Shown here: positions 1 to 64,000 of the stretch, in pieces
Layout: each line of letters begins with the position of its first letter
Position numbering within the stretch: the stretch's first letter is position 1
NCBI RefSeq assembly: GCF_016124105.1
Contig: NZ_JADGMQ010000011.1
Location: forward strand, 62,001 to 126,000
DNA length: 64,000 nucleotides
Direction: 5' to 3'
Source of the DNA: Aquamicrobium zhengzhouense
GTDB taxonomy: Bacteria; Pseudomonadota; Alphaproteobacteria; Rhizobiales; Rhizobiaceae
Made by a program: the position numbers and the translations under genes
Notes under the pieces: model-generated
What the model saw: only the letters and a program-made list of their open reading frames with translations
Told to the model about the DNA's origin: nothing
Databases searched by the model: none

Positions 1-1
1 C

Positions 2-298
2 CTGTCGATGACGAAATATGGCGGGGCGGTCGCCGCCTGCGGTCTTGCCGGAGGGATGGACCTGCCGTCGAGTGTCGCGCCGTTCATCTTGCGTGGTGTC
101 TCCCTCCTTGGCATCGATTCCGTGATGGCACCGCGGGAGTTGCGGATCGAAGCATGGCAGCGGATCGAGAAGGATCTCGATCGCGAGCATCTGCGCGCGA
201 TCTCCACCTTGATGCCCTTCGATGCTCTCCCCAATGCCGCGCATGACATCGTCGAAGGAAAGGTACGCGGCCGCCTTGTGATCGACATGAGCGCCTGA
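2..298 (+). CDS. C-terminal part of MDR-family quinone oxidoreductase (YhdH/AcuI type), cut by window edge
   Basis: The reading frame is open from the window edge and ends at TGA 296-298, so only about 98 C-terminal residues are present. The segment YGGAVAACGLAGG followed by a PFILRGVSLLGIDSVM stretch is typical of the YhdH/AcuI branch of medium-chain dehydrogenase/reductases (NADPH-dependent acrylyl-CoA reductase or quinone reductase). The catalytic half lies outside the window, so the substrate cannot be judged. The ATG at 8 is internal, not a start. Family assignment is fairly sure; function within the family is not. Confidence 0.75.
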   Translation: MSMTKYGGAVAACGLAGGMDLPSSVAPFILRGVSLLGIDSVMAPRELRIEAWQRIEKDLDREHLRAISTLMPFDALPNAAHDIVEGKVRGRLVIDMSA

Positions 299-383
299 GC
301 TTCGGTAAATACTGATGGACGAAAGCTCGGGCGAAAAGCAAACTGCCTGAACTACTAGCCCGTCTACTCAAGAAATCATCAAA

Positions 384-398
384 TTAACCCCTCATCAA
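384..398 (+). promoter_or_regulatory. near-consensus CtrA-type box upstream of flagellin
   Basis: TTAA, seven bases, then TCAA: one mismatch from the alphaproteobacterial CtrA consensus TTAA-N7-TTAA. It lies about 57 bp before the flagellin start in the 156-bp gap after the oxidoreductase. CtrA control of motility genes is known in the class; binding here is inference. The rest of the gap (299-454) shows no gene. Confidence 0.35.
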
Positions 399-454
399 CC
401 AAGCCTTCCTACGGTCCGCGCGTCCTTGGGCTGGCAGGCATTTTGGGGGGTGTG

Positions 455-2191
455 ATGTCGTCCATACACACGAATTCTGGAGCAATGACCGCGCTGCAGA
501 CTTTGCGCGGCAATGCAAAGGCTTTGGCGCGCCTGCAGGATGAAGCTGCCACTGGATTACGGGTGGCAGAGGCCGCGCATAACGCCTCCTACTGGTCCAT
601 ATCGGTCGCGATGAAGTCGACGATGGGCGCGAACCATGCGGTAATGGATTCGCTCGGGCTGACCACGGCTCTCGTTGACGTGACTTACGCTGCACTCACC
701 CAGGTTGAATCCAACCTCTCGCTGATCAAGGACAAGCTGGTCCTCAGCGAGGGGGACGGCGCTGACACTTCCAAGATACAAAATGAAATCCACGAGCTTG
801 CGCAGCAAATCCTGACTGCCGTCGACAGCGCCCAATTTGCTGGGGGAAATCTCCTTCGCACCAATGTCGAGCACATATGGGAAGCGCCCCTTGATGAGCG
901 TGCCAGAAAATACACCGCGTCCTACATGCAGACGGATCAAGGGATTTCCATCGGCACGATAGATATCGACCTTTTGAAGACCTCATTGGTGAACGGGCAC
1001 GGCGGAGGCATTCTCGAGCCCGATCCTCGCAGCCCGAAAAGTCTCGGCGGCATTCGTTTGCCCGCCATACCCGCAGAATTTCAGGTCTACGACGATACGA
1101 ACCACCGATCCGGTGGCCGGGCGACTTCGCACTTCACCTTCGTCGGACCGTTCACGATGGGCGACGATGCCTATATCCGCTTCGAGCTCGAGGTAGACAA
1201 GGAAAGTCCAGACCACGGCCTTCCCGGTCCACTGCTGGACGGCACAAAAACCCTTATCAATATAACCAAAAGCGACATAGTCAGCGCATTGCCAGGCTCC
1301 AACGGCACGGTCTCTTCATGGGGCCAATGGATGACTGTCCTTAATACTACGCTAGGCAGTCACGGCGTCGCGGTTAGCGACGTCGTGGATTGGCTAAGAA
1401 ACGTCATTCCCAACCGCTACGCGCTCTCTTCAAGCGAAACGACTGGCCATAACGGCTCCAGCATCATCATCAGCAATCTGGAACAGAGTGCCGGAATTGC
1501 ACGGCATGGACTGGTTGAGTCCGCTTCTTATGGAAGTGCCCCACGACAAATCCACCTCGCCTTCGAGCCGTTTAAAATCTATCGCGACGTTGTTGCGACC
1601 ATGCGGTTCCACATCAACGGACAGGAGCAAGCGCTGACAATCGATCGTGACACCGTCGATCAGGTTCTTAGAAGGGACGACGGCAGGGTCGATACACCAG
1701 CACATATGACGGCACTTCTCAGCCACCTCGTTGGTGATTTGTGGAATATCAAGATCGAGGAGAGCGGAGCAGGTGTGACGCTTTCAGTCGATACCGACGT
1801 GGACAGGACTGCAGGACGACGCACGAATATCGGCTTTTCCGGAATATCGGTAAACATCGAGCCGATCATCTCCTACGGACTTCTCGACATCGACGTTGAA
1901 ACCAATCCGGATCTGGTGACGGCCTACCTGAGCACCATTGATGTCATGCACGCAAAGACGGTCTCGGCGGCTGCTTACATCGGGTCCATCAAGACCCGCG
2001 TTGAACTGCAAAAAGAGTTCACTTCAAAGCTTATCGACGCATTCGAGCGTGGCATGAGCCAATTGGCGGATGCGGACATGGAGACACCCGCAGCGCGTCT
2101 TACGGCTGAGCAGGTCAGGCAACAACTGGTCCTGCGGGCGCTGTCGATCTCAAACAGTGCGCCGCAGAATTTGCTCAGCCTGTTCCAGTGA
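455..2191 (+). CDS. flagellin with enlarged central domain
   Basis: Encodes 578 residues. The N-terminal ~150 residues are a clear flagellin D0/D1 helical region (ALQTLRGNAKAL, SYWSISVAMKS, NEIHELAQQIL), and the last ~90 residues form the matching C-terminal helix ending in NLLSLFQ, as in rhizobial flagellins. These polymerise into the filament after flagellar type III export. Rhizobial flagellins usually have 320-430 residues, so the central surface domain is enlarged; it appears to contain two related modules (roughly residues 225-330 and 365-450). The ATG at 455 is preferred because the conserved MSSIHTNSG start follows a G-rich ribosome-binding site; a TTG at 443 is in frame. The centre is visibly richer in A/T codons than the ends. 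No other flagellar structural gene is in the window. Confidence 0.9.
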   Translation: MSSIHTNSGAMTALQTLRGNAKALARLQDEAATGLRVAEAAHNASYWSISVAMKSTMGANHAVMDSLGLTTALVDVTYAALTQVESNLSLIKDKLVLSEGDGADTSKIQNEIHELAQQILTAVDSAQFAGGNLLRTNVEHIWEAPLDERARKYTASYMQTDQGISIGTIDIDLLKTSLVNGHGGGILEPDPRSPKSLGGIRLPAIPAEFQVYDDTNHRSGGRATSHFTFVGPFTMGDDAYIRFELEVDKESPDHGLPGPLLDGTKTLINITKSDIVSALPGSNGTVSSWGQWMTVLNTTLGSHGVAVSDVVDWLRNVIPNRYALSSSETTGHNGSSIIISNLEQSAGIARHGLVESASYGSAPRQIHLAFEPFKIYRDVVATMRFHINGQEQALTIDRDTVDQVLRRDDGRVDTPAHMTALLSHLVGDLWNIKIEESGAGVTLSVDTDVDRTAGRRTNIGFSGISVNIEPIISYGLLDIDVETNPDLVTAYLSTIDVMHAKTVSAAAYIGSIKTRVELQKEFTSKLIDAFERGMSQLADADMETPAARLTAEQVRQQLVLRALSISNSAPQNLLSLFQ

Positions 2192-2296
2192 ATTTCTTTC
2201 ACAATATTGCTGCAGATAATGCCTCCGGCCTCTGATCGGTAAAATTCTAACTTCTCTTCCAAGCGTTCCCTAAGCCTTCCTCGCTAGGTTGAAGGC

Positions 2297-4615
2297 ATGT
2301 TGGAGGAACGTAATACAAAACGGAAGAAGGGCGACCGGCTGGGCGCGCAGCACACGCTTAGCAATGGACGCTTGCGCATCTCCCCGCCATCGTTGGTTCC
2401 GGAGGTAACGGGAAATGCGCGCCCCACCCTATTGCGTCCAGCGCTGGTTTTGGCGCTGCTGACACTCGCCGGGGTTTCCTATCTCACCGGCTCCCCGACG
2501 CTGGTCGCGATGGCCCTTATCTGCATCAGCCTTGTCGCAATCTTTCTTGAGGTCGCCGAGTTCCGTGAGAAGTCGCGACTTGCCAGCCTCCTTGATGATG
2601 CCGCCAGCCGAAACCGTGTCGAACTGGAGCATCTCGCCGACCGCGTCTGGGAGATGGAGGAGAGCGAAGAGCGCTTCCATGAGCTCATCGACGCGCTGGG
2701 CGACATCATCATCCACCGCGATCGTGAGGGCAGGATCGTCTATGCCAATCGCGTGCTTGCCGATCTTCTGGGGTGCAAGCCGGACGAACTGATGGGCAAG
2801 AATCTGCGCGATGTCGGCGTGGATGTGGGCCTCGTTCCCGACAGCGCGTTTTCCAGCGGCGAGCACTTGTCGTCAACCGATGTCGTCATCCGCGCAAAGA
2901 GCGGAATACGATGGTTTTCCTGGATCGAACTGTCGGCCCGCGACAAGACTAACAACGCAGTCTCTCACCGGGCAATCGCGCGCGACATCACCGCGTTGAA
3001 GCGCGCAGAGGAAGCGGCAAACTCCGCAAGGGAGAGAGCAGAATCTGCCAATCAAGCGAAGACTCGCTTTCTGGCGACCGTCAGCCATGAAATCCGCACC
3101 CCGATGAACGGCATCATGGGAATGGCGAAGCTGCTGGCAGATACGCGGCTGTCGCCCGAGCAGCGCACCTATGTCAGTGCCGTATCGACATCAGCGTCCG
3201 CGCTTCTCGCTCTCATCGAGGACCTGCTTGACTATTCCAAGATCGAATTTGGACGCTTTCAGCTGAGGGCCGAAGATGTATCGCCGCGTGAAATGGCGGA
3301 GAACGTGGTTGAGCTGCTGGCTCCCCGGGCGCACGCCAAGTCAATCGGCCTTGGCTGCTACATCGATCCGCGCGTTCCACATACGATCAAGGCCGACCCG
3401 GATCGGCTGCGGCAGGTCTTGTTGAACATTATTGGCAATGCGGTGAAGTTTACGGAAAGCGGCGGCGTGCTCGTTGAGCTGTCGGTCGAACGCGGCATGT
3501 TGCGGTTCGACGTGACCGACACCGGTCCAGGACTTGAAACCGGCGACCTTGACCGCGTTTTTGAAGAGTTCGAGCAGGCCGACGGGACTTCAACCCGCAA
3601 GCATGGCGGCGCCGGGCTCGGCCTTGCGATTTCGCGACGTATCATCGATGCCATGTCGGGATCGATCACCGCGACGAGCGAATTTGGGTCCGGCTCGCGT
3701 TTCACCATCAGTCTTCCTGCTGCCAGGCCACAGCGGCCGGCGAGCGTCCAGAAATCGCTTCAGGATCGCAACTGCATCATCATATCGAGGAACAGCACCG
3801 AGGCGGAGGCGATTGCCTGGACTGTCATCGCACATGGAGGGCTTGCGACAATTGTTGGAAGCGCTGATGAGGCTGCCAGGATCAGGCAGGACCGGACCTC
3901 CTTCGATGCAGTTTTCATCGATGCCGAGCTGGAAAGCGTCGATGGACGTCTGTTGAGACAGCTGCGCGCGAAAAAGACGGACCTCGCAAAAGCAATCATC
4001 CTGATCGCACCTTCCGATCGGGGCAAACTCCCGCGCTATCGTGCGGAAGGATATGATGCGTTTTTGGCGCGGCCGGTGCGCAGCGAGACGCTGGTTCGCG
4101 TCCTCGCCTCATCGTCCGACGACGCAAGATCGCTCACCGCAAGCCCAGAGAATTCTGCCCTGCCGAAGCCCAGCGCTCCAGGGGCGCTCTCAATCCTCGT
4201 TGCCGAAGACAATGACATCAATGCGCTGCTGGCGCGCTCGGCCCTCTCCAAGGGCGGCCACAAGGTGAAGATTGTCGGCAATGGCAAAGCAGCAGTGGAT
4301 GCCGTGCGCGCCGAACATTTTGACGTCGTGCTGATGGATCTTCATATGCCGGTGATGGATGGTCTCGACGCGATCACCCACATCAGGAAATATGAGGAGG
4401 GCAATGGAAGCCCCGCTGTTCCTATCCTTGTTCTGTCGGCGGACGGGCAAAAGGAAACGCGCCAGGGCGTCATCGCGCATGGTGCCACTGGGTTTCTGAC
4501 CAAACCGCTTGACCCGCAGGCTCTCCTTTCCCACGTCGAATATCACGCGCTTGAACCTGCTGGCGGATATCCACGCCGTCAACGCGGTCATAGTTCTGTT
4601 GCAGATTTCTCCTAG
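2297..4615 (+). CDS. hybrid sensor histidine kinase (2 TM, PAS, HisKA, HATPase, 2 receiver domains)
   Basis: 772 residues. Two membrane segments near residues 46-87 are followed by a PAS domain (~122-235), a HisKA domain with phosphoacceptor His264 in SHEIRTPMNG, an ATPase domain with N box (IIGNAVKF), G1 (DTGPGL) and G2 (GGAGLGLAI), and two receivers. The first receiver (~490-605) is degenerate but keeps an Asp in the acceptor position (D542); the second (~634-755) is canonical with D681 in VVLMDLHMP. It is a membrane-anchored autophosphorylating sensor whose output must pass to a separate phosphotransfer or regulator protein, none of which is adjacent. It lies 105 bp after the flagellin gene and 133 bp before olsB, so a motility or envelope role is possible but unproven. 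Confidence 0.92.
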   Translation: MLEERNTKRKKGDRLGAQHTLSNGRLRISPPSLVPEVTGNARPTLLRPALVLALLTLAGVSYLTGSPTLVAMALICISLVAIFLEVAEFREKSRLASLLDDAASRNRVELEHLADRVWEMEESEERFHELIDALGDIIIHRDREGRIVYANRVLADLLGCKPDELMGKNLRDVGVDVGLVPDSAFSSGEHLSSTDVVIRAKSGIRWFSWIELSARDKTNNAVSHRAIARDITALKRAEEAANSARERAESANQAKTRFLATVSHEIRTPMNGIMGMAKLLADTRLSPEQRTYVSAVSTSASALLALIEDLLDYSKIEFGRFQLRAEDVSPREMAENVVELLAPRAHAKSIGLGCYIDPRVPHTIKADPDRLRQVLLNIIGNAVKFTESGGVLVELSVERGMLRFDVTDTGPGLETGDLDRVFEEFEQADGTSTRKHGGAGLGLAISRRIIDAMSGSITATSEFGSGSRFTISLPAARPQRPASVQKSLQDRNCIIISRNSTEAEAIAWTVIAHGGLATIVGSADEAARIRQDRTSFDAVFIDAELESVDGRLLRQLRAKKTDLAKAIILIAPSDRGKLPRYRAEGYDAFLARPVRSETLVRVLASSSDDARSLTASPENSALPKPSAPGALSILVAEDNDINALLARSALSKGGHKVKIVGNGKAAVDAVRAEHFDVVLMDLHMPVMDGLDAITHIRKYEEGNGSPAVPILVLSADGQKETRQGVIAHGATGFLTKPLDPQALLSHVEYHALEPAGGYPRRQRGHSSVADFS

Positions 4616-4748
4616 ACCTTGAGCCACGGACCGACGGCAAGATCGAGACCGCAGCGGAACTGCCCGGCGCGTTTCGTCGCAGCAAACATCTTCGCCGTTT
4701 TGAGTGAGATGGTTTAGGACGGCTGTTGCCAGCCGAGGAGAATCGACC

Positions 4749-5630
4749 ATGCAGGATGTGATGCTGGAAGCCTCGCGCGGACAACCTTGGATCATCAACG
4801 TACGAGGCCACGAACTGCAGCCCGGAACCGTACTTGGACGTATCGCAACCCTCGAGGTTCGCCTCGCAAGCGGACGGCAGGACATCGAGACAGCCCAGAA
4901 GCTGCGATATCGCGTTTTCCATGAAGAGTTGGGTGCCGCCGCAGGCCTTGCGAGCGCAGCGGACCAGCTCGATGCCGATCGCTATGACGATGCGTGCGAC
5001 CATTTGCTGGTCATCGACCGAGGCGCAGACGGCACGCAGGAAAAGGCTGTCGGCACCTACCGCCTGTTGCGCGATGACGTGGCGGTCGCGACCCGCGGCT
5101 TCTATTCAAGTGCCGAGTTTGAAATCGAGCGCCTGGTCGCGCGCCATCGCGATATCAAGTTCCTCGAACTTGGCCGCTCATGCGTGCTGCCGGAATACCG
5201 CTCGCGCCGCACGATCGAATTGTTGTGGCAGGGCATCTGGGCCTATGTGAACCATTACGGCATCGGCGCGATGACCGGATGCGCGTCATTTCCCGGCACG
5301 GTGCCCGCGGCGCACGCGCAAGCGTTGTCATTTCTTGCCCAGAACAGCCGGGCCACCGGACCCTGGCAGGTCAATGCCGTGCCGTCGCGCTACCATGAAA
5401 TGGATCTGACCCCGGCAGAGGCCGTCGACATGCGGGCTGCGCTGCAGGAGATGCCGCCTCTCATCAAGGGCTATCTGCGCCTTGGAGCGAAGGTTGGCGA
5501 TGGATGCGTCATAGACCGCGAGTTTGGCACCACCGATGTTTTCATCGTGCTGCCGGTTGCGAGCATCTCGCCCCGCTACATCAATTATTACGGCGCCGAT
5601 GCCGAGCGTTTCGCTCCGCGCCTGTCGTAG
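4749..5630 (+). CDS. olsB: L-ornithine N-alpha-acyltransferase OlsB
   Basis: 293 residues from the ATG at 4749, which has a GAGGAG ribosome-binding site nine bases upstream; an in-frame GTG at 4704 is less likely. The protein belongs to the GNAT-like hemolysin/OlsB family (LRYRVFHEELG near the N terminus, FLELGRSCVLPEYRSR, TGCASFPGT). OlsB transfers a 3-hydroxyacyl group from acyl carrier protein to ornithine, giving the lyso-ornithine lipid that OlsA then acylates; olsA is not in the window. As I recall, olsB lies near the malic enzyme gene and mutS in Sinorhizobium too, which supports the call. It is convergent with maeB. Confidence 0.88.
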   Translation: MQDVMLEASRGQPWIINVRGHELQPGTVLGRIATLEVRLASGRQDIETAQKLRYRVFHEELGAAAGLASAADQLDADRYDDACDHLLVIDRGADGTQEKAVGTYRLLRDDVAVATRGFYSSAEFEIERLVARHRDIKFLELGRSCVLPEYRSRRTIELLWQGIWAYVNHYGIGAMTGCASFPGTVPAAHAQALSFLAQNSRATGPWQVNAVPSRYHEMDLTPAEAVDMRAALQEMPPLIKGYLRLGAKVGDGCVIDREFGTTDVFIVLPVASISPRYINYYGADAERFAPRLS

Positions 5631-5650
5631 ATACAACAGCAATCAATAGA

Positions 5651-5690
5651 AGAAGCCCCGGCTCACCGACGCCGGGGCTTCTTTGTTTCA
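5651..5690 (+). terminator. rho-independent terminator between olsB and maeB
   Basis: A 12-bp perfect stem (5651-5662 with 5671-5682) and 8-base loop are followed by a T-rich tract. It sits 20 bp after the olsB stop and 6 bp from the maeB stop on the other strand, so it probably serves both convergent genes, with a weaker T tract for maeB. Confidence 0.85.
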
Positions 5691-5695
5691 AGGCG

Positions 5696-7978
5696 TTATG
5701 CGCCGGTATAGGCCGCGATTGCGGCCATGTTGACGATGTCGCTGTCCTTGGCGTTCAGCGGCACGATCTGGACAGGCTTGTTGAGGCCAACCAGCAGCGG
5801 GCCGATAACGGTCGAGCCACCCAGTTGCTGCAGCATCTTCGTGGCAATCGAGGCCGAGTGATAGGCCGGCATGACCAGAACGTTGGCCGGACCCGACAGG
5901 CGGCAGAACGGATATTGGCGCATCAGTTCCGGGTTCAGCGCAACGTCAGCAGCCATTTCGCCGTCATACTCGAAGTCGACGCGGCGTTTGTCGAGGATGC
6001 GGACCGCCTCTGCTACACGCGCCGAGCGCTCGCCCTGCGGGTGGCCGAAGGTCGAGTAGGCGAGCATCGCAACACGCGGCTCGTGGCCCATGCGGCGGGC
6101 AAAGCCTGCTGCCTCTTCGGCAATATCCGCAATCTCGGTTGCGTCGGGCATGTCATGGACCGCTGTGTCGGCGACGATCACCGTGCGACCGCGTGCAATG
6201 ACGATCGACACGCCGATGACGCGGTGCCCCGGACGGGTGTCGATAACGTGGCGTACGTCATCGAGTGCGGTCGAGTAGTTGCGCGTGACACCCGTGACCA
6301 TCGCGTCCGCATCGCCAAGCGCCACCATGCAGGCGGCGAAATGGTTGCGATCATTGTTGATCAGACGCTGGCAATCGCGAATGAGATAGCCCTGACGCTG
6401 CATGCGCTCGTACAGGAAGTCGGTGTAGATCGCATTCTTGCGCGACAGGCGCGCATTGATGATCTCGATGCCCGGGCGATCGAGATCGATCCCGGCTGCA
6501 CGGGCATTGTCCTTGATCACATCGTCGCGGCCGATCAGGATCGCGCTTCCGAGCTGCTGGTTCACATAGGACACAGCGGCGCGCATGACCTGCTCTTCCT
6601 CGCCCTCGGCAAAGACGACGCGCTTTGGCTGACGACGCACGCGCTCGTAAATGCGCTGCAAGGTCGAGGCCATTGGATCGCGGCGTGCGAGAAGCTCCTG
6701 ACGGTACTTTTCAAGGTCAAGGATCGGGCGGCTGGCGACGCCGGAATCCATTGCCGCCTTGGCGACCGCGAGCGGGATTGCCGAGATCAGACGCGGGTCG
6801 AACGGCACCGGGATGATGTAGTTCGGGCCGAACTTCGGACGGTTGCCGCGATAAGCTGCAGCGACATCATCCGGCACATCCTCGCGAGCAAGCTCGGCCA
6901 GCGCATTGGCGGCGGCAATCTTCATCGCGTCGTTGATGGTCGTTGCGCGAACGTCCAGCGTACCGCGGAAGATGTAGGGGAAACCAAGCACGTTGTTGAC
7001 CTGGTTCGGATAGTCCGAACGACCGGTGGCGACGATGGCGTCCGTGCGGATCTCTGCGACTTCTTCCGGCAGGATTTCCGGATCCGGATTTGCCATTGCG
7101 AAGATGATCGGGTTCTTCGCCATGGACAGGATCATCGGCTCTGTAAATGCGCCCTTGGCAGACAGGCCGAAGACCACGTCGGCACCATCGAGAGCATCGG
7201 CAAGCGTTCGCTTGTCCGTCTCGACCGCATGTGCCGACTTCCACTGGTTCATGCCCTCGGTACGGCCCTTATAGACCACGCCCTTGGTGTCGCAGAGGAT
7301 GACGTTTTCCGGGGCAAAGCCCATCGCCTTGACGAGTTCGATGCAGGCGATGCCCGCAGAGCCTGCGCCGTTGCAGACGAGCTTGGTCGTCCTCATGTCG
7401 CGGCCGGTGATTTTTAGCGCATTGATGAGGCCGGCTGCAGCGATGATGGCGGTGCCGTGCTGGTCATCATGGAACACCGGAATGTCCATGAGTTCGCGCA
7501 GGCGGTCCTCAATGATGAAGCAGTCCGGTGCCTTGATGTCTTCGAGGTTGATGCCACCAAAGGACGGGCCAAGGTAACGGACGCAGTTGATGAACTCGTC
7601 GACGTTCTCGGTGTCCACCTCAAGGTCGATCGCGTCGACATCGGCAAAGCGCTTGAAGAGGACGGCTTTGCCTTCCATCACCGGCTTCGAGGCAAGTGCA
7701 CCCAGATTGCCAAGGCCGAGGATCGCGGTACCGTTCGAAATGACTGCAACCATGTTGCCGCGTGCCGTGTAATCAAACGCGCGCGTCGGATCTTCCGCGA
7801 TGGCCTTGACCGGGACGGCAACCCCGGGGGAGTAGGCGAGCGACAGGTCGCGCTGCGTCGCCATCGGCTTGGTCGGGGTGATTTCGAGCTTGCCGGGGCG
7901 TCCGGTTGCATGAAAGTCTAGGGCTTCTTGCGGCGTGACCGAAGGCTCACCCTCGGGGGCTGTGTCTTTCAAAGGCAT
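5696..7978 (-). CDS. maeB: NADP-dependent malic enzyme with C-terminal phosphotransacetylase-like domain
   Basis: 760 residues, the usual length of the MaeB/Tme fusion type. The N-terminal malic enzyme half shows [29 protein letters not shown] and the Rossmann motif [11 protein letters not shown]; the half beyond residue ~430 is a phosphate acetyl/butyryltransferase-like domain ([15 protein letters not shown]) known in this family to be regulatory rather than catalytic. It oxidatively decarboxylates malate to pyruvate, making reducing power and feeding acetyl-CoA synthesis during growth on C4 acids. It is divergent from mutS across 129 bp. NADP rather than NAD specificity is taken from the family and not proven by sequence. 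Confidence 0.95.
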
Positions 7979-8107
7979 CTGATGCTCGCTTCCTTCCTAC
8001 GCCAAGCTCGTTTCTGTGGAGTTTTGCCGACCTATATCGATTAAGGCTACACTTGCAAAAGTTAAATCGCCAAGCAGGCTATCGGCTTATAGCGAAGGCA
8101 AGCACCC

Positions 8108-10825
8108 TTGAATCAGCAGACGCCCATCACCCCAGCTCCCACGTTCCAGCTTTCGACCGAAGGCGCAACGCCCATGATGGAGCAATATATCGAGATCAAG
8201 CTGGCGAATCCGGATTCGCTCTTGTTCTACCGCATGGGGGATTTTTACGAACTTTTCTTCCACGACGCGGAGGTTGCGGCACGCGCGCTTGGCATCGCCC
8301 TGACGAAGCGGGGCAAGCATCAGGGCGAGGACGTTGCCATGTGCGGCGTACCTGTCCACGCGGCGGACGACTATCTGGAAAAGCTGATCGCCAAGGGCTA
8401 CCGCGTCGCGGTCTGCGAGCAGATGGAAGACCCGGCGGAAGCGCGCAAGCGCGGTTCCAAATCGGTGGTGCGCCGCGATGTCGTGCGCCTTGTAACGCCA
8501 GGCACCATCACCGAGGAAAAGCTGCTTGCGCCGGGCGAAGCCAATTATCTGATGGCAATCGGCCGCGTGAAGGGTACGTCCGAGAATAGCTACGCCCTTG
8601 CCTGGATCGACATCTCCACCGGCGCCTTCAAGGTGGCGGAATCGGCGGCAGACCGCCTGCTGGGTGACATATTGCGGGTCGATCCGCGTGAGGTGATCGT
8701 TGCCGACCCCGTCTTTCACGATCTGGAGCTGCGGTCGGTCTTTGACGTGTTGGGACGGGTCGCGAGCCCGCATCCAGCAACGCTGTTCGACTCCGCAGCC
8801 GCCACCAGCCGGATTGCGCGTTTTTTCAACGTCGCCACACCGGAGAGCTTTGGCCAATTTTCCCGCGCGGAGTTGTCGGCAATTGCTGCGGCGATCGCCT
8901 ATGTCGAGAAGACCCAGATTTCCGAGCGCCCGCCGCTTGCCCGGCCCGAGCGTGAAGAAAACTCATCAACCCTCTTCATCGACGCGGCCACCCGCGCGAA
9001 TCTCGAACTCGTCCGCACCCTTTCGGGCAACCGGGACGGTTCCCTTCTGAAATCGATCGACCGGACGGTCACCGGCGGCGGCGCACGGCTCCTGGCCGAG
9101 CGACTTACCGCCCCTTTGACCGATCCTGCCGAGATCGAGGCACGGCTCGACTGCGTCTCCTTCCTGCAATCGGAAACCCGTCTTTGCGAAGAGCTGCGCG
9201 CCCTTCTCAAGGGCGTTCCCGACATGCCGCGGGCACTGTCGCGCCTTGCGCTCAACCGCGGTGGACCGCGCGACCTTGGAGCCCTTCGCACCGGCATTGA
9301 TGCCGCGCGCCAGATTGCCGATCTATTGTCCTCTGCGATGCTGCCGCAGCGTCTTGCGACTTGCTGCAGCCAGCTTGCCGAATTGCCGGAAACGCTGCGC
9401 GAACACCTGAACCTCGCACTCGCCGAAGAAATGCCGCTCCTGAAACGCGACGGCGGTTTTGTGCGCGAAGGCTATCACGACGAGCTCGACGAAATGCGCG
9501 CGCTTCGCGACCAGTCGCGCCGGGTGATCGCCGAGATGGAGCGGGATCTGATCGAAGAGACGGGCATCCGCTCGCTGAAGATCCGGCACAACAACGTCCT
9601 TGGCTATTACATCGAGGTGACGGCGAACAACGCCGAGGCGCTGACGGGCACGGATGAGGCAAAGGCCCGTTTCATCCATCGCCAAACCATGGCGAACGCC
9701 ATGCGCTTCACCACCACGGAACTGGCGGGACTGGAGACGAAGATCGCCAATGCAGCCGATCGCGCTTTGCAGATCGAGCTCTCCATCTTCGAAAAGTTGC
9801 TGGCTGAAGTGGTTTCCCACGCCGATGCCATTCGCGCCGGTGCGGCTGCGCTTGCCGAACTCGACGTGTCGGGCGCCCTAGCCATTCTTGCAACGTCCGA
9901 AAACTATTGCCGGCCGCGCGTCGATGACAGCCTCGCCTTTGCCATTGAAGGTGGCCGCCATCCGGTGGTCGAACAAGCGCTGCGCCGCCAGCTGGGCGAT
10001 CCTTTCGTGGCCAATGACAGCGATCTTTCACCTGAAGGCGACGCCAGCCACGGCGCCATCTGGCTGCTTACCGGTCCCAATATGGGCGGTAAGTCGACCT
10101 TCCTGCGCCAGAACGCGCTGATCGCCATTTTGGCACAGATGGGCTCGTTTGTGCCTGCGGCCAGCGCCCATATCGGCATCGTTGACCGCCTGTTCTCGCG
10201 CGTCGGTGCATCAGATGATTTGGCGCGCGGGCGCTCGACCTTCATGGTCGAGATGGTCGAGACGGCAGCAATCCTCAACCAGGCAGGCGAGCGCTCCCTC
10301 GTCATCCTTGATGAGATCGGCCGCGGAACATCGACCTTTGACGGCCTGTCGATTGCCTGGGCTGCGGTTGAATATCTGCATGAGAAGAACCGCTGCCGCG
10401 CGATCTTCGCAACGCACTTCCATGAGATCACCGCGCTCGCCGGCAAGTTGCCGCGCCTGCACAATGTGACGATGCGGGTCAAGGAATGGGAAGGCGACGT
10501 TGTCTTCCTGCACGAGGTCGGCAAGGGTGCGGCGGACCGGTCCTACGGCGTCCAGGTCGCGCGCCTTGCAGGACTGCCGGACGCCGTGGTCGAGCGTGCC
10601 CGCGAAGTCCTTCGCCAGCTCGAGGAAGGCGAAACCTCCGGCAAAGCCGAGCGGCTGGTCGACGACCTTCCCCTGTTCTCGGTAGCCGCCAAACGTGAAG
10701 CGACAGCACCGAAGGCCAACGACGCACTCGTCGAAGCAATCGCCACACTGCAGCCGGACGACATGACCCCCAGAGAAGCGATTGACGCGCTTTATCGGCT
10801 CAAGGAGCTAGCCGCCAAAGGCTAA
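8108..10825 (+). CDS. mutS: DNA mismatch repair ATPase MutS
   Basis: 905 residues from a TTG at 8108; an internal ATG pair at 8174 would remove 22 non-conserved residues, so the start is uncertain. The mismatch-binding N terminus has the Phe-x-Glu region ([12 protein letters not shown]), and the C-terminal ATPase has Walker [10 protein letters not shown] (residues 656-664) and Walker [12 protein letters not shown]. It recognises mispairs and starts MutL-dependent repair. In Sinorhizobium and relatives glnD follows mutS; here the gene is followed by tandem palindromic repeats. Its last ~35 nucleotides reappear in decayed form in each repeat unit. Confidence 0.97.
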
Positions 10826-11480
10826 GCGCCCCCCCGCCCCCTTCGTCGCTTCGCGACACTTCCCCCGCACACGGGGGAAGATCCCCGGAGATGCCGAGCT
10901 CGACGCTCGGATCCTCCCCCGCGAAGCGGGGTGAGGGGGACCACCGAAGGTGGTGGAGGGGGCTATGGTCGCACCCTTCAAATCTAGGAAGAACACAGTC
11001 AGCAGCCCTTCCCTTCCCCGTGCACCCATTCCTCACGCGAGGAGAGAAACGCCCCTATCGACTCACGCAGGGGCTGCAAAAGGCTGAGCGCCCCGCCCCC
11101 TTCGTCGCTTCGCGACACTTCCCCCGCACACGGGGGAAGATCCCGGAGATGCCGGGCTCGACGCTCTGATCCTCCCCCGCGAAGCGGGGTGAGGGGGACC
11201 GCCGAAGGTGGTGGAGGGGGCTATGGTCGCACCCTTCAAATCTAGGAAGAACACAGTCAGCAGCCCTTCCCTTCCCCGTGCACCCATTCCTCACGCGAGG
11301 AGAGAAACGCCCCTATCGACTCACGCAGGGGCTGCAAAAGGCTGAGCGCGCCGCCCCCTTCGTCGCTTCGCGACACTTCCCCCGCACACGGGGGAAGATC
11401 CCGGAGATGCCGAGCTCCACGCCCGGATCCTCCCACGCGAAGCGGGGTGAGGGGGACCGCCGAAGGCGGTGGAGGGGGGC
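10811..11480. repeat. tandem array of ~258-bp units built on a palindromic intergenic element (2.6 copies)
   Basis: Three near-identical units start at about 10811, 11073 and 11331 (periods 259 and 258 bp); the third is cut short near 11480. Each unit holds a palindromic mosaic (CCCTTCGTCGCTTCGCGACA ... CCGAAGGTGGTGGAGGGGGC) and about 115 bp of unique spacer. The spacer end resembles the mutS 3' end (TATCGxCTCA, then AAAGGCTxAGCGCC). Related single palindromes occur at 18068, 18301, 23569, 23826 and 33391. Short reading frames inside are low-complexity by-products. No gene is seen. Confidence 0.9.
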
Positions 11481-11502
11481 GTAGCGAAAACTTAGACCGT
11501 CG

Positions 11503-11640
11503 CGCCACCCCTCATCGCCCTGCCAGGCACTTCTCCCCGCAAGGGGGAGCAGAAGCTGTGGCTATCTCTTCAAGTAGCGAATATCGCTCCTCGCCCCGTT
11601 TACGGGGAGAGGATGCCGGCAGGCAGGTGAGGGGCAGCAC
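11503..11640. repeat. second type of palindromic intergenic element (~138 bp)
   Basis: The two ends form an imperfect inverted repeat: GCCACCCCTCATCGCCCTGC at the left pairs with the complement of the CAGGCAGGTGAGGGGCAGC right end, each followed inwards by a TCTCCCC/GGGGAGA block. It differs from the TCGTCGCTTCGCGA type next to it and resembles widespread rhizobial intergenic palindromes. It abuts the P450 3' end. Confidence 0.7.
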
Positions 11641-11656
11641 TGTGCCCTCACCTGCC

Positions 11657-13030
11657 CTACCTCACCGAGACTTTCATCGGCAGGCCGCCTTGCGGTTGGG
11701 TGGTGAGCTTCTGGACCGGCCAGGGCTTTGTTTGCGGCAAGGTGTCGAAGCGGAAGCGGGACATTAGGGCGCCGAGGGCGATCACGGCCTCCTGCATTGC
11801 GAAGGCCGCGCCAATGCAGATGCGTGGACCAGCTCCAAATGGCAGATATTGATAGCGGTCGATCTTGTCGCGATTTTCGGGATGGAAGCGCTCGGGCAGG
11901 AATGCATCCGGATCTGTCCAAAGCTTGCGGTGGCGGTGGATCGTCCACGGCATGATCTGGATCTGCGCGCCTTCAATGATCTCAAGATCGCGCCAGCGTT
12001 CGGGCTGGATTACCTCGCGGCTGATCGAAGCGGCAGGCGGATAAAGCCGCATCGCTTCTTCAAAGGCGGCGCGCGTGTAAGGCATCTTGCCGAGCCATTC
12101 GTAGGGATCGGGCGTTGCCGCCAGCACCTCGTCGATCTCGGCCTCGATGCGGTCGCGCTCCCAAGGCGCTTCGGCAAGGCAATAGAGCGCCCAGCCCAGC
12201 GCACGCGCCGTTGTCTCGTGCCCTGCCCCGATAAACGTGATGATGTTGTCTTCAATCTCGGCTCGGCTGAGCCCGTCAGGGCCCTCAGCCTTCAGAAGCA
12301 GCGTCAGAAAATCGTTGGGCGAACCTTCCGGATCGCGGGCCAGCTTGTCCTTGCGCATCTGCATCGTGTCGGAGACGAGCTTGCGAAAGAAGGCCATCGT
12401 CTTTCGGCCGCGCAGGCGCGTGATGCGCGGGATCCAGTCCGGCGCGCCGATCAGGTCGAGCGGATCGACCCGGCCCATGGTTTCGAACAGGTGATCGACC
12501 TGATGCGCGAACTCGTCGGGATTTCCTGCGATCTCACCCGAAAACAGTGTTTCGGCGAGGATGTCATAGGTCAGCATGGTCATGTCGCGGGCGACGTCGG
12601 TGACCATGCCATCGTGATATTTTGCGACGAACTTTTCCGACACGCTCAGCATCGGCGCAGCAAAGCCCTGAATGTGGCGCGGCGTAAATACCGGGGCCAT
12701 CGCCTTGCGCGAGCGTTTCCACACGTCACCTTCAGCGGTGAGCAGGCCGTCATGCAGGATCGGGCGCAAGATCTTCTGGCGCACCCGCGCCATCCGGTAG
12801 TTCTTGGCGTTGTCAACGAGAATGTGCCGGATCAGTTCGGGATCGTTGGCAATCAGGAGCGGGCCACCAATCCCGGTACCGATCGAAATCCATGGCTCGT
12901 TGTAGGAGGGCTGGCCCCACAATTCGAGCGGATTGCGATAGACGATCCGCATCATCTCGATGGTGGAGGGCGGCGACGTGCGCGGTTTCGGCGCGGGCGG
13001 AACAAAGGGCGTCGGCTTGGTATCCATCAT
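11657..13030 (-). CDS. cytochrome P450 monooxygenase
   Basis: 457 residues from the ATG at 13030 (a second ATG follows immediately; GTG and TTG codons upstream are less likely). It has the I-helix motif AGHETT, the K-helix ExxR in EEAMR, the PERF-like meander (LPERFHPEN) and the heme loop FGAGPRICIG with Cys405 as proximal ligand. It is soluble, with no signal or membrane anchor, so it needs separate redox partners; no ferredoxin or reductase gene is adjacent. It is divergent from a branched-chain-amino-acid-type ABC operon. Substrate is unknown. Confidence 0.95.
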   Translation of the reverse strand: MMDTKPTPFVPPAPKPRTSPPSTIEMMRIVYRNPLELWGQPSYNEPWISIGTGIGGPLLIANDPELIRHILVDNAKNYRMARVRQKILRPILHDGLLTAEGDVWKRSRKAMAPVFTPRHIQGFAAPMLSVSEKFVAKYHDGMVTDVARDMTMLTYDILAETLFSGEIAGNPDEFAHQVDHLFETMGRVDPLDLIGAPDWIPRITRLRGRKTMAFFRKLVSDTMQMRKDKLARDPEGSPNDFLTLLLKAEGPDGLSRAEIEDNIITFIGAGHETTARALGWALYCLAEAPWERDRIEAEIDEVLAATPDPYEWLGKMPYTRAAFEEAMRLYPPAASISREVIQPERWRDLEIIEGAQIQIMPWTIHRHRKLWTDPDAFLPERFHPENRDKIDRYQYLPFGAGPRICIGAAFAMQEAVIALGALMSRFRFDTLPQTKPWPVQKLTTQPQGGLPMKVSVR

Positions 13031-13036
13031 CAACAC

Positions 13037-13377
13037 CTAGGAAGGGGCATGTAGAGGTTCAATCATTCATTGTCATTCACGAGATCACATAATCTGGACC
13101 AAACACGGATCTGACCAAATCGCATCTAAGTCAGCCTTACTGCCCTATCAATGCAACAATACTTAACGAGTGCATCAATTGCGCGACGGATGAACTGAGT
13201 TTTCTCAAAAATCCGGTCGAATAATGCGATGTGTTTCTTGCGTTGGCGATTCCTTTGTGCATCCTCAAGGAGTGGAACGAGCGACGGCAGATTGCTCGGC
13301 CAAGGGGAACGACCAGCCTCGGAGGAGGCGCACGAGTTAGGCGGGGCGTTCGCGCGCCTGCTATGTGTGAGGTGTGC
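13037..13377. other. intergenic region between divergent P450 and ABC operon
   Basis: About 340 bp, visibly richer in A/T than its surroundings, lying between two divergent transcription units and so expected to hold both promoters. Reading frames that cross it (for example an N-terminal extension of the ABC ATPase from 13231) lack homology-like features. No clear operator palindrome was recognised. Confidence 0.5.
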
Positions 13378-14133
13378 ATGGACGACGGCGTCATTCTGGC
13401 CGCAGACGACCTGACCAAGGAATTCAAGGGCTTCTTCGCTGTCGAAGGCGTCAGCCTTAAAATCAAGAGGGGCCAGATCCACGCCCTGATCGGTCCGAAC
13501 GGAGCAGGCAAGACCACCTGCTTCAATCTACTGACCAAATTCCTGCCGCCCACGCGCGGCCGGATCATCTACAAGGGCCAGGACATCACCGCGATGTCAC
13601 CTGCCGACATCGCCCGGCTCGGGCTGGTCCGCTCATTCCAGATATCTGCAGTCTTCCCGCATCTGACGGCGCTCGAAAATGTTCGCATCGCGCTGCAGCG
13701 CCAGCGCGGCGATTCCTTCGATTTCTGGCGCTCGCAAAAGGTGCTGCTGCAATTCGACGAGCGGGCGCGGGCCTTGCTTGCCGAAGTTGGCCTGTCCGAA
13801 TTCGAGCAGACGGAGGCCGGTGACCTGCCCTATGGGCGCAAACGCGCCCTCGAGATTGCCACCACGCTGGCACTTGACCCGGAAATGCTGCTGCTGGACG
13901 AGCCGATGGCGGGAATGGGCCATGAAGATGTCGACCGGATCGCGGCGCTTATCAGGCGCATCTCCGCGGACCGCACCATTTTGATGGTCGAGCACAATCT
14001 TTCAGTCGTCGCTTCCCTCTCGGATACGATCACCGTTCTGGCGCGTGGCAAGGTGCTGGCCGAGGGCGATTATGCAAGCGTTTCCAAAGATCCGCGTGTG
14101 ATCGAAGCCTATATTGGAGCTGGCCATGGCTGA
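13378..14133 (+). CDS. LivG-type ABC transporter ATPase
   Basis: 251 residues from the ATG at 13378, chosen because GAGGT lies five bases upstream and the conserved ABC fold begins a few residues later; an ATG at 13363 is possible. Walker A GPNGAGKTT is at residues 39-47, Walker B in MLLLDEPMAGM, and the H-loop in LMVEHN. The signature is atypical (LPYGRKRALEIA) as is usual for LivG/UrtD-like proteins. It powers, with the next ATPase, uptake by the HAAT family. Its stop overlaps the next start by 8 bp, showing translational coupling. Confidence 0.92.
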   Translation: MDDGVILAADDLTKEFKGFFAVEGVSLKIKRGQIHALIGPNGAGKTTCFNLLTKFLPPTRGRIIYKGQDITAMSPADIARLGLVRSFQISAVFPHLTALENVRIALQRQRGDSFDFWRSQKVLLQFDERARALLAEVGLSEFEQTEAGDLPYGRKRALEIATTLALDPEMLLLDEPMAGMGHEDVDRIAALIRRISADRTILMVEHNLSVVASLSDTITVLARGKVLAEGDYASVSKDPRVIEAYIGAGHG

Positions 14134-14869
14134 GGCTGCAACTGCAACCCGCCCGGAAACGGCGACGCGCCAGCCGCTCCTTGCCGTTCGCAACCTCGAA
14201 GCCTGGTATGGCGAAAGCCACGTCCTCCACGGCGTCAACTTCAACGTCTTCCCTGGCGAGGTGGTGACGCTGCTCGGTCGCAACGGCGCCGGAAAAACCA
14301 CGACGTTGAAGTCGGTCATGGGGATCTTGACGAAGCGCAAAGGCTCGGTCGTCTTTCAGGGCAAGGAGCTAATGCATGCACCAGCGCGCTATATTGCGCG
14401 TGAAGGCATCGCCTTTTGCCCCGAGGAGCGCGGCATCTTCTCGTCGCTATCGGTCGAGGAAAATTTGATGCTGCCGCCGCAGGTGAAACCCGGCGGCATG
14501 AGCGTCGAGCAGATTTTCGACCTGTTTCCCAACCTCAAGGAGCGGCTCAACAGCCAGGGCACCAAGCTTTCCGGCGGTGAGCAGCAAATGCTGGCAATTG
14601 GCCGCATCCTTCGAACCGGCGCAAAGATGCTTCTGCTGGACGAGCCTACCGAAGGGCTTGCACCGGTCATCATCCAGCATATCGGGCGCACCATTGCCCA
14701 ACTGAAAAACGAGGGCTTCACCATCGTCCTCGTCGAGCAGAATTTTCGCTTCGCATCCACGGTCGCCGACCGTCACTACGTGGTCGATCAGGGCCGCGTG
14801 GTCGACGAGATCGCCAATGCCGACATCGAAGCGAATCTTGAAAAGCTGCACGCCTATCTCGGCGTGTAG
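14126..14869 (+). CDS. LivF-type ABC transporter ATPase
   Basis: 247 residues from the ATG at 14126. Walker A GRNGAGKTT (51-59), signature LSGGEQQMLAIGR, Walker B MLLLDEPTEGL and a C-terminal VDEI...LEKLHAYLGV tail are characteristic of LivF. It is the second nucleotide-binding subunit of the operon 13378-18056. The gap to the binding-protein gene is 43 bp. Confidence 0.93.
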   Translation: MAEAATATRPETATRQPLLAVRNLEAWYGESHVLHGVNFNVFPGEVVTLLGRNGAGKTTTLKSVMGILTKRKGSVVFQGKELMHAPARYIAREGIAFCPEERGIFSSLSVEENLMLPPQVKPGGMSVEQIFDLFPNLKERLNSQGTKLSGGEQQMLAIGRILRTGAKMLLLDEPTEGLAPVIIQHIGRTIAQLKNEGFTIVLVEQNFRFASTVADRHYVVDQGRVVDEIANADIEANLEKLHAYLGV

Positions 14870-14912
14870 GGAGCAAAGCGCCGCAAAAAGCGCTCAACCG
14901 GAGGAGACTGAC

Positions 14913-16112
14913 ATGAGGAAGACTGGATTTTTACTAGCATCCCTCGCCGCCTCGCTTATGGCATCGAGCGCGTTGGCACAGGAGGTTTCCGTCAAGATCG
15001 GCGTGCTGAACGATCGCTCAGGCATCTATGCGGATCTGTCGGGCGAGGGCTCGGTGATAGCTGCGCGTATGGCCGCTGAGGATTTTGGTGCCGAGGCCAA
15101 GGGGATCAAGGTCGAGATCGTCTCGGCAGACCACCAGAACAAACCGGACGTCGCCTCTACCATCGCCCGCCAGTGGATCGACCAGGATGGCGTCAATGTC
15201 ATCGTCGACGTTCCAACCTCCTCTGCGGCGCTCGCAGTTAACGAGATCGTCAAGGAAGCCAACGTCCTGTTCATCAATTCTGGCGCCGCCGCTTCGGATC
15301 TGACCGGTCCCGCCTGTACCCCCCACACCGTCCACTGGACCTACGACACCTGGGCGCTCGCCCATGGCACAGGATCGGCGATGGTGGAAAATGGCGGCGA
15401 TTCGTGGTTTTTCCTGACGGCCGATTATGCCTTCGGCCATGCCCTTGAGCGCGACACGACCGCTGTTGTGGAAGCATCCGGCGGCACGGTGGTCGGTTCG
15501 GTTCGCCACCCCTTCCCCGGAACCGATTTCTCCTCGTTCCTGCTGCAGGCTCAAGCCTCGGAGGCCAAGGTGATCGGCCTTGCCAATGCGGGCGGCGACA
15601 CGATCAACTCGATCAAGCAAGCAGCCGAGTTCGGCATCACACAGGCGGGCCAGGCTCTTGCGGGCCTTTTGATCTTCATCACCGACGTTCACGCGCTTGG
15701 CCTTGAAACGGCTCAGGGGCTCGTCCTCACGGAGAGCTTCTACTGGGACCTCAACGACAGCACTCGCGAGTGGTCCGCCCGGTTTGAAGGCATTGACGGC
15801 GATAAGCCGACCATGGTGCAGGCAGGCGTTTACGCCGGTGTCCTCCACTACCTGAAAGCTGTCGAAGCCGCGAAGTCCAACGAGGCCGATACGGTCATCG
15901 CCAAGATGAAGGAAATTCCGACCGACGATCCGCTGTTCGGCAAGGGCGAAATCCGGGCCGATGGCCGCAAGGTGCACGACATGTACCTCTTCAAGGTCAA
16001 GGCACCAGCCGACTCCAAGGGGCCGTGGGATTATTACGAGACGCTGGCGACCATCCCTGCCGACAAGGCATTCCGCCCGCTCAATGAAGGGAACTGCCCG
16101 CTCGTCCAATAA
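14913..16112 (+). CDS. periplasmic substrate-binding protein of LivK/HAAT ABC transporter
   Basis: 399 residues from the ATG at 14913 with GGAGGA eight bases upstream. A Sec signal peptide (MRKTGFLLASLAASLMASSA, then LAQ) precedes a type I periplasmic binding fold (VSVKIGVLNDRSGIYADLSG). It captures a ligand for the LivHMGF-type transporter. This subfamily covers amino acids, amides, urea and aromatic acids, and the ligand cannot be read from the sequence. A later ATPase-type start at 14817 in the same frame is rejected because it would bury the signal peptide. Confidence 0.92.
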   Translation: MRKTGFLLASLAASLMASSALAQEVSVKIGVLNDRSGIYADLSGEGSVIAARMAAEDFGAEAKGIKVEIVSADHQNKPDVASTIARQWIDQDGVNVIVDVPTSSAALAVNEIVKEANVLFINSGAAASDLTGPACTPHTVHWTYDTWALAHGTGSAMVENGGDSWFFLTADYAFGHALERDTTAVVEASGGTVVGSVRHPFPGTDFSSFLLQAQASEAKVIGLANAGGDTINSIKQAAEFGITQAGQALAGLLIFITDVHALGLETAQGLVLTESFYWDLNDSTREWSARFEGIDGDKPTMVQAGVYAGVLHYLKAVEAAKSNEADTVIAKMKEIPTDDPLFGKGEIRADGRKVHDMYLFKVKAPADSKGPWDYYETLATIPADKAFRPLNEGNCPLVQ

Positions 16113-16185
16113 GCGTTCGTGGTCGCGCGCCGCTCTCTTTGATTGCGGCGCGCTCCTCACCTGAAACAACCGGCAGGACGGCTCG

Positions 16186-17073
16186 ATGTTCGAACTATTA
16201 GGTATCCCGCCCCAGGCGCTTTTCGGGCAATTGCTGCTCGGGCTTATCAACGGATCGTTCTATGCGATCCTGTCGCTGGGGCTCGCAGTGATCTTCGGCC
16301 TGCTCAACATCATCAATTTCACCCATGGCGCTCAATATATGTTCGGCGCGTTCGTGGCGTGGATGCTCCTGACCTATGGCGGCCTCGGCTATTGGTGGGC
16401 GCTCATCCTCGTTCCGATCATCGTCGGCATTACAGGGATCATAATCGAGCGGCTGCTTATCGCTCGGCTCTACCATCTCGATCACCTTTACGGGCTGCTG
16501 CTTACCTTCGGTCTTGCCCTCATCATTCAGGGGCTGCTGCGCAATCAGTACGGCATATCCGGCCTGCCCTACGCCATCCCGCCACAACTTGCCGGGGGAC
16601 AAAATCTCGGCTTCATGTTCCTGCCGAACTATCGCGGCTGGGTGGTGGTGGCATCGCTGATCGTCTGTTTCGGCACGTGGTTCGTCATCGAGAAAACCCG
16701 GCTGGGAGCCTATCTTCGCGCCGCCACCGAAAACCCGACGCTCGTCGGCGCCTTCGGCATCAACGTGCCGCGCATGATCACGCTGACCTACGGTTTTGGC
16801 GTTGCGCTGGCGGCCTTTGCCGGTGTGCTTGCCGCGCCGATCTACTCGGTCAATCCCAATATGGGCGCGGACCTCATCATCGTCGTCTTCGCCGTGGTCG
16901 TCATTGGCGGAATGGGCTCGATCCTCGGAGCGATCATTACGGGGTTTGGCCTTGGCCTCGTCGAGGGCCTGACAAAGGTGTTTTATCCTGAGGCCTCCTC
17001 CGTCGTGATATTCGTCATCATGGCCATCGTGCTTCTCTTCAAGCCGGCTGGTCTGTTCGGGAGGACTGCGTGA
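16186..17073 (+). CDS. LivH-type ABC transporter permease
   Basis: 295 residues, about eight hydrophobic segments. The start (FGQLLLGLINGSFYAILSLG), the LNIINFTHGAQYMFGAF segment and the GGMGSILGAIITGFGLGLVE loop are typical of LivH. It forms half of the membrane channel. Its TGA overlaps the following ATG (TGATG), so translation of the two permeases is coupled. Confidence 0.93.
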   Translation: MFELLGIPPQALFGQLLLGLINGSFYAILSLGLAVIFGLLNIINFTHGAQYMFGAFVAWMLLTYGGLGYWWALILVPIIVGITGIIIERLLIARLYHLDHLYGLLLTFGLALIIQGLLRNQYGISGLPYAIPPQLAGGQNLGFMFLPNYRGWVVVASLIVCFGTWFVIEKTRLGAYLRAATENPTLVGAFGINVPRMITLTYGFGVALAAFAGVLAAPIYSVNPNMGADLIIVVFAVVVIGGMGSILGAIITGFGLGLVEGLTKVFYPEASSVVIFVIMAIVLLFKPAGLFGRTA

Positions 17074-18056
17074 TGAGCGCCGCTGTCGAAACAGACAATT
17101 CGGGCATTTCGGTCCAGCAGGCGCGTGGCGGCATGCCCGCCCATCACGCGGCAATCTTCATCGCCCTGCTCGCGGCGGGGCTGGTAGCACCTTTCCTGCT
17201 TTACCCGGTCTTCGTGATGAAGGTGCTGTGCTTTGCGCTGTTCGCCTGCGCCTTCAATTTGTTGCTTGGCTATGGCGGACTTCTGTCGTTCGGCCATGCC
17301 GCCTATTTTGGTGGGGCGGCCTATATTTCTGCCCATGCAGCAAAGGTCTGGGGCTTTCCGCCCGAGCTTGCAATCTTGTCGGGCACATTGGCGGCAGCCA
17401 TATTGGGCACCGCCATTGGCGCGCTCGCCATCAGGCGTCAGGGCATCTACTTCGCGATGGTGACGCTCGCCTTTGCGCAGATGGTGTTTTTCTTCTCCCT
17501 GCAAGCACCCTTTACCGGCGGCGAAGACGGTATTCAGGCGGTGCCGAGAGGCATGCTGTTTGGCCTCATCAATCTGCGTTCGGACATCACCCTCTACTTC
17601 GTGGTCTTGGCGATCTTTCTTGGCGGCCTCCTGATGATCTACCGCATCATCCACTCGCCGTTCGGACAGGTGCTGAAGGCGATCCGCGAAAACGAGCCAA
17701 GGGCGATTTCGCTCGGCTACCGCACCAACCGCTACAAGCTCGCGGTGTTTGTCCTGTCGGCGACGCTGGCGGGGCTGGCGGGCTCGACCAAGGCGATCGT
17801 GTTCCAGCTGGCTTCGCTCACCGATGTGCACTGGTCAATGTCCGGTGAAGTGGTGCTGATGACGCTGATCGGCGGGATGGGAACCGTCTTCGGCCCGATC
17901 GTCGGCGCAGCCGTAATCGTTACGATGCAGAACTACCTCGCCACCATGGGCGCCTGGGTGACCGTCATCCAGGGCTGCATCTTCGTCATCTGCGTGCTGC
18001 TCTTCCGCGAAGGCGTTGTCGGCGTGATAGCAAGATGGGTGAAGCGGCCGTTGTAA
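17073..18056 (+). CDS. LivM-type ABC transporter permease
   Basis: 327 residues from the ATG at 17073, overlapping the livH-type stop by one base. It has the LivM motifs NLLLGYGGLLSFGHAAYFG and the transport-coupling segment RENEPRAISLGYRTNRYKL, followed by IGGMGTVFGPIVGA. It completes the operon ATPase-ATPase-binding protein-permease-permease. The 3' side runs into palindromic repeats and a decayed copy of the neighbouring MATE gene tail. Confidence 0.93.
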   Translation: MSAAVETDNSGISVQQARGGMPAHHAAIFIALLAAGLVAPFLLYPVFVMKVLCFALFACAFNLLLGYGGLLSFGHAAYFGGAAYISAHAAKVWGFPPELAILSGTLAAAILGTAIGALAIRRQGIYFAMVTLAFAQMVFFFSLQAPFTGGEDGIQAVPRGMLFGLINLRSDITLYFVVLAIFLGGLLMIYRIIHSPFGQVLKAIRENEPRAISLGYRTNRYKLAVFVLSATLAGLAGSTKAIVFQLASLTDVHWSMSGEVVLMTLIGGMGTVFGPIVGAAVIVTMQNYLATMGAWVTVIQGCIFVICVLLFREGVVGVIARWVKRPL

Positions 18057-18067
18057 CGCGGGGCGCC

Positions 18068-18201
18068 AGACGCCCCCTCCACCACCTTCGGTGGTCCCCC
18101 TCACCCCGCTTCGCGGGGAGGACCCCAGCATCAAGCTCAGCATCTCCGGGATCCTCCCCCTCGCGAGGGGGAGGTGGCACGAAGTGCCGGAGGGGGCGGC
18201 C
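18068..18201. repeat. palindromic intergenic element
   Basis: Mosaic of inverted repeats (CCCTCCACCACCTTCGGTGG, CCCCGCTTCGCGGGG, CCTCCCCCTCGCGAGGGGGA) ending in GGAGGGGGCGG. It lies after livM and is the first of two copies here. Confidence 0.85.
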
Positions 18202-18206
18202 GGGCT

Positions 18207-18299
18207 TTAACTCGCCAGCCTGTCGCGCCGGATCCAGATGCCGACGCCGGCCCTAATCAACGTGGTAGCAATGGCGAAGATGCCGTCTAACGCTGGTAG
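18207..18299 (-). pseudogene. decayed duplicate of the MATE gene 3' end
   Basis: Bases 18207-18236 match the MATE gene end at 18444-18473 base for base, including the stop codon; then 18231-18248 continue as a match to 18522-18539. The copy therefore lacks 54 bp (18 codons) between two GATCCA repeats. Read on the minus strand it ends AGVGIWIRRDRLAS, against KGVGIW...RWIRRDRLAS in the intact gene. Beyond 18249 the similarity is lost. Confidence 0.8.
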
Positions 18300-18300
18300 C

Positions 18301-18437
18301 GCCACACGCCCCCTTCGTCGCTTCGCGCCACTTCCCCCGCAGGCGGCGGAAGATCCCCAGAGAAGCCGCGCACGACGTTTGGATCCTCCCCTGCGAAGCG
18401 GGGGAGGGGGACCATCGAAGATGGTGGAGGGGGCGGC
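18301..18437. repeat. palindromic intergenic element, second copy
   Basis: Starts CACGCCCCCTTCGTCGCTTC and ends GATGGTGGAGGGGGCGG, in the opposite arrangement to 18068-18201. Both copies are directly joined to the same GGGGGCGGCCGGGCTTTAAC junction leading into a MATE gene tail, which points to duplication by recombination between elements. Confidence 0.85.
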
Positions 18438-18443
18438 CGGGCT

Positions 18444-19835
18444 TTAACTCGCCAGCCTGTCGCGCCGGATCCAACGCCCGATCAGCAGCGCTCCGACCAC
18501 AGCAAGACCGCTCGAAAGGCCGATCCAGATGCCGACGCCCTTCAGCCCGCCCCAGAAGGCGAGGCCGGCTCCAAGCGGCATGCCGACGCACCAATAGCCG
18601 ATGCCGGCATAGATCATCGGAACCCGTGTGTCCCGCAGCCCTCGCAGCATCCCGCTGCCAACCGCCTGCGCGCCATCGGCAATCTGGAACAGCGCAGCAA
18701 AGGACAAAAAGGTCACTGCCATGGTGATGACGCCAGCATTGGCCGGATCGCCAACATCGATGAAGCCCATGATCAGCCAGTGCGGCACCGTGACCATGGT
18801 GATTGCCGTCAGCGTCATGAAGGTGAGGCCCATGGCAAGCGCCGTCCAACCTGCGCGGCCGACACCTTCATGGTCGCCAGCCCCGTGAAAGCGGCCGACC
18901 CGCACTGTTGCCGCCTGCCCTATGCCCATCGGCACCATGAAGGTGATCGCGCCAATTTGCAGCGCAATGGCATGTGCGGCGAGTGAGACAGTGTCGATCA
19001 ACCCCATCAGCAGGCCCGACGCACTGAAAATAGCGACTTCGAAAACGAGGATCCCGGCGATCGGCAGGCCAAGGCGCAGCATGTCGAAAAAGCGGGGCCA
19101 GTCCGCGCGCCAGAAGCGACCGAACAAGTGATAGCGGCGGAAAACGCGGTGGCGCAAGATAACAAGCGCCATGCCGCCAAACATCAGCGTTGCGGCAAGC
19201 GTCGTGCTGATCCCCGCGCCGAACAGCCCCAAGGCAGGAAAACCGAAATTTCCGAACATCAGGCAATAATTTGAAAGGGCGTTGAAGGCGACGGCAACGA
19301 AGACGATGACCAGCGCCCAGCCCGGCCGCTCCAGCGCCGAGATGAACGAGCGCAGCACGACGAACCCGTAGAAGGGGAGGATCGACCATTGCATCGAGCG
19401 CATATAGACGCCCGAGCCTGCGGCCAGATGCGGCTCCTGCCCCATGGCGACGAGGATCTCTTCCGTGTGCCACAACAACAGCCACAGCGGCAGCGCGACC
19501 ATGCAGGCGATCCAGAGGCCTTGCCGCACGGTTCTGCGCACATCGCGCACGGAGTGGCGATTGCGTCCGATCTCGAAGGCGACCATCGGCGAGACCGCAA
19601 GGATCAGGCCGAGCCCGAACATCATCGGCGCAAAATAAAGATTGGACCCCAGCGTGCCCGAAGCAAGTGCGTCCGGACCCAGGCGTCCCATCATCATGAC
19701 GTCGGTGGTGTTCATCGCCGTCTGGCCGAGATTGGTGAGGATCATCGGCCAGGCGAGCGCCAGCATGGCCTTGGCCTCGGATAACCAGGTGCGGCGGGTT
19801 GGTGATGGAACTGAGTCGCGAGCAAGTGAGGTCAT
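18444..19835 (-). CDS. MATE-family multidrug efflux transporter (NorM-like)
   Basis: 463 residues with about twelve hydrophobic segments in two homologous halves, the normal size for MATE pumps. Features are the N-terminal LAWPMILTNLGQTAMNTTDV motif and the second-half equivalent LGLPIAGILVFEVAIFSASG. These inner-membrane antiporters export cationic drugs and dyes with Na+ or H+. It starts at the ATG at 19835 and is divergent from argB. Its 3' end is duplicated in part downstream. Confidence 0.93.
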   Translation of the reverse strand: MTSLARDSVPSPTRRTWLSEAKAMLALAWPMILTNLGQTAMNTTDVMMMGRLGPDALASGTLGSNLYFAPMMFGLGLILAVSPMVAFEIGRNRHSVRDVRRTVRQGLWIACMVALPLWLLLWHTEEILVAMGQEPHLAAGSGVYMRSMQWSILPFYGFVVLRSFISALERPGWALVIVFVAVAFNALSNYCLMFGNFGFPALGLFGAGISTTLAATLMFGGMALVILRHRVFRRYHLFGRFWRADWPRFFDMLRLGLPIAGILVFEVAIFSASGLLMGLIDTVSLAAHAIALQIGAITFMVPMGIGQAATVRVGRFHGAGDHEGVGRAGWTALAMGLTFMTLTAITMVTVPHWLIMGFIDVGDPANAGVITMAVTFLSFAALFQIADGAQAVGSGMLRGLRDTRVPMIYAGIGYWCVGMPLGAGLAFWGGLKGVGIWIGLSSGLAVVGALLIGRWIRRDRLAS

Positions 19836-19968
19836 TGCAGGTCAATAGCGCCTTATCCGCCAGAATCCAAAACCAGCACGGCGGCATCCTTGGCGCAAGC
19901 AATTGCCCGGGCATTTATTTGTCGCTAAGACCCCTGCCAGCAATTGCTCGCCAACGCCCGAGGTTTTG

Positions 19969-20865
19969 ATGACGACCGATCAGCTTGCCACCGCCGAAGA
20001 GCAGGCCCGCCTTCTTTCGGCAGCCCTGCCTTTCATGCAGCGCTACGAAAACAAGACCGTCGTGGTGAAATATGGCGGCCACGCCATGGGCAATGTCGAA
20101 CTGGGCCGCGCATTTGCCCGTGACATCGCTTTACTGAAGCAATCGGGGGTCAATCCGATTGTCGTTCATGGCGGCGGCCCGCAGATCGGCGCGATGCTGA
20201 ACAAGATGGGCATTGAATCGAAGTTTGAGGGCGGCCTGCGCGTGACCGACCAGAAGACGGTCGAGATCGTCGAGATGGTTCTGGCCGGCTCGATCAACAA
20301 GGAGATCGTCGCGCTCATCAACGCCGAAGGCGAATGGGCGATCGGCCTCTGCGGCAAGGACGGCAACATGGTCTTCGCCGAGAAGGCGCGCAAGACCATC
20401 AAGGACCCGGAAAGCAATATCGAGAAGGTGCTCGACCTCGGCTTCGTCGGCGAACCTGTCGAGGTCGACCGGACCTTGCTCGACCTTCTGGCTCGCTCCG
20501 AAATGATCCCGGTGATCGCACCCGTGGCACCGGGCCGTGACGGCCACACCTACAACATCAATGCCGATACGTTTGCAGGTGCCATTGCCGGTGCGCTGAA
20601 CGCGTCGCGTCTGCTTTTCCTGACCGACGTTCCTGGCGTCCTCGACAAGGACAAGAAGCTGATCGACGAGCTGACCGTTGCCGAGGCACGGGCATTGATC
20701 GAAGATGGCACGATCTCGGGCGGGATGATCCCGAAGGTCGAGACCTGCATCGAAGCCATTGAGCGCGGTGTCGAAGGCGTCGTTATCCTCAATGGCAAGA
20801 CGCCGCATTCTGTCCTGCTCGAACTCTTTACCGAGCACGGCGCCGGAACGCTGATCGTTCCATAA
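19969..20865 (+). CDS. argB: acetylglutamate kinase ArgB
   Basis: 298 residues from the ATG at 19969 (conserved [17 protein letters not shown] start, short AGG-type ribosome-binding site); a longer in-frame start at 19903 would overlap a region without conservation. The amino-acid kinase fold shows [23 protein letters not shown] and GGMIPKVE. It phosphorylates N-acetylglutamate, the second step of arginine synthesis, and is usually feedback controlled by arginine. Other arg genes are not adjacent. Confidence 0.97.
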
Positions 20866-20884
20866 GCAAATCAAGGAGTAGAGC

Positions 20885-21766
20885 ATGATCGATCTGACGG
20901 GGCGGGTGGCGATTGTCACGGGCGCAGGGTCTGGCCTGGGACGCGAACATGCCCTGCTTCTTGCCAGGCGCGGCGCGAAAATCGTCGTCAACGACATGCA
21001 TGCCGAACCAGCCGGAAACGTCGCTGACGAAATCGTCGCGGCCGGTGGTGAGGCATTCGCCTATGCAGCGTCGGTAACCGATTTCGATGCCATCCAGGCC
21101 ATGGTCGCCGAAACGCTTTTGCGTTGGGGCCAGATCGACATCCTCGTCAACAATGCCGGCATCATCCGCGACAAGAGCTTCGCCAAGATGGATCTGGCCG
21201 ACTTCCGGCTGGTGCTGGACGTGCATGTGATGGGCGCCGCCAATTGCACCAAGGCGGTTTGGGACCATATGCGCGAGCGCCAATATGGCCGTATCGTCAT
21301 GACGACCTCGTCGTCCGGCCTCTACGGCAATTTCGGGCAGGCGAATTACGGCGCGGCCAAGATGGCGCTGGTCGGCCTCATGCAGACGCTCGCAATCGAG
21401 GGCGCAAAGTACAATATTCGCGTCAACAGCCTCGCACCCACAGCCGCCACCCCGATGGTGGGAGATCTGTTCCCAGCCGAGCAATTGTCGCTGCTGGAAA
21501 CCCACCGCGTCAGCCCCGCCATTCTGGCGCTGGTGCGCGAGGATGCGCCATCGCGCGTGATTCTAACCGCTGGCGGCGGCGGCTTTGAGAGCGCACATGT
21601 GACGCTCACTCAGGGCATTTATCTCGAAGATGGCCCGGATGCTGCGGAACGCCTTGTCGAGCGTTGGGATGAAGTGATCGACCGTAGCGACGAGACCACG
21701 CCTGACACCGGCTTTCGTCAACTGGAACGTGAACTTGCCAAGGCGGAAGCTGCGCGCAAGGGCTGA
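20885..21766 (+). CDS. short-chain dehydrogenase, 3-hydroxyacyl-CoA dehydrogenase-like
   Basis: 293 residues, ATG with AAGGAG nine bases upstream. It has the nucleotide motif TGAGSGLG, NNAG at the end of strand 4, and the Ser-Tyr-Lys triad in TTSSSGLYGNFGQANYGAAK. The sequence and the C-terminal extension past residue 250 resemble the dehydrogenase unit of MaoC-linked/peroxisomal multifunctional enzyme type 2 proteins. It lies 19 bp after argB, so it may be co-transcribed, though no functional link to arginine is evident. Confidence 0.88.
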   Translation: MIDLTGRVAIVTGAGSGLGREHALLLARRGAKIVVNDMHAEPAGNVADEIVAAGGEAFAYAASVTDFDAIQAMVAETLLRWGQIDILVNNAGIIRDKSFAKMDLADFRLVLDVHVMGAANCTKAVWDHMRERQYGRIVMTTSSSGLYGNFGQANYGAAKMALVGLMQTLAIEGAKYNIRVNSLAPTAATPMVGDLFPAEQLSLLETHRVSPAILALVREDAPSRVILTAGGGGFESAHVTLTQGIYLEDGPDAAERLVERWDEVIDRSDETTPDTGFRQLERELAKAEAARKG

Positions 21767-21804
21767 CATCGGATGGCCGCGCCAGCGGCCTCATGGTGGC
21801 GCCG

Positions 21805-22710
21805 CTAGCGCAGCAGCACCAGCACGATGATCCCCAATACGATCAGGATGCAGCCGATTGTTTCGTAGCGGTTGATCTTCTCCTTGAAGAAAAACACCGT
21901 CGCGGCAAAGGTGAACAGCATCTCGATCTGCGCCAGCGCCTTGACGATGGCAGCTTGCTGCAACGTCATTGCCATGAACCAGCCAAAGGATGCCGTTGCG
22001 CCAACAAAGCCGGTGAAGAGCGATATCCTCCAGGCTTTCACGATGCGGCCGATCTCGGCGCGATCCTTCCACAGCATCCAGCCCAACATCACCAGCGTCT
22101 GCAGGCAGATGGTCCAGACGAGCGTGACCGCGGCCTGCACCGCAAAGTTGGGGCCTCCGAGCGCCAGCGACGCTGCGCGATAGGCGACCGCGGAAATTCC
22201 AAACAAGGTGCCGGACGCAAGTCCGATCATGGCGTTGCGCGCAAAGACGGACGTCACCAGGTTGCGCCAGCTCATCTGCATGTGAGCGACCGAGATCAGC
22301 ATCACGCCAAAGACACTGATCGCGATTGCTGCCAAAGCCCCGGCGCTGACCGTCTCGCCAAAGAAGATCAGCCCGAAGAGAGCAGCCTGGGCCGGCTCCG
22401 TGCGCGAATAAGCAGTGCCGACCGCAAAATTGCGATGCGAGAACAAGTGGATCAGTAGGAAGGTCGCGCCAATCTGGCCAAAGGCGCCTATCACCACCCA
22501 GAAAAGAAAATCGGCATTGACCGACGGGACGCTATAGCCCCCGACCGAGCCCAGCAGCCACAGATACAGGCAGGCGAACGGAACACCGAAGCCAAAGCGC
22601 ACGAAGGTCGCGCCGGTCGTTCCCATGACGCTTTTCAGATGCTTCTGCGCTGCCGAACGAAGGTTCTGCAGAAATGCCGCCGCGACGGTTATCGGTATCC
22701 AGAGTTCCAT
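21805..22710 (-). CDS. EamA/DMT-superfamily transporter
   Basis: 301 residues with ten predicted membrane segments in two EamA repeats, the second ending in FFFKEKINRYETIGCILIVLG as is typical. The N-terminal half has AYSRTEPAQAALFGLIFFGE. Proteins of this group export metabolites such as amino acids; the substrate is unknown. It is convergent with the upstream SDR gene (38 bp apart) and divergent from the HAD hydrolase. Confidence 0.88.
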   Translation of the reverse strand: MELWIPITVAAAFLQNLRSAAQKHLKSVMGTTGATFVRFGFGVPFACLYLWLLGSVGGYSVPSVNADFLFWVVIGAFGQIGATFLLIHLFSHRNFAVGTAYSRTEPAQAALFGLIFFGETVSAGALAAIAISVFGVMLISVAHMQMSWRNLVTSVFARNAMIGLASGTLFGISAVAYRAASLALGGPNFAVQAAVTLVWTICLQTLVMLGWMLWKDRAEIGRIVKAWRISLFTGFVGATASFGWFMAMTLQQAAIVKALAQIEMLFTFAATVFFFKEKINRYETIGCILIVLGIIVLVLLR

Positions 22711-22840
22711 GCCATCTCCGCTGATTGCGTGGACTTATGCCGTTCGACAGACAGAAGACAAGCCGGGGGAAGCCACCGGGTCGGAAGTCGGGCCTCCCCC
22801 CGGCCTTCTTTCCGCGCCAGATTTCGGCTAGGCAAAGAAC

Positions 22841-23545
22841 ATGACAAACGCACCTGATCCTTCCCGCTTCGCCCACGTCACCGATTGGGTGTTCGATCTC
22901 GACAACACGCTCTATCCGCATCACACAAATCTGTTTGCGCAGATCGATGTGAAGATGACCGCCTATGTGTCGGAGCTGCTCCAGCTTTCGCGTGATGATG
23001 CGCGCAAGCTGCAAAAGGAGCTCTACCGCGAATACGGAACGACGATGAATGGCCTCATCCAGCGCCACAACATCGATCCGGACGACTTCCTCAACAAGGT
23101 CCACGACATCGACTATTCGTGGGTGCAGCCGGACCCGGAACTTGGCGAAGCCATCCGCGCCCTGCCGGGGCGAAAGTTCATCTTCACCAATGGTGACCGC
23201 AAGCATGCGGAAAACACCGCACGCCAACTCGGCATCCTTGACGATTTTGACGACATTTTCGACATCGTCGCCGCCGGCCTCGTTCCGAAGCCTGCGCGTG
23301 AGCCCTACGACAAGTTCATGGGCATCCACCGCGTCGACGCGCCCAATGCCGTGATGTTCGAAGACCTTGCAAGGAACCTGTCTGTCCCCAAGCAGCTTGG
23401 AATGACGACGGTTCTGATCGTTCCGAACAATTTCGAGCCGACCTTCTCAGAAATCTGGGAGCAGGACCCCGAGCACGAGGATGATGTCGACTACGTCACC
23501 GACGACCTTTCGGCATTCCTGAAGACGATCCTGCAAGAGCTTTAA
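22841..23545 (+). CDS. HAD-superfamily pyrimidine 5'-nucleotidase-like hydrolase
   Basis: 234 residues. The phosphatase motif I is VFDLDNTLYP; motif II lies in FIFTNGDRKHA; motif III/IV in VPKPAREPY and VMFEDLARNL. This matches the SSM1/Sdt1-type pyrimidine 5'-nucleotidase group that sits near argB and dapD in many rhizobia; dapD is absent here. Its 3' end, from about codon 213, is duplicated 257 bp downstream in diverged form. Confidence 0.9.
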   Translation: MTNAPDPSRFAHVTDWVFDLDNTLYPHHTNLFAQIDVKMTAYVSELLQLSRDDARKLQKELYREYGTTMNGLIQRHNIDPDDFLNKVHDIDYSWVQPDPELGEAIRALPGRKFIFTNGDRKHAENTARQLGILDDFDDIFDIVAAGLVPKPAREPYDKFMGIHRVDAPNAVMFEDLARNLSVPKQLGMTTVLIVPNNFEPTFSEIWEQDPEHEDDVDYVTDDLSAFLKTILQEL

Positions 23546-23990
23546 GCTAGACGAGCCTCACTGCGCTCGCCCCCTCCACCACCTCCGGTGGTCCCCCTCC
23601 CCCGTCAACGGGGGAGGATCCGAGCGCTGCGCCCTGTTTTCCAGATCAAACTCGCCCTCTCCGGGATCTTCCCCCGCCTGCGGGGGAAGTGGCGCGAAGC
23701 GACGAAGGGGGCAGCCCCCAATCCGCCCCACATGAAGCTGATGTCGCCTACGAAACCTGGGCTCTCTCCGAGTTCCTGAAGACGATCCCGCAAGAGCTTT
23801 AAGCTAGACGAGCCCCACTCTGCCCGCGCCCCTCCACCACCTCCGGTGGTCCCCCTCCCCCGTCAACGGGGGAGGATCCGAGCGCTGCGCCCTGTTTTCC
23901 AGATCAAACTCGCCCTTGCCGGGATCTTCTCCCGCCTGCGGAGGAAGTGGCGCGAAGCGACGAAGGGGGGCTGGCTGCTACGCCGCGCAC
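23546..23990. repeat. direct tandem duplication of palindromic element plus HAD-gene tail (period 257 bp)
   Basis: The block GAAGACGATC...CTTTAAGCTAGACGAGCC at 23521 recurs at 23778, and the following palindromic element (CCTCCACCACCTCCGGTGGT ... GGCGCGAAGCGACGAAGGGG) recurs from 23569 to 23826. The second copy of the gene tail (about 23732-23801) reads ...LSEFLKTIPQEL* against LSAFLKTILQEL* in the gene. The stretch holds no gene of its own. Confidence 0.9.
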
Positions 23991-24011
23991 CAAGCTCTTC
24001 CTCTCCTCCAG

Positions 24012-24042
24012 AAACAAAAATGGCGAGCCGGGGCTCGCCATT
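24012..24042 (-). terminator. rho-independent terminator of the ffh-chorismate mutase-rpsP operon
   Basis: Minus-strand stem of 10 bp (24042-24033 with 24028-24019, loop of four) followed by TTTTTGTTT. It lies about 26 bp after the rpsP stop. Confidence 0.88.
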
Positions 24043-24067
24043 ATCGTTTGTGCCTGAAGGCAGGTGC

Positions 24068-24484
24068 TTACTCGGAAGCAGCTTCTTCAGCCGGGGCAGC
24101 GGCAGCAGCGGCCGCGGCTTCTGCTTCGGCAGCAGCCTTGGCAGCAGCTTCTTCCTCAGCCTGCTTGGCAGCAGCGATGCGCTCCTGAGCCTTCTTGCCC
24201 GGAAGACCCTTGGTCGGGTTGCTCTTCGTGTCGCGGGCGACGAGGCCAGCATCAGCAAGGAAGCGAGCAACGCGATCGGTCGGCAGCGCGCCGTTTGCGA
24301 GCCAGTGCTTGACGCGCTCTTCGTTGATCTTGATCCGCTCTCCATCCTTGGGGAGCATCGGGTTCCAGGCGCCGACCTGCTCGATGAAGCGGCCATCACG
24401 CGGCGAACGCTGGTCAGCGATCACGATGTGGTAGTAAGGACGCTTCTTCGAGCCTGCGCGCGAAAGACGGATTTTCAGTGCCAT
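24068..24484 (-). CDS. rpsP: 30S ribosomal protein S16
   Basis: 138 residues. The first ~80 form the S16 core ([39 protein letters not shown]). The tail beyond residue ~100 is an Ala/Glu-rich low-complexity helix, a common extension in alphaproteobacteria (E. coli S16 has 82 residues). S16 is an assembly protein of the 30S body. In most rhizobia rimM, trmD and rplS follow in the same operon; here a terminator and repeats follow instead. Confidence 0.97.
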
Positions 24485-24528
24485 GTTCGTTCTCCTAGAA
24501 AGTCTGGCCTAAGGGCATTTCGTTGAAT

Positions 24529-24846
24529 TCAGGAAAGGGTTTCCGCCTCAGAGGCGATTGCCTCATGGTGACGGATGACTTCGCGAATGATGAAGTTGAG
24601 GAACTTCTCCGCAAAGTCAGGATCCAGATGCGCGTCCTGTGCCAGCTGGCGCAAACGTGCGATCTGCTCTGTTTCACGAGCCGGGTCTGCCGGAGGCAGA
24701 TTGTGTCTGGCCTTGAGCACGCCGACTGCTTTGGTGCAGCGGAAACGCTCTGCAAGCATGTGAACGAGCGCCGCGTCGATATTGTCGATCGATATGCGGT
24801 ACTCGGCAAGTTGCTCGCGTGCCGATTTGGCCGTGTCCTCAGTCAT
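24529..24846 (-). CDS. chorismate mutase, AroQ type
   Basis: 105 residues forming one AroQ helical unit. Typical positions are the N-terminal LAEYRISIDNIDAALVHML helix and the Arg/Lys/Glu residues in ERFRCTKAVGVLKA and ...FLNFIIREVIRHHE. It converts chorismate to prephenate for phenylalanine and tyrosine synthesis in the cytoplasm. It lies 7 bp after ffh and 44 bp before rpsP, the standard rhizobial arrangement. Confidence 0.92.
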   Translation of the reverse strand: MTEDTAKSAREQLAEYRISIDNIDAALVHMLAERFRCTKAVGVLKARHNLPPADPARETEQIARLRQLAQDAHLDPDFAEKFLNFIIREVIRHHEAIASEAETLS

Positions 24847-24853
24847 CGCCCCC

Positions 24854-26425
24854 TCACTTCTTCTTCATACCGCCCGGCAGGCCGGGAAGCTTCAAACCGC
24901 CTGGCAAGCCTGGCAGGCCGCCGCCCGGAAGCCCCGGCAAGCCACCCGGCAGCCCCTTGGGCGAACCAGCGCCAAGGCCCGCGGCTTCGGCCTGCTTCTG
25001 CAATGCTTCGAGCTGCTTCGGATCCATCTTTGACAGGTCAGGCATGCCGCCGCCCATCATGCCGCCAAGGCCCATCTTGGAGGCGAGGCCGCCCATGGCC
25101 GCGCGCATAAGCCCGCCGCCTTTGCCCTTGCCGCCCATAGCCTTCATCATGTCCGCCATCTGGCGGTGCATCTTCAGCAGCTTGTTGATCTGCGCGGCAT
25201 CGGTGCCGGATCCGGCAGCGATGCGCTTCTTGCGCGAATGCTTCAGAATGTCGGGATTGGCACGCTCGGCCTTGGTCATCGACTGGATGATGGCGATCTG
25301 GCGCGAGAACATCTTGTCGTCGAGCCCGGCGGCCGCAACCTGATCCTTCATCTTCGCCATACCCGGCATCATGCCCATGATGCCGCCCATGCCGCCCATC
25401 TTCTGCATCTGGCGCAGCTGATCGGCGAGATCGTCAAGATCGAACTTGCCCGACTGCATCTTCTTGGCCATCGCCGCGGCTTTTTCCGCGTCGAGGGTTT
25501 CTGCAGCCTTTTCGACGAGCGAGACAATGTCGCCCATGCCGAGGATACGGTCGGCGATACGCTTGGGATGGAACTCCTCAAGCGCGTCCATCTTTTCGCC
25601 AACGCCGATGAGCTTGACCGGCTTGCCGGTGACGGCACGCATCGACAGTGCTGCACCGCCGCGGCCATCGCCGTCCATGCGGGTAAGCACGAGCCCGGTA
25701 ACGCCAACGCGTTCGTCGAAATTGCGGGCGAGATTGACGGCGTCCTGACCAGTCAGCGAGTCGGCGACGAGAAGGATCTCGTGCGGGTTCGACGCGCTCT
25801 TGATCTCGGCCATCTCGAGCATCAGCGGCTCGTCGATATGGGTGCGGCCGGCGGTATCGAGGATGACGACATCATAGCCGCCAAGCTTGGCCGCCTGAAC
25901 CGAGCGACCGGCAATATCGACCGGCGACTGGCCGGCGATGATTGGCAGCGTCGCAACACCGGTCTGCTCACCAAGCTGGCGCAGCTGTTCCTGCGCGGCC
26001 GGGCGGCGGGTGTCGAGCGAGGCCATCAGGACTTTCTTGCCCTGACGATCCGTGAGACGCTTGGCGATCTTTGCGGAGGTGGTGGTCTTACCCGAACCCT
26101 GGAGACCAACCATCATGATGACGACGGGAGCCGGCGCATTGAGGTCGATCGTCTCGCCCTCGGAGCCCAGCATCTCGACCAGTTCATCATGAACGATCTT
26201 GACGACCATCTGGCCGGGCTTGATCGACTTCAGAACCTCCGCGCCAACAGCCTTGGCGCGAACCTTGTCGGTGAAGGAGCGGACGACTTCGAGTGCAACG
26301 TCAGCCTCGATCAGCGCGCGACGAACCTCGCGCAGCGCAGCCGAAACATCGGCTTCGGACAGAGCGCCACGGCCGGTAAGGCCGTTCAGAATAGAGCCAA
26401 GGCGTTCCTGAAGTGATTCAAACAT
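24854..26425 (-). CDS. ffh: signal recognition particle GTPase Ffh
   Basis: 523 residues from the ATG at 26425 (conserved MFESLQERLGSI); a TTG nine codons upstream is discounted. It contains an N domain, a G domain with P-loop GLQGSGKTT, the ATLPI and DTAGRTHID motifs, TRMDGDGRGG and GVGEKMDAL, and a methionine/glycine-rich M domain that binds 4.5S RNA and signal sequences. The C-terminal Gly/Pro/Leu-rich tail (PGLPGG repeats) is longer than in E. coli. With FtsY it targets membrane proteins co-translationally; ftsY is not in the window. Confidence 0.97.
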   Translation of the reverse strand: MFESLQERLGSILNGLTGRGALSEADVSAALREVRRALIEADVALEVVRSFTDKVRAKAVGAEVLKSIKPGQMVVKIVHDELVEMLGSEGETIDLNAPAPVVIMMVGLQGSGKTTTSAKIAKRLTDRQGKKVLMASLDTRRPAAQEQLRQLGEQTGVATLPIIAGQSPVDIAGRSVQAAKLGGYDVVILDTAGRTHIDEPLMLEMAEIKSASNPHEILLVADSLTGQDAVNLARNFDERVGVTGLVLTRMDGDGRGGAALSMRAVTGKPVKLIGVGEKMDALEEFHPKRIADRILGMGDIVSLVEKAAETLDAEKAAAMAKKMQSGKFDLDDLADQLRQMQKMGGMGGIMGMMPGMAKMKDQVAAAGLDDKMFSRQIAIIQSMTKAERANPDILKHSRKKRIAAGSGTDAAQINKLLKMHRQMADMMKAMGGKGKGGGLMRAAMGGLASKMGLGGMMGGGMPDLSKMDPKQLEALQKQAEAAGLGAGSPKGLPGGLPGLPGGGLPGLPGGLKLPGLPGGMKKK

Positions 26426-26663
26426 CCGCTTTTCCCGTTCCCTGCCGAACAATCTCGCCAGAGAGGTAATACCTCAGCGGCAAGAAGCCAAACCCAAAGC
26501 CAAGAAGCACCCGGGGGCGCATCGCGCTGCCGGATGTTGACCTCCGGGATCGTGATCTTCACCTTGGAAGAGCGTCCCGGTCGGCGGCTCAGAGCTTCCA
26601 CTCGTCGCTGAATTTCAAGGCTGTAGACAGGAAAACGGGCCGCGAGTCAAGAAAAATGGAAAA

Positions 26664-26688
26664 CCGCCGGCTGGCAACCAGCCGACGG
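26664..26688 (-). terminator. rho-independent terminator of the SH3-domain gene
   Basis: Minus-strand hairpin of 11 bp with one G-U pair (26688-26678 with 26674-26664) followed by TTTTCCATTTTTC. It lies 30 bp after the stop at 26718. The rest of 26426-26717 holds the ffh promoter region and no recognisable gene. Confidence 0.75.
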
Positions 26689-26717
26689 CTCCCACACCGT
26701 CCGTCAGTTTGAGGGGC

Positions 26718-27254
26718 CTATCGGACGATGTAGACAATTCGCCGCGTGTCGGGCTCGACCAGAACGGGTCGATCGTTCACATACACGTAGCGATATTCGT
26801 AATCGGGGATCGCGTGGAGCTCGATGTCTCCAGGCAAAATCTCACCGACGCTGATCTCCGACTCTATGACAACCGGGTCATAGCGGTTAGATTCGATGTA
26901 GCTGATGACCGGTGGCGCGGGATCGATCACAGCGTCAATACTGCCAGAGACCACTGCACCATCCACCGGCCCTTCATTCACATAAATGTCCGGGCCAAGC
27001 TCATCGAGAAAATCGGAATTCACCCAGCCAGCGACAGTGCCGGCCTCGACCTCGCACCAGCCGCTGACGCGGTCGCATCCAAGGACGGTCGCCTGGCTGT
27101 CGATGGCAATGATGCCGACAACAGCATGTTCAGCGCCCGGTCCCGCACGCACATCGAGGTCCGATGCAGCGACCACCGTCTGCTGCGCGTGAGCAGTACC
27201 CGCCATCGCCAACATCGCAAGAGCCGCAGCCGAGGTGATTAGCTTCGCTTTCAT
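26718..27254 (-). CDS. secreted SH3-domain / DUF1236-like protein
   Basis: 178 residues from the ATG at 27254 with GGAG eight bases upstream. A signal peptide (MKAKLITSAAALAMLAMAG, TAHA) precedes a bacterial SH3 domain (VVAASDLDVRAGPGAEHAVV, GWCEVEAGTVAGWVNSDFL) and a C-terminal region (YEYRYVYVNDRPVLVEPDTR) resembling DUF1236. SH3 domains of this type usually bind cell-wall material; the exact role is unknown. It sits between ffh and ccmG, where dapF, mtaB and ftsY are found in related genomes as far as I recall. Confidence 0.8.
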   Translation of the reverse strand: MKAKLITSAAALAMLAMAGTAHAQQTVVAASDLDVRAGPGAEHAVVGIIAIDSQATVLGCDRVSGWCEVEAGTVAGWVNSDFLDELGPDIYVNEGPVDGAVVSGSIDAVIDPAPPVISYIESNRYDPVVIESEISVGEILPGDIELHAIPDYEYRYVYVNDRPVLVEPDTRRIVYIVR

Positions 27255-27393
27255 CTTCTTCTCCTTTGGCCTCCCTCGAGCCACCAAACGAGCAAAAAGA
27301 CGCGATGTTCCACCCCACGTTCAACGCGCGTTCACATTTCTAAATGGTTGGAAAAGGACTTTATCGGAGAGGCACGATGCCGGGGTTGCCCCC

Positions 27394-27975
27394 TTAACTG
27401 CCGACTTCTGCGGCAAGCGCCTTCTCGATCTCGGGCAGGATCTGCCTAGTCATGATTTCAGGCGTGAATGGCCCGACATGTTTATAGGCAATGCGGCCAT
27501 CCTTCCCGACAAGAAACGTCTCGGGCACACCATAGACGCCCCACTCAATCGCGGCACGTCCGGCATCATCGGTGCCGATCATCGAATAGGGGTTTCCGAG
27601 CTCATTGAGAAAGCGACGGGCGTTCTCCGGCTTGTCCTTGTAGTTCAGCCCGGCAATTTCGACGCGCCCATCTTTGGCAAGCTGCATCAGAACCGGATGC
27701 TCCACACGGCATGGCGCGCACCAGGACGCCCAGACATTGACCAGCGTGACCTTGCCGGCAAATGCCGCCGGGTCGAAACCCGGAAGATTCATTCCCTCAA
27801 GCGCAGGCAAGGGCGTCTGTGGCGCTTCCTGTCCGATCAGCGCCGAGGGAACGACTGAACTGTCCTTCCCTGACAAAAGCTGAACCAGGAAGATCCCCGC
27901 CAGCACCATGAACAGGATAAAGGGCAGCAATGGCAGCCAGCGACGGCGCGGACGGGCTTCGTCTTGAGCGGTCAT
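27394..27975 (-). CDS. ccmG: periplasmic thiol:disulfide oxidoreductase CcmG/DsbE
   Basis: 193 residues from the ATG at 27975, which overlaps the ccmD stop. One N-terminal membrane anchor ([19 protein letters not shown]) is followed by a thioredoxin fold with the active site WASWCAPC and the cis-Pro region GVPETFLV. It reduces apocytochrome c cysteines before heme attachment. It is the last gene of the ccmABCDG cluster. Confidence 0.95.
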
Positions 27976-28136
27976 GAGGCTGCCTTTGCTGAACGGCGCC
28001 GAATGCCCGCAGCTTCTAGCTGTGCGAGTTCGCGCCGACGCGCCCGCTGGTCGGCGATGATCCAAAGCGCAAGCCCAATAAGCGCGAGCGCTGACACGCC
28101 ATAGGCCGACAATACATAAAGAGCGTGGGCGCTCAT
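27972..28136 (-). CDS. ccmD: heme exporter protein CcmD
   Basis: 54 residues, within the usual 45-70 range. One membrane helix ([20 protein letters not shown]) is followed by a basic, Arg-rich cytoplasmic tail. Its ATG overlaps the ccmC stop and its TGA overlaps the ccmG start, so the three genes are translationally coupled. CcmD stabilises the CcmC-CcmE heme-handling complex. A frame extending upstream to 28337 is an artefact inside ccmC. Confidence 0.9.
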
Positions 28137-28888
28137 CGTCCCGCCTCCCGCGCAGCGATCTTGCGCATTGCCGAAACACGGCGGCGCCAGATCTCGGTGC
28201 GCATCGCCATCAGGTGGAGCGTGAAGAAGACCAGCGAGAAACCAACCGCGCAGATCAGCAGCGGCCACAGCATCGATGAATGGATTGTCGGGCCGTCCAA
28301 CCGGATCACCGATGCCGGCTGATGCAGCGTGTTCCACCAGTCGACGGAAAACTTGATGATCGGAATATTGATGAAACCGACCAGCGTGACGATCGCGGCG
28401 GCACGAGCACTCTTGCCCGGATCATCCAGCGCGCGCGTCAGCGCAATGATGCCGAGATACATCAGGAAGAGGACAAAGACCGAAGTCAGGCGCGCATCCC
28501 ACACCCACCAGGTGCCCCACATCGGCTTGCCCCAGATCGACCCAGTTGCCAGCGCAAGCAGCGTGAAAACGGCGCCGATTGGTGCCGCGGACTTCACGGA
28601 AACATCGGCGAGCGGATGACGCCAGACCAGCGTTCCAAGCGATGAAAGAGCCATGATCGAATAGCACATCATGGAGAGCCAGGCGAACGGCACATGAATG
28701 TACATGATGCGAACGGTAATGCCCTGCTGGTAGTCCTCCGGCGCCGCAAAAGCGAGCCCGAGGCCAGCGGCCAACACAATGGCAGAAAGCAGTGCCAGCC
28801 ACGGCACGAACCTGTCGACCAGCGCCACAAAGCGCGTCGGATTTGCCAGATCCCAAAGTTTGCTGGATGTCGCCGCTGTCTCGCTCAT
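28133..28888 (-). CDS. ccmC: heme exporter/chaperone permease CcmC
   Basis: 251 residues with six membrane segments. The tryptophan-rich heme-handling motif is present ([18 protein letters not shown]) with flanking conserved histidines in [10 protein letters not shown] and NTLHQPAS. It loads heme onto CcmE in the periplasm. ATG at 28888; it overlaps ccmD by 4 bp. Confidence 0.96.
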
Positions 28889-28967
28889 GGCCGCCTAGAT
28901 AAACTGGAGCTGGCGCGGGCGCAATCGACGCCGATCAAACCCTCGTGAGACCTTTTCGCGCGCTTCG

Positions 28968-29633
28968 TCAGTCGGCACCTGCCTTGAGGGCCATGGCCGC
29001 CGCAAGCGGGCCGAGCACCAGAAAGAACATCGTCAGCGCACACAGGATCAAGAAGGGCGGCAAAAACGGGTTGGGGTCGTTCACCGCACCATAGGCTGCC
29101 GAGACGCCAAATATCAGGACGGGGATCGCAAGTGGCAGCACCAGCACGGAAACGAGGAGGCCACCTCGCGGCAGCGCCACCGCAACTGCTGCGCCCACGG
29201 CACCAATGAAGGCAATCGCCGGCGTCCCAACCAATAAGGTGAGGCTCGTCGCTGCAATCCCAAGCGGCTCCATATTCATAAAGAGGCCGAGCAGAGGCGA
29301 TGCAATGACAAGCGGCAGCACCGCCGCCACCCAATGCGCCAGACACTTCACCAGCACCGTCAACGCCAGCATGTGCCGGCTTTCGCTAAGGATCAGCAGG
29401 TCGAGCGTGCCATCTTCACGATCGTCCTGAAACAGGCGATCGAGCCCAAGCAGTGAGGCCAGCAATGCACCGATCCACAGGATCGCCGGGCCGATCCGGG
29501 CCAAAAGGTTGAGGTCCGGGCCGACGCCAAAAGGAACAACCGCCACCACGGCGAGGAAGAACAGAACGCCAACCAGAGCCCCGCCGCCGGCACGAATGCC
29601 AAGGCGAAGATCTCGAAGAAAAAGGGCTAGCAT
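28968..29633 (-). CDS. ccmB: heme exporter permease CcmB
   Basis: 221 residues with six hydrophobic segments. Motifs FLRDLRLGIRAGG at the N terminus, LDRLFQDDREDGTLD and LPLAIPVLIFG are characteristic. With CcmA and CcmC it forms the ABC complex that releases holo-CcmE. It is 79 bp from ccmC and 89 bp from ccmA. Confidence 0.95.
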   Translation of the reverse strand: MLALFLRDLRLGIRAGGGALVGVLFFLAVVAVVPFGVGPDLNLLARIGPAILWIGALLASLLGLDRLFQDDREDGTLDLLILSESRHMLALTVLVKCLAHWVAAVLPLVIASPLLGLFMNMEPLGIAATSLTLLVGTPAIAFIGAVGAAVAVALPRGGLLVSVLVLPLAIPVLIFGVSAAYGAVNDPNPFLPPFLILCALTMFFLVLGPLAAAMALKAGAD

Positions 29634-29722
29634 GGGCGGCCTGATATCAGCTGGCTGGAAGGTGGAGTGCGCAGAGCCGCTTTTAGCATGGCTTTGCGAT
29701 AAAGAAACTCGAAGGTCCCCGC

Positions 29723-30334
29723 TTACCGCTGTCCCGTCATTGTCAGATGCTGCACACCTTCCAGTCCGAGCGGGATATGGGTCGCTGCGACAATGATGCC
29801 GCCATCATCCAGGTGCGCGCGCATCAGCGCGGCGAATTGAGTTTCGGAAGCCTTGTCGAGCCCGGCCGTCGGTTCATCGAGCAGCCAGATCGGGCGATAG
29901 CTGACAAGAAGCTTGGCAATGGAGATACGGCGTTTTTGACCCGTAGACAGATAGCCATAGGGAAGGCTTGCCACCTCAGGCAGGCCCACCATCTCGATCG
30001 CCTCGTCGATCCCCAGATGGGTCGAGCCATGAAATTCCTGCCAGAATTTCAGGTTCTCCTCGACGGACAGCGCTGTCTTCATGGCATTGCCGTGGCCAAG
30101 ATAGTGGGAGGCGGCTGCGACCGACGGAAATTCTTCCGCGTCGGCTGCCTCGAAGCGAATCGCGCCCGATGAAGCGGGGAGCAGGCCAGCAACGATTCGC
30201 AGGAGCGTTGACTTGCCCGAGCCGTTTGCGCCGGTGACGATCAGCCCCTCACCGGGTTCAACCTGGAAATTGATATCATCGAAAACCGGCTCCCCACCGC
30301 GCTCTCCGCCCAGTTTCTCGGCAATTAGCCGCAT
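29723..30334 (-). CDS. ccmA: heme ABC exporter ATPase CcmA
   Basis: 203 residues. Walker A GANGSGKST, signature LSTGQKRRISIAK and Walker B IWLLDEPTAGLD mark it as the ABC subunit of the Ccm system, at the usual short length. It starts the ccmABCDG group and is divergent from acnA across 280 bp, which should hold both promoters; no other gene is seen there. Confidence 0.95.
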   Translation of the reverse strand: MRLIAEKLGGERGGEPVFDDINFQVEPGEGLIVTGANGSGKSTLLRIVAGLLPASSGAIRFEAADAEEFPSVAAASHYLGHGNAMKTALSVEENLKFWQEFHGSTHLGIDEAIEMVGLPEVASLPYGYLSTGQKRRISIAKLLVSYRPIWLLDEPTAGLDKASETQFAALMRAHLDDGGIIVAATHIPLGLEGVQHLTMTGQR

Positions 30335-30614
30335 CGTCGACCCGCTTTCCTTGAAAAACTCGCGAAATCCCCCGCAGGGGATAAATCAGCCCAAACGCAC
30401 TGGAATCATTTTAAGAACTTCTCTATATCCGGGGCAACCGTGCCAGCGGTCGGCACGGAAACTTATTTGCGCCGAACCAGCGCGCGCGCCGCCTTGAACG
30501 GCCGGGTCGCATGGGAGCGGACAGCGGAAATGACCGTACCCGCACCTTTGCGCGTGTTAGCATGCCACAGGCGTCCGTTACCCGATCGGCAAACGACGTT
30601 TTTGAGGATCGCAC

Positions 30615-33305
<2,691 letters not shown>

Positions 33306-33333
33306 GCCACTTCGCGAAAAGCGATCCAAAACG

Positions 33334-33366
33334 ATCCCTCTCCGGGCAACCGGGGAGGGATTTTTC
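33334..33366 (+). terminator. rho-independent terminator of acnA
   Basis: A 12-bp stem with one G-T pair (33334-33345 with 33350-33361), GCAA loop and a TTTTT tract; it starts 28 bp after the acnA stop. Confidence 0.85.
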
Positions 33367-33390
33367 GTTGTAGGGATGCGGTGCTCAAGC

Positions 33391-33524
33391 GCCCCCTCCA
33401 CCACCTGCGGTGGTCCCCCTCCCCCTGAACAGGGGAGGATCAGAGCGTCGAGCGCTACATCTCAAGGGGATCCTCCCCCATCCATGGAGGAGGTGGCGCA
33501 AAGCGACGGAGGGGGCGGCGGGAA
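33391..33524. repeat. palindromic intergenic element
   Basis: Same family as the elements at 18068 and 23569 (CCCCTCCACCACCTGCGGTG ... GGAGGTGGCGCAAAGCGACG, GAGGGGGCGG). It directly abuts the stop codon of the NlpC/P60 gene, but here the gene tail is not duplicated. Confidence 0.85.
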
Positions 33525-33525
33525 G

Positions 33526-34377
33526 TTAGGGCCGGCGAAACCCTGTCGGTCTTTCGTAGATGTAGGCAATGCGGTCGACGGCCTGCCGCAGGGGTTCCCT
33601 GGCGACTGTCATCGTGTGGCCGTTGGCGTGAATAATCGTTTCCGCATCGACCATGATCGCGACGTGGCCTTTCCAGAAGACGAGGTCGCCGCGTTGCAGA
33701 CCAGCAAGGTCGGTGCCGATTGCGAGCGGCTTGCCGATGGTTGTTGCCTGCATGTCCGTGTCGCGCAGGACGGTTTGACCCGACATGCGCATCGAAAGCT
33801 GGACCAGGCCGGAGCAATCAATGCCGAAGGCGCTGGCGCCGCCCCAGAGATAGGGCGTGTGTTCAAGTGTTTCCGCCACAGAAACATAATCCGACACGGT
33901 GTCACCGATCGGGCGCAGATGCGAGGCAACGAGAGCTTCGCCAGAAGCCAGAAGCGCGTAGCTTAGACCGCGCGTCTCGGCGGTCCCCACCACCTTAAGA
34001 CGGCTTCCGAGCGAATAGGCAGTCTTGGCCGCCGTCTTCATGTCGGCTTCGCGATAGGAGAAGGTGCGCGGGACGGCAATGACGTGGGTGGCATCGTCTG
34101 GCTCAGCGCTGAGCCAGGAGCCCAACGCATAGCCGACATAGCCATCGCGCTCAGCCTTCAGCCAGGCGTAACCTTCAGCTTCTTCGAATACCGTCACGCG
34201 CTCGCCAAAGAGAAGCTGGGTGTCCTGTCCGGCATCGCTGCGCGGGGCGCTCCTCACGTCGAGAACGGGTGCGATTACCTGCATTTCACGCCCCTCGACA
34301 TATCGCGCTGCTTCCACCTTTCCCTTTAGGCGGATGTCCGCAAGATCAGGCCTGTACGCGTTCAGCCGTCGGTCCAT
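33526..34377 (-). CDS. NlpC/P60 (C40) cell-wall peptidase with SH3-like N-terminal domain
   Basis: 283 residues from the ATG at 34377; a TTG three codons upstream is an alternative. Two SH3-like segments (about 30-150) precede an NlpC/P60 domain with catalytic Cys188 in GIDCSGLVQ, His238 in KGHVAIM and a third polar residue in the IIHANGHTM strand. Such enzymes cleave gamma-D-Glu-diaminopimelate bonds in murein peptides. No signal peptide is visible, so it may act on recycled muropeptides in the cytoplasm. It lies 5 bp after the MarR-type gene and is co-transcribed. Confidence 0.9.
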   Translation of the reverse strand: MDRRLNAYRPDLADIRLKGKVEAARYVEGREMQVIAPVLDVRSAPRSDAGQDTQLLFGERVTVFEEAEGYAWLKAERDGYVGYALGSWLSAEPDDATHVIAVPRTFSYREADMKTAAKTAYSLGSRLKVVGTAETRGLSYALLASGEALVASHLRPIGDTVSDYVSVAETLEHTPYLWGGASAFGIDCSGLVQLSMRMSGQTVLRDTDMQATTIGKPLAIGTDLAGLQRGDLVFWKGHVAIMVDAETIIHANGHTMTVAREPLRQAVDRIAYIYERPTGFRRP

Positions 34378-34382
34378 ATTGG

Positions 34383-34733
34383 TCAAATTGGCAGCTCCGA
34401 AGCCTTGTCGATGATGACGTCGCCGATGCGCTCAACATAAAGCGCCCCTTCGACGGTACGACGAATCAGAACGTTGCGCTTGTCTTTCTCGTCACGGTGT
34501 CGCGAAACAAGCTTCATTGCTCCCATCGTGTCCAGAGCGCGCGTGATCACAGCTTTGCTCACATTGAGTTTTTCAGCCAGCGCGCGGACCGTGTGCGGCG
34601 GTGGATCGAGATAGATGGTGAGGAGGATCGCCATCTGCCTTGTGGTCAGATCGTAGAAATCATCCCTCACCTCCGCCAGCATCACCTGCTGCCAGAGCCG
34701 CAGCGACTGGCTGGGGCGCATCTCGATAGGCAT
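34383..34733 (-). CDS. MarR-type winged-helix regulator
   Basis: 116 residues from the ATG at 34733; a TTG at 34751 is possible. The winged-helix core is TTRQMAILLTIYLDPPPHTV, followed by the recognition helix VSKAVITRALDTMGAMKLV and the wing SRHRDEKDKRNVLIRRT. It is coupled to the NlpC/P60 gene, a pair seen in other rhizobia, so it may control murein peptide turnover. It is divergent from the XRE gene; the ligand is unknown. Confidence 0.85.
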   Translation of the reverse strand: MPIEMRPSQSLRLWQQVMLAEVRDDFYDLTTRQMAILLTIYLDPPPHTVRALAEKLNVSKAVITRALDTMGAMKLVSRHRDEKDKRNVLIRRTVEGALYVERIGDVIIDKASELPI

Positions 34734-34801
34734 GCCATTACGTAACGTCAATTCGTTTCGGTTCCGTTTCCAACGCGACCGCAGAGCAGTCGGGCCACTT
34801 T

Positions 34802-34864
34802 ACATTCAGAACGCTCATTCTTATGTTTAGAACATCATAAACGAGGTTCAGGACGTTTGTTTTG
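34802..34864 (+). promoter_or_regulatory. three 21-bp direct repeats upstream of the XRE-SulP genes
   Basis: Cores TTCAGAACG (34805), TTTAGAACA (34826) and TTCAGGACG (34847) recur with an exact 21-bp step, two helical turns. The last copy reaches the TTG start at 34862. This is a plausible operator for the XRE protein just downstream (autoregulation) or for the divergent MarR gene. Confidence 0.6.
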
Positions 34865-35119
34865 ATCACTTCCACCCAAATGCGAGCGGCCCGCGCGCTG
34901 GCGCAGATCGACCAGAAGGCACTGGCGGAAATGGCTGGCGTCTCCTTGCCGACCATCCAGCGCATGGAGGCCAGCGACGGCGTGGTGCGTGCCAATGTCG
35001 ACACGCTGATGAAGGTGATTGATGCGCTCGAACGCGCGGGAATCGTTCTGATCGGCGAAAACCAGACCAGCGAAGCCGCCGGCCGCGGCGTTAGATTGAG
35101 GGAGCCTTCCTTAAAATGA
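34862..35119 (+). CDS. XRE-family helix-turn-helix regulator
   Basis: 85 residues from a TTG at 34862; an ATG at 34880 is an alternative. The whole protein is one HTH domain (ALAEMAGVSLPTIQRMEAS) with a short tail. Its stop overlaps the sulP-type start by 4 bp (ATGA), so the two are translationally coupled and the regulator probably controls the transporter. No effector domain is visible. Confidence 0.85.
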   Translation: MITSTQMRAARALAQIDQKALAEMAGVSLPTIQRMEASDGVVRANVDTLMKVIDALERAGIVLIGENQTSEAAGRGVRLREPSLK

Positions 35120-36810
35120 AGCATGACAGTCGCGCAGCACATCTCGCACCTGCCGCGAGCTTTCGCGACCTGTTCACCCCGAAACTCGTGACGGTGCTTC
35201 GCGAGGGGTATGGGCTGACGAATTTGCGCGCCGACGCCATCTCCGGCCTCACCGTCGCAATCGTGGCACTGCCTCTGTCGATGGCGATTGCCATCGCCTC
35301 GGGCGTTTCGCCGGACCGGGGGCTCTACACCGCGATCGTCGGCGGCTTTCTGGTCTCACTTCTTGGCGGAAGCCGCTTTCAGATCGGCGGCCCGGCGGGG
35401 GCATTCATCGTCCTGATCGCAGCCAGCGTTCAACGCCATGGCCTTGATGGAATGCTGCTCGCAACCTTCATGGCCGGCGTCATCATGCTCGCCATCGGCT
35501 TCCTGCGACTTGGCACATTCATCAAATTCATCCCCTACCCGGTGACCATCGGCTTCACTGCCGGAATTGGCATCATCATCCTGTCGAGCCAGTTGCGCGA
35601 CCTGTTCGGCCTGACGCTTTCGGGGCCGGAACCCGCCGAGTTCCTTCCCAAGATGCAGGCGCTGGTCAGCGCTGCAAATACCGTCACGCCCGCAGCCGTC
35701 GGCATTGCGATCGCCACGATTGGGATCATCCTTGGATTGCGTCGTTGGAAACCAAGCTGGCCGGGCCTGCTGATCGCCGTTGTCGCGACATCGGTCGCCG
35801 TTCCGCTGTTCGGCCTTGGCGTCGAAACGATCGGCTCCCGCTTTGGCGGGATCCCCCGCACGCTGCCGGCCCCTCACCTTCCGGAATTCTCCATCGCGAA
35901 GATGCAGGCGGTGCTGCCGGATGCGATTGCGTTTGCACTGCTCGGTGCCATCGAGTCACTTCTTTCGGCGGTTGTCGCGGATGGAATGAGTGGCAGACGC
36001 CACCGCTCCAATTGCGAACTGGTGGCGCAGGGCGTCGCCAATATGGGGTCGGCGATGTTCGGCGGTGTGCCGGTTACCGGGACCATCGCCCGCACCGCAA
36101 CCAATGTCCGCGCCGGTGCGCATGGGCCGGTCTCCGGCATCCTGCACGCCGCTTTCCTGCTTGGCTTCATGCTGATTGCAGCGCCCCTAGCGGCACATAT
36201 CCCGCTTGCAGCCCTCGCCGGGGTTCTGGTGGTGGTTTCCATCAACATGATCGAACGCGAAGCAATCAAGGCGCTGGTGTCGTCGTCATGGGGCGACGCC
36301 GTCGTTCTTGGGGTGACCTTCTTGCTGGTGGTCTTCCGCGACCTGACCGAGGGTATCGTCGTCGGTTTTGTCCTTGGCGCGCTGCTGTTCATTCATCGCA
36401 TGTCTACGGCAATTTCTATCGATGCCGACCAGCCCGACAGCGCCAATAGACGCAAGAAGCCCTATGATCCGCATGATGCCGACGACCCTGAGACGGTGAT
36501 CTACCGGATTTCCGGCGCGTTTTTCTTCGGCACAGCCTCGATGGTCAGCTCTGTGCTCGACAGGATCGCCGATCAGCGCAAGAACTTCATAATCGACTTC
36601 AGCAACGCGCCGATGATCGATTCCACAGCTGCAAATGTCGTGGAAGGGGCGGCTCGCAAGGCCCACAAGGCTGAAGTTCGCATCCTGATTACCGGCGCCT
36701 CGCCGCAGATCCGGCGGATGCTGGTCGCCAATGGCGTGCACCATCCGCTCGTCGAGTTCTTCCCCTCAATCGAGGATGCCTTGGCCGAAGTGCATCACGC
36801 GCCGGGATAA
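35116..36810 (+). CDS. SulP-family inorganic anion transporter with STAS domain
   Basis: 564 residues. Ten to twelve membrane segments include the SulP signature (ISGLTVAIVALPLSMAIAIA, SGVSPDRGLYTAIVGGF); a cytoplasmic STAS domain lies in the last ~120 residues (NFIIDFSNAPMIDSTAANVV). Family members carry sulfate, bicarbonate or C4 acids. The substrate is not readable, and the sulfate operon 5 kb away is not adjacent. Coupled to the upstream XRE gene. Confidence 0.93.
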   Translation: MKHDSRAAHLAPAASFRDLFTPKLVTVLREGYGLTNLRADAISGLTVAIVALPLSMAIAIASGVSPDRGLYTAIVGGFLVSLLGGSRFQIGGPAGAFIVLIAASVQRHGLDGMLLATFMAGVIMLAIGFLRLGTFIKFIPYPVTIGFTAGIGIIILSSQLRDLFGLTLSGPEPAEFLPKMQALVSAANTVTPAAVGIAIATIGIILGLRRWKPSWPGLLIAVVATSVAVPLFGLGVETIGSRFGGIPRTLPAPHLPEFSIAKMQAVLPDAIAFALLGAIESLLSAVVADGMSGRRHRSNCELVAQGVANMGSAMFGGVPVTGTIARTATNVRAGAHGPVSGILHAAFLLGFMLIAAPLAAHIPLAALAGVLVVVSINMIEREAIKALVSSSWGDAVVLGVTFLLVVFRDLTEGIVVGFVLGALLFIHRMSTAISIDADQPDSANRRKKPYDPHDADDPETVIYRISGAFFFGTASMVSSVLDRIADQRKNFIIDFSNAPMIDSTAANVVEGAARKAHKAEVRILITGASPQIRRMLVANGVHHPLVEFFPSIEDALAEVHHAPG

Positions 36811-36888
36811 ACATTGCGTGAAAGGCGGATCGGAAGCCAGAATGCGGGCTTAGGCTAGATGAGCGTTACCCGCATGAAAGGAAGTCTG

Positions 36889-38034
36889 ATGCGTCGATCC
36901 ATTCTCAAGGCCGGTGTTTCTCTAGCGATGATCCTGGCAGGAGGTGCTGCCTCCGCCAAGGAGGTCACCTTCGACACGGAAAATGGCTCCATACGGGTCA
37001 CCACCCTTGCCGAAGGCCTGGAACATCCTTGGGCAATGGCGTTCTTGCCGGACGGGGACATGCTCGTGACGGAACGACCCGGCCGCCTGCGGATCGTCTC
37101 TTCGGAAGGCGAGGTTTCAGAGCCGATCTCCGGAACGCCCGAAGTGGATGCGCGTGGACAAGGTGGACTCCTGGATGTCGCGCTCGATCCGGACTTCGCG
37201 GAAAATCGGCTTATCTATATGAGCTTTGCGGAAGCGGGAGATGGCGGAAACAGCACCGCCGTCGCACGCGGCCGTTTGAACGAGGATCGCACGGCGCTCG
37301 AAAATCTCGAGGTCATCTTCTCACAGAAACCCAAGGTGGACAGCAAGGCCCACTACGGTTCGCGACTGGTGTTCGACAATGATGGGCACCTGTTCATCAC
37401 GATGGGTGAGCGCAGCGCGCGACAATTTCGCGGCCACGCCCAGGATCTGACGACCCATCTCGGCACCATCGCGCGAATTCTTCCGGATGGCAGTGTGCCC
37501 GAAGACAACCCGTTCGTTGGCCGCGACGATGCGCTCCCTGAAATCTACGCCTATGGCATCCGCAATTCCCAGGCTGCGGCGCTCCATCCTCAAACGGGGG
37601 AACTTTGGGCGATCGAGCACGGACCGCGGGGCGGCGATGAGCTCAACATCATCAGGCCGGGTGAAAATTATGGCTGGCCGGTCGTTACCTTCGGGCGTGA
37701 ATATATCGGCCTGACCATTGGCGACGGAATCACATCTGCGCCCGGCATGGTGGATCCGATTTATCAATGGACGCCGGTGATCGCGCCCTCCGGGATGATC
37801 TTCTATGACGGTGATGCCTTCCCCGATTGGCAGGGCAACCTTTTTGTGGGCGGCCTCGCCTCCACAGCTCTGGTGCGACTGGAACTCGATGGGGAAAAGG
37901 TCACGCATGAGGAGCGTATGCTTGAGGATCTGAGCCTTCGGATCCGCGATGTCGAGCACGGCCCCGATGGGGCGATCTATGTGGCGACCGACGAGGACAA
38001 CGGGGCGGTTTTGAAGATCACGCCCGCCGACTGA
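36889..38034 (+). CDS. periplasmic PQQ-dependent sugar dehydrogenase-like beta-propeller (YliI/Asd type)
   Basis: 381 residues from the ATG at 36889 with AAAGGAAG upstream; an earlier ATG at 36859 would add ten residues before the signal peptide. Signal peptide MRRSILKAGVSLAMILAGG. The propeller shows LEHPWAMAFLPDGDMLVTER, GLLDVALDPDF, SRLVFDNDGHLFITMGER, EHGPRGGDELN and GWPVV, which match soluble aldose sugar dehydrogenases that use PQQ and calcium. No pqq synthesis genes are in the window. Confidence 0.9.
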   Translation: MRRSILKAGVSLAMILAGGAASAKEVTFDTENGSIRVTTLAEGLEHPWAMAFLPDGDMLVTERPGRLRIVSSEGEVSEPISGTPEVDARGQGGLLDVALDPDFAENRLIYMSFAEAGDGGNSTAVARGRLNEDRTALENLEVIFSQKPKVDSKAHYGSRLVFDNDGHLFITMGERSARQFRGHAQDLTTHLGTIARILPDGSVPEDNPFVGRDDALPEIYAYGIRNSQAAALHPQTGELWAIEHGPRGGDELNIIRPGENYGWPVVTFGREYIGLTIGDGITSAPGMVDPIYQWTPVIAPSGMIFYDGDAFPDWQGNLFVGGLASTALVRLELDGEKVTHEERMLEDLSLRIRDVEHGPDGAIYVATDEDNGAVLKITPAD

Positions 38035-38178
38035 ACTCCCATCCCAAAAAGCAATGAACCCCGCCACTCCTAAGGGATCAGCGAGGTTCGTTGCCTGAGA
38101 ATTCGGGTTTTACTCAGATCGGTTACGTTTAGTCAACAGTCTGTCAACAAACGTCGAACAATGTATGCAAATGTAAGC

Positions 38179-38193
38179 TTAACCACCCTTTAA
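38179..38193 (+). promoter_or_regulatory. perfect CtrA-type box upstream of PBP1a
   Basis: TTAA, seven bases (CCACCCT), TTAA: exact match to the CtrA consensus of alphaproteobacteria, 61 bp before the PBP1a start in a 219-bp gap. Cell-cycle control of the peptidoglycan synthase gene is the inference. An imperfect hairpin near 38052-38086 may end the sugar-dehydrogenase transcript; otherwise the gap is empty. Confidence 0.6.
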
Positions 38194-38253
38194 AACGCCC
38201 TCATTAAGCTGCATTGCGACCGACTCGTGGGTCGCAATTGGATACCGGGGCGG

Positions 38254-40431
38254 ATGGCCAACCGTAAAAAACCTGCACGAATCGAGCCGCGCTTCGACGC
38301 GTTCAGTTCCGAACAGCCGCGAGACGGCTTCTTCGTAAGTGAAGAAGACCGCGTGGTGCCGGCAACTCGCAAGCCCAAGACCAAGACAGGTGCCAAGTCT
38401 CGTGAGAGAAAGCCTGGCAGCGCGCCACGCAAGGGCCGCCGGAACCAAAAGCGTCGTGGCTTTTTCGGATTTGTGCGCGGGGCGGTCTATTGGTCTATGG
38501 TACTGTGCCTCTGGGCCGGGATCGCGGGGATCGGCATCGTTGCCTATATCGGCGCGAAAATGCCGGCCGCAACCACCTGGTCCATCCCGGACCGTCCGCC
38601 AAACGTGCGCATCATCGACATGAACGGTCAACTTGTCGCCAATCGTGGCATGACCGGTGGCGAGGCGGTTGGCCTTCACGAAATGTCGCCTTTCATCCCG
38701 CAGGCGGTGATGGCCATCGAGGACCGGCGTTTTTATTCGCACTTCGGCGTCGACCCGATCGGTCTTGGCCGCGCTGTTATCTCGAACATTGTCGATCGCC
38801 GCGTCAGCCAGGGCGGCTCGACACTGACCCAGCAGCTGGCGAAGAACCTCTTCCTCAAGCCCGAGCGGACCATCGAACGCAAGGTGCAGGAAGTGCTGAT
38901 GGCCTTCTGGCTGGAGCGAACCTACACCAAAGACCAGATCATGGAGATGTATCTGAACCGCGTCTATTTCGGTTCAGGCTCTTATGGTGTTGAAGCGGCA
39001 TCGCGGCGCTATTTCGGTAAATCCGCACGCGATGTCTCGCTCTCGGAAGCTGCGCTTCTCGCGGGTCTTCTCAAGGCACCTTCAAGACTTTCCCCTGCCC
39101 GCGATCCCAAGGCGGCGGAAAACAGAGCGCGTCTCGTTCTGGCCGCCATGCGCGAGGAAAACATGATCGGCGAGGCGGAGCTTGCACTCGCCCTCAAGGC
39201 TCCTGCGGTGCGCGCGCCAGCCTTCTGGACCGGTTCCGAGCACTACGTTGCGGACCGCATCATGGAAGAGCTGCCGCAATTGATCGGTGAGGTGCGCAAC
39301 GACCTCATCGTGGAGACCACGGTCGACCTGGTCCTGCAGACCTATGCCGAGAGCGCGATCCGCAATGTGATCGACAAGAATGGCAAGAAGCACAATGTCA
39401 GCCAGGGCGCTCTCGTCTCAATCGATGCCAGCGGCGCCGTGCGGGCGATGGTCGGTGGCTATGACTACGCGACCAGCCAGTTCGACCGGGCCTCGGAAGC
39501 GCGCCGCCAGCCGGGCTCGGCGTTCAAACCGTTCGTCTATATGGCTGCGCTGGAAAGCGGGTATTTCCCCGACACGATCGTCAATGACGCGCCCGTCAAG
39601 ATCGGCAAATGGGCGCCAAGAAACTACAACGACAAATATTATGGCCAGATCCCGCTTTCGACTGCCCTTGCGCGCTCGGTCAATTCGGTTGCCGTTCAAC
39701 TAACCCAGCAGGTCGGCCCCGCGGCGATTGTCGAGGCCGCATGGCGCATGGGCATCCAGTCGGATCTCGAGCCCAATCTGTCGCTTGGGCTTGGGACCTC
39801 GGAAGTGACCCCGCTTGAGCTAACCGCAGCTTTCGTCCCCTTCGCCAATGGCGGGTTCAGACCGGAGTTACATTTCGTACGCCGGGTCACCACCGCCAAG
39901 GGCGAAGTGCTGTATCAGCACAGACCATCCACTGGCCCGCGTGTCGCGCGTGCCGAAATCATCGGCATGATGAATTCCATGATGGCTGGCGCGGTGCGCG
40001 AAGGCACGGCGCGCCGTGCCGCCTTCGGCTGGCCGGCAGCGGGCAAGACCGGAACTTCGCAAAATTCCCGTGATGCCTGGTTCGTCGGCTACACCGCCAA
40101 CCTGACCACTGGCGTCTGGATGGGCAATGATGACGGCAGCGCGACCAAGGGGCTGACCGGCGGCCAGCTTCCAGCGGAGACGTGGCACGAATTCATGACC
40201 GCAGCACATGAAGGCGTCCCGGTCGCGCAATTGCCGGGAAGCTGGAGCGGCAGGGTCCTAAACGACATAGAAGGCATTCTCAGGCAGACCGGAAATTCCG
40301 GTTCACCTCAACGGGACACCGCCACACAGACCGGCGGAGTTGCCCGTCCGGTGCCACCTGGAAATGTTGGCGAGCCGGCTGCACAAGGTGGGCGCGTCGG
40401 GTCGATCATGGACATCATCGTTGGCAACTGA
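38254..40431 (+). CDS. class A penicillin-binding protein, PBP1a family
   Basis: 725 residues from the ATG at 38254. A basic cytoplasmic tail of ~80 residues leads into a membrane anchor (AVYWSMVLCLWAGIAGIGIV). The GT51 glycosyltransferase domain has the catalytic Glu156 in AIEDRRFYSHFGVD plus GGSTLTQQLAKN; the transpeptidase domain has Ser422 (SAFK), the SVN motif and KTGTS. It polymerises and cross-links peptidoglycan in the periplasm. The C terminus is a short Gly/Pro/Gln-rich tail. It stands alone. Confidence 0.95.
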   Translation: MANRKKPARIEPRFDAFSSEQPRDGFFVSEEDRVVPATRKPKTKTGAKSRERKPGSAPRKGRRNQKRRGFFGFVRGAVYWSMVLCLWAGIAGIGIVAYIGAKMPAATTWSIPDRPPNVRIIDMNGQLVANRGMTGGEAVGLHEMSPFIPQAVMAIEDRRFYSHFGVDPIGLGRAVISNIVDRRVSQGGSTLTQQLAKNLFLKPERTIERKVQEVLMAFWLERTYTKDQIMEMYLNRVYFGSGSYGVEAASRRYFGKSARDVSLSEAALLAGLLKAPSRLSPARDPKAAENRARLVLAAMREENMIGEAELALALKAPAVRAPAFWTGSEHYVADRIMEELPQLIGEVRNDLIVETTVDLVLQTYAESAIRNVIDKNGKKHNVSQGALVSIDASGAVRAMVGGYDYATSQFDRASEARRQPGSAFKPFVYMAALESGYFPDTIVNDAPVKIGKWAPRNYNDKYYGQIPLSTALARSVNSVAVQLTQQVGPAAIVEAAWRMGIQSDLEPNLSLGLGTSEVTPLELTAAFVPFANGGFRPELHFVRRVTTAKGEVLYQHRPSTGPRVARAEIIGMMNSMMAGAVREGTARRAAFGWPAAGKTGTSQNSRDAWFVGYTANLTTGVWMGNDDGSATKGLTGGQLPAETWHEFMTAAHEGVPVAQLPGSWSGRVLNDIEGILRQTGNSGSPQRDTATQTGGVARPVPPGNVGEPAAQGGRVGSIMDIIVGN

Positions 40432-40494
40432 CCTTTTGCCGCTCTCGCCTTCCATCCCAGCCTCGGCTACATAGCGTGGCGGGAGAACGTATAG

Positions 40495-41244
40495 ATGGCT
40501 GAAGATACACGCAGGAAAACGTTGGTTCTGACAGGCGCAAGCCGGGGGATCGGCCACGCTACCGTCAAGCGTTTCTCGCATGAGGGTTGGCGCGTGATCA
40601 CCTGCTCACGCCAGCCCTTCGCCGAAAATTGCCCGTGGCCGTCCGGGCCGGAGGACCACATCAAGGTGGATCTGTCCGATCCGGAAGATGTAGGCGCCGC
40701 CGTTGCGGAGATCCGTCACCGGCTGATCGCCGATGGTGGCGCGCTCGATGCGCTGGTCAACAACGCCGCCATTTCGCCCAAGCTGGAGGGTGGCAAGCGA
40801 ATGAACTCCATCGAGACGCCGATGCATGTCTGGCGCGACGTCTTTCAGGTGAACTTCTTTGCCCCGATCATGCTGGCGCGCGGTCTGTTTCGCGAACTCG
40901 CTGCCGCCAAGGGCTCGGTGGTGAACGTTTCATCGATTGCCGGCGGACGCGTGCATCCATTTGCTGGAACCGCCTACGCGACCTCGAAAGCCGCGCTCGG
41001 CTCGCTGACACGAGAGATGGCTGCAGACTTTGGCCCGCATGGCATCCGCGTCAACGCCATCGCGCCTGGAGAAATCGACACATCCATCCTGTCACCCGGC
41101 ACGGAGAAGATCGTCGAGACGATCCCGCTTCGCCGGCTCGGCGGAACCAGCGAAGTTGCGGACATCATCTACTTCCTGTGCTCTCAGCAAGCCTCTTACG
41201 TGACCGGCTCCGAGATCCACATCAATGGCGGCCAGCACGTCTGA
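40495..41244 (+). CDS. short-chain dehydrogenase/reductase
   Basis: 249 residues. It has TGASRGIG for NAD(P), NNAAIS, catalytic SS...Y...K in VNVSSIAGG / TAYATSKAAL, and the usual C-terminal FLCSQQASYVTGSEIHINGG. It is a classical FabG-like SDR with unknown substrate. It follows the PBP1a gene by 63 bp and is convergent with the next gene, the stops being 3 bp apart. Confidence 0.88.
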   Translation: MAEDTRRKTLVLTGASRGIGHATVKRFSHEGWRVITCSRQPFAENCPWPSGPEDHIKVDLSDPEDVGAAVAEIRHRLIADGGALDALVNNAAISPKLEGGKRMNSIETPMHVWRDVFQVNFFAPIMLARGLFRELAAAKGSVVNVSSIAGGRVHPFAGTAYATSKAALGSLTREMAADFGPHGIRVNAIAPGEIDTSILSPGTEKIVETIPLRRLGGTSEVADIIYFLCSQQASYVTGSEIHINGGQHV

Positions 41245-41247
41245 CGA

Positions 41248-41697
41248 TCAATCCTCGGTCAGAAGCTTCTCTATATCCTCGATGGTGTGATTGGTCAGGG
41301 TTTTCGGGACTTCTCCGATGACCCTGTCTGCCACCGCCTTGTGCATTTCCTTGCGCATCTCGCCGAGCACCAATGGTGGCGCAACGATGACGATCTTGTC
41401 GAAGTCGCCGCGGTGAGCGGATTTGTAGAGCCGCTCGACAACATGCTTGGCGAACCGCTCCTTGCCGATACGCTGCCAGTCCGTTTCTTCCAGCGCGCTG
41501 CGGTGTGGGCTCGCGCCTGAATTGAAGCGCCCGGGCTGATCAACTCCCTGCTCACGCGTCGGCGGATTGTCTTCTGCCATCTCGCGGAAGACCTGCAAAT
41601 TCGGATGTCGCACATCGCCCTCGTTGCGCAGGAACAGCGCTTTTTCTCCGTCGGCGACAACAACCCACGCGTCGTGATCCAGGCGAATTTCGGACAT
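41248..41697 (-). CDS. host-attachment-like protein (AtsA / BaeRF12 family)
   Basis: 149 residues from the ATG at 41697 (conserved MSEIRLDHDAWVVVADGEKA). The pattern of RFNSGASPHRSALEETDW and DKIVIVAPPLVLGEMRKEM matches small host attachment proteins first named in Agrobacterium and related to the archaeal-release-factor-1-like fold. The true biochemical role is not established. It is divergent from the sulfate operon; the 195-bp gap shows no gene. Confidence 0.8.
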   Translation of the reverse strand: MSEIRLDHDAWVVVADGEKALFLRNEGDVRHPNLQVFREMAEDNPPTREQGVDQPGRFNSGASPHRSALEETDWQRIGKERFAKHVVERLYKSAHRGDFDKIVIVAPPLVLGEMRKEMHKAVADRVIGEVPKTLTNHTIEDIEKLLTED

Positions 41698-41892
41698 GAT
41701 CGGCTCCTTTGTGCTTGAAAACTCCTGAGACCAACGCTGCCAAGCCAATGGATGTTCCGCAGTCGTTTTTCATAAGCGCCGGCACTCCTTTTCCGTCGCG
41801 GGGCTCAATTTAAGAAAAGCGATTTCCCCAATCAGGAAGTTGCGCGAGGCGATACCTTCAGAAAATCTTGCCCAAGGGCGAGTATTTTCCTC

Positions 41893-43353
41893 ATGCGTAC
41901 TCGCCCTTCCCAATCCCTGCCGGAAACTGAACGGCTCAATACCTTCCCGATCTTCCTTCGGGTCGAGGGAAAAATTGTGGTGATCATCGGCGAAGGCGAT
42001 GAAGCGCTCGCGAAGGCCCGACTTATCGGTCAGAGCTCAGCGTTGATCCGCATTGTGGCCGAAAAACCTGCCGCTGATTTGCATGCCTGGGTAGCCGAGA
42101 ATGGCGCAGAACTAATATGCGAAGCATACCGGCCTGCACATCTGGCCGATGCCGTTCTGGTCTTTGCCGCAACCGGCAGCGCCGAACTTGATGCGGAAAT
42201 CATCGCTGACGCACGCGCGCAGAAGATCTCCGCCAACGCGGTCGATCGTCCCGCACTCTGCGACTTCCTCACCCCCGCCCTCATCAACCGTGCACCGGTG
42301 GCGATTGCCATTGGCACCGAAGGCGCAGGTCCCGTTCTTTCTCAGATTATCCGCTCGCGCATCGATCGCATCCTCCCGCCCGCCCTCGGCGCGCTGGCGC
42401 GTCTGGCCGCTTCCTGGCGTGATGCTGTCGAGCGGCTGGTACCCAAAGGTGCTGCGCGCCGCGACTTCTGGACGTCGTTCTTCGAAGGCGCGCCGGCGCG
42501 CGCCGTCGCAGCTGCAGACTTCGATGCTGCCAACGCTGCGACCGAGCAGCTGCTGGCGGGTAGGCCCATGACTGGGCATGTCGCTCTGGTCGGCGCGGGT
42601 CCTGGGTCGGCGGACCTCATCACGCTTCGGGCCCATCGCCTTTTGATGGAAGCCGACGTCATCGTGCATGACGCGCTGGTGCCGGAGGCCGTGGTCTCAC
42701 TTGGAAGGCGCGATGCGGAACGTGTCTTCGCGGGGAAGCGAAAGGGCTGCCATTCAAAAAGCCAATGCGAGATCAACGCGCTGCTCGTTGCACTTGGCCG
42801 CCAGGGCAAGCGGGTCGTGCGCCTCAAATCTGGCGACCCGCTGGTTTTTGGCCGCGCCGGCGAGGAAATGGCCGCCTTGCGGGAGGCAGGGATATCTTAC
42901 GAGATCGTCCCCGGCGTCACCGCTGCATTTTCTGCAGCTGCGGATTTCAACCTGCCGCTGACATTGCGCGGCGTTTCATCGTCGCTCGTCTTCACCACCG
43001 GACATGACCTTAAAGGTGCTGCCCTCCCCGATTGGGCCAAGCTCGCGATCGAGGGCGCTACGGTTGCTGTCTATATGGGCCGCTCCAACGCAGCCGAGGT
43101 TTCTCGCAATCTTGCAGCCGCAGGACTTTCGCCAGACACGGCCGTCGCCATTGTGGAAAACTCCAGCCTGCCGAACCGTCGGCTTTTCCATGGCTCGCTC
43201 GCCGATCTGGCTGGCCTCCAGGACCGCGAAGATCTCGCCGGACCCGTCATGACGATCATAGGGGATGCGGTCGCAGGCGCTGACTTTCGCCATTCGACGC
43301 CGCTTACTCAGCGCACCAACACTGAAACACGACTTGAAAGGACGATGCGATGA
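41893..43353 (+). CDS. cysG: siroheme synthase CysG (dehydrogenase/ferrochelatase plus methyltransferase)
   Basis: 486 residues. The N-terminal ~200 residues are the precorrin-2 dehydrogenase/ferrochelatase part (FPIFLRVEGKIVVIIGEGDE, NAVDRPALCDF); the C-terminal part is the uroporphyrinogen III methyltransferase (GHVALVGAGPGSADLITLRA, VRLKSGDPLVFGRAGEE). It makes siroheme, the cofactor of the downstream reductase. Its stop overlaps the DUF2849 start by 4 bp. First gene of the operon 41893-46607. Confidence 0.95.
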   Translation: MRTRPSQSLPETERLNTFPIFLRVEGKIVVIIGEGDEALAKARLIGQSSALIRIVAEKPAADLHAWVAENGAELICEAYRPAHLADAVLVFAATGSAELDAEIIADARAQKISANAVDRPALCDFLTPALINRAPVAIAIGTEGAGPVLSQIIRSRIDRILPPALGALARLAASWRDAVERLVPKGAARRDFWTSFFEGAPARAVAAADFDAANAATEQLLAGRPMTGHVALVGAGPGSADLITLRAHRLLMEADVIVHDALVPEAVVSLGRRDAERVFAGKRKGCHSKSQCEINALLVALGRQGKRVVRLKSGDPLVFGRAGEEMAALREAGISYEIVPGVTAAFSAAADFNLPLTLRGVSSSLVFTTGHDLKGAALPDWAKLAIEGATVAVYMGRSNAAEVSRNLAAAGLSPDTAVAIVENSSLPNRRLFHGSLADLAGLQDREDLAGPVMTIIGDAVAGADFRHSTPLTQRTNTETRLERTMR

Positions 43354-43658
43354 AAGTTCTGACCGCCAACCGTCTGACCAATGGTGAAGCTGTGTGGCTT
43401 GCCGGGGATCATTCCTGGGCCGTTACGCTTCAAGCCGCGGAAGTCGCGCTTGATGAAGCCACCGAAGAAAAGCTCGCTCGCGCCGGCACGGCCGCACTCC
43501 TCAAGAACGAAGTAGTCGACGTCGCTCTGATCGATGTCGAACTGGATAGTGGTGCCCTGCGCCCCGTTCGACTTCGCGAGCGCATTCGTGCCGCTGGCCC
43601 GACCAACCGACGCGATCTCGGCAAGCAGGCCGAACTTCAGATCGCAGTAGCAGCCTGA
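43350..43658 (+). CDS. DUF2849 protein of the sulfite reductase operon
   Basis: 102 residues, soluble, no cysteines or membrane segments. The sequence (MKVLTANRLTNGEAVWLAGD ... RPVRLRERIRAAGPTNR) matches the small DUF2849 proteins always found between cysG and cysI in rhizobia. Position suggests help in siroheme insertion or reductase assembly, which is inference only. Confidence 0.88.
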   Translation: MKVLTANRLTNGEAVWLAGDHSWAVTLQAAEVALDEATEEKLARAGTAALLKNEVVDVALIDVELDSGALRPVRLRERIRAAGPTNRRDLGKQAELQIAVAA

Positions 43659-43676
43659 GGCGACGGGAAGACCAGC

Positions 43677-45347
43677 ATGTACCGCTATGACGAGTTCGAC
43701 CAGGGTTTCGTAAAAGCACGTGTTACGGAGTTTCGCGATCAGGTCGAGCGTCGCCTCGCGGGCGAAATCACCGAGGACCAGTTCAAGCCGCTCAGGCTGA
43801 TGAACGGCGTCTATCTCCAGCTGCACGCCTACATGCTTCGCGTCGCCATCCCCTACGGCACTCTCAACAGCACCCAACTTAAGATGCTGGCTCATATCGC
43901 GCGCACTTACGACAAGGGATATGGCCACTTCACCACACGCCAGAACGTTCAGTTCAACTGGCCGGCTTTATCGGACATTCCGGCGATTCTTGATGAACTG
44001 GCCAGCGTCGAGATGCATGCCTTGCAGACGTCAGGAAACTGCATCCGCAACGTGACCGCCGACCATTTTGCCGGCGCAGCCGCCGATGAAATTGCCGACC
44101 CGCGCCCTTATGCCGAGATTTTGCGGCAATGGTCCTCCGTGCATCCGGAGTTTTCCTATCTGCCGCGCAAGTTCAAGATCGCGGTGACAGGGGCGGAGCG
44201 CGACCGGGCGGCAATCCAGACGCACGACATCGGCCTCCACCTCAAGCGTAGCGCCGCAGGGGAACTGGGCTTTGCCGTCTATGTAGGGGGCGGTCAGGGC
44301 CGCACGCCGATGATCGCCAAGAAGATCCGCGACTTCCTTCCGGAGCAGCATCTTCTGGCGTATGCGACTGCGATCTTGCGTGTTTATAACCTCTACGGGC
44401 GTCGCGACAACAAGTACAAGGCACGCATCAAGATCCTCGTCCACGAAACCGGGACCGAAGAGCTGACGGGTTGGATTGAGAAGGAATTCGAGGCGCTCAA
44501 GGATGGTGAACTGACACTGCCCGATGCAGACGTCCAGGCCATCAAAGCCTATTTCGCCCCGCCCAATCTGCCCTCGCGACCCGATGGCGATGCGCTCTTG
44601 CGCGAGGCACAGGCCGATGATCGAAATTTTGGTGCCTGGCTGAGACGGAACGTCACCACACACCGCAATCCGGAATATGCCGCCATCACCATCGCCCTCA
44701 AAGGCACCGGAGAGGCACCCGGCGACGCAACCGCCGAGCAGATGGATGCCATCGCACAAATTGCCGAAGAATATGGTGCCAACGAGATCCGCGTCAGCCA
44801 CGAGCAGAACCTGATCCTGCCACATGTGGCACGCGCAGACCTGAAGGCTGTTTATGATCGGCTGGTTGAGTTCGACCTTCACGCAGCCAATGCGGGGCTC
44901 ATTACCGACATCATCTCTTGCCCCGGCCTCGATTATTGCGCGCTGGCAACAGCCCGCTCAATCTCGGTGGCACAGGACATCTCGCACCGTTTTGCCTCGC
45001 TTGAGCGCCAGGAAGCGGTCGGCGAACTCAAGCTCAAGATCTCCGGTTGCATCAATGCATGCGGGCACCACCATGTCGGCCATATCGGCATATTGGGTGT
45101 CGAGAAGAAGGGTTCAGAGCTTTATCAGGTCACGCTCGGCGGGTCGGCGGATGAAAACACCTCCATCGGCGAAATCGTCGGACGCGGCTTCAGCGCGGAG
45201 GAGATCGGACCAGCAATCGAGACGATCGTCGAAACCTACATTTCGTGGCGCGAGAGCCCTGAAGAGACCTTTCTGCAGGCCTATCGCCGCCTCGGCGCAG
45301 CGCCATTCAAGGAGGCCCTTTATGGTGCTGACGCAAAGGCTGCCTGA
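43677..45347 (+). CDS. cysI: ferredoxin-type sulfite reductase hemoprotein CysI
   Basis: 556 residues. Two nitrite/sulfite reductase ferredoxin-like halves are present; the siroheme-[4Fe-4S] cysteines are C415 and C421 (CPGLDYC) and C458 and C462 (GCINACGHH). It reduces sulfite to sulfide by six electrons. No flavoprotein cysJ accompanies it, so ferredoxin or another donor is probably used, as in other rhizobia. It overlaps cysH by 26 bp. Confidence 0.94.
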   Translation: MYRYDEFDQGFVKARVTEFRDQVERRLAGEITEDQFKPLRLMNGVYLQLHAYMLRVAIPYGTLNSTQLKMLAHIARTYDKGYGHFTTRQNVQFNWPALSDIPAILDELASVEMHALQTSGNCIRNVTADHFAGAAADEIADPRPYAEILRQWSSVHPEFSYLPRKFKIAVTGAERDRAAIQTHDIGLHLKRSAAGELGFAVYVGGGQGRTPMIAKKIRDFLPEQHLLAYATAILRVYNLYGRRDNKYKARIKILVHETGTEELTGWIEKEFEALKDGELTLPDADVQAIKAYFAPPNLPSRPDGDALLREAQADDRNFGAWLRRNVTTHRNPEYAAITIALKGTGEAPGDATAEQMDAIAQIAEEYGANEIRVSHEQNLILPHVARADLKAVYDRLVEFDLHAANAGLITDIISCPGLDYCALATARSISVAQDISHRFASLERQEAVGELKLKISGCINACGHHHVGHIGILGVEKKGSELYQVTLGGSADENTSIGEIVGRGFSAEEIGPAIETIVETYISWRESPEETFLQAYRRLGAAPFKEALYGADAKAA

Positions 45348-46077
45348 CCTTCCGGCCACCGCGTCGAATTTGGATGAGAGGCTCGGAGCGGGAACGCCAC
45401 AGGAAATCATCACCGCGACGCTGGAAATGTTCGCGGAAGGCCAGGTCGCGACCGTGTCGTCTTTCGGAGCAAATTCCGCAGTGTTGCTGCATATGATCGC
45501 CCAGATCGATCGCAGCCTTCCGGTGGTTTTCCTCGATACAGGCAAGCATTTCGAGGAAACTCTCCGCTATCGTGACGAACTCGTCGCCGATCTTGGTCTC
45601 ACCAACGTCCACATCGTCAGACCCGACGATCAACGACTGGCGCTGGCCGATCCTGACGGAACTCTTCACAAGGTTGACGTCGAGGCCTGCTGCGCCGTGC
45701 GCAAGGTAGAGCCGATGGCCCGCGGCGTTGCGCCGTACAGCGCCTGGTTCACCGGGCGCAAGCGGTTTCAGGCGGGAACGCGCGCATCAATGCCGGTCTT
45801 CGAAATCGTCGAAACCCGGCTTCGCGTCAATCCGCTCGCCCATTGGGATGCCGACATGCTGGCCGACTATGCGCAGCGACATGGTCTGCGGGAAAATCCC
45901 CTGGTTGCTTTCGGCTATCGCTCAATCGGCTGTTTCCCCTGCACCCGACCGTCGCAACCGGGCGAGGATCCGCGCGCCGGACGCTGGGCGGGACAGGCAA
46001 AGACAGAATGCGGGATCCATCTAGGCGGCTTGAGCAACTCCCTGGCCGCAAAAAACTTTCGGGACAGGAACAGATGA
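45322..46077 (+). CDS. cysH: phosphoadenylyl/adenylyl-sulfate reductase CysH
   Basis: 251 residues from the ATG at 45322, with AAGGAGG upstream; a much longer reading frame from 44854 is an artefact inside cysI. The catalytic Cys230 is in ECGIHLGG, and the four cysteines C123, C124, C204 and C207 (CC and CFPC) predict a [4Fe-4S] cluster, pointing to an APS reductase rather than a PAPS reductase. It reduces activated sulfate to sulfite with thioredoxin. Its stop overlaps the next start (ATGA). Confidence 0.95.
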   Translation: MVLTQRLPDLPATASNLDERLGAGTPQEIITATLEMFAEGQVATVSSFGANSAVLLHMIAQIDRSLPVVFLDTGKHFEETLRYRDELVADLGLTNVHIVRPDDQRLALADPDGTLHKVDVEACCAVRKVEPMARGVAPYSAWFTGRKRFQAGTRASMPVFEIVETRLRVNPLAHWDADMLADYAQRHGLRENPLVAFGYRSIGCFPCTRPSQPGEDPRAGRWAGQAKTECGIHLGGLSNSLAAKNFRDRNR

Positions 46078-46607
46078 GCGATGCAGCGGAGACGTCACGG
46101 CGTCTTTGGACCGAACATGGTTTCACCGACGATCTGTGGATCCGGGCAGAGGGCGTAGACGCACTTGCCGGCAATCGCGGCGTGATCTTGCCGCTGGAAA
46201 CGTATCTTGCGCTTGATGAAGAGGTCCGGGCCGCAAATGCGGGCCGACTCAGTGTTCATTTGGAGCCAGGCGATCAACTTGACGCGATAGTGACCCATCT
46301 TTCCTCGCTGCCCCTGATCTCTCTCGGCTTTCCCGCTTTTACCGACGGCCGAAGCTATTCGAAGGCGCAGCTTCTGCGCAGCCGGTATCGATATGGCGGG
46401 ATCGTGCGCGCCTCGGGCGACGTCCTCCTTGATCAGCTGGAATTGATGCTGCGCAGCGGCTTTTCCGAGTTCGAGATCCGCAACGAGACCGCACTCCAGC
46501 GGTTGACCCAAGGCAGAGCTCCGAGCCTTGGGCGCTATTATCAGCCGGCCGAGCGTGCTGAGACGGAAAATGCCGGATTTTCCTGGCGCAGGGTGCCGTT
46601 AAACTGA
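46074..46607 (+). CDS. DUF934 protein of the sulfate assimilation operon
   Basis: 177 residues from the ATG at 46074, overlapping the cysH stop by 4 bp. Conserved DUF934 features are ILPLETYLAL, LISLGFPAFTDGRSYSKAQL, LLRSRYRYGGIVRASGDVL and DQLELMLRSGFSEFE. The gene closes the operon. The family always accompanies cysI/cysH; its molecular role is not defined, an assembly or regulatory role being likely. Confidence 0.9.
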   Translation: MSDAAETSRRLWTEHGFTDDLWIRAEGVDALAGNRGVILPLETYLALDEEVRAANAGRLSVHLEPGDQLDAIVTHLSSLPLISLGFPAFTDGRSYSKAQLLRSRYRYGGIVRASGDVLLDQLELMLRSGFSEFEIRNETALQRLTQGRAPSLGRYYQPAERAETENAGFSWRRVPLN

Positions 46608-46814
46608 GGTTTTGCCGCTTCAAGGGTTGCATCCTTAGCCAGCGGGTTTATATCCACATTATCCACGACGCCGTCGGGACCGAACCTCTATTTTCGCTCC
46701 GACTTCATTCTCATGACCAGGCGTCATTCACTGGTCCGCAGATGTGCGGTCCTATCCATGTCCTCCATGTCAGATGAACATGCCGGGCGAACCCGTACTT
46801 GTCAGGATTTGATT
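46608..46814. other. intergenic region before rpsU
   Basis: About 207 bp without a convincing gene. It contains two overlapping DnaA-box-like strings (near TATATCCACATTATCCACG, 46650-46668) and a purine-poor leader. A reading frame running through it into rpsU from 46713 is not conserved S21 sequence. Confidence 0.4.
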
Positions 46815-47096
46815 TTGCAGGTCATCGTACGAGATAACAATGTTGATCAGGCGCTGCGCGCGCTGAAGAAGAAGTTGCAGCGTGAAGGTGTCTTCCGCGA
46901 AATGAAGGCACGTCGCTCTTATGAGAAGCCGTCGGAAAAGCGTGTCCGCGAAAAGGCTGAAGCCGTTCGTCGCGCCCGTAAGCTGGCCCGCAAGCAGGCT
47001 CAGCGTGAAGGTCTTCTGCCTGCGCCGAAGCGTAAGGCACCTATGCGCCCTGCCCGTCCGGCAGTTGTTGCACCTTCGGCTGCAAACGCAGCCTGA
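46815..47096 (+). CDS. rpsU: 30S ribosomal protein S21
   Basis: 93 residues starting at a TTG (46815) that encodes the conserved initiator of [25 protein letters not shown] lies eight bases upstream, and the longer in-frame ATG start at 46713 would add a non-homologous leader. S21 helps mRNA binding at the 30S platform. The core is highly basic; the tail ([21 protein letters not shown]) is about 15-20 residues longer than in typical rhizobial S21. The rare start codon may limit translation. Confidence 0.92.
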
Positions 47097-47155
47097 TCAA
47101 TTCTGGCGACCGGACGCATCGAGGTGTACCCGGTCAGCCATCGCTCTTTTGTGAG

Positions 47156-47356
47156 TTAATCGCGGTTATTCCGGGCTGCGATCTCCGCGAGATCCAGACG
47201 CGCAAGCAAGTTGCGTATATTATCCGGCGTATCTGCCGATGGCCTGAAATCCTGATATCGGGCAAGGAAACGGCGGTTTACATCCGCACCAAGCTCCCTA
47301 CGGATCATCTCAGGCAACCCCCCCTTGCCGCTGGTCATTGCGTTAGTCTGGGTCAT
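47156..47356 (-). CDS. small protein, unknown, weakly NepR-like
   Basis: 66 residues. No signal peptide or membrane helix. The middle (IRRELGADVNRRFLARYQDF) and the end (DNIRNLLARLDLAE) recall the pattern of NepR anti-sigma factors (ELG...LYDxxxxEPVPxxxxxLLxxLD), but the key Pro-rich link differs. No sigma EcfG or PhyR gene is adjacent, so this is only a suggestion. Another possible frame (47343-47540) overlaps its start. Confidence 0.45.
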   Translation of the reverse strand: MTQTNAMTSGKGGLPEMIRRELGADVNRRFLARYQDFRPSADTPDNIRNLLARLDLAEIAARNNRD

Positions 47357-47551
47357 TTATCCATTCCGTAGTTGCAGTGCGAAATGCCTCAGCATTGTGA
47401 ATGGTTCCGAAGACAATTTCTTCGCCACCATCAAACCGCCCGCAAGGTAAAGTTTTACTTAAATCCGGATCAACTTGCGCCGAGACTGCGCTTGGATAGA
47501 TAGACCGGGCCGCAAGGCAGCCCGGTCTGGTCCCGATCATGCGCGCCCAAG

Positions 47552-48010
47552 CTAAAGCTCAAGCACGACATATTCCTCATCAACCGAGATCTTGTAGACC
47601 TCTGTCTGATACGGCCCCTCAACAAGCCGCTTGCCCTGTTCGACCGCCACATCAAAGCTCTTCACGCGGGTACGGGCCGGGTCGCACCATGACTTTCCAG
47701 TGCGCAGGTCAAACTCCCAGCCATGCCAAGGGCAGCGCACCAGCTCGCCGTGCCGGCTGAGCTTGACGACGCCCGGATCGTCCGACTCGATCAGCGGGAC
47801 GACGTTGCCCTTGCAAAGATCGGCACCTTCATGCGGGCATCGATTGGCAATTGCGAGGAACTCACCCTTGACGTTGAAGATCGCAATGTCGCGACCCTCA
47901 ACATGAACCAGCTTCGACTTGCCTTCGGCAATCTCATCCACACGCGCTACAACGTGGCGCGCAGGCTCGCGCTTTGGTCGCCCGGTTGCGGTCATCTGCA
48001 CGGCGCTCAT
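47552..48010 (-). CDS. Rieske [2Fe-2S] ferredoxin-like protein
   Basis: 152 residues with one Rieske domain; cluster ligands C58 and H60 (CPHEG) and C93 and H96 (CPWHGWEF). There is no membrane anchor and no catalytic oxygenase domain, so it is either a ferredoxin component of an oxygenase encoded elsewhere or an electron carrier for a neighbouring enzyme. Its start overlaps the amidohydrolase stop by 4 bp, so the two are co-translated. Part of the catabolic cluster. Confidence 0.9.
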   Translation of the reverse strand: MSAVQMTATGRPKREPARHVVARVDEIAEGKSKLVHVEGRDIAIFNVKGEFLAIANRCPHEGADLCKGNVVPLIESDDPGVVKLSRHGELVRCPWHGWEFDLRTGKSWCDPARTRVKSFDVAVEQGKRLVEGPYQTEVYKISVDEEYVVLEL

Positions 48011-49113
48011 TTCTCGAGCCCGAACAGCTTGATCGCATTGTCACGGAAGATCGCGCTCTTCTCGGCCGGGGTGAGCGGAACCTTGAAGGCATAACGCGGA
48101 TCGTCGAAGTCCCAATGCGGGTAATCGGTCGAGAACATCAGGCGATCCGGACCGATCCAGCGCAGGATGTCGAGCAGGTGCGTGTTCTTCTCCGGCTCTT
48201 CAATCGGCTGGGTGGTGTACCAGAAGTTCTCAGCCGCATATTCCGACGGCTTGCGTTTGACGTGCGGAACCTCGCTGCGCATGCGTTTCCATTCGCGATC
48301 CATGCGCCAGAACAGCGACGGGAGCCACGAAAAACCGCCTTCGACGAGCACAATCTTGAGCTTCGGGAACTGCTCAAACACACCCTCCATGATCATGCTG
48401 CTCATGACCGTCTGAAGGCTGTTCGACGCGGCGAAATGTTCTTCAAGATAGAAGGACGACCAGCCGGAAGGCGTGTTCGGCCGGTAGCCGAAAGCGCTGG
48501 TGTGGAGACCGATCGGCAGCCCATAATGCTCGGCTGCTTCATAAATCGGCCAGTAGCGGCGACGACCTGCCGGTTCGATGGTACGCGGCGGCATTGCGAT
48601 CTGGACGAAACGGCGGTCGGTGACGCGCTTGTCGATCTCGGCCACCGCGTCCTTGGCATCTTCCTGCGGAATGCAGATTGAGGCGCGCAGGCGCGGTTCT
48701 GGACCGGCGAACTTGTCAATCTGCCAGTCGTTGAGCGCGCTGCATAGCGCGGCACCGAGCTCCATGTTGAACGCGACGCTGCCCGCTGCCAGCGGCTGCA
48801 GGATGCCATAGTCGATATTGCACTGCTCAAGAAGCTGTTCGCGCAAAAAGTCGAGGTCGGAGGCAGGCGGTCCACCCGCCGGCGGCCAGGAATCGCGACG
48901 CATGCCATTGCCCGGCGTCAGCCGCGGATAGGGCAAGGTCCCCAGGAGCGGGTTCGCGGTCCGGATGGCGTATTCGCGGATATGCTGCTTCCAGCGCTCC
49001 GGCAGATAATCGCTGAGCTGGTCGGGCCGGCTGAATGCCGGGTGAACGTCACAATCGACGACGCCAAGCGTTTCCGCCTTGTCGTCAGTGCGTTCGAGTA
49101 CGGACGTTTCCAT
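48007..49113 (-). CDS. amidohydrolase-family (Amidohydro_2) protein, copy 1
   Basis: 368 residues. TIM-barrel metal site residues are visible: Asp22-x-His24 in VVDCDVHPA, His in GLHTSAFG and the catalytic Asp in STDYPHWD. Members of this family decarboxylate or hydrolyse aromatic acids and ring-cleavage products (ACMSD, gamma-resorcylate decarboxylase, LigW types). The H-x-H of ACMSD is here D-x-H, so the activity may differ. A paralogue lies 2 bp upstream on the same strand, and the Rieske gene overlaps its end. Confidence 0.88.
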   Translation of the reverse strand: METSVLERTDDKAETLGVVDCDVHPAFSRPDQLSDYLPERWKQHIREYAIRTANPLLGTLPYPRLTPGNGMRRDSWPPAGGPPASDLDFLREQLLEQCNIDYGILQPLAAGSVAFNMELGAALCSALNDWQIDKFAGPEPRLRASICIPQEDAKDAVAEIDKRVTDRRFVQIAMPPRTIEPAGRRRYWPIYEAAEHYGLPIGLHTSAFGYRPNTPSGWSSFYLEEHFAASNSLQTVMSSMIMEGVFEQFPKLKIVLVEGGFSWLPSLFWRMDREWKRMRSEVPHVKRKPSEYAAENFWYTTQPIEEPEKNTHLLDILRWIGPDRLMFSTDYPHWDFDDPRYAFKVPLTPAEKSAIFRDNAIKLFGLEK

Positions 49114-49115
49114 GG

Positions 49116-50180
49116 TCAGCCTCCAAGTCTGGGATAGGTGGCAAGAACGTTATCGCGAAGAAGCTTGCTTACCGCGGCTTCGGGGAAGCCCTCCGGCAAC
49201 ACGTCGAGACCCTCGAAATTCCAATGCGGATAATCCGAGGAGAACAGCAGCATATCGTCGCTCAGCATATGGTCGAGCGCCTTGGCGACGTCCGCCGGAT
49301 CGTCTGGTCCATCGAACGGCTGCGAGGTGACACGAACATGGCGTCGGATGATTTCTGCCGGTGCATCCTTGACCCACGGAACTTCAATACGCGCGCCACG
49401 CCAGTCTTTCGACATGCGCCACATCAAAGGTGGAACCCAGGTGACACCCGACTCGATCGCGATCGCCTTGAGACCCGGATATTTGGTGAAGACACCTTCC
49501 GAGATCAGGCTTGCGATCTGGGTCGCAAAGCCCTGCGTATGCGCGATGTGATCCTCAATCAGGAAGGAATGGAAACCGCTGTGGCTTGGCGAGTTGCGAT
49601 AGTTCGACCCCGCATGGATGCCAAGCTGAAGCCCGTGCTTTTCTGCCGCTTCGTAGATCGGCCAATACACTCTGCGTCCGAGCGGCAGCTCTGTCGCCGA
49701 CAGCGTCAGGATCTGCACGAAGCGCTTGTCACCCGCCAGACGCTCGATCTCTTCAACCGCCGCTTCGACGTTCTGGAACGGGACCAGCATCGACGCGCGC
49801 AGGCGCGGATCGCGATCCAGCCATTTGTCGATCAGCCAGTCATTGGTGGCGCGGCAGATCGCGGCAGAAAGATAAGGATCAAATAGTGCGTGTGCACCTG
49901 ACACCACGTTGAGGATGGCGTGATCCAGCTTCAGCGGGTCAAGCAGGTTCCGCTGCATCGCCTCTAGCGGGTCGCCGCTCGTCTTCCAGTCCGGGCGCAT
50001 ATAGGGAAGCGTACGCTCTGGAAAAGCGTTCAACTCGAGGATGTCGACCTCTCGCGTGACGACGATCTCTTTCCAGTAGTCGTCAAGATAGGGATAGAGG
50101 TCGTCGCGACGCGGTGATGGAGGATGGACGTCGCAGTCGATCGCCCCGGTGGTGTCAAATCTGGACATTCTTGTATGCAT
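49116..50180 (-). CDS. amidohydrolase-family (Amidohydro_2) protein, copy 2
   Basis: 354 residues from the ATG at 50180; an ATG at 50168 is an alternative. It has the same layout as copy 1: Asp17-x-His19 in AIDCDVHPP, GIHAGSNY, and SSDYPHWN. The two proteins share many blocks (WPIYEAAE..GLxxGxH, HWxF) but are far from identical, so this is an old duplication. They may form a hetero-oligomer or act on successive substrates. First gene of the run 50180 to 47552. Confidence 0.88.
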   Translation of the reverse strand: MHTRMSRFDTTGAIDCDVHPPSPRRDDLYPYLDDYWKEIVVTREVDILELNAFPERTLPYMRPDWKTSGDPLEAMQRNLLDPLKLDHAILNVVSGAHALFDPYLSAAICRATNDWLIDKWLDRDPRLRASMLVPFQNVEAAVEEIERLAGDKRFVQILTLSATELPLGRRVYWPIYEAAEKHGLQLGIHAGSNYRNSPSHSGFHSFLIEDHIAHTQGFATQIASLISEGVFTKYPGLKAIAIESGVTWVPPLMWRMSKDWRGARIEVPWVKDAPAEIIRRHVRVTSQPFDGPDDPADVAKALDHMLSDDMLLFSSDYPHWNFEGLDVLPEGFPEAAVSKLLRDNVLATYPRLGG

Positions 50181-50228
50181 CTCGTGTGTGTTTAACGTAT
50201 GAAATAATTTAGGTTCAGATTCGGCTCC

Positions 50229-51854
50229 TCATGCAGCCTTCGCCTCCATCGCTTCCTCTTGAATGAAATCTGATGCCTTTTCGGCAATCATCACCGTTGC
50301 CGCCTGGGTGTTGCCCGAGACAATCACCGGCATGACCGACGCGTCAGCAACGCGCAGTCCTGACAGGCCGTGAACACGCAGCCGATCATCGACGACGGCC
50401 ATATGATCGCGGCCCATCTTGCAGGTGCCGACGGGATGGAAGGTCGTGTAGACGCTCTCGCGCGCATAGGCGATCAGCTCGTCACGCGACTGAACCTTCT
50501 GTGTCGGCGTGATCTCGTCTGGCTCGAAGCGGGCCATTGCCGCTCCGCCGGCGATCTTTCTCACCAACTCTACCGAGCGAATGGCAATTTCGATCTCGGA
50601 TTCGTGCTTGAGATAATTGTGCAGGATCTTCGGCTGCCGGGCCGGATCCGAAGATGCAATGTGGCTGTGGCCGCGGCTCTCAGGTCGCAAGATGCAAACC
50701 GAAGACGTGATGCCGGGAAACTTGTCCGGCTCGCCGCCGAAGGTCGATGAGGTCGCACCGGAAACGTGGATCTGAATGTCCGGCGCCGGTGCATGCGGAT
50801 CTGTCTTGGCGAAGACGCCAAGAAGGGTCGGCGAACCGCCAAGCGGACCCTTGCGCGTTGCAAGATAGCTGGCGCCAAGCATCATCCTGCGCAGCGGCGA
50901 GCTGACATGGTCGTTCAGCGTCCGCGTGTTCTTCAGCTTGTGCTGAACCTTGATATGCCAGTGATCCTGGAGATTTTCTCCAACGCCCGGAAGCTCGTGA
51001 TGCGTCTCGATGCCGAGCGCCGACAGGGTTTCGTGCGCCCCCACGCCCGAGCGCTCCAGGATGGCCGGGGAGCCGTAAACGCCAGCTGCCAGAATGATCT
51101 CGGCCGAGGCGGAGACGTCCACCTCCCGCTCGCCCAGCCGGAATTTCACCCCGGTTGCGCGCGTTCCGTCGAAGATAACGCGATCAACCAGCGCCCCGGT
51201 AACGATGTCCAAATTGCGTCGATTGCGCACGGGATCAAGAAAGGCGCGCGCGGTGGAGTGGCGGCGTCCCTTGCGGATCGTCGCGACAAACCAAGCCACA
51301 CCTTCATTGTCTCCGGAATTGTAATCTTCATTGGCCGGAATGCCGAGATCGATCGCAGCTTGGCGGTAGGCCTGCAGCGCTTCCCAACGGACCTTCGGGT
51401 CAAGCACGGACCACTCGCCGTCATTGCCATGCGCCTGGGCCGGGCGGTGAAACGCCTCCGAGCGACGGAAATAGGGCAGAACGCTTTCCCAGGACCAGCC
51501 GCGGTTCCCCAGCTGCGCCCATTGATCGTAATCATAGGCGTGGCCCCGTACATAAATCAGCCCGTTAATGCTGGAACTGCCCCCCAGCATCTTGCCCCGC
51601 GGCAGCGCAAGCGAGCGGCCATTCAGGTAGGGTTCCGGTTCGCTCTTGTAGCACCAATCAAAGCGGGGCCGGCCAAGCATGTATGCAACACCAAGCGGCA
51701 TGTCGACGTAAAAGCCGCGCCCGCTGCCGCCGCCCTCAATGAGAAGAACTTCGTTTTTGGGGTCCGCCGAGAGCCTGTTGGCCAGAACACAGCCCGCGGT
51801 GCCACCGCCCACAATGATGTAGGTGTAGGGGCGAGAGCGCTCAAAAATGCTCAT
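50229..51854 (-). CDS. GMC-family FAD oxidoreductase (choline/alcohol dehydrogenase-like)
   Basis: 541 residues. FAD-binding motif VGGGTAGCVLANRLS at the N terminus, GMC signature in GKMLGGSSSINGLIYVRGH, and the active-site His in TFHPVGTCKMG with a second polar residue in VSGNTQAATVMIAE. No signal peptide, so cytoplasmic or peripheral. It oxidises an alcohol to an aldehyde or ketone and feeds electrons to the respiratory chain. It starts after an AGGAGGAATT ribosome-binding site and is divergent from the binding-protein gene, sharing a 275-bp control region. Confidence 0.92.
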   Translation of the reverse strand: MSIFERSRPYTYIIVGGGTAGCVLANRLSADPKNEVLLIEGGGSGRGFYVDMPLGVAYMLGRPRFDWCYKSEPEPYLNGRSLALPRGKMLGGSSSINGLIYVRGHAYDYDQWAQLGNRGWSWESVLPYFRRSEAFHRPAQAHGNDGEWSVLDPKVRWEALQAYRQAAIDLGIPANEDYNSGDNEGVAWFVATIRKGRRHSTARAFLDPVRNRRNLDIVTGALVDRVIFDGTRATGVKFRLGEREVDVSASAEIILAAGVYGSPAILERSGVGAHETLSALGIETHHELPGVGENLQDHWHIKVQHKLKNTRTLNDHVSSPLRRMMLGASYLATRKGPLGGSPTLLGVFAKTDPHAPAPDIQIHVSGATSSTFGGEPDKFPGITSSVCILRPESRGHSHIASSDPARQPKILHNYLKHESEIEIAIRSVELVRKIAGGAAMARFEPDEITPTQKVQSRDELIAYARESVYTTFHPVGTCKMGRDHMAVVDDRLRVHGLSGLRVADASVMPVIVSGNTQAATVMIAEKASDFIQEEAMEAKAA

Positions 51855-51999
51855 GAATCAAAATTCCTCCTCCGCTCGGCTCGCCGGTCCCTCCTTTGCC
51901 TCAGCACCTGAGGCGACCCGCTTTCATGCCGCTTCGAGCTACTGCATCCTCACATGCAGCCCGCCACGGGGGAAGCTCGCACCGACAACTTAACGTAAT

Positions 52000-52011
52000 A
52001 ATGTATACATT
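52000..52011. promoter_or_regulatory. perfect 12-bp palindrome AATGTATACATT between GMC and binding-protein genes
   Basis: Lies in the 275-bp divergent region 51855-52129, about 145 bp from the GMC start and 118 bp from the binding-protein start. TGTATACA is the form of many GntR (FadR/VanR) operators. Similar sites are found at 59624-59635 and 59752-59762. Confidence 0.6.
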
Positions 52012-52129
52012 GAAACGCCCTTGTTATAGGCTCCACATGTGCGGAGGCTGCGGTCCGGGGGGAGTCTGGACACGTCCGCTGCACTGTTCCGTCTCACGGG
52101 CTTCATATGCTTATCTGGGAGGTGTTTAG

Positions 52130-53716
52130 ATGAGCGATATTCGGGACGCCGGTGCGTCCTTTACCCATTTCAATATCAGCCGCCGCGCTCTGCTCGGTGC
52201 AGGTGCCGCAATTGGCGCGTCGATGATGCTGCCCGCGGCGGCGCATGCTCAGGCATCCGAGCCTGTTTCCGGCGGCACCTTGCGTATCGCAATGCCGTTC
52301 AATCCGGCGGCGCTCGACCCGATTACCGGTCGCAACATCCCGGACTTCAATGCACTTTACGCGCTGTTCGATGCGCTGGTCGGCTATGATCCGGACACGC
52401 TTGAACTTGAGCCGATGCTGGCAAAGGACTGGACCTTCGCCGACGGTACGACGCTCGTGCTCAACCTTGTTGAGGGGGTTGAATTCCACGACGGAACCCC
52501 GCTCGATGCCGAAGCAGTCAAGTTCAACCTTGAGCGTTCGATGACGCATCCGCGGTCCAACGTGCAGTCTGACCTGGCCTCTGTCGAAAGCGTTGAGGTC
52601 AGCGGTCCGCATCAGGTAACGCTGCGTCTCAAGCATGAGAACTACTCGCTTCCGACGATCCTGACCGGACGTGCCGGCTGCATGGTCTCTCCGGCATCGA
52701 TCCAGGCAGCAGAAGAAGGCAATGTCGATCGCGCACCGGTTGGAACGGGACCGTTCAAGTTCATCGAATGGCGGGACAATGACCTGATCAGGGTCGAGAA
52801 GAACCCGAAATACTGGCAGGCGGGCCTGCCCTATCTCGATGGCATCGATTTCAGGATCATCAACGAACTGAACACCGGCGCACGCACGGTCGGCGCTGGC
52901 GAATCTGATCTGGCCCTGAACCTCGCAGCGCAGCAGATCGCTACCAACCAGCGCAACAGCGATCTGGTCGCCGAGGCCAAGCCCTCGATGATCTTTTTCT
53001 CCCTGATGCTCAACTTCGCCAAGGCGCCACTTGATGATGTGCGTGTGCGTCAGGCCATGAACTACGCCATCAACCGTGACGAGTTGAACAAGGTGCTGAT
53101 GCTGGGCCTTGGTGAGCCGACGTCGACCATGTTCCCTTCAGATTTCTGGGCGGTGAACAAGGATACGGCCCATTACTACCAGCATGATCCGGAGAAGGCG
53201 AAAGCACTTCTTGCCGAGGCGGGACATCCGGACGGCGTCGAAATCGAAGCGTGGAGCTGGCCGGACCAGACCTCGATCCAACGCATCGAACTCGTCGGCA
53301 ATCAGCTGGAACAGGTTGGCATCCGGCTGAAGATCAACCCCTCCCCGCCGCAGGTGGTGAACCAGCATTTCTACATTGAAGGCCAGGGCTCCCTGATCCT
53401 GAACCCGCAAGGTGGCTGGCTTGATCCGAGCCAGACCTACGACCGTCTGTTCGGCGCTGCCGGCCAGTTCAATGCGGGCAAGGTCGAAGATCCGAAGTTC
53501 CGCGAACTGCTCGACGCTACCGGCAAGTCACCAGATCTTAAGGAGCGTCAGGAAGCCTTCGCCGCCTTGCAGAATTTTGTTGTCGAGCAAGCGCTGCATG
53601 TGCCGCTATACACATCTTCGGCAATGTCGGTCCGCACCAAGAAGGTTCAGGATTTCCGCTATGACCGGCTGCACTCACCGCGTTTCCACCGGGTGTGGTT
53701 GAGCAACGACGCCTGA
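52130..53716 (+). CDS. family-5 extracellular solute-binding protein (Dpp/Opp/Nik type), copy 1
   Basis: 528 residues with a twin-arginine signal (ISRRALLGAGAAIGASMML) followed by the SBP_bac_5 fold (GGTLRIAMPFNPAALDPITG, NVDRAPVGTGPFKFIEW). Exported folded through Tat, it captures a ligand for the ABC transporter at 53813-59491. It is clearly paralogous to copy 2 (55810-57378). The ribosome-binding site is GGGAGG. It is transcribed alone, away from the other transporter genes. Confidence 0.92.
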   Translation: MSDIRDAGASFTHFNISRRALLGAGAAIGASMMLPAAAHAQASEPVSGGTLRIAMPFNPAALDPITGRNIPDFNALYALFDALVGYDPDTLELEPMLAKDWTFADGTTLVLNLVEGVEFHDGTPLDAEAVKFNLERSMTHPRSNVQSDLASVESVEVSGPHQVTLRLKHENYSLPTILTGRAGCMVSPASIQAAEEGNVDRAPVGTGPFKFIEWRDNDLIRVEKNPKYWQAGLPYLDGIDFRIINELNTGARTVGAGESDLALNLAAQQIATNQRNSDLVAEAKPSMIFFSLMLNFAKAPLDDVRVRQAMNYAINRDELNKVLMLGLGEPTSTMFPSDFWAVNKDTAHYYQHDPEKAKALLAEAGHPDGVEIEAWSWPDQTSIQRIELVGNQLEQVGIRLKINPSPPQVVNQHFYIEGQGSLILNPQGGWLDPSQTYDRLFGAAGQFNAGKVEDPKFRELLDATGKSPDLKERQEAFAALQNFVVEQALHVPLYTSSAMSVRTKKVQDFRYDRLHSPRFHRVWLSNDA

Positions 53717-53735
53717 GAATAAGCATCACGCAAAG

Positions 53736-53766
53736 AAAAAGCCCGGTTCGAAGCCGGGCTTTTTTG
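53736..53766 (+). terminator. bidirectional terminator after binding protein copy 1
   Basis: GCCCGG stem extended by A-T pairs (53736-53746 with 53754-53764), flanked by A5 on one side and T6 on the other, so it can end both the binding-protein transcript and the convergent permease operon. Confidence 0.85.
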
Positions 53767-53812
53767 GTTGGTGCAGCGGGGCAGAAGCTGCCCCATTGAC
53801 GATGCTTGCAGA

Positions 53813-54724
53813 TCAGTTCTTCTTGACCGTCGGATCGAGCAGCACGCGGATCGATTCACCCAATGTGTTGAAGGCGAGCGCGGTGAAAAGGATCGCGAAG
53901 CCTGGTGCATACATCTGCTCAGGTGCCACCTCCACATAGTGGTAGGCGCGTGCAAGCATTCCGCCCCAGCTCGATTCTGGCGGCTGCACACCAAGCGAAA
54001 GGAAGCTCAAGCCAGCTTCCGCCAGCAGCGCGACCGCCAGCATCAGCGTGATCTCGACGATGACCGGCTGGATTGCGTTGGGGATGATGTGACGAATGAT
54101 CAGGTGAAGCCGCGATGCGCCAAAACCTGTTGCCGCTTCGACATAGAGTGCGTTCTTCACCACCAGCGTCTGTGCACGCATCGTGCGTGCGAGCACGGGC
54201 GCGAAGGCAAAGCCCACCGCGATCATCGCATTGGTCAGGCCGATGCCCAGCGCTCCTGTCACCGCAACGGCGAGAACGATCGGCGGGAACGCCAGCACGC
54301 CGTCAATGATGCGGCTGCCGGCTTCATCGACCCAACCGCCGACGAAACCGATGAATACGCCCATCGGCACGCCGATGATGACGCCGATGCCCACCGCAAG
54401 ACCAGCCGCGTACAATGCATTGTAAGAGCCGTGCATGAGACGGCTCAGCGTGTCGCGGCCAAGATCGTCCGTTCCAAGCCAATGCTCGGTGCTGGGCGGC
54501 GCCAGCATGTTCATCAGGTCCTGCTGGTTCGGTGCGTATGGTGCGATGAACGGAGCAAGCACCGCCGCCGCGACAAGCACCGCAATATAAGCAAGACTGA
54601 CCATTGCGCGCTTGTCCGACCACATCCAGCGCCAGAAGCTGAAACGCGTGGGCGGAGGAAGACCGGAGGCGGCGGCAGTTGCCGGATTGGGCGTGTTCAT
54701 GGAGGTCACAGTGCTATCAGTCAT
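53813..54724 (-). CDS. DppC-type ABC transporter permease
   Basis: 303 residues with about six membrane helices. The N-terminal OppC-like domain has APYAPNQQDLMNM and HWLGTDDLGRDTLSRLMHG; the EAA loop is in VEAATGFGASRLHLIIRHII. Pairs with the DppB-type permease, whose stop overlaps its start by 4 bp. Last gene of the operon 59491-53813. Confidence 0.93.
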   Translation of the reverse strand: MTDSTVTSMNTPNPATAAASGLPPPTRFSFWRWMWSDKRAMVSLAYIAVLVAAAVLAPFIAPYAPNQQDLMNMLAPPSTEHWLGTDDLGRDTLSRLMHGSYNALYAAGLAVGIGVIIGVPMGVFIGFVGGWVDEAGSRIIDGVLAFPPIVLAVAVTGALGIGLTNAMIAVGFAFAPVLARTMRAQTLVVKNALYVEAATGFGASRLHLIIRHIIPNAIQPVIVEITLMLAVALLAEAGLSFLSLGVQPPESSWGGMLARAYHYVEVAPEQMYAPGFAILFTALAFNTLGESIRVLLDPTVKKN

Positions 54725-55680
54725 GTCGTAGCCGCCACTCTCGGATCGAAGATCGAATTGAGGACGTCCACCAGCAGGTTTGTCAGAATGACAACCAGGA
54801 CGAGGACGAGCGCGACGCCCTGAACGACAGGGAAGTCCTTGTTAAGTGCAGAATAGCTGATGAGGTTGCCAACGCCGGGGATGGCAAACACCGCCTCGAC
54901 GATGACCGCGCTCGAGAACAGGCGGTTCACCTGAAGGCCTGCAATGGTCAGCATGGTGGCTGCAACGTTGCGCAGTCCGTGCTTCCAGAGGATGGCTCCC
55001 GAGCTCAGGCCCTTTGCACGAAGCGTTCGGATATATTGCGAACCGAGAACCTCAAGCAGAGCGCTTCGCACCTGGCGAGCCAGCACGGCCACCACGCCAG
55101 TCGACAGCGCTATGGCTGGCAAAGTCGCGAAATACAGCGCCTTTACAGGATCCTCGAAGAAGGAGGTCGCTCCCGTCGCCGGGAACCAGCGATAATTCAG
55201 CGAGAACATGGTGACAAGGATGATACCCAGCCAGAAGTTGGGGATGGCGACACCCAGCGACGCGACGCTGGTGATGACCTTGTCCAGCGTTGTGCCCTGG
55301 CGGGTAGCTGCCAGAATGCCGAGCGGAACGCCGATCAGGGCACCGACGATCAGCGCGTAGACGACGAGAAGGATGGTATGGGGCAGACGCGCGAGGATGA
55401 GCGTCAGCACGGACTCGTTTGAAAACAGCGAGCGCCCCAGATCACCGATGGCAACATTGCCCAGCCAGGCGAAATATTGCACCAGCATAGGCCGGTCAAA
55501 GCCATAGATACGGCGGATTTCTTCTACGCGCTCTTCCGTCGCATAGTCGCCAGCGATGGTCACCGCCGGATCGCCGGGCATCAGGTAGACAAGGGAAAAG
55601 ACCACGAAAGTGGCCACGATCATGACCGGCACGAGCTGAATAAGCCTTCGTGCGATCATCCCGGGTATGCCGTTCATCAT
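54721..55680 (-). CDS. DppB-type ABC transporter permease
   Basis: 319 residues from the ATG at 55680 (GGAGCAGG upstream). Six membrane segments; typical YLMPGDPAVTIAG, GDLGRSLFSNESV and EAA loop YIRTLRAKGLSSGAILWKHG. It forms the channel with the DppC-type partner. It lies between the second binding-protein gene and the DppC-type gene. Confidence 0.93.
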   Translation of the reverse strand: MMNGIPGMIARRLIQLVPVMIVATFVVFSLVYLMPGDPAVTIAGDYATEERVEEIRRIYGFDRPMLVQYFAWLGNVAIGDLGRSLFSNESVLTLILARLPHTILLVVYALIVGALIGVPLGILAATRQGTTLDKVITSVASLGVAIPNFWLGIILVTMFSLNYRWFPATGATSFFEDPVKALYFATLPAIALSTGVVAVLARQVRSALLEVLGSQYIRTLRAKGLSSGAILWKHGLRNVAATMLTIAGLQVNRLFSSAVIVEAVFAIPGVGNLISYSALNKDFPVVQGVALVLVLVVILTNLLVDVLNSIFDPRVAATT

Positions 55681-55809
55681 CCTGCTCCGTCGATCGGCAG
55701 TTTTGCAACTCGAAGAGCCCTTCGAGCGCTGGTTCACCGGGCGGTATGGCCCGATGCAAGCAAGCGGAAAGCGGGCGGAAAATTTCTCCGCCCGCGAATG
55801 TTAGAAATA

Positions 55810-57378
55810 TCAGGCTTCGAGCCAGACCTTGTGGAAGCGCGGACGCTGCAGGAGGCTGAAGTTGAAGCCGTGAACCTTCGGCGTGCGCACGATGATGCCA
55901 GCCGAGGTGAACTGCGGCAGGTGCAGTGCGTTCTCGAGAACAAAGCGCTGCATCTTGTAGAGAACCTGCTGACGCTCCTTGAAGTGGAACGTGCTGAGCG
56001 AGGCATCTGCAAGCTCGCGATATCCCGGAAGCTCGCTCTTGGCAGCGTTGCGATAAGCGGTCGCCGCGAAGTGACGATCATAGGCGGTTGCCGGGTCCGG
56101 GTTGCCGCCGGTCGGCGACAGAAGCATGTGGCCCCTCTTCTCATTGAGGAAGAACTGCATCGCCTGTGCCGGCTGCGACGGGGTCACCTTGAGTCGGATG
56201 CCTGCTTCGGCCAGCTGTGCCGCAATGACTTCCTGACGCTGGACTGCAGCCTGGTCTGCCCAGGTATGCGTCTCGATCTCGATACCGTCTGCGAAGCCTG
56301 CCTCCTTGAGGAGAGACTTCGCCCGATCGATGTCCTGCGTGTAGTAGTTCTCAGTCTCCGGATCGTTGGCCCAGAAGCCTGACGGGAACATCGAGCAGTT
56401 GCCACCCCCAAGACCACCCCACAGAACCTGGTTCAGAACCTGGCGGTCGAGTGCCCAGTTCATCGCCTGACGCACGCGAACATCGGCCAGCGGGCTGCCC
56501 TCGCCATAGTTCAGGAATGCGGAATAGTAGATCATCGACGGGGTTGCTTCCGCGACGACATTCGGGTCGCGGCGGGCAACGGCCATCTGCTGAGCGCTCA
56601 TGTTGAGGACGAGGTCGGCCTCACCGGCAGTCACCGTACGAACGGCAGTGTTGAATTCATTGATGATGCGCACGTCGATGGCATCGAGGTACGGCGCGTC
56701 ACCCCAATAGTTGGAGTTGCGCTCAACCTTGATGAGCGTGTTGTCCTGCCACTCGACGAACTTGAACGGGCCTGTGCCGACAGGGGCACGGTCGACATTG
56801 CCGTCTGCCGTGGCTTTGACCGAGGCCGGCGAGACGATGCAGCCAGCGCGGTCCGCGAGCGTCGCAGGAAGCGTTGCGTCGGGATGCTTCAGCTTGAACG
56901 TGACTTCGTACGGGCCGGTTGCCTCACACTTGTCGACGACGGTCAGGTCCGACTTGACGTTGGACTTGTCGTAGGTGCGGCAACGATCGATGTGAAAGAC
57001 CACCGCCTCCGCATTGAAGGGCTCGCCGTCATGGAATTCGACCCCTTCGCGCAGCTTGACGACCAGTGTGGTCGGATCGGGGAAGTTCCACTCCGTCGCC
57101 AGCATTGGCTGGAGTTCCAGCGTCTCTGGATCGAACGCGATCAGCGCGTCGTACATCATCAACAGCGTGTTGAAGTCCGGATTGTTGCGACCAGCGATCG
57201 GGTCGAGCGAAGCCGGGTTGTACGGCACGACGACGCGCAGCGTGCCGCCGGAACGCGGCTGCGCATCCTGCGCGCGCGCCATGGCGGGCACCATCAGCGA
57301 GCCGCCAAGCGCAGCCGTTCCGGCCATCAGCGACCGTCGTGTCAGGTTCGGCAGTTTGCCGTAAAAATGGGTGGTCAC
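55810..57378 (-). CDS. family-5 extracellular solute-binding protein, copy 2
   Basis: 522 residues from a GTG at 57378 that follows GGAGGAGAG; the frame extends upstream into the ATPase gene but without homology. A Tat signal (NLTRRSLMAGTAALGGSLMV) precedes GGTLRVVVPYNPASLDPIAG and NVDRAPVGTGPFKFVEW, which closely track copy 1. It is embedded in the transporter operon, so it is the likely primary receptor, with copy 1 giving an added specificity. Confidence 0.92.
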   Translation of the reverse strand: MTTHFYGKLPNLTRRSLMAGTAALGGSLMVPAMARAQDAQPRSGGTLRVVVPYNPASLDPIAGRNNPDFNTLLMMYDALIAFDPETLELQPMLATEWNFPDPTTLVVKLREGVEFHDGEPFNAEAVVFHIDRCRTYDKSNVKSDLTVVDKCEATGPYEVTFKLKHPDATLPATLADRAGCIVSPASVKATADGNVDRAPVGTGPFKFVEWQDNTLIKVERNSNYWGDAPYLDAIDVRIINEFNTAVRTVTAGEADLVLNMSAQQMAVARRDPNVVAEATPSMIYYSAFLNYGEGSPLADVRVRQAMNWALDRQVLNQVLWGGLGGGNCSMFPSGFWANDPETENYYTQDIDRAKSLLKEAGFADGIEIETHTWADQAAVQRQEVIAAQLAEAGIRLKVTPSQPAQAMQFFLNEKRGHMLLSPTGGNPDPATAYDRHFAATAYRNAAKSELPGYRELADASLSTFHFKERQQVLYKMQRFVLENALHLPQFTSAGIIVRTPKVHGFNFSLLQRPRFHKVWLEA

Positions 57379-57419
57379 GTTTCTCTCTCCTCCATCAGAA
57401 TTCAGCCGCCCCAAGCTCC

Positions 57420-58478
57420 TCAGGTCGGCAAGGTCTGCGCTGCGGCAACCGATGCCCCTGCCGGTTGTACGACAGTGTTTTGCGCCACCTCGCTGAGCAT
57501 CTCCTCCGCGAAATGGCAGGCCACGAAGCGTCCTGGCAGCAATTCCCGCTGAACCGGTTCCTGCGCGCTGCAAGCCTCGCGTGCTCGTGGGCAACGGGTA
57601 TGGAAACGGCAGCCGCTTGGCGGGTTGATCGCGCTCGGGATTTCGCCCTGCAGGATGATCCGCTGGCGCGCATCGTCGCCGAGCGCGGTAATCTCAGGTT
57701 CAGCCGAGCGCAGCGCGCTCGTATAGGGGTGCAACGGCGTCTCGATGACTTCACGCGCCGGCCCAAACTCGACGATCTTGCCGAAATACATCACGGCCAC
57801 GCGGTCGCTGATGTGGGAGACGACGCGCAGATCATGGCTGATGAATACGTAAGTCAGCCCGAGTTCTTCCTGCAGACGTGCGAAAAGGTTGAGCATGTCC
57901 GCCTGGATCGACACGTCGAGCGCTGCAACCACCTCGTCGCAGACGATGACGTTGGGGTCGAGCATCAGGGCGCGCGCGATGTTTGCGCGCTGCTTTTGAC
58001 CACCTGACAATTCGTGCGGGTAGCGATTGGCAAGCTCAGGCGAGAGCGCCACTCGATCAAGCATCGCGAACGCTTTGGCGCGACGCTCGGCGCGCGTTCC
58101 CTGCCCGGCAATGCTGAGCGGTTCCATCACGCTCTGCAGGATGGTCATGCGCGGATCAAACGCTGCGTTCGGGTCCTGCGAAACGATCTGGTACTTGCGC
58201 CGATGGCGGTTGAGCTCACGGCGCGACAGTGTGAACGGGTCAAGATCGTCATGCAGGATCTTGCCTCCGCTTGGCGTCAGCAGGCAGACCATGGAGCGAC
58301 CAAGCGTCGATTTTCCCGAACCGGACTCGCCGATCACTCCAAAGATCTCGCCCCTGCGTACATTGAAGCTCACGCCATCGACCGCGCGGATCTGCGTGCC
58401 ACGCTTGCTGCTGCCGAAAGTGACACGCACGTCCTCGACAGTGACGGCGGGGCGGGCGGTGGACACATCGATCGTCAT
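57420..58478 (-). CDS. DppF-type ABC transporter ATPase
   Basis: 352 residues. Walker A GESGSGKST, signature LSGGQKQRANIARAL, Walker B VIVCDEVVAALD (the usual EPT is EVV here) and a C-terminal oligopeptide domain with a CxxxxP...C cluster (GCRFHTRCPRAREAC). Pairs with the DppD-type ATPase, overlapping its stop by 4 bp. Proteins with this cysteine-rich tail bind an iron-sulfur cluster in some homologues. Confidence 0.93.
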   Translation of the reverse strand: MTIDVSTARPAVTVEDVRVTFGSSKRGTQIRAVDGVSFNVRRGEIFGVIGESGSGKSTLGRSMVCLLTPSGGKILHDDLDPFTLSRRELNRHRRKYQIVSQDPNAAFDPRMTILQSVMEPLSIAGQGTRAERRAKAFAMLDRVALSPELANRYPHELSGGQKQRANIARALMLDPNVIVCDEVVAALDVSIQADMLNLFARLQEELGLTYVFISHDLRVVSHISDRVAVMYFGKIVEFGPAREVIETPLHPYTSALRSAEPEITALGDDARQRIILQGEIPSAINPPSGCRFHTRCPRAREACSAQEPVQRELLPGRFVACHFAEEMLSEVAQNTVVQPAGASVAAAQTLPT

Positions 58479-59491
58479 GCGCCGAGCCTTTCCAGTTCAA
58501 GTGAATCCCAGCGGTGGCACCGCACTTCACGGTGGCCGGAAAGTTCAATTGCCTGCGGTGCCTGGCATGGCGGCACAGCGTAACCACAGCGCGGACCGAA
58601 GCGGCATCCCTCGGGCATGGCGCGCAAAGACGGGACACGGCCCGGGATCGACGGCAAGGTGCCACGAGCACGGCGGCTATCGGGAATGGAAGACAGGAGC
58701 CCCGCAGTATAGGGGTGACGCGGCTCGGCAATCACTTCCTTGACCGGTCCGCTTTCAACCACCTGCCCCGCATACATCGTAACCATGCGGTGGCAGCTCT
58801 GCGCCACAAGACCGAGATTGTGGGTGATGAACATGATCGCAGTGCCGGTGCGCTCGCCAAGATCCAGCAGCAGATCCATGATCTGCGCCTGAATGGTCAC
58901 ATCAAGCGCCGTTGTCGGCTCATCGGCAATCAGAAGCTGCGGCTCGCAGACCAGCGCCATCGCGATCATCACACGCTGACGCATGCCACCCGATAGGCTC
59001 ATCGGATAGAGCGTCGCGACGTGGCGGGGCGATGCAATGCCGACGGAATCCAGCGCTGCGATTGCGCGCTCCTGGGCCTCCTTCTTGCTGATGCGGAAAT
59101 GGCGCATCAGCGTTTCCTCGATCTGGTAACCGACCGTGAAAACAGGATCCAGCGCGCTCATCGGCTCCTGGAAGATCATCGAAATGTGGCGTCCGCGGAT
59201 GCGGCTCATCTGCGATTCGGAATTGGTAACGAGATTTTGGCCGCCGAACAGGATCTGGCCACCGAGGCGCGCATCGCGAGGCGGCAACAGACGAAGGATC
59301 GACAAGGCCGTCATCGACTTGCCGCAACCGCTCTCACCGACGACTCCGAGGATCTCCTTGGGCTTCACCGAGAATGATACGTTGTTAAGGACTTCGACCC
59401 AGCCATTCTGATCGCGCAGCGACAGAGTCAGATTCTGGATGTCCAAAAGTGATTCCTGGCCACCCGAAATGGTCCCGGCAAGCTGATTCAT
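58475..59491 (-). CDS. DppD-type ABC transporter ATPase
   Basis: 338 residues from the ATG at 59491, with GGGAGGAAG upstream; ATG codons eleven codons earlier are in frame. Walker A GESGCGKSM, signature LSGGMRQRVMIAMAL, Walker B LLIADEPTTALD, and the C-terminal RCGYAVPPCQ motif. First gene of the transporter operon DppD-DppF-binding protein-DppB-DppC. Confidence 0.93.
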   Translation of the reverse strand: MNQLAGTISGGQESLLDIQNLTLSLRDQNGWVEVLNNVSFSVKPKEILGVVGESGCGKSMTALSILRLLPPRDARLGGQILFGGQNLVTNSESQMSRIRGRHISMIFQEPMSALDPVFTVGYQIEETLMRHFRISKKEAQERAIAALDSVGIASPRHVATLYPMSLSGGMRQRVMIAMALVCEPQLLIADEPTTALDVTIQAQIMDLLLDLGERTGTAIMFITHNLGLVAQSCHRMVTMYAGQVVESGPVKEVIAEPRHPYTAGLLSSIPDSRRARGTLPSIPGRVPSLRAMPEGCRFGPRCGYAVPPCQAPQAIELSGHREVRCHRWDSLELERLGA

Positions 59492-60047
59492 CCGGCGCAC
59501 TTCCTCCCTTGCTGCCCGCATCATCGTGCTGTGATGCAGGTGGCTCTGTTTCGCAGGAACACTCTGTGAGTGTCAGGCCTGGCGCCTCCGCACCAACCCG
59601 CTGCCCCTCCCGAAACCTTGGTTCATGTATACAATACCCATCCCCATGGGGAAAGAGGCTTGCATTAGAACTCCGAAAAAAAGCGTTGCTTGACTAATGG
59701 GCGACAAAACGAGCCTCAAACGGGCCAAAACGGGCAAATCCAGCTGATGCACCGTATACAGGACGCGGTTTTAGGAGATTTTGCCCACACCGCGCCGCTC
59801 ATTCGCAACCCAACATACGCGACAAGGTGAAGCCTCACCGCGACAAATGCACACAAAAAATAACCTGTTCAATAAATGCGGGCGGGAAACGGCTGGCGAC
59901 CGCTCTCTGCCTGTTTGCGAATGGATCGTGCCATCCGGCCCGCCAACCTCCGGCGCCGCCTCACTCCGCCCTGCGCGTGAGGATCTGGCCCTGTCGCATG
60001 AACGACAGGCCCTCTCCCGACATCCCGTTGCGAATCAGGCGATCACA
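59492..60047. promoter_or_regulatory. 556-bp upstream region of the transporter operon with two TGTATACA-type sites
   Basis: Contains ATGTATACAA (59625-59634) and CCGTATACAGG (59752-59762), both related to the perfect palindrome at 52000-52011. It separates the transporter operon from the dehydratase gene on the same strand. Reading frames here (for example 59781-60131) run into the neighbouring gene antisense and look non-coding. No gene is seen. Confidence 0.5.
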
Positions 60048-61934
60048 TCAGCGGGTCGGCATGCCCTTGGGGCGAAGGTGCCTTTTTTGGGCAGCGATCC
60101 GGAACGGCGCATTGGGGCCACCATATCCTGAATAGTTGTCGCGGCGCTCGATGATCTCGAAGATCAGCCCATCGCCCCAAGTCGGCGCATAAAGCTGGAA
60201 GAACTCGCCCTTGTCGTCGCGGTCGTAAAGAATGTTCTCCGCGCGCAGAAGGTCAGCAAGCTCTGGCTCGAGGCCAAAGCGGGCTTCGACGTCGTCATAA
60301 TAGTTCGGCGAGATTTCGAGCGGGGCGAAACCCGCTTCTTTCAGCGCACGCGCGGTGGCGAAAATATCGCTGGTCGCGAAGGCGACGTGCTGAACGCTAG
60401 AGCCAAAGCTTTCGCTGATAAAACGGCCGGCGAGCGTGCGGCGATTTTCCGCGCCGTTCAGCGTCAGGCGGAACGCGCCGTCTTCGCTTTCGATCACCTG
60501 ACTGCGCACGACACCTGCCGGATCGATGACGTCGACCATCGGCGTTTTGCGGGTGCGGAAAATGGAAGTGTAAAACAGGAGCCAGGACAACATCTCACCC
60601 TGCTCCATCGTCTGACCGATGTGGTCGACCGTGGTAAGCCCTGCACCGGGTTTGTCGCCTTCGACCCGCTTGAAATCAATGTCCCAGACTTGGCCAAGAT
60701 CATCGCTGGAATCGAGAAAATAGATGACGCTGCCGCCAACGCCGCGGATCGCCGGGATCGTCAGTTCGCCGGCCCCGACCGGCTGCTCGAACGGCTCGAC
60801 GCCCAGCGCGCGGGCACGTTCGACGGTTGCCCGCGCATCCTCAACCTTGAGCGCGATCGCGTAGACCGACGTGCCGTGGACGAGGAAGGACGAATGGGCA
60901 AAGCCCGAACGCTCGGTGTTGATCAGAATATTGATGTCGCCCTGACGCCAGAGCACGACATCTTTCGAGACATGGCGACCAGCTTCGACAAAGCCCATCG
61001 ACGATAACAGCTTGCCGATCGAGGCAGCGCCAGCCTCGTCAGCCGCGAACTCGATGAAGGCAACGCCCTCGACGCCGACAGGCGCTGGCATCGGCGGCAG
61101 ATTGACCGGCAGCGCCGGCTCGTCGCGACGCACCTTGTCCATCAGCCAGATCAGCGAGCGGTGGCCGTCATCGGCAATCGCGCGTGGCGAGCCGCCACGG
61201 AACTGGTCGTTGAAGATCTCGAGTGAGATGTAGCCGTCATAACCGGTCGCCGTGACCGCGCGCATGAATTCGGCAACCTGGAGGTCCCCCTCGCCCGGCA
61301 TGTTGCGATAGTGGCGGCTCCAATAAAGAAGGTCCATGTCGATCGCGGGCGCGTCAGCCAGCTGAACGAAGAAGATCTTGTCCTTCGGGATCGAGCGGAT
61401 CGTGTTCGGATCGATCTTACGCGCCAGCGTATGAAAGGAATCGACGATCAGGCCGATATTCGGATGATCCGCGCGCCGCACGATCTCCCACGCATCGCGA
61501 TGATCGCTGACGTGACGGCCCCAGGCCAACGCTTCGTAGCCAATGCGAATGTTTCGCTTTGCAGCCCGTTCGCCAAGTTCGCGAAAATCGTCAGCGGCGC
61601 GGTCGATGCCGCCGAGCGACACAGGTGAAACAGAGGAGCAGACCAGCATGAGGTCGGTGCCAAGCTCGGCCATGACGTCGAACTTGCGCTCCGCCCGGTC
61701 AAAGGCGCGCTGTCGTTGAGGTTCAGGCAGTCCCTCGAAATCGCGAAACGGCTGGTAGAGCGTGATTTCCAGGCCCACATCCGCGGCCATCTTCGCGACT
61801 TCGCGCGGCGAGCCGTCGAAGGCGAGAAAATCGTTCTCGAAAATCTCGATACCGTCAAAACCGGCCGCGGCGATTGCAGCAAGCTTCTCACTGAATTCGC
61901 CGCTGATGGAAACGGTGGCGATAGACGTCTTCAT
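60048..61934 (-). CDS. 3-dehydroshikimate dehydratase / 4-hydroxyphenylpyruvate dioxygenase-like fusion (QuiC type)
   Basis: 628 residues from the ATG at 61934 (GGGGGAAG upstream; the frame extends 23 codons further without homology). The N-terminal ~270 residues form an AP-endonuclease-2/xylose isomerase-like TIM barrel with metal ligands likely in YEALAWGRHVSDH, DSFH and SLEIFNDQF. The C-terminal ~330 residues form an HPPD-like vicinal-oxygen-chelate domain with His in VDHIGQTM and VQHVAFAT and a late Glu in FEIIERRDNY. This fusion is known for bacterial enzymes that turn 3-dehydroshikimate into protocatechuate. It is divergent from the LysR gene. Confidence 0.88.
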   Translation of the reverse strand: MKTSIATVSISGEFSEKLAAIAAAGFDGIEIFENDFLAFDGSPREVAKMAADVGLEITLYQPFRDFEGLPEPQRQRAFDRAERKFDVMAELGTDLMLVCSSVSPVSLGGIDRAADDFRELGERAAKRNIRIGYEALAWGRHVSDHRDAWEIVRRADHPNIGLIVDSFHTLARKIDPNTIRSIPKDKIFFVQLADAPAIDMDLLYWSRHYRNMPGEGDLQVAEFMRAVTATGYDGYISLEIFNDQFRGGSPRAIADDGHRSLIWLMDKVRRDEPALPVNLPPMPAPVGVEGVAFIEFAADEAGAASIGKLLSSMGFVEAGRHVSKDVVLWRQGDINILINTERSGFAHSSFLVHGTSVYAIALKVEDARATVERARALGVEPFEQPVGAGELTIPAIRGVGGSVIYFLDSSDDLGQVWDIDFKRVEGDKPGAGLTTVDHIGQTMEQGEMLSWLLFYTSIFRTRKTPMVDVIDPAGVVRSQVIESEDGAFRLTLNGAENRRTLAGRFISESFGSSVQHVAFATSDIFATARALKEAGFAPLEISPNYYDDVEARFGLEPELADLLRAENILYDRDDKGEFFQLYAPTWGDGLIFEIIERRDNYSGYGGPNAPFRIAAQKRHLRPKGMPTR

Positions 61935-62011
61935 CGCTTCCCCCAATTCAAGTCCGGACCGATATTGCCTCGGTCGAGAAATAACGGCAAATACCGATTT
62001 CAACTTCCACG

Positions 62012-62024
62012 TAACATCACGTTA
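62012..62024. promoter_or_regulatory. dyad T-N11-A LysR-type box between dehydratase and LysR genes
   Basis: TAAC, five bases, GTTA: a 13-bp interrupted palindrome of the T-N11-A form bound by LysR regulators. It lies in the ~100-bp divergent region, 12 bp before the LysR start and 78 bp before the dehydratase start, fitting autorepression with activation of the dehydratase. Confidence 0.6.
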
Positions 62025-62035
62025 ATCAGTATGGG

Positions 62036-62968
62036 GTGGACCTTACGGTGAGTGAGCTTACGCTTCGGCAAGTCGAAGCCATCCGCGCGGTGATGTTGGC
62101 CGGGACAATTCAGGGGGCAGCGCGTCTCCTCAATGTGTCTCCACCGGGCATCTCACGCATCGTACGCCATACGGAAGACAGCCTTGGCATTCGCCTCTTC
62201 GAACGGAAGGCCGGGCTTTTCGTTCCCTCTCCCGAAGCGACATCGATCTTTGAGCTGGTGCATCAGGTGCACCGGCAGATGGAAAATCTGAACACGGCAG
62301 TGGCATCGCTCAGGAAAGGCAGCGATGTCAGGCTGACCTTCGCATGCGCACCTTCCATCGCGCAGTTCATCGCTGCGCGTGCGGCGCGGCGCATACGCCA
62401 GCGCTTTCCCGATCTCTACATCGACATGAACATCCTCAAGATCGAGGAAACGACGGATTATCTGCTGCTGGAACGGGGCGAGTTCGTCATCATGAGTTCC
62501 GCAGTAGAAAACCCCGCCCTGGAAAGCGTCAAACTGGCGGAAGGCCGTTTGGTGGCGATCGTCCCCGACAATCACCCTTTGGCCAAAAAGGAGGTGATTT
62601 CAGTTCACGATCTGGCCAAGGAGGATCTTGTTGGCGTCGATTCCGGCGATCCGTACGGCGCAACCCTGGCGCGTCCCTTTGCTCAACATGGTCTCAGCCC
62701 CACTTACGCGATGCGCGGCCGCTTCGCGCAGACGGTTGTCAGCTTCGTGCGCCATGGCCTTGGCGTCGCCGTCATCGATGAATTTTCGGTGGCTGAGGTC
62801 TACATGCCAGGCATCGCGCGTCGGCCGCTTGCTGAAGCCGCCAGCATTTCGGCATTTGCAGTCAGTCGCAAGGGAAGCCAGCTCTCCTCCTTCGCGGAAC
62901 TGGCGATCGCGCAGTTTCGCCGCGAATTGCTGAAAACCACATCAAGGCAAGGGTTCGAGACCGACTAG
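62036..62968 (+). CDS. LysR-family transcriptional regulator
   Basis: 310 residues from a GTG at 62036; a second GTG five codons in is possible. The N-terminal winged helix (LRQVEAIRAVMLAGTIQGAA, NVSPPGISRIVRHTEDSLG) is followed by a periplasmic-binding-like effector domain (~95-295). The divergent gene is usually the target, here the dehydratase fusion. The effector could be a shikimate/quinate intermediate, which is inference. Confidence 0.92.
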   Translation: MDLTVSELTLRQVEAIRAVMLAGTIQGAARLLNVSPPGISRIVRHTEDSLGIRLFERKAGLFVPSPEATSIFELVHQVHRQMENLNTAVASLRKGSDVRLTFACAPSIAQFIAARAARRIRQRFPDLYIDMNILKIEETTDYLLLERGEFVIMSSAVENPALESVKLAEGRLVAIVPDNHPLAKKEVISVHDLAKEDLVGVDSGDPYGATLARPFAQHGLSPTYAMRGRFAQTVVSFVRHGLGVAVIDEFSVAEVYMPGIARRPLAEAASISAFAVSRKGSQLSSFAELAIAQFRRELLKTTSRQGFETD

Positions 62969-63068
62969 ATCACCGCTCTGGACCAGACCAGAGCCGTTTC
63001 CTGCCATCGCCACAGCCCTGATCACCGCACTATGCTGCCCCGCGAGGATGCATAAGGGAGGTTGATGG

Positions 63069-64000
63069 ATGGCTGGTCAGATACCCGCTTCGGCACGTGC
63101 CGTCATCATCGGCGGTGGTGTTTCAGGCTGTTCGGTTGCCTATCACCTTGCCAAGCTTGGCTGGACCGACATCGTGCTTTTGGAGCGCAAGCAGCTGACT
63201 TGCGGCACGACATGGCATGCGGCGGGGCTTGTCGGCCAGCTTCGCGCCTCGCCCAACATGACCCGCCTCGCCAAATATTCCGCCGACCTCTACGTGCGGC
63301 TGGAGGAAGAGACCGGCGTTGCAACAGGCATGCGGCAGGTCGGCTCAATAACGGCTGCTCTGACCGATGAGCGTATGCATGAACTGCGCCGCCAGGCTTC
63401 AATGGCGCGGGCGTTCAAGGTCGATGTCGGTGAATTGTCGCCGTCCGAGATCAAGGCGATGTACCCGCATCTCAACATTGAGGGCGTGGTCGGCGGCGTG
63501 CATCTACCGCTTGATGGCCAGTGTGATCCAGCGAATATCGCGATGGCTTTGGCCAAAGGCGCTCGCCAGCGTGGCGCGGCGATCATCGAAGGCGTCAAGG
63601 TGACGTCTGTTGCCAAGAAGAATGGGCGCGTTTCCGGCGTTTCTTGGCAGCGCGGCGAGGAGCACGGCACGATCGCCACGGACATCGTCATCAATTGCGC
63701 CGGCATGTGGGGCCGCGATCTTGCCGAACAATCGGGCGTGACCCTGCCGCTCCATGCCTGCGAGCACTTTTATCTCGTCACCGAGCCGATCGAGGGCCTG
63801 TCGCGCCTTCCGGTTCTACGCGTTCCCGACGAGTGCGCTTATTACAAGGAAGATGCCGGCAAAATGATGCTCGGCGCCTTCGAGCCGGTCGCCAAGCCAT
63901 GGGGCATGAACGGCATTTCCGAAGATTTCTGCTTCGACCAGCTGCCCGAAGATTTCGCGCATTTCGAACCGATCCTCGAAATGGGCGTCAACCGCATGCC
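63069..64000 (+). CDS. FAD-dependent oxidoreductase, dimethylglycine/sarcosine dehydrogenase-like, cut by window edge
   Basis: About 310 residues are visible from the ATG at 63069 with AGGGAGG seven bases upstream; an overlapping ATG at 63065 is in another frame. The N terminus has a dinucleotide-binding motif (VIIGGGVSGCSVAYHL), then the flavin-attachment-like CGTTWHAAGLVGQLR, typical of DMGDH/SARDH-type DAO-family proteins that usually carry a C-terminal GcvT tetrahydrofolate domain (outside the window). It would demethylate an N-methyl amino acid. It may be co-regulated with the LysR gene 100 bp upstream or belong to a separate unit. Confidence 0.88.
   Translation, partial: MAGQIPASARAVIIGGGVSGCSVAYHLAKLGWTDIVLLERKQLTCGTTWHAAGLVGQLRASPNMTRLAKYSADLYVRLEEETGVATGMRQVGSITAALTDERMHELRRQASMARAFKVDVGELSPSEIKAMYPHLNIEGVVGGVHLPLDGQCDPANIAMALAKGARQRGAAIIEGVKVTSVAKKNGRVSGVSWQRGEEHGTIATDIVINCAGMWGRDLAEQSGVTLPLHACEHFYLVTEPIEGLSRLPVLRVPDECAYYKEDAGKMMLGAFEPVAKPWGMNGISEDFCFDQLPEDFAHFEPILEMGVNRM

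Follow-up and report, generated by a model that had tools for sequence, protein, structure and literature searches.

A soil-bacterium gene cluster very probably encodes a self-contained uptake-and-hydroxylation regulon, in which Dpp-type import, AibH1H2-type oxygenation and oxidation by a GMC flavoenzyme would be controlled through an operator-like palindrome, TGTATACA. The window (the whole stretch of 64 kb that was analysed) contains every gene named in a preliminary description of this DNA, all in frame, as located using open reading frames and domain searches (Table 1). In the proposed scheme, two related receptors would deliver a small, probably non-peptide solute to a Dpp-family ABC importer. 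A cytoplasmic oxygenase, formed by a catalytic subunit (H2) and its partner (H1), would then hydroxylate a C-H bond using O2. Electrons would be donated by the Rieske ferredoxin, itself fed by a reductase encoded elsewhere in the genome, outside the cluster. The GMC flavoenzyme would oxidise the newly made alcohol, and a regulator reading TGTATACA, probably of the GntR/FCD type, would control both halves.

Table 1. Features of the oxygenase and importer cluster and its neighbours (positions in the window).
Feature	Position	Strand	Evidence or remark
AibG-like Rieske [2Fe-2S] ferredoxin	47552..48010	-	PF00355 E 1.6e-18; CPH...CPWH cluster motif
H2, AibH2-like catalytic subunit (putative dinuclear site)	48007..49113	-	PF04909; best PDB match AibH2 chain
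H1, AibH1-like partner subunit (putative single metal site)	49116..50180	-	PF04909; best PDB match AibH1 chain
GMC flavoprotein oxidoreductase	50229..51854	-	PF00732/PF05199
Operator-like palindrome TGTATACA	51995..52016, core 52002-52009	no strand	divergent GMC/SBP1 control region
Substrate-binding protein 1 (SBP1, SBP_bac_5)	52130..53716	+, divergent	PF00496
ABC permease, DppC/OppC type	53813..54724	-	PF00528 + OppC_N
ABC permease, DppB/OppB type	54721..55737	-	PF00528 + BPD_transp_1_N
Substrate-binding protein 2 (SBP2, SBP_bac_5)	55810..about 57390	-	PF00496
ABC ATPase, DppF/OppF type	57420..58478	-	domain/family profile matches
ABC ATPase, DppD/OppD type	58475..about 59491 (mechanical ORF to 59524)	-	domain/family profile matches
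Operator-like palindrome TGTATACA	59619..59640, core 59626-59633	no strand	about 135 bp upstream of DppD-type start
QuiC-like gene (dehydroshikimate dehydratase)	60048 to about 61934	-	
LysR gene	62036-62968	+	
DAO gene (DMGDH-like flavoprotein)	from 63069	+	cut by window edge

Two starts in the mechanical open reading frame list were revised. The TTG at 57594 is too far upstream for SBP2, and orthologues of the DppD-type ATPase (loci L126-L130) begin at the Met near 59491. The DMGDH-like gene is full length in the genome and encodes 817 aa with DAO, FAO_M, GCV_T and GCV_T_C domains.

The amidohydrolase pair and the Rieske protein look like an amidohydrolase-related dinuclear oxygenase of the AibH1/AibH2/AibG type, an enzyme class that is already known. 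The PDB matches were led by the AibH2 chain for H2 (E 1.3e-94; 44% identity) and by the AibH1 chain for H1 (E 2.1e-72), and the first eight matches of each protein are oxygenase chains of the AibH/ARO kind. 5-Carboxyvanillate decarboxylase ranks far lower (E 1.5e-18 for H2 and 1.3e-8 for H1). When aligned with AibH2, this PF04909 protein has the same three histidine and three carboxylate metal ligands (D22, H24, H204, E258, D330 and H333, equivalent to D25, H27, H211, E265, D337 and H340), and its D335 matches the second-sphere D342. An acid at the Asp342 position is said to mark dinuclear members (PMC7782822, in the portion available to us). It is absent from H1 (Asn321), as it is from AibH1, although H1 retains the single-metal ligands D17, H19, H189, E243, D316 and H319. 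Ligands kept in H2, combined with a single-metal site lacking the acid in the partner, predict O2-dependent C-H hydroxylation. Hydrolysis or decarboxylation by metal-dependent amidohydrolases had been proposed previously; sequence, metal ligands and partner genes point instead to a dinuclear monooxygenase. At 44% identity to AibH2 the H2 sequence carries no substrate information, and metal content is unreadable from sequence.

None of the 94 aligned H2 rows (93 genes, plus the window sequence again as reference) has lost any of the seven AibH2 metal and second-sphere residues; the relatives are the best 80 of 593 H2 matches, a selection that favours conserved ligands. An acid at the Asp342-equivalent position occurs in 0 of 89 H1 rows (Gln in 65, His in 22, and Asn in 2, both of which are the window sequence). 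An H1 gene was called directly upstream in 88 of the 93 H2 genes, with a median gap of 1 nt, and a Rieske gene lies directly downstream in 53 of these 88 pairs. In the window this small gene overlaps the end of the H2 gene by 4 bases. Across 3570 comparisons, identity in H1 tracks identity in H2 (Pearson 0.94, Spearman 0.54). The Rieske gene is missing beside H1H2 in four window-type loci (L007, L009, L010 and L014) and in L086; the genomes of the first four each carry one elsewhere (73-75% identical). A second triad was identified in the window's own genome, with an H2 that is 62% identical. Ala49, Cys98 and Ala229 are fixed in H2 of the window group, and Ala229 aligns with Arg235 of SfbO and with a His of AibH2.

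Domain and family profiles recognised no linked ferredoxin reductase (AibF) in the window cluster. AibF is present in the aib cluster (PMC7782822, PMC10401708), and the available portions of these papers contain no statement that the class requires it. Of six annotated plasmid loci, five have a reductase gene near the triad, as does L018; homologues of the reductase probes were found in only 2 of 79 genome loci (L018 and L073). Three full-length proteins encoded away from the cluster in the window's genome are homologous to the L018 reductase (39-41%), and the gene for one of them adjoins ferredoxin, P450 and TRAP genes. A VanB-type reductase was rejected as the electron source, as the best match in the genome reached only E 3.6e-11. 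Also rejected was a reductase co-regulated via other TGTATACA sites: the ferredoxin of L108, near two such sites, looks housekeeping by eye, and adjoins a dihydropteroate-synthase-like gene.

The importer accompanies the oxygenase in all 12 window-type relatives. Of 394 family genomes, three yielded an SBP2 orthologue, always next to the oxygenase, and SBP1 is 55% identical to SBP2. SBP2 aligns a Gly with Asp408 of DppA, which we take to be a ligand of the peptide amine, and inspection by eye places Gly-Gly in the corresponding motif of SBP1. Since neither receptor has the DppA Asp, the imported solute is probably not a peptide. The earlier proposal of uptake by a peptide/opine-type transporter is supported in the form of a Dpp-family importer with two receptors. 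The GMC protein fits the alcohol oxidation proposed with it. It is choline-dehydrogenase-like, but at 484 bits it stays under the BetA cut-off (TIGR01810, 732) and at 568 bits falls below the cut-off of the wider PRK02106 (605). PDB relatives of the GMC protein and of SBP1 indicate no substrate. The GMC gene is present in 8 of 12 window-type clusters only; its absence from the other four implies that it is non-essential.

Exact copies of TGTATACA occur exactly twice in the 64 kb, with cores starting at 52002 and 59626 (0.04 expected; 0 of 100 shuffles reached two), and a looser form with two mismatches allowed is about twofold enriched (13 versus a mean of 5.84). Both exact sites lie in importer/oxygenase control regions of the window, and none lies at the QuiC, LysR or DAO genes. 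Across the relatives examined the palindrome precedes the same genes. The site in the GMC/SBP1 region is exact in a same-genus relative (L143), and each of the 7 other GMC-bearing loci has two one-mismatch sites separated by 85-86 bp. All 5 other genomes compared have the DppD-side site 140-144 bp upstream, and it is also found in L086, L011-L013, L022, L144 and L145. Because the window has the palindrome in two control regions only, and the relatives examined carry it ahead of the same genes, the importer, the divergent second receptor, the GMC flavoenzyme and the oxygenase appear to form one regulon. The shared operator-like sites and single regulon of the preliminary description thus stand for the importer, GMC, amidohydrolase and Rieske genes and fall for QuiC, LysR and the DMGDH-like gene. 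We take the motif type to be that of a GntR/FCD regulator site, and the regulator is probably of this type; one candidate, the GntR/FCD gene of L129, was discarded because a search of the window's genome at E 1e-25 gave no hit to it. That genome holds 26 TGTATACA sites, most of them elsewhere, compared with 6 for a reversed control pattern. Other sites precede genes for TRAP receptors, a Mo hydroxylase and a GCV_T protein, and therefore the palindrome serves more than this cluster.

Tentatively, the cluster may represent an undescribed uptake-and-oxidation pathway. Its amidohydrolase-fold oxygenase, with a Mn/Fe or Fe2 centre, would hydroxylate a solute that is neither Aib (2-aminoisobutyrate) nor a peptide, the flavin-dependent GMC enzyme would take the alcohol and, in relatives without a local ferredoxin gene, one Rieske protein from a second triad would serve two oxygenases. 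Instead, H1H2 and the Rieske protein could act as an N- or O-demethylase, hydroxylating a methyl group to release formaldehyde, with DMGDH-like or GFA-type enzymes taking the one-carbon unit. SfbO performs O2-dependent N-dealkylation of buffer-like surrogates (PMC10811679, available portion), a DMGDH-like gene is nearby, and six of the 79 oxygenase loci, including one of window type, have GFA-like genes within their stretches. However, GFA is a broad family, and in the sole window-type case (L011) the gene lies 8 kb from the pair. The DMGDH-like gene, rejected as a cluster member, is absent from the stretches of all 79 loci, has no operator, and is replaced by another protein in a same-genus genome (G240). 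A GMC alcohol oxidase would also be superfluous, and we consider this reading unlikely. Quite improbable is a pathway for Aib or peptaibol fragments, in which imported Aib or Aib peptides would be converted by H1H2 and the Rieske protein to alpha-methylserine, with GMC replacing the NAD-dependent AibD1. The H1-H2-G order, the 44% identity to AibH2 and an importer of the peptide family are consistent with it, but this identity is compatible with another substrate, Ala49, Cys98 and Ala229 are fixed residues particular to the window group, SBP2 has Gly at DppA Asp408, and domain and family profiles found no match to AibD1, AibE, AibC or AibA in the window cluster.

For the hydroxylation regulon, the genes beyond the importer are neighbours: QuiC, LysR and the DMGDH-like gene are not parts of the cluster. 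The QuiC-like gene likely belongs to a separate shikimate/quinate-type module outside the regulon. Its protein aligns with NF042435 along its full extent, scoring 703 bits where an equivalog call needs 1200, and a shikimate dehydrogenase gene adjoins a QuiC relative in L132. In a sample of 151 family genomes, 70 carry a QuiC-type gene (E 1e-80) and 5 carry H2 (E 1e-60). Four other genomes of this sample with both have them on different contigs (three, in draft assemblies) or 156 kb apart (one). QuiC is present in 5 of 8 searched genomes with a window-type oxygenase, never within 19 kb where on the same contig. The flanks of QuiC in 8 of the 69 other genomes with a match (about 4-5 kb each side) contain no H1, H2, Rieske, GMC, window-type LysR or DAO gene; in one of them there is a remote PF04909 member, 28% identical to H2. 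Neither QuiC nor DAO turned up in the stretches retrieved for the 79 oxygenase loci, or in L126-L130. Co-regulation and conservation of QuiC with the cluster are not borne out: QuiC and LysR adjoin it in the window's genome, are separated from it by a single gene in G240, and are not linked to it in any other relative examined. With this distribution, it is very hard to credit that the amidohydrolases are hydrolases or decarboxylases in one pathway running from the Rieske to the DMGDH-like gene and ending, as had been proposed, in protocatechuate via QuiC: PF04909 does include such enzymes and QuiC-LysR does adjoin the importer, but the nearest solved relatives are oxygenase subunits, the dinuclear-marker Asp is kept, and QuiC and LysR have no TGTATACA.

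Few AROs have a known substrate (AibH1H2 and PtmU3, with SfbO assayed on a surrogate), according to the available portions of PMC7782822, PMC10401708 and PMC10811679. Because this copy has its own two-receptor importer and an operator-like site that is conserved, the substrate may be approachable via receptor ligands and induction, an easier route than guessing enzyme substrates. The annotation 'amidohydrolase' can mask a likely monooxygenase in rhizobial genomes.

Literature searches found no paper combining Rieske, amidohydrolase and GMC oxidoreductase, only unrelated titles for the whole cluster composition and, among the matches listed for Aib or peptaibol in rhizobia, no such cluster by title. 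Homarine catabolism, considered as a lead, was dropped: among the matches listed, the one paper that mentions homarine is, by its title, on another subject. Riboflavin catabolism was rejected as a parallel, the Rieske protein there being a component of a classical dioxygenase system (PMC12746152, available portion). The preliminary description could not match the cluster to a described pathway; this holds for the pathway, but the core enzyme matches the AibH1H2-AibG-AibF Aib monooxygenase of Rhodococcus wratislaviensis. As far as the available portions of PMC7782822 and PMC10401708 describe it, the aib system shares two PF04909 subunits and a small Rieske ferredoxin in the order H1-H2-G, identical metal ligands per subunit, and a solute uptake gene within the cluster. 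Our cluster differs in its H2 (44% identity), in having a two-receptor Dpp-type ABC importer in place of an amino acid permease and GMC in place of AibD1/AibE, in lacking linked AibF, AibC and AibA, and in its TGTATACA site, the nearby LysR being no part of it. SfbO and other AROs (PDB 8sm6-8sm9; PMC10811679, available portion) share the PF04909 dinuclear ligand set and a nearby Rieske gene. Unlike SfbO (38% identity), H2 has His226 and Ala229 at the sulfate-site Arg pair, and whereas that account has SfbO expressed and crystallised alone, an H1-type partner gene is present here.

All of the genes that the preliminary description placed at 47552-64000 were identified. The window occupies C3:62001-126000 of the 4.07 Mb genome. 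Starts of two genes of the Dpp-type importer, for its second receptor (SBP2) and its DppD-type ATPase, were corrected by comparison with relatives. The DMGDH-like gene crosses the window edge (full genomic product 817 aa; domains DAO, FAO_M, GCV_T and GCV_T_C). The QuiC-like gene encodes an AP_endonuc_2 barrel fused to an HPPD-like half. Curlin repeats occur in two short genes close to the end of contig C3.

Locations of features in the window and in fetched loci (L numbers; relatives or the same genome, G000)
Feature	Location	Strand	Remark
Rieske	47552-48010	-	
H2	48007-49113	-	PF04909
H1	49116-50180	-	PF04909
GMC	50229-51854	-	
TGTATACA	52002		divergent GMC/SBP1 region
SBP1	52130-53716	+	
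SBP2	start ~57390		corrected start
DppD-type ATPase	start ~59491		corrected start
TGTATACA	59626		upstream of DppD-type gene
QuiC-like	60048-61934	-	
LysR	62036-62968	+	
DMGDH-like	from 63069	+	
Second H1-H2-Rieske triad	L005 8474-11100 (G000 C26)		adjoins LysR gene
Curlin-repeat genes	L006 5986-7353		
Two-frame DppD-type ATPase	L011 12196-13228		
H2-type gene, Sulfitobacter plasmid	L089 11170-13059		
QuiC-LysR region with GFO/IDH/MocA and GCV_T genes on either side, G240	L144 4245-10692		

The two PF04909 proteins, H1 and H2, are predicted with high confidence from their sequences to form the core of an oxygenase. The closest PDB sequence match of H2 is AibH2 (E 1.3e-94) and that of H1 is AibH1 (E 2.1e-72), and the top eight matches of each are all AibH1, AibH2 or the 8sm6-8sm9 proteins (SfbO and related oxygenases). 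PF04909 decarboxylases rank far below the oxygenase chains in both searches.

Both subunits are encoded in all 79 loci obtained from the best 80 of 593 matches to the window H2, and the fetched stretch includes a Rieske gene in 60 of them. A called H1 lies directly upstream, on the same strand, for 88 of 93 H2 genes (median gap 1 nt), and Rieske directly follows 53 of the 88 pairs. Identities of H1 and H2 co-vary (Pearson 0.94, Spearman 0.54; 85 pairs, 3570 comparisons, species relatedness left in). For two of the remaining five H2 genes, those of L011 (first copy) and L087, tblastn or annotation does show an H1; that of L041 is at a contig end, and in L073 H1 is not adjacent to H2. The fifth, on a Sulfitobacter plasmid, lies directly behind an IS5-like transposase with no H1 upstream; downstream are genes for a Rieske protein, a second ferredoxin and a flavin oxidoreductase. 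The second triad of the window's own genome is 62% (H2), 58% (H1) and 63% (Rieske) identical to the first, and near it are genes for a xanthine-dehydrogenase-type Mo hydroxylase, a luciferase-like monooxygenase and an AbrB-family protein. GFA-like (formaldehyde-activating type) genes occur in 6/79 stretches (L011, L018, L019, L021, L027 and L038; the L011 copy alone was checked against Pfam). Haloarchaeal plasmids (Halobaculum, Haladaptatus, Natrinema and others) carry H2 homologues of 31-38% identity.

We defined window-type relatives as those whose H2 shares 70% or more identity with that of the window: ten fetched loci plus the same-genus genome G240 and another family genome, G350 (L007 and L086 are one species). 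The same Dpp-type importer adjoins the oxygenase in all twelve. Other triads adjoin other importers: a Ugp-like ABC importer in some, and, as single representatives, TctABC (L018), TRAP (L017) and an SBP_bac_8-type ABC importer (L016). The preliminary description had suggested looking for co-occurrence of the two amidohydrolase genes with the Rieske and GMC genes; among window-type relatives GMC is present in 8/12 (missing in L011, L012, L013 and L022) and an adjacent Rieske gene is missing in five. SBP2 orthologues (E 1e-130; three candidates per genome scored) were found in 3 of 394 family genomes (its own, G240 and G350), in each case beside the oxygenase and GMC genes. The DppD-type ATPase of L011 reads in two frames, with no match in the whole-gene search, and so may be a broken gene or a sequencing error.

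The shared operator-like sites proposed earlier do exist, at GMC/SBP1 and the DppD-type gene. The palindrome, a putative GntR/FCD-type operator, has an expected count of 0.04 in the window, and two copies appeared in 0/100 shuffles. It lies 140-144 bp upstream of the DppD-type gene in five of five further genomes (L126-L130), and upstream of this gene also in L086, L011, L012, L013, L022, G240 and G350; the loci, two of them from a single species, are related to one another, so that these counts are not independent. Two further copies precede the Rieske-H1-H2 genes in L012, L013 and L022; none was found there in L011. The GMC/SBP1 region of G240 has the exact sequence, and all seven other GMC-bearing loci have paired one-mismatch sites 85-86 bp apart. 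The genome contains 26 sites, against 6 with the reversed control. Several of the 26 precede genes of other transporters; thus, use of the motif is wider than the oxygenase cluster. Sites elsewhere (C12, C20, C29 and others of G000; L107-L125) precede genes for TRAP receptors, a Mo hydroxylase, a GCV_T protein and a PF04909 protein. Near the relatives a single FCD regulator was identified (L129) and rejected as a candidate, having no match in the window's genome at E 1e-25.

QuiC, LysR and the DMGDH-like gene, previously counted as cluster members, proved mostly unlinked in relatives. Of 151 family genomes, 70 have a QuiC-type gene (E 1e-80) and five have H2 (E 1e-60), all five together with QuiC; in the four besides the window's, QuiC is on another contig (three) or 156 kb away (one). 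QuiC is present in 5/8 window-type genomes searched (that of L012 left out), at nearest 19 kb away on a shared contig. Eight QuiC flanks (about 4-5 kb per side), sampled from the other 69 QuiC-positive genomes, contained no oxygenase genes, window LysR or DMGDH-like gene; one has a distant PF04909 gene (28% to H2), and shikimate dehydrogenase adjoins QuiC in two (one by family search, one by eye). All three genes are absent from L126-L130 and L086. In G240, QuiC and LysR do lie beside the importer, separated from it by a single GFO/IDH/MocA gene, and a GCV_T protein is at the position of the DMGDH-like gene. The evidence so far thus makes the linkage of QuiC-LysR to the cluster a matter of gene neighbourhood within the genus, with no operator to support it.

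A reductase gene is near the triad in five of six annotated plasmid loci, hand-picked among the 301 plasmid records that gave a match. Homologues of the reductase probes occur in only 2/79 genome loci (L073 and L018, the latter with a ferredoxin reductase and a Fer2 ferredoxin), so that linkage of a reductase is exceptional among these loci. The window's genome has three unlinked full-length candidates (39-41% identity). No Rieske gene was found beside H1H2 in L007, L009, L010, L014 and L086 in a search to E 1, where the sole match was of 25% identity (L014). The search for unlinked copies took in the genomes of the first four, leaving out that of the L086 plasmid; each has a Rieske gene elsewhere, 73-75% identical, and thus a single ferredoxin may be shared by two oxygenases in relatives without a local Rieske gene. 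Four loci (L015, L024, L025 and L026) have two tandem H1-H2 pairs and, after them, one Rieske gene, an arrangement that would fit a ferredoxin shared by both.

SBP1 and SBP2 are both SBP_bac_5 proteins (55% mutual identity). Asp408 of DppA, which binds the amino group of the peptide, is replaced by Gly in SBP2 (alignment) and the motif is Gly-Gly in SBP1 (by eye), which speaks against an ordinary peptide as the solute. Arg232 and Arg235 of the SfbO sulfate site correspond to His226 and Ala229 in the window H2, so an SfbO-like sulfonate is not suggested (SfbO residue 280, Asp by alignment numbering and Tyr in the paper, was left out). Ala49, Cys98 and Ala229 are invariant in the window group (12 rows, window counted twice), occur in no other row of the aligned H2 set, and are candidate specificity residues. 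The GMC protein is choline-dehydrogenase-like but below the betA cut-off.

We propose that the core would be an oxygenase of several components whose reductase gene is unlinked, and that the importer and the alcohol-oxidising flavoenzyme (GMC) would act with it under one operator; the order of the steps is suggested with moderate confidence. The cluster was earlier said to match no described pathway. For the pathway this stands, as no description of such uptake and oxidation was found in searches of an open-access library, but the kind of oxygenase is already known from three papers (PMC7782822, PMC10401708, PMC10811679).

According to PMC7782822, AibH1H2 is the hydroxylase of the Rhodococcus 2-aminoisobutyrate monooxygenase, receives electrons from AibG (a Rieske ferredoxin) and AibF (a reductase), and is encoded in the order H1-H2-G-F; with the description given there the window cluster agrees. 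The AibH2 ligands given there (Asp25, His27, His211, Glu265, Asp337 and His340, with second-sphere Asp342) align with D22, H24, H204, E258, D330, H333 and D335 of the window H2. All seven are conserved in 94/94 rows (93 genes from 87 of 88 sequence sources, plus the window repeated as reference), as is partly expected from the way the relatives were chosen, most of them being among the best 80 of 593 matches to the window H2. The single-metal ligands are all present in the window H1 and largely kept across 89 rows: Asp17 (D 79, gaps 10), His19 (H 81, gaps 8), His189 (H 87, Gln 1, gap 1), Glu243 (E 88, Gly 1), and Asp316 and His319 (89/89). At the H1 equivalent of Asp342 every row has a residue other than an acid (Gln 65, His 22, Asn 2, the Asn rows both being the window itself). 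The difference in ligand pattern between H1 and H2 in the window thus matches that reported between AibH1 and AibH2.
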